Part shown: positions 1 to 64,000 of the stretch, piece after piece
Layout of the letters: each line of letters starts with the position of its first letter
How positions within the stretch are numbered: the first letter of the stretch is position 1
DNA from: Utricularia gibba
Taxonomy: Eukaryota > Streptophyta > Magnoliopsida > Lamiales > Lentibulariaceae
Assembly (NCBI GenBank): GCA_002189035.1
Contig: NEEC01000101.1
Coordinates: 53,918 to 117,917, forward strand
Direction of reading: 5' to 3'
DNA: 64,000 nucleotides
Notes under the pieces: generated by a model
The model's input: the letters and a program-made list of their open reading frames with translations, nothing else
Databases searched by the model: none
Told to the model about the DNA's origin: nothing
Position numbers and translations under genes: made by a program

Positions 1-30
1 CCCATAGTCAGTTGTAGCCCGGAAAATAAG
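1..30 (+). repeat. Tail of an E dimer from a unit cut by the left edge
   Basis: The first 30 bases (CCCATAGTCAGTTGTAGCCC and onward) match the 3' end of the E dimers that precede every later A dimer, for example just before 1593 and 3153. The array therefore continues to the left. Confidence 0.95.
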
Positions 31-1592
31 TCATGCATTTATCAACGTTGGGTTTCGGCGGCTGCCTAAATGGTTTTTCAAGCAACAGCTTGCCGTTTTA
101 AGGCGGGTGCTGTCGTTGGCAGCTTTGTACGGGCCCAAGGTTTGGTCTGGCTCCTGAGCCCAATCGGGTCCTACTCGATGAAAATCGTGATGCATTTAAT
201 GAAGTTAGGATGTCATGAGCGCCCCAAATGGTTTTCTCAACAACCTGATTTATATTTGACGAGGTGCTCTAGGCTGGCACTAGTATCGAGCAAATGGTCG
301 AGTCGCGCTCTGGCCCATAGTCATTTGTAGCCCGGCCAAAAAAGTGATGCATTTATTAACGTTGGGTTTTCGGCGGCTGCCTACATGCTTTTTGAGGCAA
401 AAGTTGTCGTTTTTTGGCGGGTGCTGTTGTTGGGAACTTCGTCCGGACCCAAGGTTCGGTCTGACTTCACAGCACAATAAGGTCCCATTCGACGAAAATC
501 GTGATACCTTTATTGCTGTTAGGATCTCATGATTACCCCAAATGCTTTTTTCAACAGCATGCTATACACTTGAGAAGGCGCTTTTGTGGGTCACCGAGAT
601 CGGCCCGGAATTCGGGTCGAGCTCGGGCCCAAAGTCAGCTGTAGCCCGATAAAAGAAGTGATGCATTTATTAACGTTGGGTTGTCGGCGGCTGCCCACAT
701 GGTTTTTCAAGCAACAGCTTGCCGTTTTAAGGCGGGTGCTGTCGTTGACAGCTTTAAGGGCCCAAGGTTTGGTCTGGCTCCTGAGCCCAATCGGGTCCTA
801 CTCGATGAAAATCGTGATGCATTTAATGAAGTTAGGATGTCATGAGCCCCCAAATGGTTTTCTCAACAACCTGATTTATATTTGACGAGGTGCTCTAGGC
901 TGGCACTAGTATCGAGCAAATGGTCGAGTCGCGCTCTGGCCCATAGTCATTTGTAGCCTGGTCAAAAAAGCGATGCATTTATTAACGTTGGGTTTTCGGC
1001 GGCTGCCTACATGCTTTTTGAAGCAAAAGTTGTCGTTTTTTGGCGGGTGCTGTTGGGAACTTCGTCCGGACCCAAGGTTCGGTCTGACTTCACAGCACAA
1101 TAAGGTCCCATTCGACGAAAATCGTGATACCTTTATTGAAGTTAGGATCTCATGACCGCCCCAAATGCTTTTTTCAACAGCATGCTTTAAACTTGAGAAG
1201 GCGCTTTTGTGGGTCACCGAGATCGGGCCGGAATTCAGGTCGGGCTTGGGGACAAAGTCAGCTGTAGCCCGTCAAAAGAAGTGATGCATTTATTAACGTT
1301 GGCTTGTCGCGGCTGCCCACATGGTTTTTAAAGCAACAGCTTGCCGTTTTAAGGCGGGTGCTGTCGTTGGCAGCTTTGTAAGGCCCAAGGTTCGGTCTGG
1401 CTCCTGAGCCCAATCGGGTCCTACTCGATGAAAATCGTGATGCATTTGCTTTTGTTAGGATGTCATGAGAACCCCAATGGGTTTTCTCCACACTCTACTT
1501 TATATTTGAGAAGGCGCTCTCGGGGGTTTAGGGATTGGGCCAGAGGTCGGGTCGGGCTCACGCCCATAGTCAGTTGTAGCCCGGAAAATAAG
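31..1592 (+). repeat. HOR unit 1, pentameric (n=1), 1562 bp
   Basis: The order is A-B-C-D-E. A has the TGTACGGGCCC variant. B and D have GAGGCAAAAG and GAAGCAAAAG rather than the CAAGGAAAAG of the next units. C has GTTGACAGC with three bases lost near 755. E is the long form (GGCTTGTC, TTTTTAAAGC). It resembles the units at 20942 and 31208 more than its right-hand neighbours. Confidence 0.93.
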
Positions 1593-3152
1593 TCATGCAT
1601 TTATCAACGTTGGGTTTTCGGCGGCTGCCTAAATGGTTTTTCAAGCAACAGCTTGCCGTTTTAAGGCGGGTGCTGTCGTTGGCAGCTTTGTAGGGCCCAA
1701 GGTTTGGTCTGGCTCCTGAGCCCAATCGGGTCCTACTCGATGAAAATCGTGATGCATTTAATGAAGTTAGGATGTCATGAGCGCCCCAAATGGTTTTCTC
1801 AACAACCTGATTTATATTTGACGAGGTGCTCTAGGCTGGCACTAGTATCGAGCAAATGGTCGAGTCGCGCTCTGGCCCATAGTCATTTGTAGCCCGGCCA
1901 AAAAAGTGATGCATTTATTAACGTTGGGTTTTCGGCGGCTGCCTACATGCTTTTTCAAGGAAAAGTTGTCGTTTTTTGGCGGGTGCTGTTGTTGGGAACT
2001 TCGTCCGGACCCAAGGTTCGGTCTGACTTCACAGCACAATAAGGTCCCATTCGACGAAAATCGTGATACCTTTATTGCAGTTAGGATCTCATGATTACCC
2101 CAAATGCTTTTTTCAACAGCATGCTATACACTTGAGAAGGCGCTTTTGTGGGTCACCGAGATCGGCCCGGAATTCGGGTCGAGCTCGGGCCCAAAGTCAG
2201 CTGTAGCCCGACAAAAGAAGTGATGCATTTATTAACGTTGGGTTGTCGGCGGCTGCCCACATGGTTTTTCAAGCAACAGCTTGCCGTTTTAAGGCGGGTG
2301 CTGTCGTTGCAGCTTTGTAAGGGCCCAAGGTTTGGTCTGGCTCCTGAGCCCAATCGGGTCCTACTCGATGAAAATCGTGATGCATTTAATGAAGTTAGGA
2401 TGTCATGAGCGCCCCAAATGGTTTTCTCAACAACCTGATTTATATTTGACGAGGTGCTCTAGGCTGGCACTAGTATCGAGCAAATGGTCGAGTCGCGCTC
2501 TGGCCCATAGTCATTTGTAGCCGGCAAAAAAGCGATGCATTTATTAACGTTGGGTTTTCGGCGGCTGCCTACATGCTTTTTCAAGGAAAAGTTGTCGTTT
2601 TTTGGCGGGTGCTGTTGTTGGGAACTTCGTCCGGACCCAAGGTTCGGTCTGACTTCACAGCACAATAAGGTCCCATTCGACGAAAATCGTGATACCTTTA
2701 TTGAAGTTAGGATCTCATGACCGCCCCAAATGCTTTTTTCAACAGCATGCTTTAAACTTGAGAAGGCGCTTTTGTGGGTCACCGAGATCGGGCCGGAATT
2801 CAGGTCGGGCTTGGGGGACAAAGTCAGCTGTAGCCCGTCAAAAGAAGTGATGCATTTATTAACGTTGGTTGTCGGCGGCTGCCCACATTTTTCAAGCAAC
2901 AGCTTGCCGTTTTAAGGCGGGTGCTGTCGTTGGCAGCTTTGTAAGGGCCCAAGGTTCGGCTCCTGAGCCCAATCGGGTCCTACTCGATGAAAATCGTGAT
3001 GCATTTGCTTTTGTTAGGATGTCATGAGAACCCCAATGGGTTTTCTCCACACTCTACTTTATATTTGAGAAGGCGCTCTCGGGGGGTTTAGGGATTGGGC
3101 CAGAGGTCGGGTCGGGCTCACGCCCATAGTCAGTTGTAGCCCGGAAAATAAG
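1593..3152 (+). repeat. HOR unit 2, pentameric (n=1), 1560 bp
   Basis: A-B-C-D-E. A has TGTAGGGCCC (two bases short of the common form). B reads TTGCAGTTAGG. B and D carry CAAGGAAAAG. This is the first unit with the short E form (CCACATTTTTCAAGC, AAGGTTCGGCTCC). Confidence 0.93.
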
Positions 3153-3467
3153 TCATGCATTTATCAACGTTGGGTTTTCGGCGGCTGCCTAAATGGTTTT
3201 TCAAGCAACAGCTTGCCGTTTTAAGGCGGGTGCTGTCGTTGGCAGCTTTGTACGGGCCCAAGGTTTGGTCTGGCTCCTGAGCCCAATCGGGTCCTACTCG
3301 ATGAAAATCGTGATGCATTTAATGAAGTTAGGATGTCATGAGCGCCCCAAATGGTTTTCTCAACAACCTGATTTATATTTGACGAGGTGCTCTAGGCTGG
3401 CACTAGTATCGAGCAAATGGTCGAGTCGCGCTCTGGCCCATAGTCATTTGTAGCCCGGCCAAAAAAG
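3153..3467 (+). repeat. Prototype A dimer (X class, HOR-opening)
   Basis: This opens the clean pentameric unit used as the reference. It has two ~157-bp halves (3153-3310 and 3311-3467). The A signature is TCATGCATTTATCAACG, with CTGCCTAAATGG instead of the CTGCCCACATGG of C and E. The second half carries GCTCTAGGCTGGCACTAG (with a SpeI site) and ends in GTAGCCCGGCC plus an A-run. It follows an E dimer directly, so the E-A join is the only place where two X-class dimers touch. Confidence 0.93.
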
Positions 3468-3781
3468 TGATGCATTTATTAACGTTGGGTTTTCGGCGGC
3501 TGCCTACATGCTTTTTCAAGGAAAAGTTGTCGTTTTTTGGCGGGTGCTGTTGTTGGGAACTTCGTCCGGACCCAAGGTTCGGTCTGACTTCACAGCACAA
3601 TAAGGTCCCATTCGACGAAAATCGTGATACCTTTATTGCTGTTAGGATCTCATGATTACCCCAAATGCTTTTTTCAACAGCATGCTATACACTTGAGAAG
3701 GCGCTTTTGTGGGTCACCGAGATCGGCCCGGAATTCGGGTCGAGCTCGGGCCCAAAGTCAGCTGTAGCCCGACAAAAGAAG
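3468..3781 (+). repeat. Prototype B dimer (Y class)
   Basis: The halves are 3468-3624 and 3625-3781, exactly 157 bp each. Y-class marks are CAAGGAAAAGTTGTCG, TTTTTTGGCGGGTGCTG, CTTCACAGCACAATA and one EcoRI site in the second half. B-specific marks are TTGCTGTTAGGATCTC, CATGATTACCCC, GCTATACACTTG, GGGTCGAGCTCGGGCCC and the ending CCCGACAAAAG or CCCGATAAAAG. Confidence 0.93.
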
Positions 3782-4096
3782 TGATGCATTTATTAACGTT
3801 GGGTTGTCGGCGGCTGCCCACATGGTTTTTCAAGCAACAGCTTGCCGTTTTAAGGCGGGTGCTGTCGTTGGCAGCTTTGTAAGGGCCCAAGGTTTGGTCT
3901 GGCTCCTGAGCCCAATCGGGTCCTACTCGATGAAAATCGTGATGCATTTAATGAAGTTAGGATGTCATGAGCGCCCCAAATGGTTTTCTCAACAACCTGA
4001 TTTATATTTGACGAGGTGCTCTAGGCTGGCACTAGTATCGAGCAAATGGTCGAGTCGCGCTCTGGCCCATAGTCATTTGTAGCCTGGTCAAAAAAG
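3782..4096 (+). repeat. Prototype C dimer (X class)
   Basis: The halves are 3782-3939 and 3940-4096. The first half reads TTGGGTTGTCGGCGGC and CTGCCCACATGG. The second half is nearly the same as that of A, with TTAATGAAGTTAGGATG and the SpeI-containing segment. Together with B it forms the ~625-bp module whose copy number (0 to 3) sets the length of each unit. Confidence 0.92.
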
Positions 4097-4410
4097 TGAT
4101 GCATTTATTAACGTTGGGTTTTCGGCGGCTGCCTACATGCTTTTTCAAGGAAAAGTTGTCGTTTTTTGGCGGGTGCTGTTGTTGGGAACTTCGTCCGGAC
4201 CCAAGGTTCGGTCTGACTTCACAGCACAATAAGGTCCCATTCGACGAAAATCGTGATACCTTTATTGAAGTTAGGATCTCATGACCGCCCCAAATGCTTT
4301 TTTCAACAGCATGCTTTAAACTTGAGAAGGCGCTTTTGTGGGTCACCGAGATCGGGCCGGAATTCAGGTCGGGCTTGGGGACAAAGTCAGCTGTAGCCCG
4401 TCAAAAGAAG
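4097..4410 (+). repeat. Prototype D dimer (Y class, precedes E)
   Basis: The halves are 4097-4253 and 4254-4410. The first half matches B. The second half differs: TTGAAGTTAGGATCTC, CATGACCGCCCC, GCTTTAAACTTG, GAATTCAGGTCGGGCTTG and the ending CCCGTCAAAAG. Confidence 0.92.
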
Positions 4411-4712
4411 TGATGCATTTATTAACGTTGGTTGTCGGCGGCTGCCCACATTTTTTAAAGCAACAGCTTGCCGTTTTAAGGCGGGTGCTGTCGTTGGCAG
4501 CTTTGTAAGGGCCCAAGGTTCGGCTCCTGAGCCCAATCGGGTCCTACTCGATGAAAATCGTGATGCATTTGCTTTTGTTAGGATGTCATGAGAACCCCAA
4601 TGGGTTTTCTCCACACTCTACTTTTATTTGAGAAGGCGCTCTCGGGGGTTTGGATTGGGCCAGAGGTCGGGTCGGGCTCACGCCCATAGTCAGTTGTAGC
4701 CCGGAAAATAAG
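4411..4712 (+). repeat. Prototype E dimer (X class, HOR-closing, short form)
   Basis: The halves are 4411-4560 (150 bp) and 4561-4712 (152 bp), shorter than the other four dimers. The first half lacks a few bases around CCCACATTTTTT and AAGGTTCGGCTCCTGAG (the 'short E' form of the left and 50.8-56 kb regions). The second half is unique to E: TTGCTTTTGTTAGGATG, CTCCACACTCTAC, GGCGCTCTCGGGGGTTT and GGTCGGGTCGGGCTCACGCC. Confidence 0.92.
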
Positions 4713-6274
4713 TCATGCATTTATCAACGTTGGGTTTTCGGCGGCTGCCTAAATGGTTTTTCAAGCAACAGCTTGCCGTTTTAAGGCGGGTGCTGTCGTT
4801 GGCAGCTTTGTAAGGGCCCAAGGTTTGGTCTGGCTCCTGAGCCCAATCGGGTCCTACTCGATGAAAATCGTGATGCATTTAATGAAGTTAGGATGTCATG
4901 AGCGCCCCAAATGGTTTTCTCAACAACCTGATTTATATTTGACGAGGTGCTCTAGGCTGGCACTAGTATCGAGCAAATGGTCGAGTCGCGCTCTGGCCCA
5001 TAGTCATTTGTAGCCCGGCCAAAAAAGTGATGCATTTATTAACGTTGGGTTTTCGGCGGCTGCCTACATGCTTTTTCAAGGAAAAGTTGTCGTTTTTTGG
5101 CGGGTGCTGTTGTTGGGAACTTCGTCCGGACCCAAGGTTCGGTCTGACTTCACAGCACAATAAGGTCCCATTCGACGAAAATCGTGATACCTTTATTGCT
5201 GTTAGGATCTCATGATTACCCCAAATGCTTTTTTCAACAGCATGCTATACACTTGAGAAGGCGCTTTTGTGGGTCACCGAGATCGGCCCGGAATTCGGGT
5301 CGAGCTCGGGCCCAAAGTCAGCTGTAGCCCGATAAAAGAAGTGATGCATTTATTAACGTTGGGTTGTCGGCGGCTGCCCACATGGTTTTTCAAGCAACAG
5401 CTTGCCGTTTTAAGGCGGGTGCTGTCGTTGACAGCTTTGTAAGGGCCCAAGGTTTGGTCTGGCTCCTGAGCCCAATCGGGTCCTACTCGATGAAAATCGT
5501 GATGCATTTAATGAAGTTAGGATGTCATGAGCGCCCCAAATGGTTTTCTCAACAACCTGATTTATATTTGACGAGGTGCTCTAGGCTGGCACTAGTATCG
5601 AGCAAATGGTCGAGTCGCGCTCTGGCCCATAGTCATTTGTAGCCCGGCCAAAAAAGTGATGCATTTATTAACGTTGGGTTTTCGGCGGCTGCCTACATGC
5701 TTTTTCAAGGAAAAGTTGTCGTTTTTTGGCGGGTGCTGTTGTTGGGAACTTCGTCCGGACCCAAGGTTCGGTCTGACTTCACAGCACAATAAGGTCCCAT
5801 TCGACGAAAATCGTGATACCTTTATTGAAGTTAGGATCTCATGACCGCCCCAAATGCTTTTTTCAACAGCATGCTTTAAACTTGAGAAGGCGCTTTTGTG
5901 GGTCACCGAGATCGGGCCGGAATTCAGGTCGGGCTTGGGGGACAAAGTCAGCTGTAGCCCGTCAAAAGAAGTGATGCATTTATTAACGTTGGTTGTCGGC
6001 GGCTGCCCACATTTTCAAGCAACAGCTTGCCGTTTTAAGGCGGGTGCTGTCGTTGGCAGCTTTGTAAGGGCCCAAGGTTCGGCTCTCCTGAGCCCAATCG
6101 GGTCCTACTCGATGAAAATCGTGATGCATTTGCTTTTGTTAGGATGTCATGAGAACCCCAATGGGTTTTCTCCACACTCTACTTTATATTTGAGAAGGCG
6201 CTCTCGGGGGTTTGGGATTGGGCCAGAGGTCGGTCGGGCTCACGCCCATAGTCAGTTGTAGCCCGGAAAATAAG
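4713..6274 (+). repeat. HOR unit 4, pentameric (n=1), 1562 bp
   Basis: A-B-C-D-E with TGTAAGGGCCC in A, CCCGATAAAAG closing B and GTTGACAGC in C. E is short form with CCCACATTTTCAAGC and AAGGTTCGGCTCTCCTG. Confidence 0.93.
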
Positions 6275-8453
6275 TCATGCATTTATCAACGTTGGGTTTT
6301 CGGCGGCTGCCTAAATGGTTTTTCAAGCAACAGCTTGCCGTTTTAAGGCGGGTGCTGTCGTTGGCAGCTTTGTAAGGGCCCAAGGTTTGGTCTGGCTCCT
6401 GAGCCCAATCGGGTCCTACTCGATGAAAATCGTGATGCATTTAATGAAGTTAGGATGTCATGAGCGCCCCAAATGGTTTTCTCAACAACCTGATTTATAT
6501 TTGACGAGGTGCTCTAGGCTGGCACTAGTATCGAGCAAATGGTCGAGTCGCGCTCTGGCCCATAGTCATTTGTAGCCCGGCCAAAAAAGTGATGCATTTA
6601 TTAACGTTGGGTTTTCGGCGGCTGCCTACATGCTTTTTCAAGGAAAAGTTGTCGTTTTTTGGCGGGTGCTGTTGTTGGGAACTTCGTCCGGACCCAAGGT
6701 TCGGTCTGACTTCACAGCACAATAAGGTCCCATTCGACGAAAATCGTGATACCTTTATTGCTGTTAGGATCTCATGATTACCCCAAATGCTTTTTTCAAC
6801 AGCATGCTATACACTTGAGAAGGCGCTTTTGTGGGTCACCGAGATCGGCCCGGAATTCGGGTCGAGCTCGGGCCCAAAGTCAGCTGTAGCCCGATAAAAG
6901 AAGTGATGCATTTATTAACGTTGGGTTGTCGGCGGCTGCCCACATGGTTTTTCAAGCAACAGCTTGCCGTTTTAAGGCGGGTGCTGTCGTTGGCAGCTTT
7001 GTAAGGGCCCAAGGTTTGGTCTGGCTCCTGAGCCCAATCGGGTCCTACTCGATGAAAATCGTGATGCATTTAATGAAGTTAGGATGTCATGAGCGCCCAA
7101 ATGGTTTTCTCAACAACCTGATTTTTATTGACGAGGTGCTTTAGCTGGCTCTAGTATCGAGCAAATGGTCGAGTCGCGCTCTGGCCCATAGTCATTTTTA
7201 GCCCGGCAAAAAAGTGATGCATTTATTAACGTTGGGTTTTCGGCGGCTGCCTACATGCTTTTTCAAGGAAAAGTTGTCGTTTTTTGGCGGGTGCTGTTGT
7301 TGGGAACTTCGTCCGGACCCAAGGTTCGGTCTGACTTCACAGCACAATAAGGTCCCATTCGACGAAAATCGTGATACCTTTATTGAAGTTAGGATCTCAT
7401 GATTACCCCAAATGCTTTTTTCAACAGCATGCTATACACTTGAGAAGGCGCTTTTGTGGGTCACCGAGATCGGCCCGGAATTCGGGTCGAGCTCGGGCCC
7501 AAAGTCAGCTGTAGCCCGAAAAGAAGTGATGCATTTATTAACGTTGGGTTGTCGGCGGCTGCCCACATGGTTTTTCAAGCAACAGCTTGCCGTTTTAAGG
7601 CGGGTGCTGTCGTTGGCAGCTTTGTAAGGGCCCAAGGTTGGTCTGGCTCCTGAGCCCAATCGGGTCCTACTCGATGAAAATCGTGATGCATTTAATGAAG
7701 TTAGGATGTCATGAGCGCCCCAAATGGTTTTCTCAACAACCTGATTTATATTTGACGAGGTGCTCTAGGCTGGCACTAGTATCGAGCAAATGGTCGAGTC
7801 GCGCTCTGGCCCATAGTCATTTGTAGCCTGGCAAAAAAGCGATGCATTTATTAACGTTGGGTTTTCGGCGGCTGCCTACATGCTTTTTCAAGGAAAAGTT
7901 GTCGTTTTTTGGCGGGTGCTGTTGTTGGGAACTTCGTCCGGACCCAAGGTTCGGTCTGACTTCACAGCACAATAAGGTCCCATTCGACGAAAATCGTGAT
8001 ACCTTTATTGAAGTTAGGATCTCATGACCGCCCCAAATGCTTTTTTCAACAGCATGCTTTAAACTTGAGAAGGCGCTTTTGTGGGTCACCGAGATCGGGC
8101 CGGAATTCAGGTCGGGCTTGGGGACAAAGTCAGCTGTAGCCCGTCAAAAGAAGTGATGCATTTATTAACGTTGGGTTGTCGGCGGCTGCCCACATTTTCA
8201 AGCAACACTTGCCGTTTTAAGGCGGTGCTGTCGTTGGCAGCTTTGTAAGGGCCCAAGGTTCGGCTCCTGAGCCCAATGGGTCCTACTCGATGAAAATCGT
8301 GATGCATTTGCTTTTGTTAGGATGTCATGAGAACCCCAATGGGTTTTCTCCACACTCTACTTTATATTTGAGAAGGCGCTCTCGGGGTTTTGGGATTGGG
8401 CCAGAGGTCGGGTCGGGCTCACGCCCATAGTCAGTTGTAGCCCGGAAAATAAG
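6275..8453 (+). repeat. HOR unit 5, heptameric (n=2), 2179 bp
   Basis: The order is A-B-C-Y-C-D-E. The first C (from about 6908) switches in its second half to GATTTTTATTGACGAGG and CATTTTTAGCCC, forms otherwise typical of 41.5-50.5 kb. The extra Y (from about 7216) mixes D-like TTGAAGTTAGG with B-like GATTACCCC and ends CCCGAAAAGAAG. Confidence 0.92.
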
Positions 8454-10012
8454 TCATGCATTTATCAACGTTGGGTTTTCGGCGGCTGCCTAAATGGTTT
8501 TTCAAGCAACAGCTTGCCGTTTTAAGGCGGGTGCTGTCGTTGGCAGCTTTGTAAGGGCCCAAGGTTTGGTCTGGCTCCTGAGCCCAATCGGGTCCTACTC
8601 GATGAAAATCGTGATGCATTTAATGAAGTTAGGATGTCATGAGCGCCCCAAATGGTTTTCTCAACAACCTGATTTATATTTGACGAGGTGCTCTAGGCTG
8701 GCACTAGTATCGAGCAAATGGTCGAGTCGCGCTCTGGCCCATAGTCATTTGTAGCCCGGCCAAAAAAGTGATGCATTTATTAACGTTGGGTTTTCGGCGG
8801 CTGCCTACATGCTTTTTCAAGGAAAAGTTGTCGTTTTTTGGCGGGTGCTGTTGTTGGGAACTTCGTCCGGACCCAAGGTTCGGTCTGACTTCACAGCACA
8901 ATAGGTCCCATTCGACGAAAATCGTGATACCTTTATTGCTGTTAGGATCTCATGATTACCCCAAATGCTTTTTTCAACAGCATGCTATACACTTGAGAAG
9001 GCGCTTTTGTGGGTCACCGAGATCGGCCGGAATTCGGGTCGAGCTCGGGCCCAAAGTCAGCTGTAGCCCGATAAAAGAAGTGATGCATTTATTAACGTTG
9101 GGTTGTCGGCGGCTGCCCACATGGTTTTTCAAGCAACAGCTTGCCGTTTTAAGGCGGGTGCTGTCGTTGGCAGCTTTGTAAGGGCCCAAGGTTGGTCTGG
9201 CTCCTGAGCCCAATCGGGTCCTACTCGATGAAAATCGTGATGCATTTAATGAAGTTAGGATGTCATGAGCGCCCCAAATGGTTTTCTCAACAACCTGATT
9301 TATATTTGACGAGGTGCTCTAGGCTGGCACTAGTATCGAGCAAATGGTCGAGTCGCGCTCTGGCCCATAGTCATTTGTAGCCCGGCCAAAAAAGTGATGC
9401 ATTTATTAACGTTGGGTTTTCGGCGGCTGCCTACATGCTTTTTCAAGGAAAAGTTGTCGTTTTTTGGCGGGTGCTGTTGTTGGGAACTTCGTCCGGACCC
9501 AAGGTTCGGTCTGACTTCACAGCACAATAAGGTCCCATTCGACGAAAATCGTGATACCTTTATTGAAGTTAGGATCTCATGACCGCCCCAAATGCTTTTT
9601 TCAACAGCATGCTTTAAACTTGAGAAGGCGCTTTTGTGGGTCACCGAGATCGGGCCGGAATTCAGGTCGGGCTTGGGGACAAAGTCAGCTGTAGCCCGTC
9701 AAAAGAAGTGATGCATTTATTAACGTTGGGTTGTCGGCGGCTGCCCACATTTTCAAGCAACAGCTTGCCGTTTTAAGGCGGGTGCTGTCGTTGGCAGCTT
9801 TGTAAGGGCCCAAGGTTCGGCTCCTGAGCCCAATCGGGTCCTACTCGATGAAAATCGTGATGCATTTGCTTTTGTTAGGATGTCATGAGAACCCCAATGG
9901 GTTTTCTCCACACTCTACTTTATATTTGAGAAGGCGCTCTCGGGGGGTTTTGGATTGGGCCAGAGGTCGGGTCGGGCTCACGCCCATAGTCAGTTGTAGC
10001 CCGGAAAATAAG
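8454..10012 (+). repeat. HOR unit 6, pentameric (n=1), 1559 bp
   Basis: A-B-C-D-E with the short E form. This is the first unit of the left copy of the repeated 5-7-9-7-3-3-3-3-5 size series. Confidence 0.92.
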
Positions 10013-12198
10013 TCATGCATTTATCAACGTTGGGTTTTCGGCGGCTGCCTAAATGGTTTTTCAAGCAACAGCTTGCCGTTTTAAGGCGGGTGCTGTCGTT
10101 GGCAGCTTTGTAAGGGCCCAAGGTTTGGTCTGGCTCCTGAGCCCAATCGGGTCCTACTCGATGAAAATCGTGATGCATTTAATGAAGTTAGGATGTCATG
10201 AGCGCCCCAAATGGTTTTCTCAACAACCTGATTTATATTTGACGAGGTGCTCTAGGCTGGCACTAGTATCGAGCAAATGGTCGAGTCGCGCTCTGGCCCA
10301 TAGTCATTTGTAGCCCGGCCAAAAAAGTGATGCATTTATTAACGTTGGGTTTTCGGCGGCTGCCTACATGCTTTTTCAAGGAAAAGTTGTCGTTTTTTGG
10401 CGGGTGCTGTTGTTGGGAACTTCGTCCGGACCCAAGGTTCGGTCTGACTTCACAGCACAATAAGGTCCCATTCGACGAAAATCGTGATACCTTTATTGCT
10501 GTTAGGATCTCATGATTACCCCAAATGCTTTTTTCAACAGCATGCTATACACTTGAGAAGGCGCTTTTGTGGGTCACCGAGATCGGCCCGGAATTCGGGT
10601 CGAGCTCGGGCCCAAAGTCAGCTGTAGCCCGATAAAAGAAGTGATGCATTTATTAACGTTGGGTTGTCGGCGGCTGCCCACATGGTTTTTCAAGCAACAG
10701 CTTGCCGTTTTAAGGCGGGTGCTGTCGTTGGCAGCTTTGTAAGGGCCCAAGGTTTGGTCTGGCTCCTGAGCCCAATCGGGTCCTACTCGATGAAAATCGT
10801 GATGCATTTAATGAAGTTAGGATGTCATGAGCGCCCCAAATGGTTTTCTCAACAACCTGATTTTTATTCGACGAGGTGCTTTAAGCTGGCTCTAGTATCG
10901 AGCAAATGGTCGAGTCGCGCTCTGGCCCATAGTCATTTTTAGCCCGGCAAAAAAGTGATGCATTTATTAACGTTGGGTTTTCGGCGGCTGCCTACATGCT
11001 TTTTCAAAAAGTTGTCGTTTTTTGGCGGGTGCTGTTGTTGGGAACTTCGTCCGGACCCAAGGTTCGGTCTGACTTCACAGCACAATAAGGTCCCATTCGA
11101 CGAAAATCGTGATACCTTTATTGCAGTTAGGATCTCATGATTACCCCAAATGCTTTTTTCAACAGCATGCTATACACTTGAGAAGGCGCTTTTGTGGGTC
11201 ACCGAGATCGGCCGGAATTCGGGTCGAGCTCGGGCCCAAAGTCAGCTGTAGCCCGATAAAAGAAGTGATGCATTTATTAACGTTGGGTTGTCGGCGGCTG
11301 CCCACATGGTTTTTCAAGCAACAGCTTGCCGTTTTAAGGCGGGTGCTGTCGTTGGCAGCTTTGTAAGGGCCCAAGGTTTGGTCTGGCTCCTGAGCCCAAT
11401 CGGGTCCTACTCGATGAAAATCGTGATGCATTTAATGAAGTTAGGATGTCATGAGCGCCCCAAATGGTTTTCTCAACAACCTGATTTATATTTGACGAGG
11501 TGCTCTAGGCTGGCACTAGTATCGAGCAAATGGTCGAGTCGCGCTCTGGCCCATAGTCATTTGTAGCCCGGCCAAAAAAGTGATGCATTTATTAACGTTG
11601 GGTTTTCGGCGGCTGCCTACATGCTTTTTCAAGGAAAAGTTGTCGTTTTTTGGCGGGTGCTGTTGTTGGGAACTTCGTCCGGACCCAAGGTTCGGTCTGA
11701 CTTCACAGCACAATAAGGTCCCATTCGACGAAAATCGTGATACCTTTATTGAAGTTAGGATCTCATGACCGCCCCAAATGCTTTTTTCAACAGCATGCTT
11801 TAAACTTGAGAAGGCGCTTTTGTGGGTCACCGAGATCGGGCCGGAATTCAGGTCGGCTTGGGGGACAAAGTCAGCTGTAGCCCGTCAAAAGAAGTGATGC
11901 ATTTATTAACGTTGGGTTGTCGGCGGCTGCCCACATTTTCAAGCAACAGCTTGCCGTTTTAAGGCGGGTGCTGTCGTTGGCAGCTTTGTAAGGGCCCAAG
12001 GTTCGGCTCCTGAGCCCAATCGGGTCCTACTCGATGAAAATCGTGATGCATTTGCTTTTGTTAGGATGTCATGAGAACCCCAATGGGTTTTCTCCACACT
12101 CTACTTTATATTTGAGAAGGCGCTCTCGGGGGTTTTGGGATTGGGCCAGAGGTCGGGTCGGGCTCACGCCCATAGTCAGTTGTAGCCCGGAAAATAAG
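10013..12198 (+). repeat. HOR unit 7, heptameric (n=2), 2186 bp
   Basis: A-B-C-B-C-D-E. The first C carries the GATTTTTATTCGACGAGG, TTTAAGCTGGCTCTAG and CATTTTTAGCCC variants (10859-10947). The second Y has lost a few bases at about 11005 (TTTTTCAAAAAGTTG). Confidence 0.92.
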
Positions 12199-15008
12199 TC
12201 ATGCATTTATCAACGTTGGGTTTTCGGCGGCTGCCTAAATGGTTTTTCAAGCAACAGCTTGCCGTTTTAAGGCGGGTGCTGTCGTTGGCAGCTTTGTAAG
12301 GGCCCAAGGTTTGGTCTGGCTCCTGAGCCCAATCGGGTCCTACTCGATGAAAATCGTGATGCATTTAATGAAGTTAGGATGTCATGAGCGCCCCAAATGG
12401 TTTTCTCAACAACCTGATTTATATTTGACGAGGTGCTCTAGGCTGGCACTAGTATCGAGCAAATGGTCGAGTCGCGCTCTGGCCCATAGTCATTTGTAGC
12501 CCGGCCAAAAAAGTGATGCATTTATTAACGTTGGGTTTTCGGCGGCTGCCTACATGCTTTTTCAAGGAAAAGTTGTCGTTTTTTGGCGGGTGCTGTTGTT
12601 GGGAACTTCGTCCGGACCCAAGGTTCGGTCTGACTTCACAGCACAATAAGGTCCCATTCGACGAAAATCGTGATACCTTTATTGCTGTTAGGATCTCATG
12701 ATTACCCCAAATGCTTTTTTCAACAGCATGCTATACACTTGAGAAGGCGCTTTTGTGGGTCACCGAGATCGGCCCGGAATTCGGGTCGAGCTCGGGCCCA
12801 AAGTCAGCTGTAGCCCGATAAAAGAAGTGATGCATTTATTAACGTTGGGTTGTCGGCGGCTGCCCACATGGTTTTTCAAGCAACAGCTTGCCGTTTTAAG
12901 GCGGGTGCTGTCGTTGGCAGCTTTGTAAGGGCCCAAGGTTTGGTCTGGCTCCTGAGCCCAATCGGGTCCTACTCGATGAAAATCGTGATGCATTTAATGA
13001 AGTTAGGATGTCATGAGCGCCCCAAATGGTTTTCTCAACAACCTGATTTATATTTGACGAGGTGCTTTAGCTGGCACTAGTATCGAGCAAATGGTCGAGT
13101 CGCGCTCTGGCCCATAGTCATTTGTAGCCCGGCAAAAAAGTGATGCATTTATTAACGTTGGGTTTTCGGCGGCTGCCTACATGCTTTTTCAAGGAAAAGT
13201 TGTCGTTTTTTGGCGGGTGCTGTTGTTGGGAACTTCGTCCGGACCCAAGGTTCGGTCTGACTTCACAGCACAATAAGGTCCCATTCGACGAAAATCGTGA
13301 TACCTTTATTGAAGTTAGGATCTCATGACCCCAAATGCTTTTTTCAACAGCATGCTATACACTTGAGAAGGCGCTTTTGTGGGTCACCGAGATCGGCCCG
13401 GAATTCGGGTCGAGCTCGGGCCCAAAGTCAGCTGTAGCCCGAAAAAGAAGTGATGCATTTATTAACGTTGGGTTGTCGGCGGCTGCCCACATGGTTTTTC
13501 AAGCAACAGCTTGCCGTTTTAAGGCGGGTGCTGTCGTTGGCAGCTTTGTAAGGGCCCAAGGTTTGGTCTGGCTCCTGAGCCCAATCGGGTCCTACTCGAT
13601 GAAAATCGTGATGCATTTAATGAAGTTAGGATGTCATGAGCGCCCCAAATGGTTTTCTCAACAACCTGATTTATATTTGACGAGGTGCTCTAGGCTGGCA
13701 CTAGTATCGAGCAAATGGTCGAGTCGCGCTCTGGCCCATAGTCATTTGTAGCCGGCCAAAAAAGCGATGCATTTATTAACGTTGGGTTTTCGGCGGCTGC
13801 CTACATGCTTTTTCAAGGAAAAGTTGTCGTTTTTTGGCGGGTGCTGTTGTTGGGAACTTCGTCCGGACCCAAGGTTCGGTCTGACTTCACAGCACAATAA
13901 GGTCCCATTCGACGAAAATCGTGATACCTTTATTGCTGTTAGGATCTCATGATTACCCCAAATGCTTTTTTCAACAGCATGCTATACACTTGAGAAGGCG
14001 CTTTTGTGGGTCACCGAGATCGGCCGGAATTCGGGTCGAGCTCGGGCCCAAAGTCAGCTGTAGCCCGATAAAAGAAGTGATGCATTTATTAACGTTGGGT
14101 TGTCGGCGGCTGCCCACATGGTTTTTCAAGCAACAGCTTGCCGTTTTAAGGCGGGTGCTGTCGTTGGCAGCTTTGTAAGGGCCCAAGGTTGGTCTGGCTC
14201 CTGAGCCCAATCGGGTCCTACTCGATGAAAATCGTGATGCATTTAATGAAGTTAGGATGTCATGAGCGCCCCAAATGGTTTTCTCAACAACCTGATTTAT
14301 ATTTGACGAGGTGCTCTAGGCTGGCACTAGTATCGAGCAAATGGTCGAGTCGCGCTCTGGCCCATAGTCATTTGTAGCCCGGCCAAAAAAGTGATGCATT
14401 TATTAACGTTGGGTTTTCGGCGGCTGCCTACATGCTTTTTCAAGGAAAAGTTGTCGTTTTTTGGCGGGTGCTGTTGTTGGGAACTTCGTCCGGACCCAAG
14501 GTTCGGTCTGACTTCACAGCACAATAAGGTCCCATTCGACGAAAATCGTGATACCTTTATTGAAGTTAGGATCTCATGACCGCCCCAAATGCTTTTTTCA
14601 ACAGCATGCTTTAAACTGAGAAGGCGCTTTTGTGGGTCACCGAGATCGGGCCGGAATTCAGGTCGGGCTTGGGGACAAAGTCAGCTGTAGCCCGTCAAAA
14701 GAAGTGATGCATTTATTAACGTTGGGTTGTCGGCGGCTGCCCACATTTTCAAGCAACAGCTTGCCGTTTTAAGGCGGGTGCTGTCGTTGGCAGCTTTGTA
14801 AGGGCCCAAGGTTCGGCTCCTGAGCCCAATCGGGTCCTACTCGATGAAAATCGTGATGCATTTGCTTTTGTTAGGATGTCATGAGAACCCCAATGGGTTT
14901 TCTCCACACTCTACTTTATATTTGAGAAGGCGCTCTCGGGGGTTTTGGGATTGGGCCAGAGGTCGGGTCGGGCTCACGCCCATAGTCAGTTGTAGCCCGG
15001 AAAATAAG
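12199..15008 (+). repeat. HOR unit 8, nonameric (n=3), 2810 bp
   Basis: One of only two nine-dimer units. Y dimers start near 12514, 13141, 13768 and 14392, with second halves alternating GCTGTT, GAAGTT, GCTGTT, GAAGTT. The unit at 53295 shows the same alternation. E is short form. Confidence 0.92.
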
Positions 15009-17191
15009 TCATGCATTTATCAACGTTGGGTTTTCGGCGGCTGCCTAAATGGTTTTTCAAGCAACAGCTTGCCGTTTTAAGGCGGGTGCTGTCGTTGGCA
15101 GCTTTGTAAGGGCCCAAGGTTTGGTCTGGCTCCTGAGCCCAATCGGGTCCTACTCGATGAAAATCGTGATGCATTTAATGAAGTTAGGATGTCATGAGCG
15201 CCCCAAATGGTTTTCTCAACAACCTGATTTATATTTGACGAGGTGCTCTAGGCTGGCACTAGTATCGAGCAAATGGTCGAGTCGCGCTCTGGCCCATAGT
15301 CATTTGTAGCCCGGCCAAAAAAGTGATGCATTTATTAACGTTGGGTTTTCGGCGGCTGCCTACATGCTTTTTCAAGGAAAAGTTGTCGTTTTTTGGCGGG
15401 TGCTGTTGTTGGGAACTTCGTTCGGACCCAAGGTTCGGTCTGACTTCACAGCACAATAAGGTCCCATTCGACGAAAATCGTGATACCTTTATTGCTGTTA
15501 GGATCTCATGATTACCCCAAATGCTTTTTTCAACAGCATGCTATACACTTGAGAAGGCGCTTTTGTGGGTCACCGAGATCGGCCCGGAATTCGGGTCGAG
15601 CTCGGGCCAAAGTCAGCTGTAGCCCGATAAAAGAAGTGATGCATTTATTAACGTTGGGTTGTCGGCGGCTGCCCACATGGTTTTTCAAGCAACAGCTTGC
15701 CGTTTTAAGGCGGGTGTTGTCGTTGGCAGCTTTGTAAGGGCCCAAGGTTTGTCTGGCTCCTGAGCCCAATCGGGTCCTACTCGATGAAAATCGTGATGCA
15801 TTTAATGAAGTTAGGATGTCATGAGCGCCCCAAATGGTTTTCTCAACAACCTGATTTTTATTGACGAGGTGCTTTAGCTGGCTAGTATCGAGCAAATGGT
15901 CGAGTCGCGCTCTGGCCCATAGTCATTTTAGCCCGGCAAAAAAGTGATGCATTTATTAACGTTGGGTTTTCGGCGGCTGCCTACATGCTTTTTCAGGAAA
16001 AGTTGTCGTTTTTTGGCGGGTGCTGTTGTTGGGAACTTCGTCCGGACCCAAGGTTCGGTCTGACTTCACAGCACAATAAGGTCCCATTCGACGAAAATCG
16101 TGATACCTTTATTGAAGTTAGGATCTCATGATTACCCCAAATGCTTTTTTCAACAGCATGCTATACACTTGAGAAGGCGCTTTTGTGGGTCACCGAGATC
16201 GGGCCGGAATTCGGGTCGGGCTTGGGCCCAAAGTCAGCTGTAGCCCGTCAAAAGAAGTGATGCATTTATTAACGTTGGGTTGTCGGCGGCTGCCCACATG
16301 GTTTTTCAAGCAACAGCTTGCCGTTTTAAGGCGGGTGCTGTCGTTGGCAGCTTTGTAAGGGCCAAGGTTTGGTCTGGCTCCTGAGCCCAATCGGGTCCTA
16401 CTCGATGAAAATCGTGATGCATTTAATGAAGTTAGGATGTCATGAGCGCCCCAAATGTTTTCTCAACAACCTGATTTATATTTGACGAGGTGCTCTAGGC
16501 TGGCACTAGTATCGAGCAAATGGTCGAGTCGCGCTCTGGCCCATAGTCATTTGTAGCCGGCCAAAAAAGCGATGCATTTATTAACGTTGGGTTTTCGGCG
16601 GCTGCCTACATGCTTTTTGAAGCAAAAGTTGTCGTTTTTTGGCGGGTGCTGTTGTTGGGAACTTCGTCCGGACCCAAGGTTCGGTCTGACTTCACAGCAC
16701 AATAAGGTCCCATTCGACGAAAATCGTGATACCTTTATTGAAGTTAGGATCTCATGACCGCCCCAAATGCTTTTTTCAACAGCATGCTTTAAACTTGAGA
16801 AGGCGCTTTTGTGGGTCACCGAGATCGGGCCGGAATTCAGGTCGGGCTTGGACAAAGTCAGCTGTAGCCCGTCAAAAGAAGTGATGCATTTATTAACGTT
16901 GGTTGTCGGCGGCTGCCCACATGGTTTTTAAGCAACAGCTTGCCGTTTTAAGGCGGGTGCTGTCGTTGGCAGCTTTGTAAGGGCCCAAGGTTCGGTCTGG
17001 CTCCTGAGCCCAATCGGGTCCTACTCGATGAAAATCGTGATGCATTTGCTTTTGTTAGGATGTCATGAGAACCCCAATGGTTTTCTCCACACTCTACTTT
17101 ATATTTGAGAAGGCGCTCTCGGGGGTTTAGGGATTGGGCCAGAGGTCGGGTCGGGCTCACGCCCATAGTCAGTTGTAGCCCGGAAAATAAG
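15009..17191 (+). repeat. HOR unit 9, heptameric (n=2), 2183 bp
   Basis: A-B-C-Y-C-D-E. Shared marks with the unit at 56097 are a one-base loss in the first C (CAAGGTTTGTCTGG, about 15745), a second Y that ends like D (GTCAAAAGAAG) but is followed by C, and a second C with GGGCCAAGG. The last Y changes to GAAGCAAAAG, marking the switch of variant type at about 16.6 kb. Confidence 0.92.
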
Positions 17192-18125
17192 TCATGCATT
17201 TATCAACGTTGGGTTTTCGGCGGCTGCCTAAATGGTTTTTCAAGCAACAGCTTGCCGTTTTAAGGCGGGTGCTGTCGTTGGCAGCTTTGTAGGGCCCAAG
17301 GTTTGGTCTGGCTCCTGAGCCCAATCGGGTCCTACTCGATGAAAATCGTGATGCATTTAATGAAGTTAGGATGTCATGAGCGCCCCAAATGGTTTTCTCA
17401 ACAACCTGATTTATATTTGACGAGGTGCTCTAGGCTGGCACTAGTATCGAGCAAATGGTCGAGTCGCGCTCTGGCCCATAGTCATTTGTAGCCGGCCAAA
17501 AAAGTGATGCATTTATTAACGTTGGGTTTTCGGCGGCTGCCTACATGCTTTTTGAAGCAAAAGTTGTCGTTTTTTGGCGGGTGCTGTTGTTGGGAACTTC
17601 GTCCGGACCCAAGGTTCGGTCTGACTTCACAGCACAATAAGGTCCCATTCGACGAAAATCGTGATACCTTTATTGAAGTTAGGATCTCATGACCGCCCCA
17701 AATGCTTTTTTCAACAGCATGCTTTAAACTTGAGAAGGCGCTTTTGTGGGTCACCGAGATCGGGCCGGAATTCGGGTCGGGCTTGGGGACAAAGTCAGCT
17801 GTAGCCCGTCAAAAGAAGTGATGCATTTATTAACGTTGGTTGTCGGCGGCTGCCCACATGGTTTTAAAGCAACAGCTTGCCGTTTTAAGGCGGGTGCTGT
17901 CGTTGGCAGCTTTGTAAGGGCCCAAGGTTCGGTCTGGCTCCTGAGCCCAATCGGGTCCTACTCGATGAAAATCGTGATGCATTTGCTTTTGTTAGGATGT
18001 CATGAGAACCCCAATGGGTTTTCTCCACACTCTACTTTATATTTGAGAAGGCGCTCTCGGGTTTGGGATTGGGCCAGAGGTCGGGTCGGCTCACGCCCAT
18101 AGTCAGTTGTAGCCCGGAAAATAAG
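17192..18125 (+). repeat. HOR unit 10, trimeric (n=0), 934 bp
   Basis: A-D-E with no B-C module. A has TGTAGGGCCC and the Y dimer has GAAGCAAAAG. It opens a run of four trimeric units. Confidence 0.93.
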
Positions 18126-19064
18126 TCATGCATTTATCAACGTTGGGTTTTCGGCGGCTGCCTAAATGGTTTTTCAAGCAACAGCTTGCCGTTTTAAGGC
18201 GGGTGCTGTCGTTGGCAGCTTTGTAGGGCCCAAGGTTTGGTCTGCTCCTGAGCCCAATCGGGTCCTACTCGATGAAAATCGTGATGCATTTAATGAAGTT
18301 AGGATGTCATGAGCGCCCCAAATGGTTTTCTCAACAACCTGATTTATATTTGACGAGGTGCTCTAGGCTGGCACTAGTATCGAGCAAATGGTCGAGTCGC
18401 GCTCTGGCCCATAGTCATTTGTAGCCCGGCCAAAAAAGTGATGCATTTATTAACGTTGGGTTTTCGGCGGCTGCCTACATGCTTTTTGAGGCAAAAGTTG
18501 TCGTTTTTTGGCGGGTGCTGTTGTTGGGAACTTCGTCCGGACCCAAGGTTCGGTCTGACTTCACAGCACAATAAGGTCCCATTCGACGAAAATCGTGATA
18601 CCTTTATTGAAGTTAGGATCTCATGACCCCCCAAATGCTTTTTTCAACAGCATGCTTTAAACTTGAGAAGGCGCTTTTGTGGGTCACCGAGATCGGCCGG
18701 AATTCGGGTCGGGCTTGGGGGACAAAGTCAGCTGTAGCCCGTCAAAAGAAGTGATGCATTTATTAACGTTGGCTTGTCGGCGGCTGCCCACATGGTTTTT
18801 AAAGCAACAGCTTGCCGTTTTAAGGCGGGTGCTGTCGTTGGCAGCTTTGTAAGGGCCCAAGGTTCGGTCTGGCTCCTGAGCCCAATCGGGTCCTACTCGA
18901 TGAAAATCGTGATGCATTTGCTTTTGTTAGGATGTCATGAGAACCCCAATGGGTTTTCTCCACACTCTACTTTATATTTGAGAAGGCGCTCTCGGGGGTT
19001 TAGGGATTGGGCCAGAGGTCGGGTCGGGCTCACGCCCATAGTCAGTTGTAGCCCGGAAAATAAG
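18126..19064 (+). repeat. HOR unit 11, trimeric (n=0), 939 bp
   Basis: A-D-E. A has TGTAGGGCCC and a one-base loss in TCTGCTCC (18241). Y has GAGGCAAAAG. E is long form (GGCTTGTC, TTTTTAAAGC). Confidence 0.93.
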
Positions 19065-20003
19065 TCATGCATTTATCAACGTTGGGTTTTCGGCGGCTGC
19101 CTAAATGGTTTTTCAAGCAACAGCTTGCCGTTTTAAGGCGGGTGCTGTCGTTGGCAGCTTTGTACGGGCCCAAGGTTTGGTCTGGCTCCTGAGCCCAATC
19201 GGGTCCTACTCGATGAAAATCGTGATGCATTTAATGAAGTTAGGATGTCATGAGCGCCCCAAATGGTTTTCTCAACAACCTGATTTATATTTGACGAGGT
19301 GCTCTAGGCTGGCACTAGTATCGAGCAAATGGTCGAGTCGCGCTCTGGCCCATAGTCATTTGTAGCCGGCAAAAAAGTGATGCATTTATTAACGTTGGGT
19401 TTTCGGCGGCTGCCTACATGCTTTTTGAAGCAAAAGTTGTCGTTTTTTGGCGGGTGCTGTTGTTGGGAACTTCGTCCGGACCCAAGGTTCGGTCTGACTT
19501 CACAGCACAATAAGGTCCCATTCGACGAAAATCGTGATACCTTTATTGAAGTTAGGATCTCATGACCGCCCAAATGCTTTTTTCAACAGCATGCTTTAAA
19601 CTTGAGAAGGCGCTTTTGTGGGTCACCGAGATCGGCCGGAATTCAGGTCGGGCTTGGGGACAAAGTCAGCTGTAGCCCGTCAAAAGAAGTGATGCATTTA
19701 TTAACGTTGGCTTGTCGGCGGCTGCCCACATGGTTTTAAAGCAACAGCTTGCCGTTTTAAGGCGGGTGCTGTCGTTGGCAGCTTTGTAAGGGCCCAAGGT
19801 TCGGTCTGGCTCCTGAGCCCAATCGGGTCCTACTCGATGAAAATCGTGATGCATTTGCTTTTGTTAGGATGTCATGAGAACCCCAATGGGTTTTCTCCAC
19901 ACTCTACTTTATATTTTGAGAAGGCGCTCTCGGGGGGTTTAGGGATTGGGCCAGAGGTCGGGTCGGGCTCACGCCCATAGTCAGTTGTAGCCCGGAAAAT
20001 AAG
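19065..20003 (+). repeat. HOR unit 12, trimeric (n=0), 939 bp
   Basis: A-D-E with TGTACGGGCCC in A, GAAGCAAAAG in Y and long-form E. Confidence 0.93.
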
Positions 20004-20941
20004 TCATGCATTTATCAACGTTGGGTTTTCGGCGGCTGCCTAAATGGTTTTCAAGCAACAGCTTGCCGTTTTAAGGCGGGTGCTGTCGTTGGCAGCTTTG
20101 TACGGGCCCAAGGTTTGGTCTGGCTCCTGAGCCCAATCGGGTCCTACTCGATGAAAATCGTGATGCATTTAATGAAGTTAGGATGTCATGAGCGCCCCAA
20201 ATGGTTTTCTCAACAACCTGATTTATATTTGACGAGGTGCTCTAGGCTGGCACTAGTATCGAGCAAATGGTCGAGTCGCGCTCTGGCCCATAGTCATTTG
20301 TAGCCCGGCCAAAAAAGTGATGCATTTATTAACGTTGGGTTTTCGGCGGCTGCCTACATGCTTTTTGAGGCAAAAGTTGTCGTTTTTTGGCGGGTGCTGT
20401 TGTTGGGAACTTCGTCCGGACCCAAGGTTCGGTCTGACTTCACAGCACAATAAGGTCCCATTCGACGAAAATCGTGATACCTTTATTGAAGTTAGGATCT
20501 CATGACCGCCCAAATGCTTTTTTCAACAGCATGCTTTAAACTTGAGAAGGCGCTTTTGTGGGTCACCGAGATCGGGCCGGAATTCAGGTCGGGCTTGGGG
20601 ACAAAGTCAGCTGTAGCCCGTCAAAAGAAGTGATGCATTTATTAACGTTGGCTTGTCGGCGGCTGCCCACATGGTTTTAAAGCAACAGCTTGCCGTTTTA
20701 AGGCGGGTGCTGTCGTTGGCAGCTTTGTAAGGGCCCAAGGTTCGGTCTGGCTCCTGAGCCAATCGGGTCCTACTCGATGAAAATCGTGATGCATTTGCTT
20801 TTGTTAGGATGTCATGAGAACCCCAATGGTTTTCTCCACACTCTACTTTATATTTGAGAAGGCGCTCTCGGGGGGTTTAGGGATTGGGCCAGAGGTCGGG
20901 TCGGGCTCACGCCCATAGTCAGTTGTAGCCCGGAAAATAAG
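20004..20941 (+). repeat. HOR unit 13, trimeric (n=0), 938 bp
   Basis: A-D-E with TGTACGGGCCC in A, GAGGCAAAAG in Y and long-form E. GAAGC and GAGGC forms alternate through units 10 to 13. Confidence 0.93.
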
Positions 20942-22505
20942 TCATGCATTTATCAACGTTGGGTTTTCGGCGGCTGCCTAAATGGTTTTTCAAGCAACAG
21001 CTTGCCGTTTTAAGGCGGGTGCTGTCGTTGGCAGCTTTGTACGGGCCCAAGGTTTGGTCTGGCTCCTGAGCCCAATCGGGTCCTACTCGATGAAAATCGT
21101 GATGCATTTAATGAAGTTAGGATGTCATGAGCGCCCCAAATGGTTTTCTCAACAACCTGATTTATATTTGACGAGGTGCTCTAGGCTGGCACTAGTATCG
21201 AGCAAATGGTCGAGTCGCGCTCTGGCCCATAGTCATTTGTAGCCCGGCCAAAAAAGTGATGCATTTATTAACGTTGGGTTTTCGGCGGCTGCCTACATGC
21301 TTTTTGAGCAAAAGTTGTCGTTTTTTGGCGGGTGCTGTTGTTGGAACTTCGTCCGGACCCAAGGTTCGGTCTGACTTCACAGCACAATAAGGTCCCATTC
21401 GACGAAAATCGTGATACCTTTATTGCTGTTAGGATCTCATGATTACCCCAAATGCTTTTTTCAACAGCATGCTATACACTTGAGAAGGCGCTTTTGTGGG
21501 TCACCGAGATCGGCCCGGAATTCGGGTCGAGCTCGGCCCAAAGTCAGCTGTAGCCCGATAAAAGAAGTGATGCATTTATTAACGTTGGTTGTCGGCGGCT
21601 GCCCACATGGTTTTTCAAGCAACAGCTTGCCGTTTTAAGGCGGGTGCTGTCGTTGACAGCTTTGTAAGGGCCCAAGGTTTGGTCTGGCTCCTGAGCCCAA
21701 TCGGGTCCTACTCGATGAAAATCGTGATGCATTTAATGAAGTTAGGATGTCATGAGCGCCCCAAATGGTTTTCTCAACAACCTGATTTATATTTGACGAG
21801 GTGCTCTAGGCTGGCACTAGTATCGAGCAAATGGTCGAGTCGCGCTCTGGCCCATAGTCATTTGTAGCCTGGTCAAAAAAGCGATGCATTTATTAACGTT
21901 GGGTTTTCGGCGGCTGCCTACATGCTTTTTGAAGCAAAAGTTGTCGTTTTTTGGCGGGTGCTGTTGTTGGGAACTTCGTCCGGACCCAAGGTTCGGTCTG
22001 ACTTCACAGCACAATAGGTCCCATTCGACGAAAATCGTGATACCTTTATTGAAGTTAGGATCTCATGACCGCCCCAAATGCTTTTTTCAACAGCATGCTT
22101 TAAACTGAGAAGGCGCTTTTGTGGGTCACCGAGATCGGGCCGGAATTCAGGTCGGGCTTGGGGGACAAAGTCAGCTGTAGCCCGTCAAAAGAAGTGATGC
22201 ATTTATTAACGTTGGCTTGTCGGCGGCTGCCCACATGGTTTTTAAAGCAACAGCTTGCCGTTTTAAGGCGGGTGCTGTCGTTGGCAGCTTTGTAAGGGCC
22301 CAAGGTTCGGTCTGGCTCCTGAGCCCAATCGGGTCCTACTCGATGAAAATCGTGATGCATTTGCTTTTGTTAGGATGTCATGAGAACCCCAATGGTTTTC
22401 TCCACACTCTACTTTTATTTGAGAAGGCGCTCTCGGGGGGTTTAGGATTGGGCCAGAGGTCGGGTCGGGCTCACGCCCATAGTCAGTTGTAGCCCGGAAA
22501 ATAAG
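20942..22505 (+). repeat. HOR unit 14, pentameric (n=1), 1564 bp
   Basis: A-B-C-D-E with GAGCAAAAG in B, GTTGACAGC in C, GAAGCAAAAG in D and long-form E. It closes the left copy of the nine-unit size series and the first 3-3-3-3-5 block. Confidence 0.92.
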
Positions 22506-23443
22506 TCATGCATTTATCAACGTTGGGTTTTCGGCGGCTGCCTAAATGGTTTTTCAAGCAACAGCTTGCCGTTTTAAGGCGGGTGCTGTCGTTGGCAGCT
22601 TTGTACGGCCCAAGGTTTGGTCTGGCTCCTGAGCCCAATCGGGTCCTACTCGATGAAAATCGTGATGCATTTAATGAAGTTAGGATGTCATGAGCGCCCC
22701 AAATGGTTTTCTCAACAACCTGATTTATATTTGACGAGGTGCTCTAGGCTGGCACTAGTATCGAGCAAATGGTCGAGTCGCGCTCTGGCCCATAGTCATT
22801 TGTAGCCGGTCAAAAAAGTGATGCATTTATTAACGTTGGGTTTTCGGCGGCTGCCTACATGCTTTTTGAAGCAAAAGTTGTCGTTTTTTGGCGGGTGCTG
22901 TTGTTGGGAACTTCGTCCGGACCCAAGGTTCGGTCTGACTTCACAGCACAATAAGGTCCCATTCGACGAAAATCGTGATACCTTTATTGAAGTTAGGATC
23001 TCATGACCGCCCCAAATGCTTTTTTCAACAGCATGCTTTAAACTTGAGAAGGCGCTTTTGTGGGTCACCGAGATCGGGCCGGAATTCAGGTCGGGCTTGG
23101 GGACAAAGTCAGCTGTAGCCCGTCAAAAGAAGTGATGCATTTATTAACGTTGGCTTGTCGGCGGCTGCCCACATGGTTTTAAAGCAACAGCTTGCCGTTT
23201 TAAGGCGGGTGCTGTCGTTGGCAGCTTTGTAAGGCCCAAGGTTCGGTCTGGCTCCTGAGCCCAATCGGGTCCTACTCGATGAAAATCGTGATGCATTTGC
23301 TTTTGTTAGGATGTCATGAGAACCCCAATGGGTTTTCTCCACACTCTACTTTATATTTGAGAAGGCGCTCTCGGGGGTTTAGGGATTGGGCCAGAGGTCG
23401 GGTCGGGCTCACGCCCATAGTCAGTTGTAGCCCGGAAAATAAG
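22506..23443 (+). repeat. HOR unit 15, trimeric (n=0), 938 bp
   Basis: A-D-E. A has TGTACGGCCC. Y has GAAGCAAAAG and E is long form. Confidence 0.93.
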
Positions 23444-24382
23444 TCATGCATTTATCAACGTTGGGTTTTCGGCGGCTGCCTAAATGGTTTTTCAAGCAAC
23501 AGCTTGCCGTTTTAAGGCGGGTGCTGTCGTTGGCAGCTTTGTACGGGCCCAAGGTTTGGTCTGGCTCCTGAGCCCAATCGGGTCCTACTCGATGAAAATC
23601 GTGATGCATTTAATGAAGTTAGGATGTCATGAGCGCCCCAAATGGTTTTCTCAACAACCTGATTTATATTTGACGAGGTGCTCTAGGCTGGCACTAGTAT
23701 CGAGCAAATGGTCGAGTCGCGCTCTGGCCCATAGTCATTTGTAGCCCGGCCAAAAAAGTGATGCATTTATTAACGTTGGGTTTTCGGCGGCTGCCTACAT
23801 GCTTTTTGAGCAAAAGTTGTCGTTTTTTTGGCGGGTGCTGTTGTTGGGAACTTCGTCCGGACCCAAGGTTCGGTCTGACTTCACAGCACAATAAGGTCCC
23901 ATTCGACGAAAATCGTGATACCTTTATTGAAGTTAGGATCTCATGACCGCCCCAAATGCTTTTTTCAACAGCATGCTTAAACTTGAGAAGGCGCTTTTGT
24001 GGGTCACCGAGATCGGGCCGGAATTCGGGTCGGGCTTGGGACAAAGTCAGCTGTAGCCCGTCAAAAGAAGTGATGCATTTATTAACGTTGGCTTGTCGGC
24101 GGCTGCCCACATGGTTTTTAAAGCAACAGCTTGCCGTTTTAAGGCGGGTGCTGTCGTTGGCAGCTTTGTAAGGGCCCAAGGTTCGGTCTGGCTCCTGAGC
24201 CCAATCGGGTCCTACTCGATGAAAATCGTGATGCATTTGCTTTTGTTAGGATGTCATGAGAACCCAATGGGTTTTCTCCACACTCTACTTTATATTTGAG
24301 AAGGCGCTCTCGGGGGTTTAGGGATTGGGCCAGAGGTCGGGTCGGGCTCACGCCCATAGTCAGTTGTAGCCCGGAAAATAAG
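23444..24382 (+). repeat. HOR unit 16, trimeric (n=0), 939 bp
   Basis: A-D-E. Y has GAGCAAAAG followed by a run of seven T, so a one-base loss and a one-base gain leave its length close to normal. Confidence 0.92.
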
Positions 24383-25320
24383 TGATGCATTTATCAACGT
24401 TGGGTTTTCGGCGGCTGCCTAAATGGTTTTTCAAGCAACAGCTTGCCGTTTTAAGGCGGGTGCTGTCGTTGGCAGCTTTGTAAGGGCCCAAGGTTTGGTC
24501 TGGCTCCTGAGCCCAATCGGGTCCTACTCGATGAAAATCGTGATGCATTTAATGAAGTTAGGATGTCATGAGCGCCCCAAATGGTTTTCTCAACAACCTG
24601 ATTTATATTTGACGAGGTGCTCTAGGCTGGCACTAGTATCGAGCAAATGGTCGAGTCGCGCTCTGGCCCATAGTCATTTGTAGCCGGCCAAAAAAGTGAT
24701 GCATTTATTAACGTTGGGTTTTCGGCGGCTGCCTACATGCTTTTTCAAGGAAAAGTTGTCGTTTTTTGGCGGGTGCTTGTTGGGAACTTCGTCCGGACCC
24801 AAGGTTCGGTCTGACTTCACAGCACAATAAGGTCCCATTCGACGAAAATCGTGATACCTTTATTGAAGTTAGGATCTCATGACCGCCCCAAATGCTTTTT
24901 TCAACAGCATGCTTTAAACTTGAGAAGGCGCTTTTGTGGGTCACCGAGATCGGGCCGGAATTCGGTCGGCTTGGGGGACAAAGTCAGCTGTAGCCCGTCA
25001 AAAGAAGTGATGCATTTATTAACGTTGGGTTGTCGGCGGCTGCCCACATGGTTTTTCAAGCAACAGCTTGCCGTTTTAAGGCGGGTGCTGTCGTTGGCAG
25101 CTTTGTAAGGGCCCAAGGTTCGGTCTGGCTCCTGAGCCCAATCGGGTCCTACTCGATGAAAATCGTGATGCATTTGCTTTTGTTAGGATGTCATGAGAAC
25201 CCAATGGGTTTTCTCCACACTCTACTTTATATTTGAGAAGGCGCTCTCGGGGGGTTTAGGGATTGGGCCAGAGGTCGGGTCGGGCTCACGCCCATAGTCA
25301 GTTGTAGCCCGGAAAATAAG
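24383..25320 (+). repeat. HOR unit 17, trimeric (n=0), 938 bp
   Basis: A-D-E. The A dimer starts TGATGC rather than TCATGC but keeps ATCAACG and CCTAAATGG. Y carries CAAGGAAAAG, an island of the left-hand Y type. Confidence 0.91.
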
Positions 25321-26254
25321 TCATGCATTTATCAACGTTGGGTTTTCGGCGGCTGCCTAAATGGTTTTTCAAGCAACAGCTTGCCGTTTTAAGGCGGGTG
25401 CTGTCGTTGGCAGCTTTGTAAGGGCCCAAGGTTTGGTCTGGCTCCTGAGCCCAATCGGGTCCTACTCGATGAAAATCGTGATGCATTTAATGAAGTTAGG
25501 ATGTCATGAGCGCCCCAAATGGTTTTCTCAACAACCTGATTTATATTTGACGAGGTGCTCTAGGCTGGCACTAGTATCGAGCAAATGGTCGAGTCGCGCT
25601 CTGGCCCATAGTCATTTGTAGCCCGGCAAAAAAAGTGATGCATTTATTAACGTTGGGTTTTCGGCGGCTGCCTACATGCTTTTTCAAGGAAAAGTTGTCG
25701 TTTTTTGGCGGGTGCTGTTGTTGGGAACTTCGTCCGGACCCAAGGTTCGGTCTGACTTCACAGCACAATAAGGTCCCATTCGACGAAAATCGTGATACCT
25801 TTATTGAAGTTAGGATCTCATGACCGCCCCCAAATGCTTTTTTCAACAGCATGCTTAAACTTGAGAAGGCGCTTTTGTGGGTCACCGAGATCGGGCCGGA
25901 ATTCGGTCGGCTTGGGGACAAAGTCAGCTGTAGCCCGTCAAAAGAAGTGATGCATTTATTAACGTTGGGTTGTCGGCGGCTGCCCACATGGTTTTTAAAG
26001 CAACAGCTTGCCGTTTTAAGGCGGGTGCTGTCGTTGGCAGCTTTGTAAGGGCCCAAGGTTCGGTCTGGCTCCTGAGCCCAATCGGGTCCTACTCGATGAA
26101 AATCGTGATGCATTTGCTTTTGTTAGGATGTCATGAGAACCCCAATGGGTTTTCTCCACACTCTACTTTATATTTGAGAAGGCGCTCTCGGGGGTTTAGG
26201 GATAGAGGTCGGGTCGGGCTCACGCCCATAGTCAGTTGTAGCCCGGAAAATAAG
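25321..26254 (+). repeat. HOR unit 18, trimeric (n=0), 934 bp
   Basis: A-D-E. Y is of the CAAGGAAAAG type. Near the end of E about seven bases are lost (GGGATAGAGGTCGG, about 26203). Confidence 0.92.
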
Positions 26255-27821
26255 TATGCATTTATCAACGTTGGGTTTTCGGCGGCTGCCTAAATGGTTT
26301 TTCAAGCAACAGCTTGCCGTTTTAAGGCGGGTGCTGTCGTTGGCAGCTTTGTAAGGGCCCAAGGTTTGGTCTGGCTCCTGAGCCCAATCGGGTCCTACTC
26401 GATGAAAATCGTGATGCATTTAATGAAGTTAGGATGTCATGAGCGCCCCAAATGGTTTTCTCAACAACCTGATTTATATTTGACGAGGTGCTCTAGGCTG
26501 GCACTAGTATCGAGCAAATGGTCGAGTCGCGCTCTGGCCCATAGTCATTTGTAGCCCGGCCAAAAAAAGTGATGCATTTATTAACGTTGGGTTTTCGGCG
26601 GCTGCCTACATGCTTTTTCAAGGCAAAAGTTGTCGTTTTTTGGCGGGTGCTGTTGTTGGGACTTCGTCCGGACCCAAGGTTCGGTCTGACTTCACAGCAC
26701 AATAAGGTCCCATTCGACGAAAATCGTGATACCTTTATTGAAGTTAGGATCTCATGATTACCCCAAATGCTTTTTTCAACAGCATGCTATACACTTGAGA
26801 AGGCGCTTTTGTGGGTCACCGAGATCGGCCCGGAATTCGGGTCGAGCTCGGGCCAAAGTCAGCTGTAGCCCGATAAAAGAAGTGATGCATTTATTAACGT
26901 TGGGTTGTCGGCGGCTGCCCACATGGTTTTTCAAGCAACAGCTTGCCGTTTTAAGGCGGGTGCTGTCGTTGGCAGCTTTGTAAGGGCCCAAGGTTTGGTC
27001 TGGCTCCTGAGCCCAATCGGGTCCTACTCGATGAAAATCGTGATGCATTTAATGAAGTTAGGATGTCATGAGCGCCCCAAATGGTTTTCTCAACAACCTG
27101 ATTTATATTTGACGAGGTGCTCTAGGCTGGCACTAGTATCGAGCAAATGGTCGAGTCGCGCTCTGGCCATAGTCATTTGTAGCCTGGTCAAAAAAGTGAT
27201 GCATTTATTAACGTTGGGTTTTCGGCGGCTGCCTACATGCTTTTTGAAGCAAAAGTTGTCGTTTTTTGGCGGTGCTGTTGTTGGGAACTTCGTCCGGACC
27301 CAAGGTTCGGTCTGACTTCACAGCACAATAAGGTCCCATTCGACGAAAATCGTGATACCTTTATTGAAGTTAGGATCTCATGACCGCCCCAAATGCTTTT
27401 TTCAACAGCATGCTTAAACTTGAGAAGGCGCTTTTGTGGGTCACCGAGATCGGGCCGGAATTCGGTCGGGCTTGGGGGACAAAGTCAGCTGTAGCCCGTC
27501 AAAAGAAGTGATGCATTTATTAACGTTGGCTTGTCGGCGGCTGCCACATGGTTTTTAAAGCAACAGCTTGCCGTTTTAAGGCGGGTGCTGTCGTTGGCAG
27601 CTTTGTAAGGGCCCAAGGTTCGGTCTGGCTCCTGAGCCCAATCGGGTCCTACTCGATGAAAATCGTGATGCATTTGCTTTTGTTAGGATGTCATGAGAAC
27701 CCCAATGGGTTTTCTCCACACTCTACTTTATATTTGAGAAGGCGCTCTCGGGGGGTTTAGGGATTGGGCCAGAGGTCGGGTCGGGCTCACGCCCATAGTC
27801 AGTTGTAGCCCGGAAAATAAG
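26255..27821 (+). repeat. HOR unit 19, pentameric (n=1), 1567 bp
   Basis: The A start has lost one base (AAGTATGCATTTATC). B has the mixed CAAGGCAAAAG form, D has GAAGCAAAAG and E is long form. It closes the second 3-3-3-3-5 block. Confidence 0.91.
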
Positions 27822-28756
27822 TCATGCATTTATCAACGTTGGGTTTTCGGCGGCTGCCTAAATGGTTTTTCAAGCAACAGCTTGCCGTTTTAAGGCGGGT
27901 GCTGTCGTTGGCAGCTTTGTAAGGGCCCAAGGTTTGGTCTGGCTCCTGAGCCCAATCGGGTCCTACTCGATGAAAATCGTGATGCATTTAATGAAGTTAG
28001 GATGTCATGAGCGCCCCAAATGGTTTTCTCAACAACCTGATTTATATTTGACGAGGTGCTCTAGGCTGGCACTAGTATCGAGCAAATGGTCGAGTCGCGC
28101 TCTGGCCCATAGTCATTTGTAGCCCAAAAAAGTGATGCATTTATTAACGTTGGGTTTTCGGCGGCTGCCTACATGCTTTTGAAGCAAAAAGTTGTCGTTT
28201 TTTGGCGGGTGCTGTTGTTGGGAACTTCGTCCGGACCCAAGGTTCGGTCTGACTTCACAGCACAATAAGGTCCCATTCGACGAAAATCGTGATACCTTTA
28301 TTGAAGTTAGGATCTCATGACCACCCCAAATGCTTTTTTCAACATGCTTTAAACTTGAGAAGGCGCTTTTGTGGGTCACCGAGATCGGGCCGGAATTCGG
28401 GTCGGCTCGGGGGACAAAGTCAGCTGTAGCCCGTCAAAAGAAGTGATGCATTTATTAACGTTGGGTTGTCGGCGGCTGCCCACATGGTTTTAAAGCAACA
28501 GCTTGCCGTTTTAAGGCGGGTGCTGTCGTTGGCAGCTTTGTAAGGGCCCAAGGTTCGGTCTGGCTCCTGAGCCCAATCGGGTCCTACTCGATGAAAATCG
28601 TGATGCATTTGCTTTTGTTAGGATGTCATGAGAACCCCAATGGGTTTTCTCCACACTCTACTTTATATTTGAGAAGGCGCTCTCGGGGGGTTTAGGGATT
28701 GGGCCAGAGGTCGGGTCGGGCTCACGCCCATAGTCAGTTGTAGCCCGGAAAATAAG
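27822..28756 (+). repeat. HOR unit 20, trimeric (n=0), 935 bp
   Basis: A-D-E. The A/Y join has lost bases (GTAGCCCAAAAAAG). Y has a shifted T/A run (CTTTTGAAGCAAAAAG). Confidence 0.91.
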
Positions 28757-29679
28757 TGATGCATTTATCAACGTTGGGTTTTCGGCGGCTGCCTAAATGG
28801 TTTTTCAAGCAACAGCTTGCCGTTTTAAGGCGGGTGCTGTCGTTGGCAGCTTTGTAAGGGCCCAAGGTTTGGTCTGGCTCCTGAGCCCAATCGGGTCCTA
28901 CTCGATGAAAATCGTGATGCATTTAATGAAGTTAGGATGTCATGAGCGCCCCAAATGGTTTTCTCAACAACCTGATTTATATTTGACGAGGTGCTCTAGG
29001 CTGGCACTAGTATCGAGCAAATGGTCGAGTCGCGCTCTGGCCCATAGTCATTTGTAGCCCGGCCAAAAAAGTGATGCATTTATTAACGTTGGGTTTTCGG
29101 CGGCTGCCTACATGCTTTTTGAAGGAAAAGTTGTCGTTTTTTGGCGGGTGCTGTTGTTGGGAACTTCGTCCGGACCCAAGGTTCGGTCTGACTTCACAGC
29201 ACAATAAGGTCCCATTCGACGAAAATCGTGATACCTTTATTGAAGTTAGGATCTCATGACCGCCCCAAATGCTTTTTTCAACAGCATGCTTTAAACTTGA
29301 GAAGGCGCTTTTGTGGGTCACCGAGATCGGGCCGGAATTCGGTCGGGCTCCAAGTCAGCTGTAGCCCGAAAAGAAGTGATGCATTTATTAACGTTGGTTG
29401 TCGGCGGCTGCCCACATGGTTTTTAAAGCAACAGCTTGCCGTTTTAAGGCGGGTGCTGTCGTTGGCAGCTTTGTAAGGGCCCAAGGTTCGGTCTGGCTCC
29501 TGAGCCCATCGGGTCCTACTCGATGAAAATCGTGATGCATTTGCTTTTGTTAGGATGTCATGAGAACCCAATGGGTTTTCTCCACACTCTACTTTATATT
29601 TGAGAAGGCTCTCGGGGGGTGGGATTGGGCAGAGGTCGGGTCGGGCTCACGCCCATAGTCAGTTAGCCCGGAAAATAAG
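28757..29679 (+). repeat. HOR unit 21, trimeric (n=0), 923 bp
   Basis: A-D-E with A starting TGATGC. Y has the hybrid GAAGGAAAAG form. E has several small losses (GGTCGGGCTCCAAGTC, CAGTTAGCCCGG), which explains the short length. Confidence 0.91.
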
Positions 29680-31207
29680 TCATGCATTTATCAACGTTGG
29701 GTTTTCGGCGGCTGCCTAAATGGTTTTTCAAGCAACAGCTTGCCGTTTTAAGGCGGGTGCTGTCGTTGGCAGCTTTGTACGGGCCCAAGGTTTGGTCTGG
29801 CTCCTGAGCCCAATCGGGTCCTACTCGATGAAAATCGTGATGCATTTAATGAAGTTAGGATGTCATGAGCGCCCCAAATGGTTTTCTCAACAACCTGATT
29901 TATATTTGACGAGGTGCTCTAGGCTGGCTAGTATCGAGCAAATGAGTCGCGCTCTGGCCCATAGTCATTTGTAGCCCGGCCAAAAAAGTGATGCATTTAT
30001 TAACGTTGGGTTTTCGGCGGCTGCCTACATGCTTTTTGAAGGAAAAGTTGTCGTTTTTTGGCGGGTGCTGTTGTTGGGAACTTCGTCCGGACCCAAGGTT
30101 CGGTCTGACTTCACAGCACAATAAGGTCCCATTCGACGAAAATCGTGATACCTTTATTGAAGTTAGGATCTCATGATTACCCCAAATGCTTTTTTCAACA
30201 GCATGCTATACACTTGAGAAGGCGCTTTTGTGGGTCACCGAGATCGGCCGGAATTCGGGTCGGGGCCCAAAGTCAGCTGTAGCCCGAAAAGAAGTGATGC
30301 ATTTATTAACGTTGGGTTGTCGGCGGCTGCCCACATGGTTTTTCAAGCAACAGCTTGCCGTTTTAAGGCGGGGTGCTGTCGTTGACAGCTTTGTAAGGGC
30401 CCAAGGTTTGGTCTGGCTCCTGAGCCCAATCGGGTCCTACTCGATGAAAATCGTGATGCCAAGGATGTCATGAGCGCCCCAAATGGTTTTCTCAACAACC
30501 TGATTTATATTTGACGAGGTGCTCTAAGTATCGAAAATGGTCGAGTCGCGCTCTGGCCCATAGTCATTTGTAGCCCGGCCAAAAAAGTGATGCATTTATT
30601 AACGTTGGGTTTTCGGCGGCTGCCTACATGCTTTTTGAAGGAAAAGTTGTCGTTTTTTGGCGGGTGCTGTTGTTGGGAACTTCGTCCGGACCCAAGGTTC
30701 GGTCTGACTTCACAGCACAATAAGGTCCCATTTCGACGAAAATCGTGATACCTTTATTGAAGTTAGGATCTCATGACCGCCCCAAATGCTTTTTTCAACA
30801 GCTTTAAACTTGAGAAGGCGCTTTTGTGGGTCACCGAGATCGGGCCGGAATTCAGGTCGGGCTTGGGGGACAAAGTCAGCTGTAGCCCGTCAAAAGAAGT
30901 GATGCATTTATTAACGTTGGCTTGTCGGCGGCTGCCCACATGGTTTTTAAAGCAACAGCTTGCCGTTTTAAGGCGGGTGCTGTCGCAGCTTTGTAAGGGC
31001 CCAAGGTTCGGTCTGGCTCCTGAGCCAATCGGGTCCTACTCGATGAAAATCGTGATGCATTTGCTTTTGTTAGGATGTCATGAGAACCCAATGGGTTTTC
31101 TCCACACTCTACTTTATATTTGAGAAGGCGCTCTCGGGGGGTTTAGGGATTGGGCCAGAGGTCGGGTCGGGCTCACGCCCATAGTCAGTTGTAGCCCGGA
31201 AAATAAG
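29680..31207 (+). repeat. HOR unit 22, pentameric (n=1), 1528 bp
   Basis: A-B-C-D-E, about 35 bp shorter than other pentamers. C has lost about 11 bases at 30460 (GTGATGCCAAGGATG) and about 10 at 30526 (GCTCTAAGTATCG). Both Y dimers carry GAAGGAAAAG. Confidence 0.91.
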
Positions 31208-32773
31208 TCATGCATTTATCAACGTTGGGTTTTCGGCGGCTGCCTAAATGGTTTTTCAAGCAACAGCTTGCCGTTTTAAGGCGGGTGCTGTCGTTGGCAG
31301 CTTTGTACGGGCCCAAGGTTTGGTCTGGCTCCTGAGCCCAATCGGGTCCTACTCGATGAAAATCGTGATGCATTTAATGAAGTTAGGATGTCATGAGCGC
31401 CCCAAATGGTTTTCTCAACAACCTGATTTATATTTGACGAGGTGCTCTAGGCTGGCACTAGTATCGAGCAAATGGTCGAGTCGCGCTCTGGCCCATAGTC
31501 ATTTGTAGCCCGGCCAAAAAAGTGATGCATTTATTAACGTTGGGTTTTCGGCGGCTGCCTACATGCTTTTTGAGGCAAAAGTTGTCGTTTTTTGGCGGGT
31601 GCTGTTGTTGGGAACTTCGTCCGGACCCAAGGTTCGGTCTGACTTCACAGCACAATAAGGTCCCATTCGACGAAAATCGTGATACCTTTATTGCTGTTAG
31701 GATCTCATGATTACCCCAAATGCTTTTTTCAACAGCATGCTATACACTTGAGAAGGCGCTTTTTGTGGTCACCGAGATCGGCCGGAATTCGGGTCGAGCT
31801 CGGGCCCAAAGTCAGCTGTAGCCCGATAAAAGAAGTGATGCATTTATTAACGTTGGGTTGTCGGCGGCTGCCCACATGGTTTTTCAAGCAACAGCTTGCC
31901 GTTTTAAGGCGGGTGCTGTCGTTGGCAGCTTTGTAAGGGCCCAAGGTTTGGTCTGGCTCCTGAGCCAATCGGGTCCTACTCGATGAAAATCGTGATGCAT
32001 TTAATGAAGTTAGGATGTCATGAGCGCCCAAATGGTTTTCTCAACAACCTGATTTATATTTGACGAGGTGCTCTAGGCTGGCACTAGTATCGAGCAAATG
32101 GTCGAGTCGCGCTCTGGCCCATAGTCATTTGTAGCCTGGTCAAAAAAGCGATGCATTTATTAACGTTGGGTTTTCGGCGGCTGCCTACATGCTTTTTGAA
32201 GCAAAAGTTGTCGTTTTTTGGCGGGTGCTGTTGTTGGGAACTTCGTCCGGACCCAAGGTTCGGTCTGACTTCACAGCACAATAAGGTCCATTCGACGAAA
32301 ATCGTGATACCTTTATTGAAGTTAGGATCTCATGACCGCCCAAATGCTTTTTTCAACAGCATGCTTTAAACTTGAGAAGGCGCTTTTGTGGGTCACCGAG
32401 ATCGGGCCGGAATTCAGGTCGGGCTTGGGGACAAAGTCAGCTGTAGCCCGTCAAAAGAAGTGATGCATTTATTAACGTTGGCTTGTCGGCGGCTGCCCAC
32501 ATGGTTTTTAAAGCAACAGCTTGCCGTTTTAAGGCGGGTGCTGTCGTTGGCAGCTTTGTAAGGGCCCAAGGTTCGGTCTGGCTCCTGAGCCAATCGGGTC
32601 CTACTCGATGAAAATCGTGATGCATTTGCTTTTGTTAGGATGTCATGAGAACCCCAATGGGTTTTCTCCACACTCTACTTTATATTTGAGAAGGCGCTCT
32701 CGGGGGGTTTAGGGATTGGGCCAGAGGTCGGGTCGGGCTCACGCCCATAGTCAGTTGTAGCCCGGAAAATAAG
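31208..32773 (+). repeat. HOR unit 23, pentameric (n=1), 1566 bp
   Basis: A-B-C-D-E with TGTACGGGCCC, GAGGCAAAAG in B and GAAGCAAAAG in D. It is similar in variants to unit 1. Confidence 0.92.
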
Positions 32774-34342
32774 TCATGCATTTATCAACGTTGGGTTTTC
32801 GGCGGCTGCCTAAATGGTTTTTCAAGCAACAGCTTGCCGTTTTAAGGCGGGTGCTGTCGTTGGCAGCTTTGTACGGGCCCAAGGTTTGGTCTGGCTCCTG
32901 AGCCCAATCGGGTCCTACTCGATGAAAATCGTGATGCATTTAATGAAGTTAGGATGTCATGAGCGCCCCAAATGGTTTTCTCAACAACCTGATTTATATT
33001 TGACGAGGTGCTCTAGGCTGGCACTAGTATCGAGCAAATGGTCGAGTCGCGCTCTGGCCCATAGTCATTTGTAGCCCGGCCAAAAAAGTGATGCATTTAT
33101 TAACGTTGGGTTTTCGGCGGCTGCCTACATGCTTTTTGAAGCAAAAGTTGTCGTTTTTTGGCGGGTGCTGTTGTTGGGAACTTCGTCCGGACCCAAGGTT
33201 CGGTCTGACTTCACAGCACAATAAGGTCCCATTCGACGAAAATCGTGATACCTTTATTGCTGTTAGGATCTCATGATTACCCCAAATGCTTTTTTCAACA
33301 GCATGCTATACACTTGAGAAGGCGCTTTTGTGGGTCACCGAGATCGGCCCGGAATTCGGGTCGAGCTCGGGCCCAAAGTCAGCTGTAGCCCGATAAAAGA
33401 AGTGATGCATTTATTAACGTTGGGTTGTCGGCGGCTGCCCACATGGTTTTTCAAGCAACAGCTTGCCGTTTTAAGGCGGGTGCTGTCGTTGGCAGCTTTG
33501 TAAGGGCCCAAGGTTTGGTCTGGCTCCTGAGCCCAATCGGGTCCTACTCGATGAAAATCGTGATGCATTTAATGAAGTTAGGATGTCATGAGCGCCCCAA
33601 ATGGTTTTCTCAACAACCTGATTTATTTTGACGAGGTGCTCTAGGCTGGCACTAGTATCGAGCAAATGGTCGAGTCGCGCTCTGGCCCATAGTCATTTGT
33701 AGCCCGGCAAAAAAGCGATGCATTTATTAACGTTGGGTTTTCGGCGGCTGCCTACATGCTTTTTGAAGCAAAAGTTGTCGTTTTTTGGCGGGTGCTGTTG
33801 TTGGGAACTTCGTCCGGACCCAAGGTTCGGTCTGACTTCACAGCACAATAAGGTCCCATTCGACGAAAATCGTGATACCTTTATTGAAGTTAGGATCTCA
33901 TGACCGCCCAAATGCTTTTTTCAACAGCATGCTTTAAACTTGAGAAGGCGCTTTTGTGGGTCACCGAGATCGGGCCGGAATTCAGGTCGGGCTTGGGGGA
34001 CAAAGTCAGCTGTAGCCCGTCAAAAGAAGTGATGCATTTATTAACGTTGGCTTGTCGGCGGCTGCCCACATGGTTTTTAAAGCAACAGCTTGCCGTTTTA
34101 AGGCGGGTGCTGTCGTTGGCAGCTTTGTAAGGGCCCAAGGTTCGGTCTGGCTCCTGAGCCCAATCGGGTCCTACTCGATGAAAATCGTGATGCATTTGCT
34201 TTTGTTAGGATGTCATGAGAACCCCAATGGGTTTTCTCCACACTCTACTTTATATTTGAGAAGGCGCTCTCGGGGGTTTAGGGATTGGGCCAGAGGTCGG
34301 GTCGGGCTCACGCCCATAGTCAGTTGTAGCCCGGAAAATAAG
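32774..34342 (+). repeat. HOR unit 24, pentameric (n=1), 1569 bp
   Basis: A-B-C-D-E with GAAGCAAAAG in both Y dimers and long-form E. Confidence 0.92.
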
Positions 34343-36520
34343 TCATGCATTTATCAACGTTGGGTTTTCGGCGGCTGCCTAAATGGTTTTTCAAGCAACA
34401 GCTTGCCGTTTTAAGGCGGGTGCTGTCGTTGGCAGCTTTGTACGGGCCCAAGGTTTGGTCTGGCTCCTGAGCCCAATCGGGTCCTACTCGATGAAAATCG
34501 TGATGCATTTAATGAAGTTAGGATGTCATGAGCGCCCCAAATGGTTTTCTCAACAACCTGATTTATATTTGACGAGGTGCTCTAGGCTGGCACTAGTATC
34601 GAGCAAATGGTCGAGTCGCGCTCTGGCCCATAGTCATTTGTAGCCCGGCCAAAAAAGTGATGCATTTATTAACGTTGGGTTTTCGGCGGCTGCCTACATG
34701 CTTTTTGAAGGAAAAGTTGTCGTTTTTTGGCGGGTGCTGTTGTTGGGAACTTCGTCCGGACCCAAGGTTCGGTCTGACTTCACAGCACAATAAGGTCCCA
34801 TTCGACGAAAATCGTGATACCTTTATTGAAGTTAGGATCTCATGATTACCCAAATGCTTTTTTCAACAGCATGCTATACACTTGAGAAGGCGCTTTTGTG
34901 GGTCACCGAGATCGGCCCGGAATTCGGGTCGAGCTCGGGCCAAAGTCAGCTGTAGCCCGATAAAAGAAGTGATGCATTTATTAACGTTGGGTTGTCGGCG
35001 GCTGCCCACATGGTTTTTCAAGCAACAGCTTGCCGTTTTAAGGCGGGTGCTGTCGTTGGCAGCTTTGTAAGGGCCCAAGGTTTGGTCTGGCTCCTGAGCC
35101 CAATCGGGTCCTACTCGATGAAAATCGTGATGCATTTAATGAAGTTAGGATGTCATGAGCGCCCCAAATGGTTTTCTCAACAACCTGATTTATATTTGAC
35201 GAGGTGCTCTAGGCTGGCACTAGTATCGAGCAAATGGTCGAGTCGCGCTCTGGCCCATAGTCATTTGTAGCCCCAAAAAGTGATGCATTTATTAACGTTG
35301 GGTTTTCGGCGGCTGCCTACATGCTTTTTGAAGCAAAAGTTGTCGTTTTTTGGCGGGTGCTGTTGTTGGGAACTTCGTCCGGACCCAAGGTTCGGTCTGA
35401 CTTCACAGCACAATAAGGTCCCATTCGACGAAAATCGTGATACCTTTATTGAAGTTAGGATCTCATGAACCCCAAATGCTTTTTTCAACAGCATGCTATA
35501 CACTTGAGAAGGCGCTTTGGGTCACCGAGATCGGCCCGGAATTCGGGTCGGCTCGGGCCCAAAGTCAGCTGTAGCCCGAAAAGAAGTGATGCATTTATTA
35601 ACGTTGGGTTGTCGGCGGCTGCCCACATGGTTTTTCAAGCAACAGCTTGCCGTTTTAAGGCGGGTGCTGTCGTTGGCAGCTTTGTAAGGGCCCAAGGTTT
35701 GGTCTGGCTCCTGAGCCCAATCGGGTCCTACTCGATGAAAATCGTGATGCATTTAATGAAGTTAGGATGTCATGAGCGCCCCAAATGGTTTTCTCAACAA
35801 CCTGATTTATATTTGACGAGGTGCTCTAGGCTGGCACTAGTATCGAGCAAATGGTCGAGTCGCGCTCTGGCCCATAGTCATTTGTAGCCCGGCAAAAAAG
35901 TGATGCATTTATTAACGTTGGGTTTTCGGCGGCTGCCTACATGCTTTTTGAAGCAAAAGTTGTCGTTTTTTGGCGGGTGCTGTTGTTGGGAACTTCGTCC
36001 GGACCCAAGGTTCGGTCTGACTTCACAGCACAATAAGGTCCCATTCGACGAAAATCGTGATACCTTTATTGAAGTTAGGATCTCATGACCGCCCAAATGC
36101 TTTTTTCAACAGCATGCTTTAAACTTGAGAAGGCGCTTTTGTGGGTCACCGAGATCGGGCCGGAATTCAGGTCGGGCTTGGGGGACAAAGTCAGCTGTAG
36201 CCCGTCAAAAGAAGTGATGCATTTATTAACGTTGGGTTGTCGGCGGCTGCCCACATGGTTTTTCAAGCAACAGCTTGCCGTTTTAAGGCGGGTGCTGTCG
36301 TTGGCAGCTTTGTAAGGGCCCAAGGTTCGGTCTGGCTCCTGAGCCCAATCGGGTCCTACTCGATGAAAATCGTGATGCATTTGCTTTTGTTAGGATGTCA
36401 TGAGAACCCCAATGGGTTTTCTCCACACTCTACTTTATATTTGAGAAGGCGCTCTCGGGGGTTTAGGGATTGGGCCAAGGTCGGGTCGGGCTCGCAGTCA
36501 GTTGTAGCCCGGAAAATAAG
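34343..36520 (+). repeat. HOR unit 25, heptameric (n=2), 2178 bp
   Basis: A-Y-C-Y-C-D-E. The first Y has GAAGGAAAAG and joins D-like TTGAAGTTAGG to B-like GATTACCC. The second Y ends CCCGAAAAGAAG. The end of E has lost bases (GGGCTCGCAGTCAG). Confidence 0.91.
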
Positions 36521-38685
36521 TCATGCATTTATCAACGTTGGGTTTTCGGCGGCTGCCTAAATGGTTTTTCAAGCAACAGCTTGCCGTTTTAAGGCGGGTG
36601 CTGTCGTTGGCAGCTTTGTAAGGGCCCAAGGTTTGGTCTGGCTCCTGAGCCCAATCGGGTCCTACTCGATGAAAATCGTGATGCATTTAATGAAGTTAGG
36701 ATGTCATGAGCGCCCCAAATGGTTTTCTCAACAACCTGATTTATATTTGACGAGGTGCTCTAGGCTGGCACTAGTATCGAGCAAATGGTCGAGTCGCGCT
36801 CTGGCCCATAGTCATTTGTAGCCCGGCCAAAAAAGTGATGCATTTATTAACGTTGGGTTTTCGGCGGCTGCCTACATGCTTTTTGAAGGAAAAGTTGTCG
36901 TTTTTTGGCGGGTGCTGTTGTTGGGAACTTCGTCCGGACCCAAGGTTCGGTCTGACTTCACAGCACAATAAGGTCCCATTCGACGAAAATCGTGATACCT
37001 TTATTGAAGTTAGGATCTCATGACCCCAAATGCTTTTTTCAACAGCATGCTATACACTTGAGAAGGCGCTTTTGTGGGTCACCGAGATCGGCCGGAATTC
37101 GGGTCGAGCTCGGGCCCAAGTCAGCTGTAGCCGATAAAAAGAAGTGATGCATTTATTAACGTTGGGTTGTCGGCGGCTGCCCACATGGTTTTTCAAGCAA
37201 CAGCTTGCCGTTTTAAGGCGGGTGCTGTCGTTGGCAGCTTTGTAAGGGCCCAAGGTTTGGTCTGGCTCCTGAGCCCAATCGGGTCCTACTCGATGAAAAT
37301 CGTGATGCATTTAATGAAGTTAGGATGTCATGAGCGCCCCAAATGGTTTTCTCAACAACCTGATTTATATTTGACGAGGTGCTCTAGGCTGGCACTAGTA
37401 TCGAGCAAATGGTCGAGTCGCGCTCTGGCCCATAGTCATTTGTAGCCCGGCCAAAAAAGTGATGCATTTATTAACGTTGGGTTTTCGGCGGCTGCCTACA
37501 TGCTTTTTCAAGGAAAAGTTGTCGTTTTTTGGCGGGTGCTGTTGTTGGGAACTTCGTCCGGACCCAAGGTTCGGTCTGACTTCACAGCACAATAAGGTCC
37601 CATTCGACGAAAATCGTGATACCTTTATTGAAGTTAGGATCTCATGACCACCCAAATGCTTTTTTTCAACAGCATGCTATACACTTGAGAAGGCGCTTTT
37701 GTGGGTCACCGAGATCGGGCCGGAATTCGGGTCGAGCTCGGGCCCAAAGTCAGCTGTAGCCCGAAAAAGAAGTGATGCATTTATTAACGTTGGGTTGTCG
37801 GCGGCTGCCCACATGGTTTTTCAAGCAACAGCTTGCCGTTTTAAGGCGGGTGCTGTCGTTGGCAGCTTTGTAAGGGCCCAAGGTTTGGTCTGGCTCCTGA
37901 GCCCAATCGGGTCCTACTCGATGAAAATCGTGATGCATTTAATGAAGTTAGGATGTCATGAGCGCCCCAAATGGTTTTCTCAACAACCTGATTTATATTT
38001 GACGAGGTGCTCTAGGCTGGCACTAGTATCGAGCAAATGGTCGAGTCGCGCTCTGGCCCATAGTCATTTGTAGCCCGGCAAAAAAAGTGATGCATTTTTA
38101 ACGTTGGGTTTTCGGCGGCTGCCTACATGCTTTTTGAAGCAAAAGTTGTCGTTTTTTGGCGGGTGCTGTTGTTGGGAACTTCGTCCGGACCCAAGGTTCG
38201 GTCTGACTTCACAGCACAATAAGGTCCCATTCGACGAAAATCGTGATACCTTTATTGAAGTTAGGATCTCATGACCGCCCCAAATGCTTTTTTCAACAGC
38301 ATGCTTTAAACTTGAGAAGGCGCTTTTGTGGGTCACCGAGATCGGGCCGGAATTCGGTCGGCTTGGGGGACAAAGTCAGCTGTAGCCCGTCAAAAGAAGT
38401 GATGCATTTATTAACGTTGGTTCGGCGGCTGCCCACATGGTTTTTAAAGCAACAGCTTGCCGTTTTAAGGCGGGTGCTGTCGTTGGCAGCTTTGTAAGGG
38501 CCCAAGGTTCGGTCTGGCTCCTGAGCCCAATCGGGTCCTACTCGATGAAAATCGTGATGCATTTGCTTTTGTTAGGATGTCATGAGAACCCCAATGGTTT
38601 TTCTCCACACTCTACTTTATATTTGAGAAGGCGCTCTCGCCAGAGGTCGGGTCGGGCTCTAGTCAGTTGTAGCCCGGAAAATAAG
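36521..38685 (+). repeat. HOR unit 26, heptameric (n=2), 2165 bp
   Basis: A-Y-C-Y-C-D-E. Y forms are GAAGGAAAAG, CAAGGAAAAG and GAAGCAAAAG in order. E has lost about 20 bases at 38639 (CTCTCGCCAGAGG) and a few more before the next A. Confidence 0.91.
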
Positions 38686-40871
38686 TCATGCATTTATCAA
38701 CGTTGGGTTTTCGGCGGCTGCCTAAATGGTTTTTCAAGCAACAGCTTGCCGTTTTAAGGCGGGTGCTGTCGTTGGCAGCTTTGTAGGGCCCAAGGTTTGG
38801 TCTGGCTCCTGAGCCCAATCGGGTCCTACTCGATGAAAATCGTGATGCATTTAATGAAGTTAGGATGTCATGAGCGCCCCAAATGGTTTTCTCAACAACC
38901 TGATTTATATTTGACGAGGTGCTCTAGGCTGGCACTAGTATCGAGCAAATGGTCGAGTCGCGCTCTGGCCCATAGTCATTTGTAGCCCGGCCAAAAAAGT
39001 GATGCATTTATTAACGTTGGGTTTTCGGCGGCTGCCTACATGCTTTTTGAAGCAAAAGTTGTCGTTTTTTGGCGGGTGCTGTTGTTGGGACTTCGTCCGG
39101 ACCCAAGGTTCGGTCTGACTTCACAGCACAATAAGGTCCCATTCGACGAAAATCGTGATACCTTTATTGAAGTTAGGATCTCATGACCCCAAATGCTTTT
39201 TTCAACAGCATGCTATACACTTGAGAAGGCGCTTTTGTGGGTCACCGAGATCGGCCCGGAATTCGGTCGAGCTCGGGCCCAAAGTCAGCTGTAGCCCGAA
39301 AAAGAAGTGATGCATTTATTAACGTTGGGTTGTCGGCGGCTGCCCACATGGTTTTTCAAGCAACAGCTTGCCGTTTTAAGGCGGGTGCTGTCGTTGGCAG
39401 CTTTGTAAGGGCCCAAGGTTTGGTCTGGCTCCTGAGCCCAATCGGTCCTACTCGATGAAAATCGTGATGCATTTAATGAAGTTAGGATGTCATGAGCGCC
39501 CCAAATGGTTTTCTCAACAACCTGATTTATATTTGACGAGGTGCTCTAGCTGGCACTAGTATCGAGCAAATGGTCGAGTCGCGCTCTGGCCCATAGTCAT
39601 TTGTAGCCCGGCCAAAAAAGTGATGCATTTATTAACGTTGGGTTTTCGGCGGCTGCCTACATGCTTTTTGAAGGAAAAGTTGTCGTTTTTTGGCGGGTGC
39701 TGTTGTTGGGAACTTCGTCCGGACCCAAGGTTCGGTCTGACTTCACAGCACAATAAGGTCCCATTCGACGAAAATCGTGATACCTTTATTGCGTTAGGAT
39801 CTCATGATTACCCCAAATGCTTTTTTCAACAGCATGCTATACACTTGAGAAGGCGCTTTTGTGGGTCACCGAGATCGGCCCGGAATTCGGGTCGAGCTCG
39901 GGCCCAAAGTCAGCTGTAGCCCGATAAAAGAAGTGATGCATTTATTAACGTTGGGTTGTCGGCGGCTGCCCACATGGTTTTTCAAGCAACAGCTTGCCGT
40001 TTTAAGGCGGGTGCTGTCGTTGGCAGCTTTGTAAGGGCCCAAGGTTTGGTCTGGCTCCTGAGCCCAATCGGGTCCTACTCGATGAAAATCGTGATGCATT
40101 TAATGAAGTTAGGATGTCATGAGCGCCCCAAATGGTTTTCTCAACAACCTGATTTATATTTGACGAGGTGCTCTAGGCTGGCACTAGTATCGAGCAAATG
40201 GTCGAGTCGCGCTCTGGCCCATAGTCATTTGTAGCCCGGCAAAAAAGTGATGCATTTTTAACGTTGGGTTTTCGGCGGCTGCCTACATGCTTTTTCAAGC
40301 AAAAGTTGTCGTTTTTTGGCGGGTGCTGTTGTTGGGAACTTCGTCCGGACCCAAGGTTCGGTCTGACTTCACAGCACAATAAGGTCCCATTCGACGAAAA
40401 TCGTGATACCTTTATTGAAGTTAGGATCTCATGACCGCCCCAAATGCTTTTTTCAACAGCATGCTTTAAACTTGAGAAGGCGCTTTTGTGGGTCACCGAG
40501 ATCGGGCCGGAATTCGGTCGGGCTTGGGGGACAAAGTCAGCTGTAGCCCGTCAAAAGAAGTGATGCATTTATTAACGTTGGCTTGTCGGCGGCTGCCCAC
40601 ATGGTTTTTCAAGCAACAGCTTGCCGTTTTAAGGCGGGTGCTGTCGTTGGCAGCTTTGTAAGGGCCCAAGGTTCGGTCTGGCTCCTGAGCCCAATCGGGT
40701 CCTACTCGATGAAAATCGTGATGCATTTGCTTTTTTAGGATGTCATGAGAACCCCAATGGGTTTTCTCCACACTCTACTTTATATTTGAGAAGGCGCTCT
40801 CGGGGGTTTAGGATTGGGCCAGAGGTCGGGTCGGGCTCACGCCCATAGTCAGTTGTAGCCCGGAAAATAAG
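38686..40871 (+). repeat. HOR unit 27, heptameric (n=2), 2186 bp
   Basis: A-Y-C-B-C-D-E. A has TGTAGGGCCC. Y forms are GAAGCAAAAG, GAAGGAAAAG and CAAGCAAAAG in order. Confidence 0.91.
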
Positions 40872-41813
40872 TCATGCATTTATCAACGTTGGGTTTTCGG
40901 CGGCTGCCTAAATGGTTTTTCAAGCAACAGCTTGCCGTTTTAAGGCGGGTGCTGTCGTTGGCAGCTTTGTAAGGGCCCAAGGTTTGGTCTGGCTCCTGAG
41001 CCCAATCGGGTCCTACTCGATGAAAATCGTGATGCATTTAATGAAGTTAGGATGTCATGAGCGCCCCAAATGGTTTTCTCAACAACCTGATTTATATTTG
41101 ACGAGGTGCTCTAGGCTGGCACTAGTATCGAGCAAATGGTCGAGTCGCGCTCTGGCCCATAGTCATTTGTAGCCCGGCCAAAAAAGTGATGCATTTATTA
41201 ACGTTGGGTTTTCGGCGGCTGCCTACATGCTTTTTCAAGCAAAAGTTGTCGTTTTTTGGCGGGTGCTGTTGTTGGGAACTTCGTCCGGACCCAAGGTTCG
41301 GTCTGACTTCACAGCACAATAAGGTCCCATTCGACGAAAATCGTGATACCTTTATTGAAGTTAGGATCTCATGATTACCCCAAATGCTTTTTTCAACAGC
41401 ATGCTATACACTTGAGAAGGCGCTTTTGTGGGTCACCGAGATCGGCCCGGAATTCGGGTCGAGCTCGGGCCCAAAGTCAGCTGTAGCCCGATAAAAAGAA
41501 GTGATGCATTTATTAACGTTGGGTTGTCGGCGGCTGCCCACATGGTTTTTCAAGCAACAGCTTGCCGTTTTAAGGCGGGTGCTGTCGTTGGCAGCTTTGT
41601 AAGGGCCCATGGTTCGGTCTGGTTCCTAAGCCCAATCGGGTCCTAGTCGATGAAAATCGTGATGCATTTGCTTTTGTTAGGATGTCATGAGAACCCCAAT
41701 GGGTTTTCTCCACACTCTACTTTATATTTGAGAAGGCGCTCTCGGGGGGTTTTGGGATTGGGCAAGAGGTCGGGTCGGGCTCATGCCATAGTCAGTTGTA
41801 GCCCGAAAATAAG
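40872..41813 (+). repeat. HOR unit 28, trimeric (n=0), 942 bp; first E' dimer
   Basis: A-B-E'. The Y dimer ends B-like (GATAAAAAGAAG) instead of D-like. The closing dimer is the E' variant: GGGCCCATGGTTCGG, TGGTTCCTAAGCCC, TCCTAGTCGATG, GGGCAAGAGGTCGG and GGGCTCATGCC. This is the entry to the divergent domain. Confidence 0.91.
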
Positions 41814-42731
41814 TGATGCATTTATCAACGTTGGGTTTCGGCGGCTGCCCAAATGGTTTTTCAAGCAACAGCTTGCCGTTTTAAGGCGGGTGCTGTCGTT
41901 GGCAGCTTTGTAAGGGCCCAAGGTTTGGTCTGGCTCCTGAGCCAATCGGGTCCTACTCGATGAAAATCGTGATGCATTTAATGAAGTTAGGATGTCATGA
42001 GCGCCCCAAATGGTTTTCTCAACAACCTGATTTTTATTCGACGAGGTGCTTTAAGCTGGCTCTAGTATCGAGCAAATGGTCGAGTCGCGCTCTGGCCCAT
42101 AGTCATTCGTAGCCCGGCAAAAAAGTGATGCATTTATTAACGTTGGGTTTTCGGCGGCTGCCTACATGCTTTTTCAAGGAAAAGTTGTCGTTTTTTGGCG
42201 GGTGCTGTTGTTGGGAACTTCGTCCGGACCCAAGGTTCGGTCTGACTTCACAGCACAATGAGGTCCCATTCGACGAAAATCGTGATACCTTTATTGAAGT
42301 TAGGATCTCATGACCGCCCAAATGCTTTTTTCAACAGCATGCTATACACTTGAGAAGGCGCTTTTGTGGGTCACCGAGATCGGGCCGGAATTCGGGTCGA
42401 GCTCGGGCCCAAAGTCAACTGTACCGACAAAAGAAGTGATGCATTTATTAACGTTGGGTTGTCGGCGGCTGCCCACATGGTTTTTCAAGCAACAGCTTGC
42501 CGTTTTAAGGCGGGTGCTGTCGTTGGCAGCTTTGTAAGGGCCCATGGTTCGGTCTGGTTCTTAAGCCCAATCGGGTCCTATCGATGAAAATCGTGATGCA
42601 TTTGCTTTTGTTAGGATGTCATGAGAACCCCAATGGGTTTTACTCTACTTTATATTTGATCTCGGGGTTTTGGGATTGGGCAAGAGGTCGGGTCGGGCTC
42701 ATGCCCATAGTCAGTTGTAGCCCAAAAGAAG
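41814..42731 (+). repeat. HOR unit 29, trimeric (n=0), 918 bp
   Basis: The A dimer is intermediate (TGATGCATTTATCAACG with CTGCCCAAATGG). Its second half has GATTTTTATTCGACGAGG, TTTAAGCTGGCTCTAG and CATTCGTAGCC. E' has lost bases at about 42641 and 42660. Confidence 0.9.
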
Positions 42732-44905
42732 TGATGCATTTATTAACGTTGGGTTTCGGCGGCTGCCGGTTTTTCAAGCAACAGCTTGCCGTTTTAAGGC
42801 GGGTGCTGTCGTTGGCAGCTTTGTAAGGGCCCAAGGTTTGGTCTGGCTCCTGAGCCCAATCGGGTCCTACTCGATGAAAATCGTGATGCATTTAATGAAG
42901 TTAGGATGTCATGAGCGCCCCAAATGGTTTTCTCAACAACCTGATTTTTATTCGACGAGGTGCTTTAAGCTGGCTCTAGTATCGAGCAAATGGTCGAGTC
43001 GCGCTCTGGCCCATAGTCATTCGTAGCCGGCCAAAAAAGTGATGCATTTATTAACGTTGGGTTTTCGGCGGCTGCCTACATGCTTTTTCAAGGAAAAGTT
43101 GTCGTTTTTTGGCGGGTGCTGTTGTTGGGAACTTCGTCCGGACCCAAGGTTCGGTCTGACTTCACAGCACAATAAGGTCCCATTCGACGAAAATCGTGAT
43201 ACCTTTATTGAAGTTAGGATCTCATGACCCCCAAATGCTTTTTTCAACAGCATGCTTTACACTGAGAAGGCGCTTTTGTGGGTCACCGAGATCGGCCGGA
43301 ATTCGGGTCGAGCTCGGGCCCAAAGTCAGCTGTAGCCCGACAAAAGAAGTGATGCATTTATTAACGTTGGGTTGTCGGCGGCTGCCCACATGGTTTTTCA
43401 AGCAACAGCTTGCCGTTTTAAGGCGGGTGCTGTCGTTGGCAGCTTTGTAAGGGCCCAAGGTTTGGTCTGGCTCCTGAGCCCAATCGGGTCCTACTCGATG
43501 AAAATCGTGATGCATTTAATGAAGTTAGGATGTCATGAGCGCCCCAAATGGTTTTCTCAACAACCTGATTTTATTTGACGAGGTGCTTTAGCTGGCTAGT
43601 ATCGAGCAAATGGTCGAGTCGCGCTCTGGCCCATAGTCATTCGTAGCCCGGCCAAAAAAGTGATGCATTTATTAACGTTGGGTTTTCGGCGGCTGCCTAC
43701 ATGCTTTTTGAAGCAAAAGTTGTCGTTTTTTGGCGGGTGCTGTTGTTGGGAACTTCGTCGGACCCAAGGTTCGGTCTGACTTCACAGCACAATAAGGTCC
43801 CATTCGACGAAAATCGTGATACCTTTATTGAAGTTAGATCTCATGACCACCCCAAATGCTTTTTTCAACAGCATGCTATACACTTGAGAAGGCTTTTGTG
43901 GGTCACCGAGATCGGCCCGGAATTCGGGTCGAGCTCGGGCCCAAAGTCAGCTGTAGCCCGACAAAAGAAGTGATGCATTTATTAACGTTGGGTTGTCGGC
44001 GGCTGCCCACATGGTTTTTCAAGCAACAGCTTGCCGTTTTAAGGCGGGTGCTGTCGTTGGCAGCTTTGTAAGGGCCCAAGGTTTGGTCTGGTTCCTGAGC
44101 CCAATCGGGTCCTACTCGATGAAAATCGTGATGCATTTAATGAAGTTAGGATGTCATGAGCGCCCCAAATGGTTTTCTCAACAACCTGATTTTTATTCGA
44201 CGAGGTGCTTTAAGCTGGCTCTAGTATCGAGCAAATGGTCGAGTCGCGCTCTGGCCCATAGTCATTCGTAGCCCGGCAAAAAGTGATGCATTTATTAACG
44301 TTGGGTTTTCGGCGGCTGCCTACATGCTTTTTCAAGGAAAAGTTGTCGTTTTTTGGCGGGTGCTGTTGTTGGGAACTTCGTCGGACCCAAGGTTCGGTCT
44401 GACTTCACAGCACAATAGGTCCCATTCGACGAAAATCGTGATACCTTTATTGAAGTTAGGATCTCATGACCGCCCAAATGCTTTTTTCAACAGCATGCTA
44501 TACACTTGAGAAGGCGCTTTTGTGGGTCACCGAGATCGGGCCGGAATTCGGTCGAGCTCGGGCCCAAAGTCAGCTGTAGCCCGACAAAAGAAGTGATGCA
44601 TTTATTAACGTTGGGTTGTCGGCGGCTGCCCACATGGTTTTTCAAGCAACAGCTTGCCGTTTTAAGGCGGGTGCTGTCGTTGGCAGCTTTGTAAGGGCCC
44701 ATGGTTCGGTCTGGTTCAAGCCCAATCGGGTCCTAGTCGATGAAAATCGTGATGCATTTGCTTTTGTTAGGATGTCATGAGAACCCCAATGGGTTTTCTC
44801 CACACTCTACTTTATATTTGAGAAGCGCTCTCGGGGGTTTTTGGGATTGGGCAAGAGGTCGGGTCGGGCTCATGCCCATAGTCAGTTGTAGCCCGACAAA
44901 AGAAG
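42732..44905 (+). repeat. HOR unit 30, heptameric (n=2), 2174 bp
   Basis: A''-B-C-B-C-B-E'. A'' begins TGATGCATTTATTAACG and is told from C mainly by position and by GGTTTCGGCGGC. Every X second half has the TTTTTATTCGACG type, or a shortened form near 43570. Confidence 0.9.
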
Positions 44906-45845
44906 TGATGCATTTATTAACGTTGGGTTTTCGGCGGCTGCCCACATGGTTTTTCAAGCAACAGCTTGCCGTTTTAAGGCGGGTGCTGTCGTTGGCAGCT
45001 TTGTAAGGGCCCAAGGTTTGGTCTGGCTCCTGAGCCCAATCGGGTCTACTCGATGAAAATCGTGATGCATTTAATGAAGTTAGGATGTCATGAGCGCCCC
45101 AAATGGTTTTCTCAACAACCTGATTTTTATTCGACGAGGTGCTTTAAGCTGGCTCTAGTATCGAGCAAATGGTCGAGTCGCGCTCTGGCCCATAGTCATT
45201 CGTAGCCCGGCAAAAAAAGTGATGCATTTATTAACGTTGGGTTTTCGGCGGCTGCCTACATGCTTTTTCAAGGAAAAGTTGTCGTTTTTTGGCGGGTGCT
45301 GTTGTTGGGAACTTCGTCCGGACCCAAGGTTCGGTCTGACTTCACAGCACAATAAGGTCCCATTCGACGAAAATCGTGATACCTTTATTGAAGTTAGGAT
45401 CTCATGACCGCCCCAATTGCTTTTTTCAACAGCATGCTATACACTTGAGAAGGCGCTTTTGTGGGTCACCGAGATCGGGCCGGAATTCGGGTCGAGCTCG
45501 GGCCAAAAGTCAACTGTAGCCCGACAAAAGAAGTGATGCATTTATTAACGTTGGGTTGTCGGCGGCTGCCCACATGGTTTTTCAAGCAACAGCTTGCCGT
45601 TTTAAGGCGGGTGCTGTCGTTGGCAGCTTTGTAAGGGCCCATGGTTCGGTCTGGTTCCTAAGCCCAATCGGGTCCTACTCGATGAAAATCGTGATGCATT
45701 TGCTTTTGTTAGGATGTCATGAGAACCCAATGGGTTTTCTCCACACTCTACTTTATATTTGAGAAGGCGCTCTCGGGGGTTTTGGGATTGGGCAAGAGGT
45801 CGGGTCGGGCTCATGCCCATAGTCAGTTGTAGCCCGAAAAAGAAG
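44906..45845 (+). repeat. HOR unit 31, trimeric (n=0), 940 bp
   Basis: A''-B-E'. A'' has TTTTCGGCGGCTGCCCAC, close to C. B ends AAGTCAACTGTAGCCCGAC. Confidence 0.9.
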
Positions 45846-47401
45846 TGATGCATTTATTAACGTTGGGTTTCGGCGGCTGCCACATGGTTTTTCAAGCAAC
45901 AGCTTGCCGTTTTAAGGCGGGTGCTGTCGTTGGCAGCTTTGTAAGGGCCCAAGGTTTGGTCTGGCTCCTGAGCCCAATCGGGTCCTACTCGATGAAAATC
46001 GTGATGCATTTAATGAAGTTAGGATGTCATGAGCGCCCCAAATGGTTTTCTCAACAACCTGATTTTTATTCGACGAGGTGCTTTAAGCTGGCTCTAGTAT
46101 CGAGCAAATGGTCGAGTCGCGCTCTGGCCCATAGTCATTTAGCCCGGCCAAAAAAAAAGTGATGCATTTATTAACGTTGGGTTTTCGGCGGCTGCCTACA
46201 TGCTTTTTCAGGAAAAGTTGTCGTTTTTTGGCGGGTGCTGTTGTTGGGAACTTCGTCCGGACCCAAGGTTCGGTCTGACTTCACAGCACAATAAGGTCCC
46301 ATTCGACGAAAATCGTGATACCTTTATTGAAGTTAGGATCTGATTACCCCAAATGCTTTTTTCAACAGCATGCTATACACTTGAGAAGGCGCTTTTGTGG
46401 GTCACCGAGATCGGCCGGAATTCGGGTCGAGCTCGGGCCCAAAGTCAGCTGTAGCCCGACAAAAGAAGTGATGCATTTATTAACGTTGGGTTGTCGGCGG
46501 CTGCCCACATGGTTTTTCAAGCAACAGCTTGCCGTTTTAAGGCGGGTGCTGTCGTTGGCAGCTTTGTAAGGGCCAAGGTTCGGTCTGGCTCCTGAGCCCA
46601 ATCGGGTCCTACTCGATGAAAATCGTGATGCATTTAATGAAGTTAGGATGTCATGAGCGCCCCAAATGGTTTTCTCAACAACCTGATTTTTATTCGACGA
46701 GGTGCTTTAAGCTGGCTCTAGTATCGAGCAAATGGTCGAGTCGCGCTCTGGCCATAGTCATTCGTAGCCCGGAAAAAAGTGATGCATTTATTAACGTTGG
46801 GTTTTCGGCGGCTGCCTACATGCTTTTTCAAGGAAAAGTTGTCGTTTTTTGGCGGGTGCTGTTGTTGGGAACTTCGTCGGACCCAAGGTTCGGTCTGACT
46901 TCACAGCACAATAGGTCCCATTCGACGAAAATCGTGATACCTTTATTGAAGTTAGGATCTCATGACCGCCCCAAATGCTTTTTTCAACAGCATGCTATAC
47001 ACTTGAGAAGGCGCTTTTGTGGGTCACCGAGATCGGGCCGGAATTCGGGTCGAGCTCGGGCCCAAAGTCAGCTGTAGCCCGACAAAAGAAGTGATGCATT
47101 TATTAACGTTGGGTTGTCGGCGGCTGCCCACATGGTTTTTCAAGCAACAGCTTGCCGTTTTAAGGCGGGTGCTGTCGTTGGCAGCTTTGTAAGGGCCCAT
47201 GGTTCGGTCTGGTTCTTAAGCCCAATCGGGTCCTATCGATGAAAATCGTGATGCATTTGCTTTTGTTAGGATGTCATGAGAACCCCAATGGGTTTTCTCC
47301 ACACTCTACTTTATATTTGAGAAGGCTCTCGGGGGGTTTTGGGATTGGGCAAGAGGTCGGGTCGGGCTCATGCCCATAGTCAGTTGTAGCCCGGAAAAAA
47401 G
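45846..47401 (+). repeat. HOR unit 32, pentameric (n=1), 1556 bp
   Basis: A''-B-C-B-E' with an expanded A-run at the A/B join (about 46150) and a CATGA-type loss near 46340. Confidence 0.9.
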
Positions 47402-49573
47402 TGATGCATTTATTAACGTTGGGTTCGGCGGCTGCCTGGTTTTTCAAGCAACAGCTTGCCGTTTTAAGGCGGGTGCTGTCGTTGGCAGCTTTGTAAGGCC
47501 CAAGGTTTGGTCTGGCTCCTGAGCCCAATCGGGTCCTACTCGATGAAAATCGTGATGCATTTAATGAAGTTAGGATGTCATGAGCGCCCAAATGGTTTTC
47601 TCAACAACCTGATTTTTATTCGACGAGGTGCTTTAAGCTGGCTCTAGTATCGAGCAAATGGTCGAGTCGCGCTCTGGCCCATAGTCATTCGTAGCCCGGC
47701 CAAAAAGTGATGCATTTATTAACGTTGGGTTTTCGGCGGCTGCCTACATGCTTTTTCAAGGAAAAGTTGTCGTTTTTTGGCGGGTGCTGTTGTTGGGAAC
47801 TTCGTCCGGACCCAAGGTTCGGTCTGACTTCACAGCACAATAAGGTCCCATTCGACGAAAATCGTGATACCTTATTGAAGTTAGGATCTCATGATTACCC
47901 CAAATGCTTTTTTCAACAGCATGCTATACACTTGAGAAGGCGCTTTTGTGGGTCCCGAGATCGGCCCGGAATTCGGGTCGAGCTCGGGCCCAAAGTCAGC
48001 TGTAGCCGACAAAAGAAGTGATGCATTTATTAACGTTGGGTTGTCGGCGGCTGCCCACATGGTTTTTCAAGCAACAGCTTGCCGTTTTAAGGCGGGTGCT
48101 GTCGTTGGCAGCTTTGTAAGGGCCCAAGGTTCGGTCTGGTCCTGAGCCCAATCGGGTCCTACTCGATGAAAATCGTGATGCATTTAATGAAGTTAGGATG
48201 TCATGAGCGCCCCAAATGGTTTTCTCAACAACCTGATTTTTATTCGACGAGGTGCTTTAAGCTGGCTCTAGTATCGAGCAAATGGTCGAGTCGCGCTCTG
48301 GCCCATAGTCATTCGTAGCCCGGCAAAAAAGTGATGCATTTATTAACGTTGGGTTTTCGGCGGCTGCCTACATGCTTTTTCAAGGAAAAGTTGTCGTTTT
48401 TTGGCGGGTGCTGTTGTTGGGAACTTCGTCCGGACCCAAGGTTCGGTCTGACTTCACAGCACAATAAGGTCCCATTCGACGAAAATCGTGATACCTTTAT
48501 TGAAGTTAGGATCTCATGACCACCCCAAATGCTTTTTTCAACAGCATGCTTTAAACTTGAGAAGGCGCTTTTGTGGGTCACCGAGATCGGGCCGGAATTC
48601 GGTCGGCTCGGGGCCAAAGTCAGCTGTAGCCCGACAAAAGAAGTGATGCATTTATTAACGTTGGGTTGTCGGCGGCTGCCCACATGGTTTTTCAAGCAAC
48701 AGCTTGCCGTTTTAAGGCGGGTGCTGTCGTTGGCAGCTTTGTAAGGGCCCAAGGTTTGGTCTGGCTCCTGAGCCCAATCGGGTCCTACTCGATGAAAATC
48801 GTGATGCATTTAATGAAGTTAGGATGTCATGAGCGCCCCAAATGGTTTTCTCAACAACCTGATTTTTATTTGACGAGGTGCTTTAAGCTGGCTCTAGTAT
48901 CGAGCAAATGGTCGAGTCGCGCTCTGGCCCATAGTCATTTGTAGCCCGGCCAAAAAAGTGATGCATTTATTAACGTTGGGTTTTCGGCGGCTGCCTACAT
49001 GCTTTTTCAAGGAAAAGTTGTCGTTTTTTGGCGGGTGCTGTTGTTGGGAACTTCGTCCGGACCCAAGGTTCGGTCTGACTTCACAGCACAATAGGTCCCA
49101 TTCGACGAAAATCGTGATACCTTTATTGAAGTTAGGATCTCATGACCGCCCCAAATGCTTTTTTCAACAGCATGCTATACACTTGAGAAGGCGCTTTTGT
49201 GGGTCACCGAGATCGGGCCGGAATTCGGGTCGAGCTCGGGCCCAAAGTCAGCTGTAGCCCGACAAAAGAAGTGATGCATTTATTAACGTTGGGTTGTCGG
49301 CGGCTGCCACATGGTTTTTCAAGCAACAGCTTGCCGTTTTAAGGCGGGTGCTGTCGTTGGCAGCTTTGTAAGGGCCCAAGGTTCGGTCAAGCCCAATCGG
49401 GTCCTAGTCGATGAAAATCGTGATGCATTTGCTTTTGTTAGGATGTCATGAGAACCCAATGGGTTTTCTCCACACTCTACTTTATATTTGAGAAGGCGCT
49501 CTCGGGGGGTTTTGGATTGGGCAAGAGGTCGGGTCGGGCTCGGCCCATAGTCAGTTGTAGCCCGACAAAAAAG
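47402..49573 (+). repeat. HOR unit 33, heptameric (n=2), 2172 bp
   Basis: A''-B-C-B-C-B-E'. The last C changes to GATTTTTATTTGACGAGG, a mixture of both families. The last E' has lost bases (GGTTCGGTCAAGCCC, about 49388). Confidence 0.9.
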
Positions 49574-51113
49574 TGATGCATTTATAACGTTGGGTTTTCG
49601 GCGGCTGCCTACATGGTTTTTCAAGCAACAGCTTGCCGTTTTAAGGCGGGTGCTGTCGTTGGCAGCTTTGTAAGGGCCCAAGGTTTGGTCTGGCTCCTGA
49701 GCCCAATCGGGTCCTACTCGATGAAAATCGTGATGCATTTAATGAAGTTAGGATGTCATGAGCGCCCAAATGGTTTTCTCAACAACCTGATTTTTATTCG
49801 ACGAGGTGCTTTAGCTGGCTCTAGTATCGAGCAAATGGTCGAGTCGCGCTCTGGCCCATAGTCATTTGTAGCCCGGCCAAAAAAGTGATGCATTTATTAA
49901 CGTTGGGTTTTCGGCGGCTGCCTACATGCTTTTTCAAGGAAAAGTTGTCGTTTTTTTGGCGGGTGCTGTTGTTGGGAACTTCGTCCGGACCCAAGGTTCG
50001 GTCTGACTTCACAGCACAATAGGTCCCATTCGACGAAAATCGTGATACCTTATTTGAAGTTAGGATCTCATGACCGCCCCAAATGCTTTTTTCAACAGCA
50101 TGCTATAACTTGAGAAGGCGCTTTTGTGGGTCACCGAGATCGGGCCGGAATTCGGGTCGAGCTCGGGCCCAAAGTCAGCTGTAGCCCGACAAAAGAAGTG
50201 ATGCATTTATTAACGTTGGGTTGTCGGCGGCTGCCCACATGGTTTTTCAAGCAACAGCTTGCCGTTTTAAGGCGGGTGCTGTCGTTGGCAGCTTTGTAAG
50301 GGCCCAAGGTTTGGTCTGGCTCCTGAGCCCAATCGGGTCCTACTCGATGAAAATCGTGATGCATTTAATGAAGTTAGGATGTCATGAGCGCCCAAATGGT
50401 TTTTCTCAACAACCTGATTTTTATTCGACGAGGTGCTTTAAGCTGGCTCTAGTATCGAGCAAATGGTCGAGTCGCGCTCTGGCCCATAGTCGTAGCCCGG
50501 CAAAAAAGTGATGCATTTATTAACGTTGGGTTTTCGGCGGCTGCCTACATGCTTTTCAAGGAAAAGTTGTCGTTTTTTGGCGGGTGCTGTTGTTGGGAAC
50601 TTCGTCCGGACCCAAGGTTCGGTCTGACTTCACAGCACAATAAGGTCCCATTCGACGAAAATCGTGATACCTTTATTGAAGTTAGGATCTCATGACCCCC
50701 AAATGCTTTTTTCAACAGCATGCTTTAAACTTGAGAAGGCGCTTTTGTGGGTCACCGAGATCGGGCCGGAATTCGGTCGGGCTTGGGGGACAAAGTCAGC
50801 TGTAGCCCGTCAAAAGAAGTGATGCATTTATTAACGTTGGGTTGTCGGCGGCTGCCCACATGGTTTTTAAGCAACAGCTTGCCGTTTTAAGGCGGGTGCT
50901 GTCGTTGGCAGCTTTGTAAGGGCCCAAGCGGCTCCTGAGCCCAATCGGGTCCTACTCGATGAAAATCGTGATGCATTTGCTTTTGTTAGGATGTCATGAG
51001 AACCCCAATGGGTTTTCTCCACACTCTACTTTATATTGAGAAGGCGCTCTCGGGGGGTTTGGGATTGGGCCAGAGGTCGGGTCGGGCTTAGTCAGTTGTA
51101 GCCGGAAAATAAG
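49574..51113 (+). repeat. HOR unit 34, pentameric (n=1), 1540 bp; subfamily chimera
   Basis: A, B and C (49574 to about 50510) belong to the divergent subfamily (TTTTTATTCGACG). D and E (from about 50511) belong to the main family (GTCAAAAGAAG, GGGCCAGAGG). The junction between subfamilies therefore lies within one unit. It is also the first unit of the right copy of the nine-unit size series. Confidence 0.9.
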
Positions 51114-53294
51114 TCATGCATTTATCAACGTTGGGTTTTCGGCGGCTGCCTAAATGGTTTTTCAAGCAACAGCTTGCCGTTTTAAGGCGGGTGCTGTCGT
51201 TGGCAGCTTTGTAAGGGCCCAAGGTTTGGTCTGGCTCCTGAGCCCAATCGGGTCCTACTCGATGAAAATCGTGATGCATTTAATGAAGTTAGGATGTCAT
51301 GAGCGCCCCAAATGGTTTTCTCAACAACCTGATTTATATTTGACGAGGTGCTCTAGGCTGGCACTAGTATCGAGCAAATGGTCGAGTCGCGCTCTGGCCC
51401 ATAGTCATTTGTAGCCCGGCCAAAAAAGTGATGCATTTATTAACGTTGGGTTTTCGGCGGCTGCCTACATGCTTTTTCAAGGAAAAGTTGTCGTTTTTTG
51501 GCGGGTGCTGTTGTTGGGAACTTCGTCCGGACCCAAGGTTCGGTCTGACTTCACAGCACAATAAGGTCCCATTCGACGAAAATCGTGATACCTTTATTGC
51601 TGTTAGGATCTCATGATTACCCAAATGCTTTTTTCAACAGCATGCTATACACTTGAGAAGGCGCTTTTGTGGGTCACCGAGATCGGCCCGGAATTCGGGT
51701 CGAGCTCGGGCCCAAAGTCAGCTGTAGCCCGATAAAAGAAGTGATGCATTTATTAACGTTGGGTTGTCGGCGGCTGCCCACATGGTTTTTCAAGCAACAG
51801 CTTGCCGTTTTAAGGCGGGTGCTGTCGTTGGCAGCTTTGTAAGGGCCCAAGGTTTGGTCTGGCTCCTGAGCCCAATCGGGTCCTACTCGATGAAAATCGT
51901 GATGCATTTAATGAAGTTAGGATGTCATGAGCGCCCAAAATGGTTTTCTCAACAACCTGATTTATATTTGACGAGGTGCTCTAGGCTGGCACTAGTATCG
52001 AGCAAATGGTCGAGTCGCGCTCTGGCCCATAGTCATTTGTAGCCCGGCAAAAAAGTGATGCATTTATTAACGTTGGGTTTTCGGCGGCTGCCTACATGCT
52101 TTTTCAAGGAAAAGTTGTCGTTTTTTGGCGGGTGCTGTTGTTGGGAACTTCGTCCGGACCCAAGGTTCGGTCTGACTTCACAGCACAATAAGGTCCCATT
52201 CGACGAAAATCGTGATACCTTTATTGAAGTTAGGATCTCATGACCCCAAATGCTTTTTTCAACAGCATGCTATACACTTGAGAAGGCGCTTTTGTGGGTC
52301 ACCGAGATCGGCCGGAATTCGGGTCGAGCTCGGGCCAAAAGTCAGCTGTAGCCCGATAAAAGAAGTGATGCATTTATTAACGTTGGGTTGTCGGCGGCTG
52401 CCCACATGGTTTTTCAAGCAACAGCTTGCCGTTTTAAGGCGGGTGCTGTCGTTGGCAGCTTTGTAAGGGCCCAAGGTTTGGTCTGGCTCCTGAGCCCAAT
52501 CGGGTCCTACTCGATGAAAATCGTGATGCATTTAATGAAGTTAGGATGTCATGAGCGCCCAAAATGGTTTTCTCAACAACCTGATTTATATTTGACGAGG
52601 TGCTCTAGGCTGGCACTAGTATCGAGCAAATGGTCGAGTCGCGCTCTGGCCCATAGTCATTTGTAGCCCGGCCAAAAAAGTGATGCATTTATTAACGTTG
52701 GGTTTTCGGCGGCTGCCTACATGCTTTTTCAAGGAAAAGTTGTCGTTTTTTGGCGGGTGCTGTTGTTGGGAACTTCGTCCGGACCCAAGGTTCGGTCTGA
52801 CTTCACAGCACAATAAGGTCCCATTCGACGAAAATCGTGATACCTTTATTGAAGTTAGGATCTCATGACCCCCAAATGCTTTTTTCAACAGCATGCTTAA
52901 CTTGAGAAGGCGCTTTTGTGGGTCACCGAGATCGGCCGGAATTCAGGTCGGGCTTGGGGGACAAAGTCAGCTGTAGCCCGTCAAAAGAAGTGATGCATTT
53001 ATTAACGTTGGGTTGTCGGCGGCTGCCCACATTTTTCAAGCAACAGCTTGCCGTTTTAAGGCGGGTGCTGTCGTTGGCAGCTTTGTAAGGGCCCAAGGTT
53101 GGCTCCTGAGCCCAATCGGGTCCTACTCGATGAAAATCGTGATGCATTTGCTTTTGTTAGGATGTCATGAGAACCCAATGGGTTTTCTCCACACTCTACT
53201 TTATATTTGAGAAGGCGCTCTCGGGGGGTTTTGGGATTGGGCCAGAGGTCGGGTCGGGCTCACGCCCATAGTCAGTTGTAGCCCGGAAAATAAG
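51114..53294 (+). repeat. HOR unit 35, heptameric (n=2), 2181 bp
   Basis: A-B-C-Y-C-D-E, all Y with CAAGGAAAAG, short E form (CCCACATTTTTCAAGC). It takes the same place in the series as the unit at 10013 but lacks that unit's TTTTTATTCGACG patch. Confidence 0.92.
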
Positions 53295-56096
53295 TCATGC
53301 ATTTATCAACGTTGGGTTTTCGGCGGCTGCCTAAATGGTTTTTCAAGCAACAGCTTGCCGTTTTAAGGCGGGTGCTGTCGTTGGCAGCTTTGTAAGGGCC
53401 CAAGGTTTGGTCTGGCTCCTGAGCCCAATCGGGTCCTACTCGATGAAAATCGTGATGCATTTAATGAAGTTAGGATGTCATGAGCGCCCAAATGGTTTTC
53501 TCAACAACCTGATTTATATTTGACGAGGTGCTCTAGGCTGGCACTAGTATCGAGCAAATGGTCGAGTCGCGCTCTGGCCCATAGTCATTTGTAGCCCGGC
53601 CAAAAAAGTGATGCATTTATTAACGTTGGGTTTTCGGCGGCTGCCTACATGCTTTTTCAAGGAAAAGTTGTCGTTTTTTGGCGGGTGCTGTTGTTGGGAA
53701 CTTCGTCCGGACCCAAGGTTCGGTCTGACTTCACAGCACAATAAGGTCCCATTCGACGAAAATCGTGATACCTTTATTGCTGTTAGGATCTCATGATTAC
53801 CCCAAATGCTTTTTTCAACAGCATGCTATAAACTTGAGAAGGCGCTTTTGTGGGTCACCGAGATCGGCCCGGAATTCGGGTCGAGCTCGGGCCCAAAGTC
53901 AGCTGTAGCCCGATAAAAGAAGTGATGCATTTATTAACGTTGGGTTGTCGGCGGCTGCCCACATGGTTTTTCAAGCAACAGCTTGCCGTTTTAAGGCGGG
54001 TGCTGTCGTTGGCAGCTTTGTAAGGGCCCAAGGTTTGGTCTGGCTCCTGAGCCCAATCGGGTCCTACTCGATGAAAATCGTGATGCATTTAATGAAGTTA
54101 GGATGTCATGAGCGCCCCAAATGGTTTTCTCAACAACCTGATTTATATTTGACGAGGTGCTCTAGGCTGGCACTAGTATCGAGCAAATGGTCGAGTCGCG
54201 CTCTGGCCCATAGTCATTTGTAGCCCGGCAAAAAAGTGATGCATTTATTAACGTTGGGTTTTCGGCGGCTGCCTACATGCTTTTTCAAGAAAAGTTGTCG
54301 TTTTTTGGCGGGTGCTGTTGTTGGGAACTTCGTCCGGACCCAAGGTTCGGTCTGACTTCACAGCACAATAAGGTCCCATTCGACGAAAATCGTGATACCT
54401 TTATTGAAGTTAGGATCTCATGACCCCAAATGCTTTTTTCAACAGCATGCTTAACTTGAGAAGGCGCTTTTGTGGGTCACCGAGATCGGCCGGAATTCGG
54501 GTCGAGCTCGGGCCCAAAGTCAGCTGTAGCCCGTAAAAGAAGTGATGCATTTATTAACGTTGGGTTGTCGGCGGCTGCCCACATGGTTTTTCAAGCAACA
54601 GCTTGCCGTTTTAAGGCGGGTGCTGTCGTTGGCAGCTTTGTAAGGGCCCAAGGTTTGGTCTGGCTCCTGAGCCCAATCGGGTCCTACTCGATGAAAATCG
54701 TGATGCATTTAATGAAGTTAGGATGTCATGAGCGCCCCAAATGGTTTTCTCAACAACCTGATTTATATTTGACGAGGTGCTCTAGGCTGGCACTAGTATC
54801 GAGCAAAGGTCGAGTCGCGCTCTGGCCCATAGTCATTTGTAGCCCGGCAAAAAAGTGATGCATTTATTAACGTTGGGTTTTCGGCGGCTGCCTACATGCT
54901 TTTTCAAGGAAAAGTTGTCGTTTTTTGGCGGGTGCTGTTGTTGGGAACTTCGTCCGGACCCAAGGTTCGGTCTGACTTCACAGCACAATAAGGTCCCATT
55001 CGACGAAAATCGTGATACCTTTATTGCTGTTAGGATCTCATGACCCCAAATGCTTTTTTCAACAGCATGCTATACACTTGAGAAGGCGCTTTTGTGGGTC
55101 ACCGAGATCGGCCGGAATTCGGGTCGCTCGGGCCAAAGTCAGCTGTAGCCCGATAAAAGAAGTGATGCATTTATTAACGTTGGGTTGTCGGCGGCTGCCC
55201 ACATGGTTTTTCAAGCAACAGCTTGCCGTTTTAAGGCGGGTGCTGTCGTTGGCAGCTTTGTAAGGGCCCAAGGTTTGGTCTGGCTCCTGAGCCCAATCGG
55301 GTCCTACTCGATGAAAATCGTGATGCATTTAATGAAGTTAGGATGTCATGAGCGCCCCAAATGGTTTTCTCAACAACCTGATTTATATTTGACGAGGTGC
55401 TCTAGGCTGGCACTAGTATCGAGCAAATGGTCGAGTCGCGCTCTGCCCATAGTCATTTGTAGCCCGGCCAAAAAAGTGATGCATTTATTAACGTTGGGTT
55501 TTCGGCGGCTGCCTACATGCTTTTTCAAGGAAAAGTTGTCGTTTTTTGGCGGGTGCTGTTGTTGGGAACTTCGTCCGGACCCAAGGTTCGGTCTGACTTC
55601 ACAGCACAATAAGGTCCCATTCGACGAAAATCGTGATACCTTTATTGAAGTTAGGATCTCATGACCGCCCAAATGCTTTTTTCAACAGCATGCTTTAAAC
55701 TTGAGAAGGCGCTTTTGTGGGTCACCGAGATCGGGCCGGAATTCAGGTCGGGCTTGGGGGACAAAGTCAGCTGTAGCCCGTCAAAAGAAGTGATGCATTT
55801 ATTAACGTTGGTTGTCGGCGCTGCCCACATGGTTTTTCAAGCAACAGCTTGCCGTTTTAAGGCGGGTGCTGTCGTTGGCAGCTTTGTAAGGGCCCAAGGT
55901 TCGGTCTCCTGAGCCCAATCGGGTCCTACTCGATGAAAATCGTGATGCATTTGCTTTTGTTAGGATGTCATGAGAACCCAATGGGTTTTCTCCACACTCT
56001 ACTTTATATTTGAGAAGGCGCTCTCGGGGGTTTTGGGATTGGGCCAGAGGTCGGGTCGGGCTCACGCCCATAGTCAGTTGTAGCCCGGAAAATAAG
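53295..56096 (+). repeat. HOR unit 36, nonameric (n=3), 2802 bp
   Basis: The second nine-dimer unit. Y dimers start near 53609, 54239, 54856 and 55479, with GCTGTT, GAAGTT, GCTGTT, GAAGTT in order, as in the unit at 12199. Confidence 0.92.
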
Positions 56097-58246
56097 TCAT
56101 GCATTTATCAACGTTGGGTTTTCGGCGGCTGCCTAAATGGTTTTTCAAGCAACAGCTTGCCGTTTTAAGGCGGGTGCTGTCGTTGGCAGCTTTGTAAGGG
56201 CCCAAGGTTTGGTCTGGCTCCTGAGCCCAATCGGGTCCTACTCGATGAAAATCGTGATGCATTTAATGAAGTTAGGATGTCATGAGCGCCCCAAATGGTT
56301 TTCTCAACAACCTGATTTATATTTGACGAGGTGCTCTAGGCTGGCACTAGTATCGAGCAAATGGTCGAGTCGCGCTCTGGCCCATAGTCATTTGTAGCCC
56401 GGCCAAAAAAGTGATGCATTTATTAACGTTGGGTTTTCGGCGGCTGCCTACATGCTTTTTCAAGGAAAAGTTGTCGTTTTTTGGCGGTGCTGTTGTTGGG
56501 AACTTCGTCCGGACCCAAGGTTCGGTCTGACTTCACAGCACAATAAGGTCCCATTCGACGAAAATCGTGATACCTTTATTGCTGTTAGGATCTCATGATT
56601 ACCCCAAATGCTTTTTTCAACAGCATGCTATAACTTGAGAAGGCGCTTTTGTGGGTCACCGAGATCGGCCCGGAATTCGGGTCGAGCTCGGGCCCAAAGT
56701 CAGCTGTAGCCCGATAAAAGAAGTGATGCATTTATTAACGTTGGGTTGTCGGCGGCTGCCCACATGGTTTTTCAAGCAACAGCTTGCCGTTTTAAGGCGG
56801 GTGCTGTCGTTGGCAGCTTTGTAAGGGCCCAAGGTTTGTCTGGCTCCTGAGCCCAATCGGGTCCTACTCGATGAAAATCGTGATGCATTTAATGAAGTTA
56901 GGATGTCATGAGCGCCCCAAATGGTTTCCAACAACCTGATTTATATTTGACGAGGTGCTCTAGGCTGGCACTAGTATCGAGCAAATGGTCGAGTCGCGCT
57001 CTGGCCCATAGTCATTTGTAGCCCGGCAAAAAAAGTGATGCATTTATTAACGTTGGGTTTTCGGCGCTGCCTACATGCTTTTTCAAGCAAAAGTTGTCGT
57101 TTTTTGGGGGTGCTGTTGTTGGGAACTTCGTCCGGACCCAAGGTTCGGTCTGACTTCACAGCACAATAAGGTCCCATTCGACGAAAATCGTGATACCTTT
57201 ATTGAAGTTAGGATCTCATGACCCCAAATGCTTTTTTCAACAGCATGCTTTAACTTGAGAAGGCGCTTTTGTGGGTCACCGAGATCGGGCCGGAATTCGG
57301 GTCGGGCTTGGGGACAAAGTCAGCTGTAGCCCGTCAAAAGAAGTGATGCATTTATTAACGTTGGGTTGTCGGCGGCTGCCCACATGGTTTTTCAAGCAAC
57401 AGCTTGCCGTTTTAAGGCGGGTGCTGTCGTTGGCAGCTTTGTAAGGGCCAAAGGTTTGGTCTGGCTCCTGAGCCTCGGTCCTACTCGATGAAAATCGTGA
57501 TGCATTTAATGAAGTTAGGATGTCATGAGCGCCCCAAATGGTTTTCTCAACAACCTGATTTATATTTGACGAGGTGCTCTAGGCTGGCACTAGTATCGAG
57601 CAAATGGTCGAGTCGCGCTCTGGCCCATAGTCATTTGTAGCCGGCCAAAAAAGTGATGCATTTATTAACGTTGGGTTTTCGGCGGCTGCCTACATGCTTT
57701 TTGAAGCAAAAGTTGTCGTTTTTTGGCGGTGCTGTTGTTGTGGGAACTTCGTCCGGACCCAAGGTTCGGTCTGACTTCACAGCACAATAAGGTCCCATTC
57801 GACGAAAATCGTGATACCTTTATTGAAGTTAGGATCTCATGACCGCCCCAAATGCTTTTTTCAACAGCATGCTTTAAACTTGAGAAGGCGCTTTTGTGGG
57901 TCACCGAGATCGGGCCGGAATTCGGTCGGGCTCGGGGACAAAGTCAGCTGTAGCCCGTCAAAAGAAGTGATGCATTTATTAACGTTGGCTTGTCGGCGGC
58001 TGCCCACATGGTTTTTCAAGCAACAGCTTGCCGTTTTAAGGCGGGTGCTGTCGTTGGCAGCTTTGTAAGGGCCCAAGGTTCGGTCTGGCTCCTGAGCCCA
58101 ATCGGGTCCTACTCGATGAAAATCGTGATGCATTTGCTTTTGTTAGGATGTCATGAGAACCAATGGGGAGAAGGCGCTCTCGGGGGTTTAGGGATTGGGC
58201 CAGAGGTCGGGTCGGGCTCATAGTCAGTTGTAGCCCGGAAAATAAG
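56097..58246 (+). repeat. HOR unit 37, heptameric (n=2), 2150 bp
   Basis: A-B-C-Y-C-D-E. It shares CAAGGTTTGTCTGG in the first C, a D-like ending of the second Y before C, and a shortened GGGCCA run in the second C with the unit at 15009. E has lost about 27 bases at 58167 and the second C about 5 at 57474. Confidence 0.91.
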
Positions 58247-59171
58247 TCATGCATTTATCAACGTTGGCGAAATGGTTTTTCAAGCAACAGCTTGCCGTTT
58301 TAAGGCGGGTGCTGTCGTTGGCAGCTTTGTAGGGCCCAAGGTTTGGTCTGGCTCCTGAGCCCAATCGGGTCCTACTCGATGAAAATCGTGATGCATTTAA
58401 TGAAGTTAGGATGTCATGAGCGCCCCAAATGGTTTTCTCAACAACCTGATTTATATTTGACGAGGTGCTCTAGGCTGGCACTAGTATCGAGCAAATGGTC
58501 GAGTCGCGCTCTGGCCCATAGTCATTTGTAGCCTGGCAAAAAAGTGATGCATTTATTAACGTTGGGTTTTCGGCGGCTGCCTACATGCTTTTTGAAGCAA
58601 AAGTTGTCGTTTTTTGGCGGGTGCTGTTGTTGGGAACTTCGTCCGGACCCAAGGTTCGGTCTGACTTCACAGCACAATAAGGTCCCATTCGACGAAAATC
58701 GTGATACCTTTATTGAAGTTAGGATCTCATGACCGCCCCAAATGCTTTTTTCAACAGCATGCTTTAAACTTGAGAAGGCGCTTTTGTGGGTCACCGAGAT
58801 CGGGCCGGAATTCAGGTCGGGCTTGGGGGACAAAGTCAGCTGTAGCCCGTCAAAAGAAGTGATGCATTTATTAACGTTGGCTTGTCGGCGGCTGCCCATG
58901 GTTTTTAAAGCAACAGCTTGCCGTTTTAAGGCGGGTGCTGTCGTTGGCAGCTTTGTAAGGGCCCAAGGTTCGGTCTGGCTCCTGAGCCCAATCGGGTCCT
59001 ACTCGATGAAAATCGTGATGCATTTGCTTTTGTTAGGATGTCATGAGAACCCCAATGGTTTTTCTCCACACTCTACTTTATATTTGAGAAGGCGCTCTCG
59101 GGGGGTTTAGGGATTGGGCCAGAGGTCGGGTCGGGCTCACGCCCATAGTCAGTTGTAGCCCGGAAAATAAG
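58247..59171 (+). repeat. HOR unit 38, trimeric (n=0), 925 bp
   Basis: A-D-E. A has TGTAGGGCCC as in unit 10, and has lost about 17 bases near 58267 (ACGTTGGCGAAATGG), including most of the CGGCGGCTGCCT segment. Y has GAAGCAAAAG. Confidence 0.92.
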
Positions 59172-60061
59172 TCATGCATTTATCAACGTTGGGTTTTCGG
59201 CGGCTGCCTAAATGGTTTTTCAAGCAACAGCTTGCCGTTTTAAGGCGGGTGCTGTCGTTGGCAGCTTTGTACGGGCCCAAGGTTTGGTCTGGCTCCTGAG
59301 CCCAATCGGGTCCTACTCGATGAAAATCGTGATGCATTTAATGAAGTTAGGATGTCATGAGCGCCCCAAATGGTTTTCTCAACAACCTGATTTATATTTG
59401 ACGAGGTGCTCTAGGCTGGCACTAGTATCGAGCAAATGGTCGAGTCGCGCTCTGGCCCATAGTCATTTGTAGCCCGGCCAAAAAAGTGATGCATTTATTA
59501 ACGTTGGGTTTTCGGCGGCTGCCTACATGCTTTTTGAGGCAAAAGTTGTCGTTTTTTGGCGGGTGCTGTTGTTGGGAACTTCGTCCGGACCCAAGGTTCG
59601 GTCTGACTTCACAGCACAATAAGGTCCCATTCGACGAAAATCGTGATACCTTTATTGAAGTTAGGGATCTCATGAGCTTTTTCAACAGCAACTTTGAGAA
59701 GGCGCTTTTGTGGGTCACCGAGATCGGGCCGGAATTCGGGTCGGCTTGGGGACAAAGTCAGCTGTAGCCCGTCAAAAGAAGTGATGCATTTATTAACGTT
59801 GGTTGTCGGCGCTGCCCACATGGTTTTTCAAGCAACAGCTTGCCGTTTTAAGGCGGGTGCTGTCGTTGGCAGCTTTGTAAGGGCCCAAGGTTCGGTCTGG
59901 CTCCTGAGCCCAATCGGGTCCTACTCGATGAAAATCGTGATGCATTTGCTTTTGTTAAACACTCTACTTTATATTTGAGAAGGCGCTCTCGGGGGTTTAG
60001 GGATTGGGCCAGAGGTCGGGTCGGGCTCACGCCCATAGTCAGTTGTAGCCCGGAAAATAAG
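59172..60061 (+). repeat. HOR unit 39, trimeric (n=0), 890 bp
   Basis: A-D-E, the shortest unit in the window. The Y dimer (GAGGCAAAAG) has losses at 59674-59693. E has lost about 30 bases at 59957 (TTTTGTTAAACACTC). Confidence 0.92.
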
Positions 60062-60996
60062 TCATGCATTTATCAACGTTGGGTTTTCGGCGGCTGCCTA
60101 AATGGTTTTTCAAGCAACAGCTTGCCGTTTTAAGGCGGGTGCTGTCGTTGGCAGCTTTGTACGGGCCCAAGGTTTGGTCTGGCTCCTGAGCCCAATCGGG
60201 TCCTACTCGATGAAAATCGTGATGCATTTAATGAAGTTAGGATGTCATGAGCGCCCCAAATGGTTTTCTCAACAACCTGATTTATATTTGACGAGGTGCT
60301 CTAGGCTGGCACTAGTATCGAGCAAATGGTCGAGTCGCGCTCTGGCCCATAGTCATTTGTAGCCTGGCAAAAAAGCGATGCATTTATTAACGTTGGGTTT
60401 TCGGCGGCTGCCTACATGCTTTTTGAAGCAAAAGTTGTCGTTTTTTGGCGGGTGCTGTGTTGGGAACTTCGTCCGGACCCAAGGTTCGGTCTGACTTCAC
60501 AGCACAATAAGGTCCCATTCGACGAAAATCGTGATACCTTTATTGAAGTTAGGATCTCATGACCCCAAATGCTTTTTTCAACAGCATGCTTTAAACTTGA
60601 GAAGGCGCTTTTGTGGGTCACCGAGATCGGGCCGGAATTCAGGTCGGGCTTGGGGGACAAAGTCAGCTGTAGCCCGTCAAAAGAAGTGATGCATTTATTA
60701 ACGTTGGCTTGTCGGCGGCTGCCCACATGGTTTTAAAGCAACAGCTTGCCGTTTTAAGGCGGGTGCTGTCGTTGGCAGCTTTGTAAGGGCCCAAGGTTCG
60801 GTCTGGCTCCTGAGCCCAATCGGGTCCTACTCGATGAAAATCGTGATGCATTTGCTTTTGTTAGGATGTCATGAGAACCCAATGGGTTTTCTCCACACTC
60901 TACTTTATATTTGAGAAGGCTCTCGGGGGGTTTAGGGATTGGGCCAGAGGTCGGGTCGGGCTCACGCCCATAGTCAGTTGTAGCCCGGAAAATAAG
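60062..60996 (+). repeat. HOR unit 40, trimeric (n=0), 935 bp
   Basis: A-D-E with TGTACGGGCCC, GAAGCAAAAG and long-form E. Confidence 0.93.
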
Positions 60997-61938
60997 TCAT
61001 GCATTTATCAACGTTGGGTTTTCGGCGGCTGCCTAAATGGTTTTTCAAGCAACAGCTTGCCGTTTTAAGGCGGGTGCTGTCGTTGGCAGCTTTGTACGGG
61101 CCCAAGGTTTGGTCTGGCTCCTGAGCCCAATCGGGTCCTACTCGATGAAAATCGTGATGCATTTAATGAAGTTAGGATGTCATGAGCGCCCCAAATGGTT
61201 TTCTCAACAACCTGATTTATATTTGACGAGGTGCTCTAGGCTGGCACTAGTATCGAGCAAATGGTCGAGTCGCGCTCTGGCCCATAGTCATTTGTAGCCC
61301 GGCCAAAAAAGTGATGCATTTATTAACGTTGGGTTTTCGGCGGCTGCCTACATGCTTTTTGAGGCAAAAGTTGTCGTTTTTTGGCGGGTGCTGTTGTTGG
61401 GAACTTCGTCCGGACCCAAGGTTCGGTCTGACTTCACAGCACAATAAGGTCCCATTCGACGAAAATCGTGATACCTTTATTGAAGTTAGGATCTCATGAC
61501 CGCCCCAAATGCTTTTTTCAACAGCATGCTTTAAACTTGAGAAGGCGCTTTTGTGGGTCACCGAGATCGGGCCGGAATTCAGGTCGGCTTGGGGGACAAA
61601 GTCAGCTGTAGCCCGTCAAAAGAAGTGATGCATTTATTAACGTTGGCTTGTCGGCGGCTGCCCACATGGTTTTTAAAGCAACAGCTTGCCGTTTTAAGGC
61701 GGGTGCTGTCGTTGGCAGCTTTGTAAGGGCCCAAGGTTCGGTCTGGCTCCTGAGCCCAATCGGGTCCTACTCGATGAAAATCGTGATGCATTTGCTTTTG
61801 TTAGGATGTCATGAGAACCCCAATGGGTTTTCTCCACACTCTACTTTATATTTGAGAAGGCGCTCTCGGGGGTTTAGGGATTGGGCCAGAGGTCGGGTCG
61901 GGCTCACGCCCATAGTCAGTTGTAGCCCGGAAAATAAG
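60997..61938 (+). repeat. HOR unit 41, trimeric (n=0), 942 bp
   Basis: A-D-E with TGTACGGGCCC, GAGGCAAAAG and long-form E, matching unit 13 in these variants. Confidence 0.93.
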
Positions 61939-63498
61939 TCATGCATTTATCAACGTTGGGTTTTCGGCGGCTGCCTAAATGGTTTTTCAAGCAACAGCTT
62001 GCCGTTTTAAGGCGGGTGCTGTCGTTGGCAGCTTTGTACGGGCCCAAGGTTTGGTCTGGCTCCTGAGCCCAATCGGGTCCTACTCGATGAAAATCGTGAT
62101 GCATTTAATGAAGTTAGGATGTCATGAGCGCCCCAAATGGTTTTCTCAACAACCTGATTTATATTTGACGAGGTGCTCTAGGCTGGCACTAGTATCGAGC
62201 AAATGGTCGAGTCGCGCTCTGGCCCATAGTCATTTGTAGCCCGGCCAAAAAAGTGATGCATTTATTAACGTTGGGTTTTCGGCGGCTGCCTACATGCTTT
62301 TTGAAGCAAAAGTTGTCGTTTTTTGGCGGGTGCTGTTGTTGGGAACTTCGTCCGGACCCAAGGTTCGGTCTGACTTCACAGCACAATAAGGTCCCATTCG
62401 ACGAAAATCGTGATACCTTTATTGGTTAGGATCTCATGACCCAAATGCTTTTTTCAACAGCATGCTATACACTTGAGAAGGCGCTTTGTGGGTCACCGAG
62501 ATCGGCCCGGAATTCGGGTCGAGCTCGGGCCCAAAGTCAGCTGTAGCCCGATAAAAGAAGTGATGCATTTATTAACGTTGGGTTGTCGGCGGCTGCCCAC
62601 ATGGTTTTTCAAGCAACAGCTTGCCGTTTTAAGGCGGGTGCTGTCGTTGGCAGCTTTGTAAGGGCCCAAGGTTTGTCTGGCTCCTGAGCCCAATCGGGTC
62701 CTACTCGATGAAAATCGTGATGCATTTAATGAAGTTAGGATGTCATGAGCGCCCCAAATGGTTTTCTCAACAACCTGATTTATATTTGACGAGGTGCTCT
62801 AGGCTGGCACTAGTATCGAGCAAATGGTCGAGTCGCGCTCTGGCCCATAGTCATTTGTAGCCTGGCAAAAAAGCGATGCATTTATTAACGTTGGGTTTTC
62901 GGCGGCTGCCTACATGCTTTTTGAAGCAAAAGTTGTCGTTTTTTGGCGGGTGCTGTTGTTGGGAACTTCGTCCGGACCCAAGGTTCGGTCTGACTTCACA
63001 GCACAATAAGGTCCCATTCGACGAAAATCGTGATACCTTTATTGAAGTTAGGATCTCATGACCGCCCCAAATGCTTTTTTCAACAGCATGCTTTAAACTT
63101 GAGAAGGCGCTTTTGTGGGTCACCGAGATCGGGCCGGAATTCGGTCGGGCTTGGGGACAAAGTCAGCTGTAGCCCGTCAAAAGAAGTGATGCATTTATTA
63201 ACGTTGGCTTGTCGGCGGCTGCCCACATGGTTTTTAAAGCAACAGCTTGCCGTTTTAAGGCGGGTGCTGTCGTTGGCAGCTTTGTAAGGGCCCAAGGTTC
63301 GGTCTGGCTCCTGAGCCAATCGGGTCCTACTCGATGAAAATCGTGATGCATTTGCTTTTGTTAGGATGTCATGAGAACCCCAATGGTTTTTTCTCCACAC
63401 TCTACTTTATATTGAGAAGGCGCTCTCGGGGGTTTAGGGATTGGGCCAGAGGTCGGGTCGGGCTCACGCCCATAGTCAGTTGTAGCCCGGAAAATAAG
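61939..63498 (+). repeat. HOR unit 42, pentameric (n=1), 1560 bp
   Basis: A-B-C-D-E with GAAGCAAAAG in both Y dimers, TTGGTTAGG in B and CAAGGTTTGTCTGG in C. It ends the right copy of the size series. Confidence 0.92.
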
Positions 63499-64000
63499 TC
63501 ATGCATTTATCAACGTTGGGTTTTCGGCGGCTGCCTAAATGGTTTTCAAGCAACAGCTTGCCGTTTTAAGGCGGGTGCTGTCGTTGGCAGCTTTGTACGG
63601 GCCCAAGGTTTGGTCTGGCTCCTGAGCCCAATCGGGTCCTACTCGATGAAAATCGTGATGCATTTAATGAAGTTAGGATGTCATGAGCGCCCCAAATGGT
63701 TTTCTCAACAACCTGATTTATATTTGACGAGGTGCTCTAGGCTGGCACTAGTATCGAGCAAATGGTCGAGTCGCGCTCTGGCCCATAGTCATTTGTAGCC
63801 CGGCCAAAAAAGTGATGCATTTATTAACGTTGGGTTTTCGGCGGCTGCCTACATGCTTTTTGAAGCAAAAGTTGTCGTTTTTTGGCGGGTGCTGTTGTTG
63901 GGAACTTCGTCCGGACCCAAGGTTCGGTCTGACTTCACAGCACAATAAGGTCCCATTCGACGAAAATCGTGATACCTTTATTGAAGTTAGGATCTCATGA
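63499..64000 (+). repeat. Partial HOR unit 43 cut by the right edge
   Basis: A complete A dimer (TGTACGGGCCC form) is followed by a Y dimer with GAAGCAAAAG and TTGAAGTTAGG. The window ends within its second half, so the array continues to the right. The dimer number cannot be known. Confidence 0.94.

What the first reader, a model, noticed from the sequence alone, without database searches (positions are those of the whole stretch)
31..63498. Odd-number rule: every HOR unit follows A-(B-C)n-D-E with n = 0, 1, 2 or 3
All 42 complete units contain 3, 5, 7 or 9 dimers, never an even number. X and Y dimers alternate strictly, and the only X-X contact is the E-A join. No Y-Y contact was seen. The observed counts are n=0:17, n=1:13, n=2:10, n=3:2. 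The pattern suggests length changes happen by adding or removing whole ~625-bp B-C modules, as expected from unequal exchange restricted to well-matched X-X or Y-Y registers. The alternative, exchange between X and Y, would have left even-sized units. I know of HOR size polymorphism in other satellites, but such a simple one-parameter rule is notable.
Basis: seen in the sequence. Interest (0 to 1): 0.75.

Follow-up and report, generated by a model that had tools for sequence, protein, structure and literature searches.

The report
Nested repeat in bladderwort satellite DNA
The window is one long plant satellite array in which repeat units always have an odd number of building blocks; this is real but ordinary, because a four-monomer block repeats a variable number of times beside one two-monomer block, as in human nested centromere repeats, and sister arrays of the same plant break the rule.

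Summary
Independent segmentation gives 42 complete units, with n = 0:17, 1:13, 2:10, 3:2 and no X-X, Y-Y, X-E or E-Y join. The finer claim A-(B-C)n-D-E holds for 35 of 42 units; six adjacent units at about 41-50 kb and one at about 57 kb are recombinants or ambiguous.

At monomer level (~157 bp) the array is (1-2-3-4)k(1-5): a 625-bp tetramer P repeated k times, then a 313-bp dimer Q. Counting dimers from E to E must then give 2k+1, so oddness restates "one Q per unit". What needs explaining is the lack of exchange between monomer 1 and 3, or 2 and 4. Homology suffices: cross-class identity tracts reach only 24-27 bp in the consensus, same-class tracts 60-250 bp.

Outside the window the rule is local. 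k runs from 0 to at least 11, and pure P runs exceed 20 copies. Contigs C47 and C443 carry another repeat containing a class-3/class-1 hybrid that removed exactly one dimer.

Human centromeres 5, 15 and 1 have the same kind of one-parameter local-nested HOR. Verdict: a new member of a known kind. The genome is a bladderwort, probably Utricularia gibba.

The parts
1..64000 (+). Satellite array, grammar (1-2-3-4)k(1-5); right end of contig C452 (117,917 bp), which is satellite throughout
6..63473 (+). The 42 complete units: k=1 x17, k=2 x13, k=3 x10, k=4 x2
6..1566 (+). Example unit A-B-C-D-E (k=2)
16232..16390 (+). Recombinant class-1 monomer: E-type 5' part, C-type 3' part, followed by monomer 2
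41475..49560 (+). Domain of mosaic units: B-type Y end, then a C-type/E-type hybrid class-1 monomer, then monomer 5 (hybrids at 41475, 42413, 44568, 45508, 47066, 49246)
57318..57475 (+). Recombinant class-1 monomer in unit ABCDCDE: D-type Y tail, E-type 5' part, C-type 3' part, then monomer 2; the other product type of an X-E exchange

Best explanation
This is a local-nested higher-order repeat of a ~157-bp plant satellite. The basic repeat is a tetramer P (monomers 1-2-3-4, 625 bp). Some domains also carry a dimer Q (monomers 1-5, 313 bp). Shown: every unit of the window is P repeated k times plus one Q. Inferred: k changes by unequal homologous exchange (or recombination-mediated deletion or duplication) between monomers of the same class. 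Exchange within classes 1, 2, 3, 4 or 5, including E with X through shared monomer 1, only adds or removes whole P or Q blocks, so the dimer count between Q blocks stays odd. Breaking the rule needs a 1x3 or 2x4 exchange. These pairs are about 81% and 69% identical with exact tracts of at most 24-27 bp in the consensus, so such exchanges are rare, but one was captured and amplified in the C47-type arrays. No selection or special machinery is needed. The organism is a bladderwort, most likely Utricularia gibba.
For: Strict grammar in the window and in seven other contigs: 2030 allowed and 21 disallowed monomer transitions, the disallowed ones mostly short broken fragments. Forbidden joins in the genome: X-X/X-E 1, Y-Y 0, E-Y 0 exact matches, against 1001 X-Y joins. 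Identity between class pairs 1-1, 2-2, 3-3, 4-4, 5-5: 0.94, 0.98, 0.97, 0.93, 0.93; 1-3: 0.81; 2-4: 0.69. Grammar-breaking share of exact tracts is 0.8% at 30 bp or more and 0 at 50 bp or more. Both product types of X-E exchange occur: D tail, E 5', C 3', then 2: 43 copies; B tail, C/c 5', E 3', then 5: 26 copies. k is spatially clustered: 41 equal neighbours in C452 against 26.6 expected, p=0.0002, as local homogenisation predicts. All 61 changes of k between clean neighbouring units keep the parity. Dimer C fits an E/A hybrid at 3 edits, against 9 from A and 39 from E. C47 position 11 fits a 3|1 hybrid at 1 edit, against 26, 5 and 16 for whole monomers.
Against: Exchange was never observed in progress; segment deletion, duplication or gene conversion could leave the same patterns. 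The assembly appears to be long-read CLR-type with many small indels, so unit order beyond read length and small deletions are uncertain. Copies of a recombinant are not independent events.
Confidence: 0.87

Rival explanations
1. Selection or chromatin constraint: alternation of X and Y is kept because a bound protein or nucleosome phasing needs it, and even-sized units are removed.
For: Alternation is very strict in this array; human dimeric alpha families also alternate regularly (PMC4496801).
Against: Homology alone accounts for it. Related arrays C47 and C443 flourish with E-E contacts and X-E* units, and C99 has E-E. No CENP-B-box-like match was found in the window.
Confidence: 0.05
2. 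Founder effect only: one or a few recent amplifications spread an array that already had this grammar, and there has been little recombination since.
For: Long runs of near-identical k=2 units in C452 and C133; k is clustered.
Against: k differs between neighbours at least 61 times in the contigs read, and recombinant class-1 monomers of both product types are present, so many length changes happened and none of the clean ones changed parity.
Confidence: 0.06
3. Assembly artefact: collapse or mis-joining in the assembly produced the unit-size pattern.
For: Many small indels; contigs are wholly repeat and apparently unplaced.
Against: Units are 0.9-2.8 kb, shorter than the 10-kb mean subread reported for the U. 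gibba assembly (PMC5793159); the same grammar appears in at least seven contigs. Mis-joins would create forbidden junctions rather than remove them.
Confidence: 0.02

Closest known systems
Human CEN5 (D5Z2, SF1) local-nested HOR 1-2-3-4-5-6-1-7-(1-2-3-8)xn, n=1,2,3 (PMC10053651)
   Same: A fixed frame with a tetramer module repeated n times; unit length set by one integer; hybrid monomers in the array; a shared monomer (1) starts both parts.
   Different: 171-bp human alpha satellite with a documented active centromere; unrelated sequence; centromere role of the present array is unknown.
Human CEN15 local-nested HOR 1-2-3-4-5-(6-7-8-9)xn-10-11, and CEN1 D1Z7 dimer amplification (PMC10053651)
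   Same: Internal module of a HOR amplified in whole copies.
   Different: Different satellite and module composition.
Human SF1/SF2 dimeric alpha satellite with J1J2 or D1D2 alternation (PMC4496801)
   Same: Two diverged classes alternate regularly, so size steps come in whole periods; occasional breaches such as D1D1 in D18Z2, and hybrid monomers.
   Different: Alternation is at monomer level; here at dimer level plus an extra dimer E.
Human cenX hybrid monomers such as K+F, ascribed to deletion between two monomers (PMC8336445)
   Same: Hybrid monomers at deletion junctions, like C = E/A and the C47 monomer 3|1.
   Different: There they are relatively infrequent variants; here a hybrid is fixed in a whole array type.

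Membership tests
Higher-order repeat (HOR) of a satellite | Tandem monomers diverged within a unit, units much more alike than the monomers | tested here: met
   Same-class monomers 93-98% identical; the different classes compared 68-81%
Local-nested HOR (LN-HOR, PMC10053651) | A sub-unit of the HOR is tandemly amplified in variable copy number within units | tested here: met
   (1234)k(1-5), k=1-4 in the window and 0-11 elsewhere
Centromeric satellite | Bound by CENH3 or located at primary constrictions | not testable with these tools
   No ChIP or FISH data; contigs are not placed on chromosomes here
Human alpha satellite | 171-bp monomer, CENP-B box in part of the monomers | tested here: not met
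   157-bp monomer; no CENP-B-box-like match in the window; named only as an analogue
Utricularia genome | Two contiguous cysteines in COX1 (reported for Utricularia and some Genlisea, PMC3141634) | tested here: met
   C515 COX1 exon reads LLLLCCSALVEVG
U. gibba PacBio assembly | About 101 Mb, 581 contigs, N50 3.4 Mb (PMC5793159, PMC6265445) | tested here: inconclusive
   G000 has 100.09 Mb in 516 contigs; size fits, contig number differs; N50 not measured

The most novel reading that the evidence does not exclude
The satellite family acts as a natural record of how much sequence identity recombination in a plant satellite needs: cross-class exchange through a 24-27-bp tract happened rarely enough to leave one amplified product (C47 type), while same-class exchange through longer tracts happened many times. 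In addition, a genome whose putative centromeres were described as lacking satellite repeats carries roughly 0.9 Mb or more of an HOR satellite on mostly short contigs, which could include centromeric arrays.
Probability: 0.3. Interest if true: 0.55.

Novelty: new member of a known kind. Interest (0 to 1): 0.3.

Why it matters
It shows that the local-nested HOR form known from human centromeres also occurs in a minimal plant genome, and that a strict parity rule needs no special mechanism beyond recombination between well-matched monomers. The parity-breaking hybrid in sister arrays brackets the homology length below which exchange becomes rare. If the arrays prove centromeric, they would revise the statement that U. 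gibba centromeres lack satellites.

Tried and rejected
Treating the odd number as an independent regularity was rejected: with E as delimiter and P as a two-dimer block, oddness follows from one Q per unit. A bound n of 3 was rejected: k reaches 11 between Q blocks, and pure P runs exceed 20. Apparent 1-to-3 hybrids on C452 were not counted: the exact match at window ~44898 lies among class-1 monomers mixing C-type and A-type sites, and single matches at C452:9315 and C99 can be one substitution (not examined base by base). A whole-genome DNA search with a 1.5-kb query failed because the repeat is too abundant. A literature search for in-register length variants gave nothing. Looking for published primers to name the species gave no sequence.

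Full report
What is there. The window is the last 64,000 bases of contig C452 (117,917 bp) of a 100.09-Mb assembly in 516 contigs. It contains nothing but a ~157-bp satellite organised as ~314-bp dimers. Anchor cutting gives 205 dimers; clustering without prior labels gives three groups of 81, 82 and 42, and their order is strictly (XY)kE.

Subtypes. A-(B-C)n-D-E is followed by 35 of 42 units. Seven deviate or are ambiguous: six adjacent units at about 41-50 kb, where B-type rather than D-type Y precedes E, and ABCDCDE at about 57 kb. Diagnostic sites show that A/C/E differ mainly in the first part of monomer 1, and B/D mainly in the second half of Y; the first-half B/D site varies independently of position. 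Subtypes therefore mark the junctions.

Monomer grammar. X = 1-2, Y = 3-4, E = 1-5. The array is (1-2-3-4)k(1-5). The non-trivial fact is the absence of exchanges that would put 1 where 3 should be, or 2 where 4 should be.

Beyond the window. The first 54 kb of C452 and parts of C99, C133, C435, C174, C92, C113 and C437 were segmented: 2030 allowed transitions and 21 disallowed, mostly short damaged fragments, with the densest cluster in C437 and none in the window. k ranges from 0 (Q-Q in C99) to 11 (C92) between Q blocks; C99 begins with over 20 P blocks without Q. Genome-wide exact joins: X-X/X-E 1, Y-Y 0, E-Y 0, X-Y 1001, E-specific 169. Scaling by X-Y density gives roughly 0.94 Mb of satellite in the assembly.

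Why parity is kept. Identity by class pair: 1-1 0.94, 2-2 0.98, 3-3 0.97, 4-4 0.93, 5-5 0.93, 1-3 0.81, 2-4 0.69. The longest exact consensus tract is 249 bp for A-C, 63 bp for C-E and A-E, 134 bp for B-D, and 24-27 bp between X or E and Y. Of all exact tracts between window dimers, 1-3 and 2-4 make up 18% at 25 bp or more, 0.8% at 30 or more, and none at 50 or more. If exchange usually needs more than about 27 bp of identity, the rule follows. E-X exchange through monomer 1 is allowed and seen: 43 copies with D tail, E 5', C 3', then 2, and 26 with B tail, C/c 5', E 3', then 5. Dimer C is best matched by an E/A hybrid at 3 edits, consistent with a module junction formed by losing one Q; the direction (P first or Q first) is not settled. 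k is clustered along C452 (p = 0.0002).

Where the rule fails. C47 carries a 14-monomer repeat, X-Y-E-E-X-E*-E, about 2183 bp long. The first monomer of E* starts as class 3 and continues as class 1; a hybrid of positions 3 and 5 fits it with 1 edit, against 26 and 5 for the whole monomers, with the crossover in the shared tract near AAGTGATGCATTTATTAACGTTGGGTT. This is the Y-E exchange that removes exactly one dimer. A 3.7-kb piece of C443 shows the same parts in units X-E*-E, X-Y-E and X-Y-E-E. The hybrid's signature is found 61 times, on C47, C109, C440-C443, C511 and a few others, with spacings of 3 to 9 dimers, even and odd. Counted strictly from E to E with E* as an E, X-E* is a two-dimer unit; if E* is called a Y, the unit is odd but the one-dimer deletion remains.

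Organism. A COX1 exon on C515 reads LLLLCCSALVEVG; two contiguous cysteines are reported for Utricularia and some Genlisea (PMC3141634). Size fits the U. gibba long-read assembly (about 101 Mb, N50 3.4 Mb, 581 contigs; PMC5793159, PMC6265445), though the contig number differs. Utricularia is likely; the species is probable.

Known kind. Human CEN5 has 1-2-3-4-5-6-1-7-(1-2-3-8)xn with n = 1, 2, 3, CEN15 has (6-7-8-9)xn, and CEN1 has dimer expansions (PMC10053651). SF1 and SF2 alternate regularly (PMC4496801). Hybrid monomers from deletions are described in cenX (PMC8336445). The present array is a plant member of this kind. I found no description of this satellite in the papers held; the main U. 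gibba genome paper was not found in the library searches.

Limits. The assembly appears to be CLR-based with many small indels. Centromere function, time and direction of the changes, and whether events were crossovers, deletions or conversions cannot be told here.

Noticed in passing
C47:8001-18000 (L030), C443:40100-43800 (L032): A second, 14-monomer HOR type (X-Y-E-E-X-E*-E) of the same satellite with a fixed class-3/class-1 hybrid monomer; hybrid signature on at least seven contigs.
   Followed up: partly
whole assembly; C452, C99, C133, C47 and others: Roughly 0.9 Mb of HOR satellite lies on mostly short contigs, while PMC8333044 states that the putative centromeric regions of U. gibba lack satellite repeats.
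   Followed up: partly
C515:183547-185854 (L031): COX1 with contiguous cysteines and a gap of about 960 nt between model positions 210 and 211, probably a group I intron (from memory).
   Followed up: partly
C460:868830 and C491:32725: Single hits of the hybrid-monomer signature; C460 is a long contig and could place the satellite on a chromosome.
   Followed up: no
window 41475-49560: Domain of adjacent mosaic units in which the usual A and D subtypes are replaced by C/B types.
   Followed up: yes
window, e.g. 58141-58200 and 59941-59990: Scattered deletions of 10-40 bp, often in monomer 5; real or consensus errors of the assembly.
   Followed up: no
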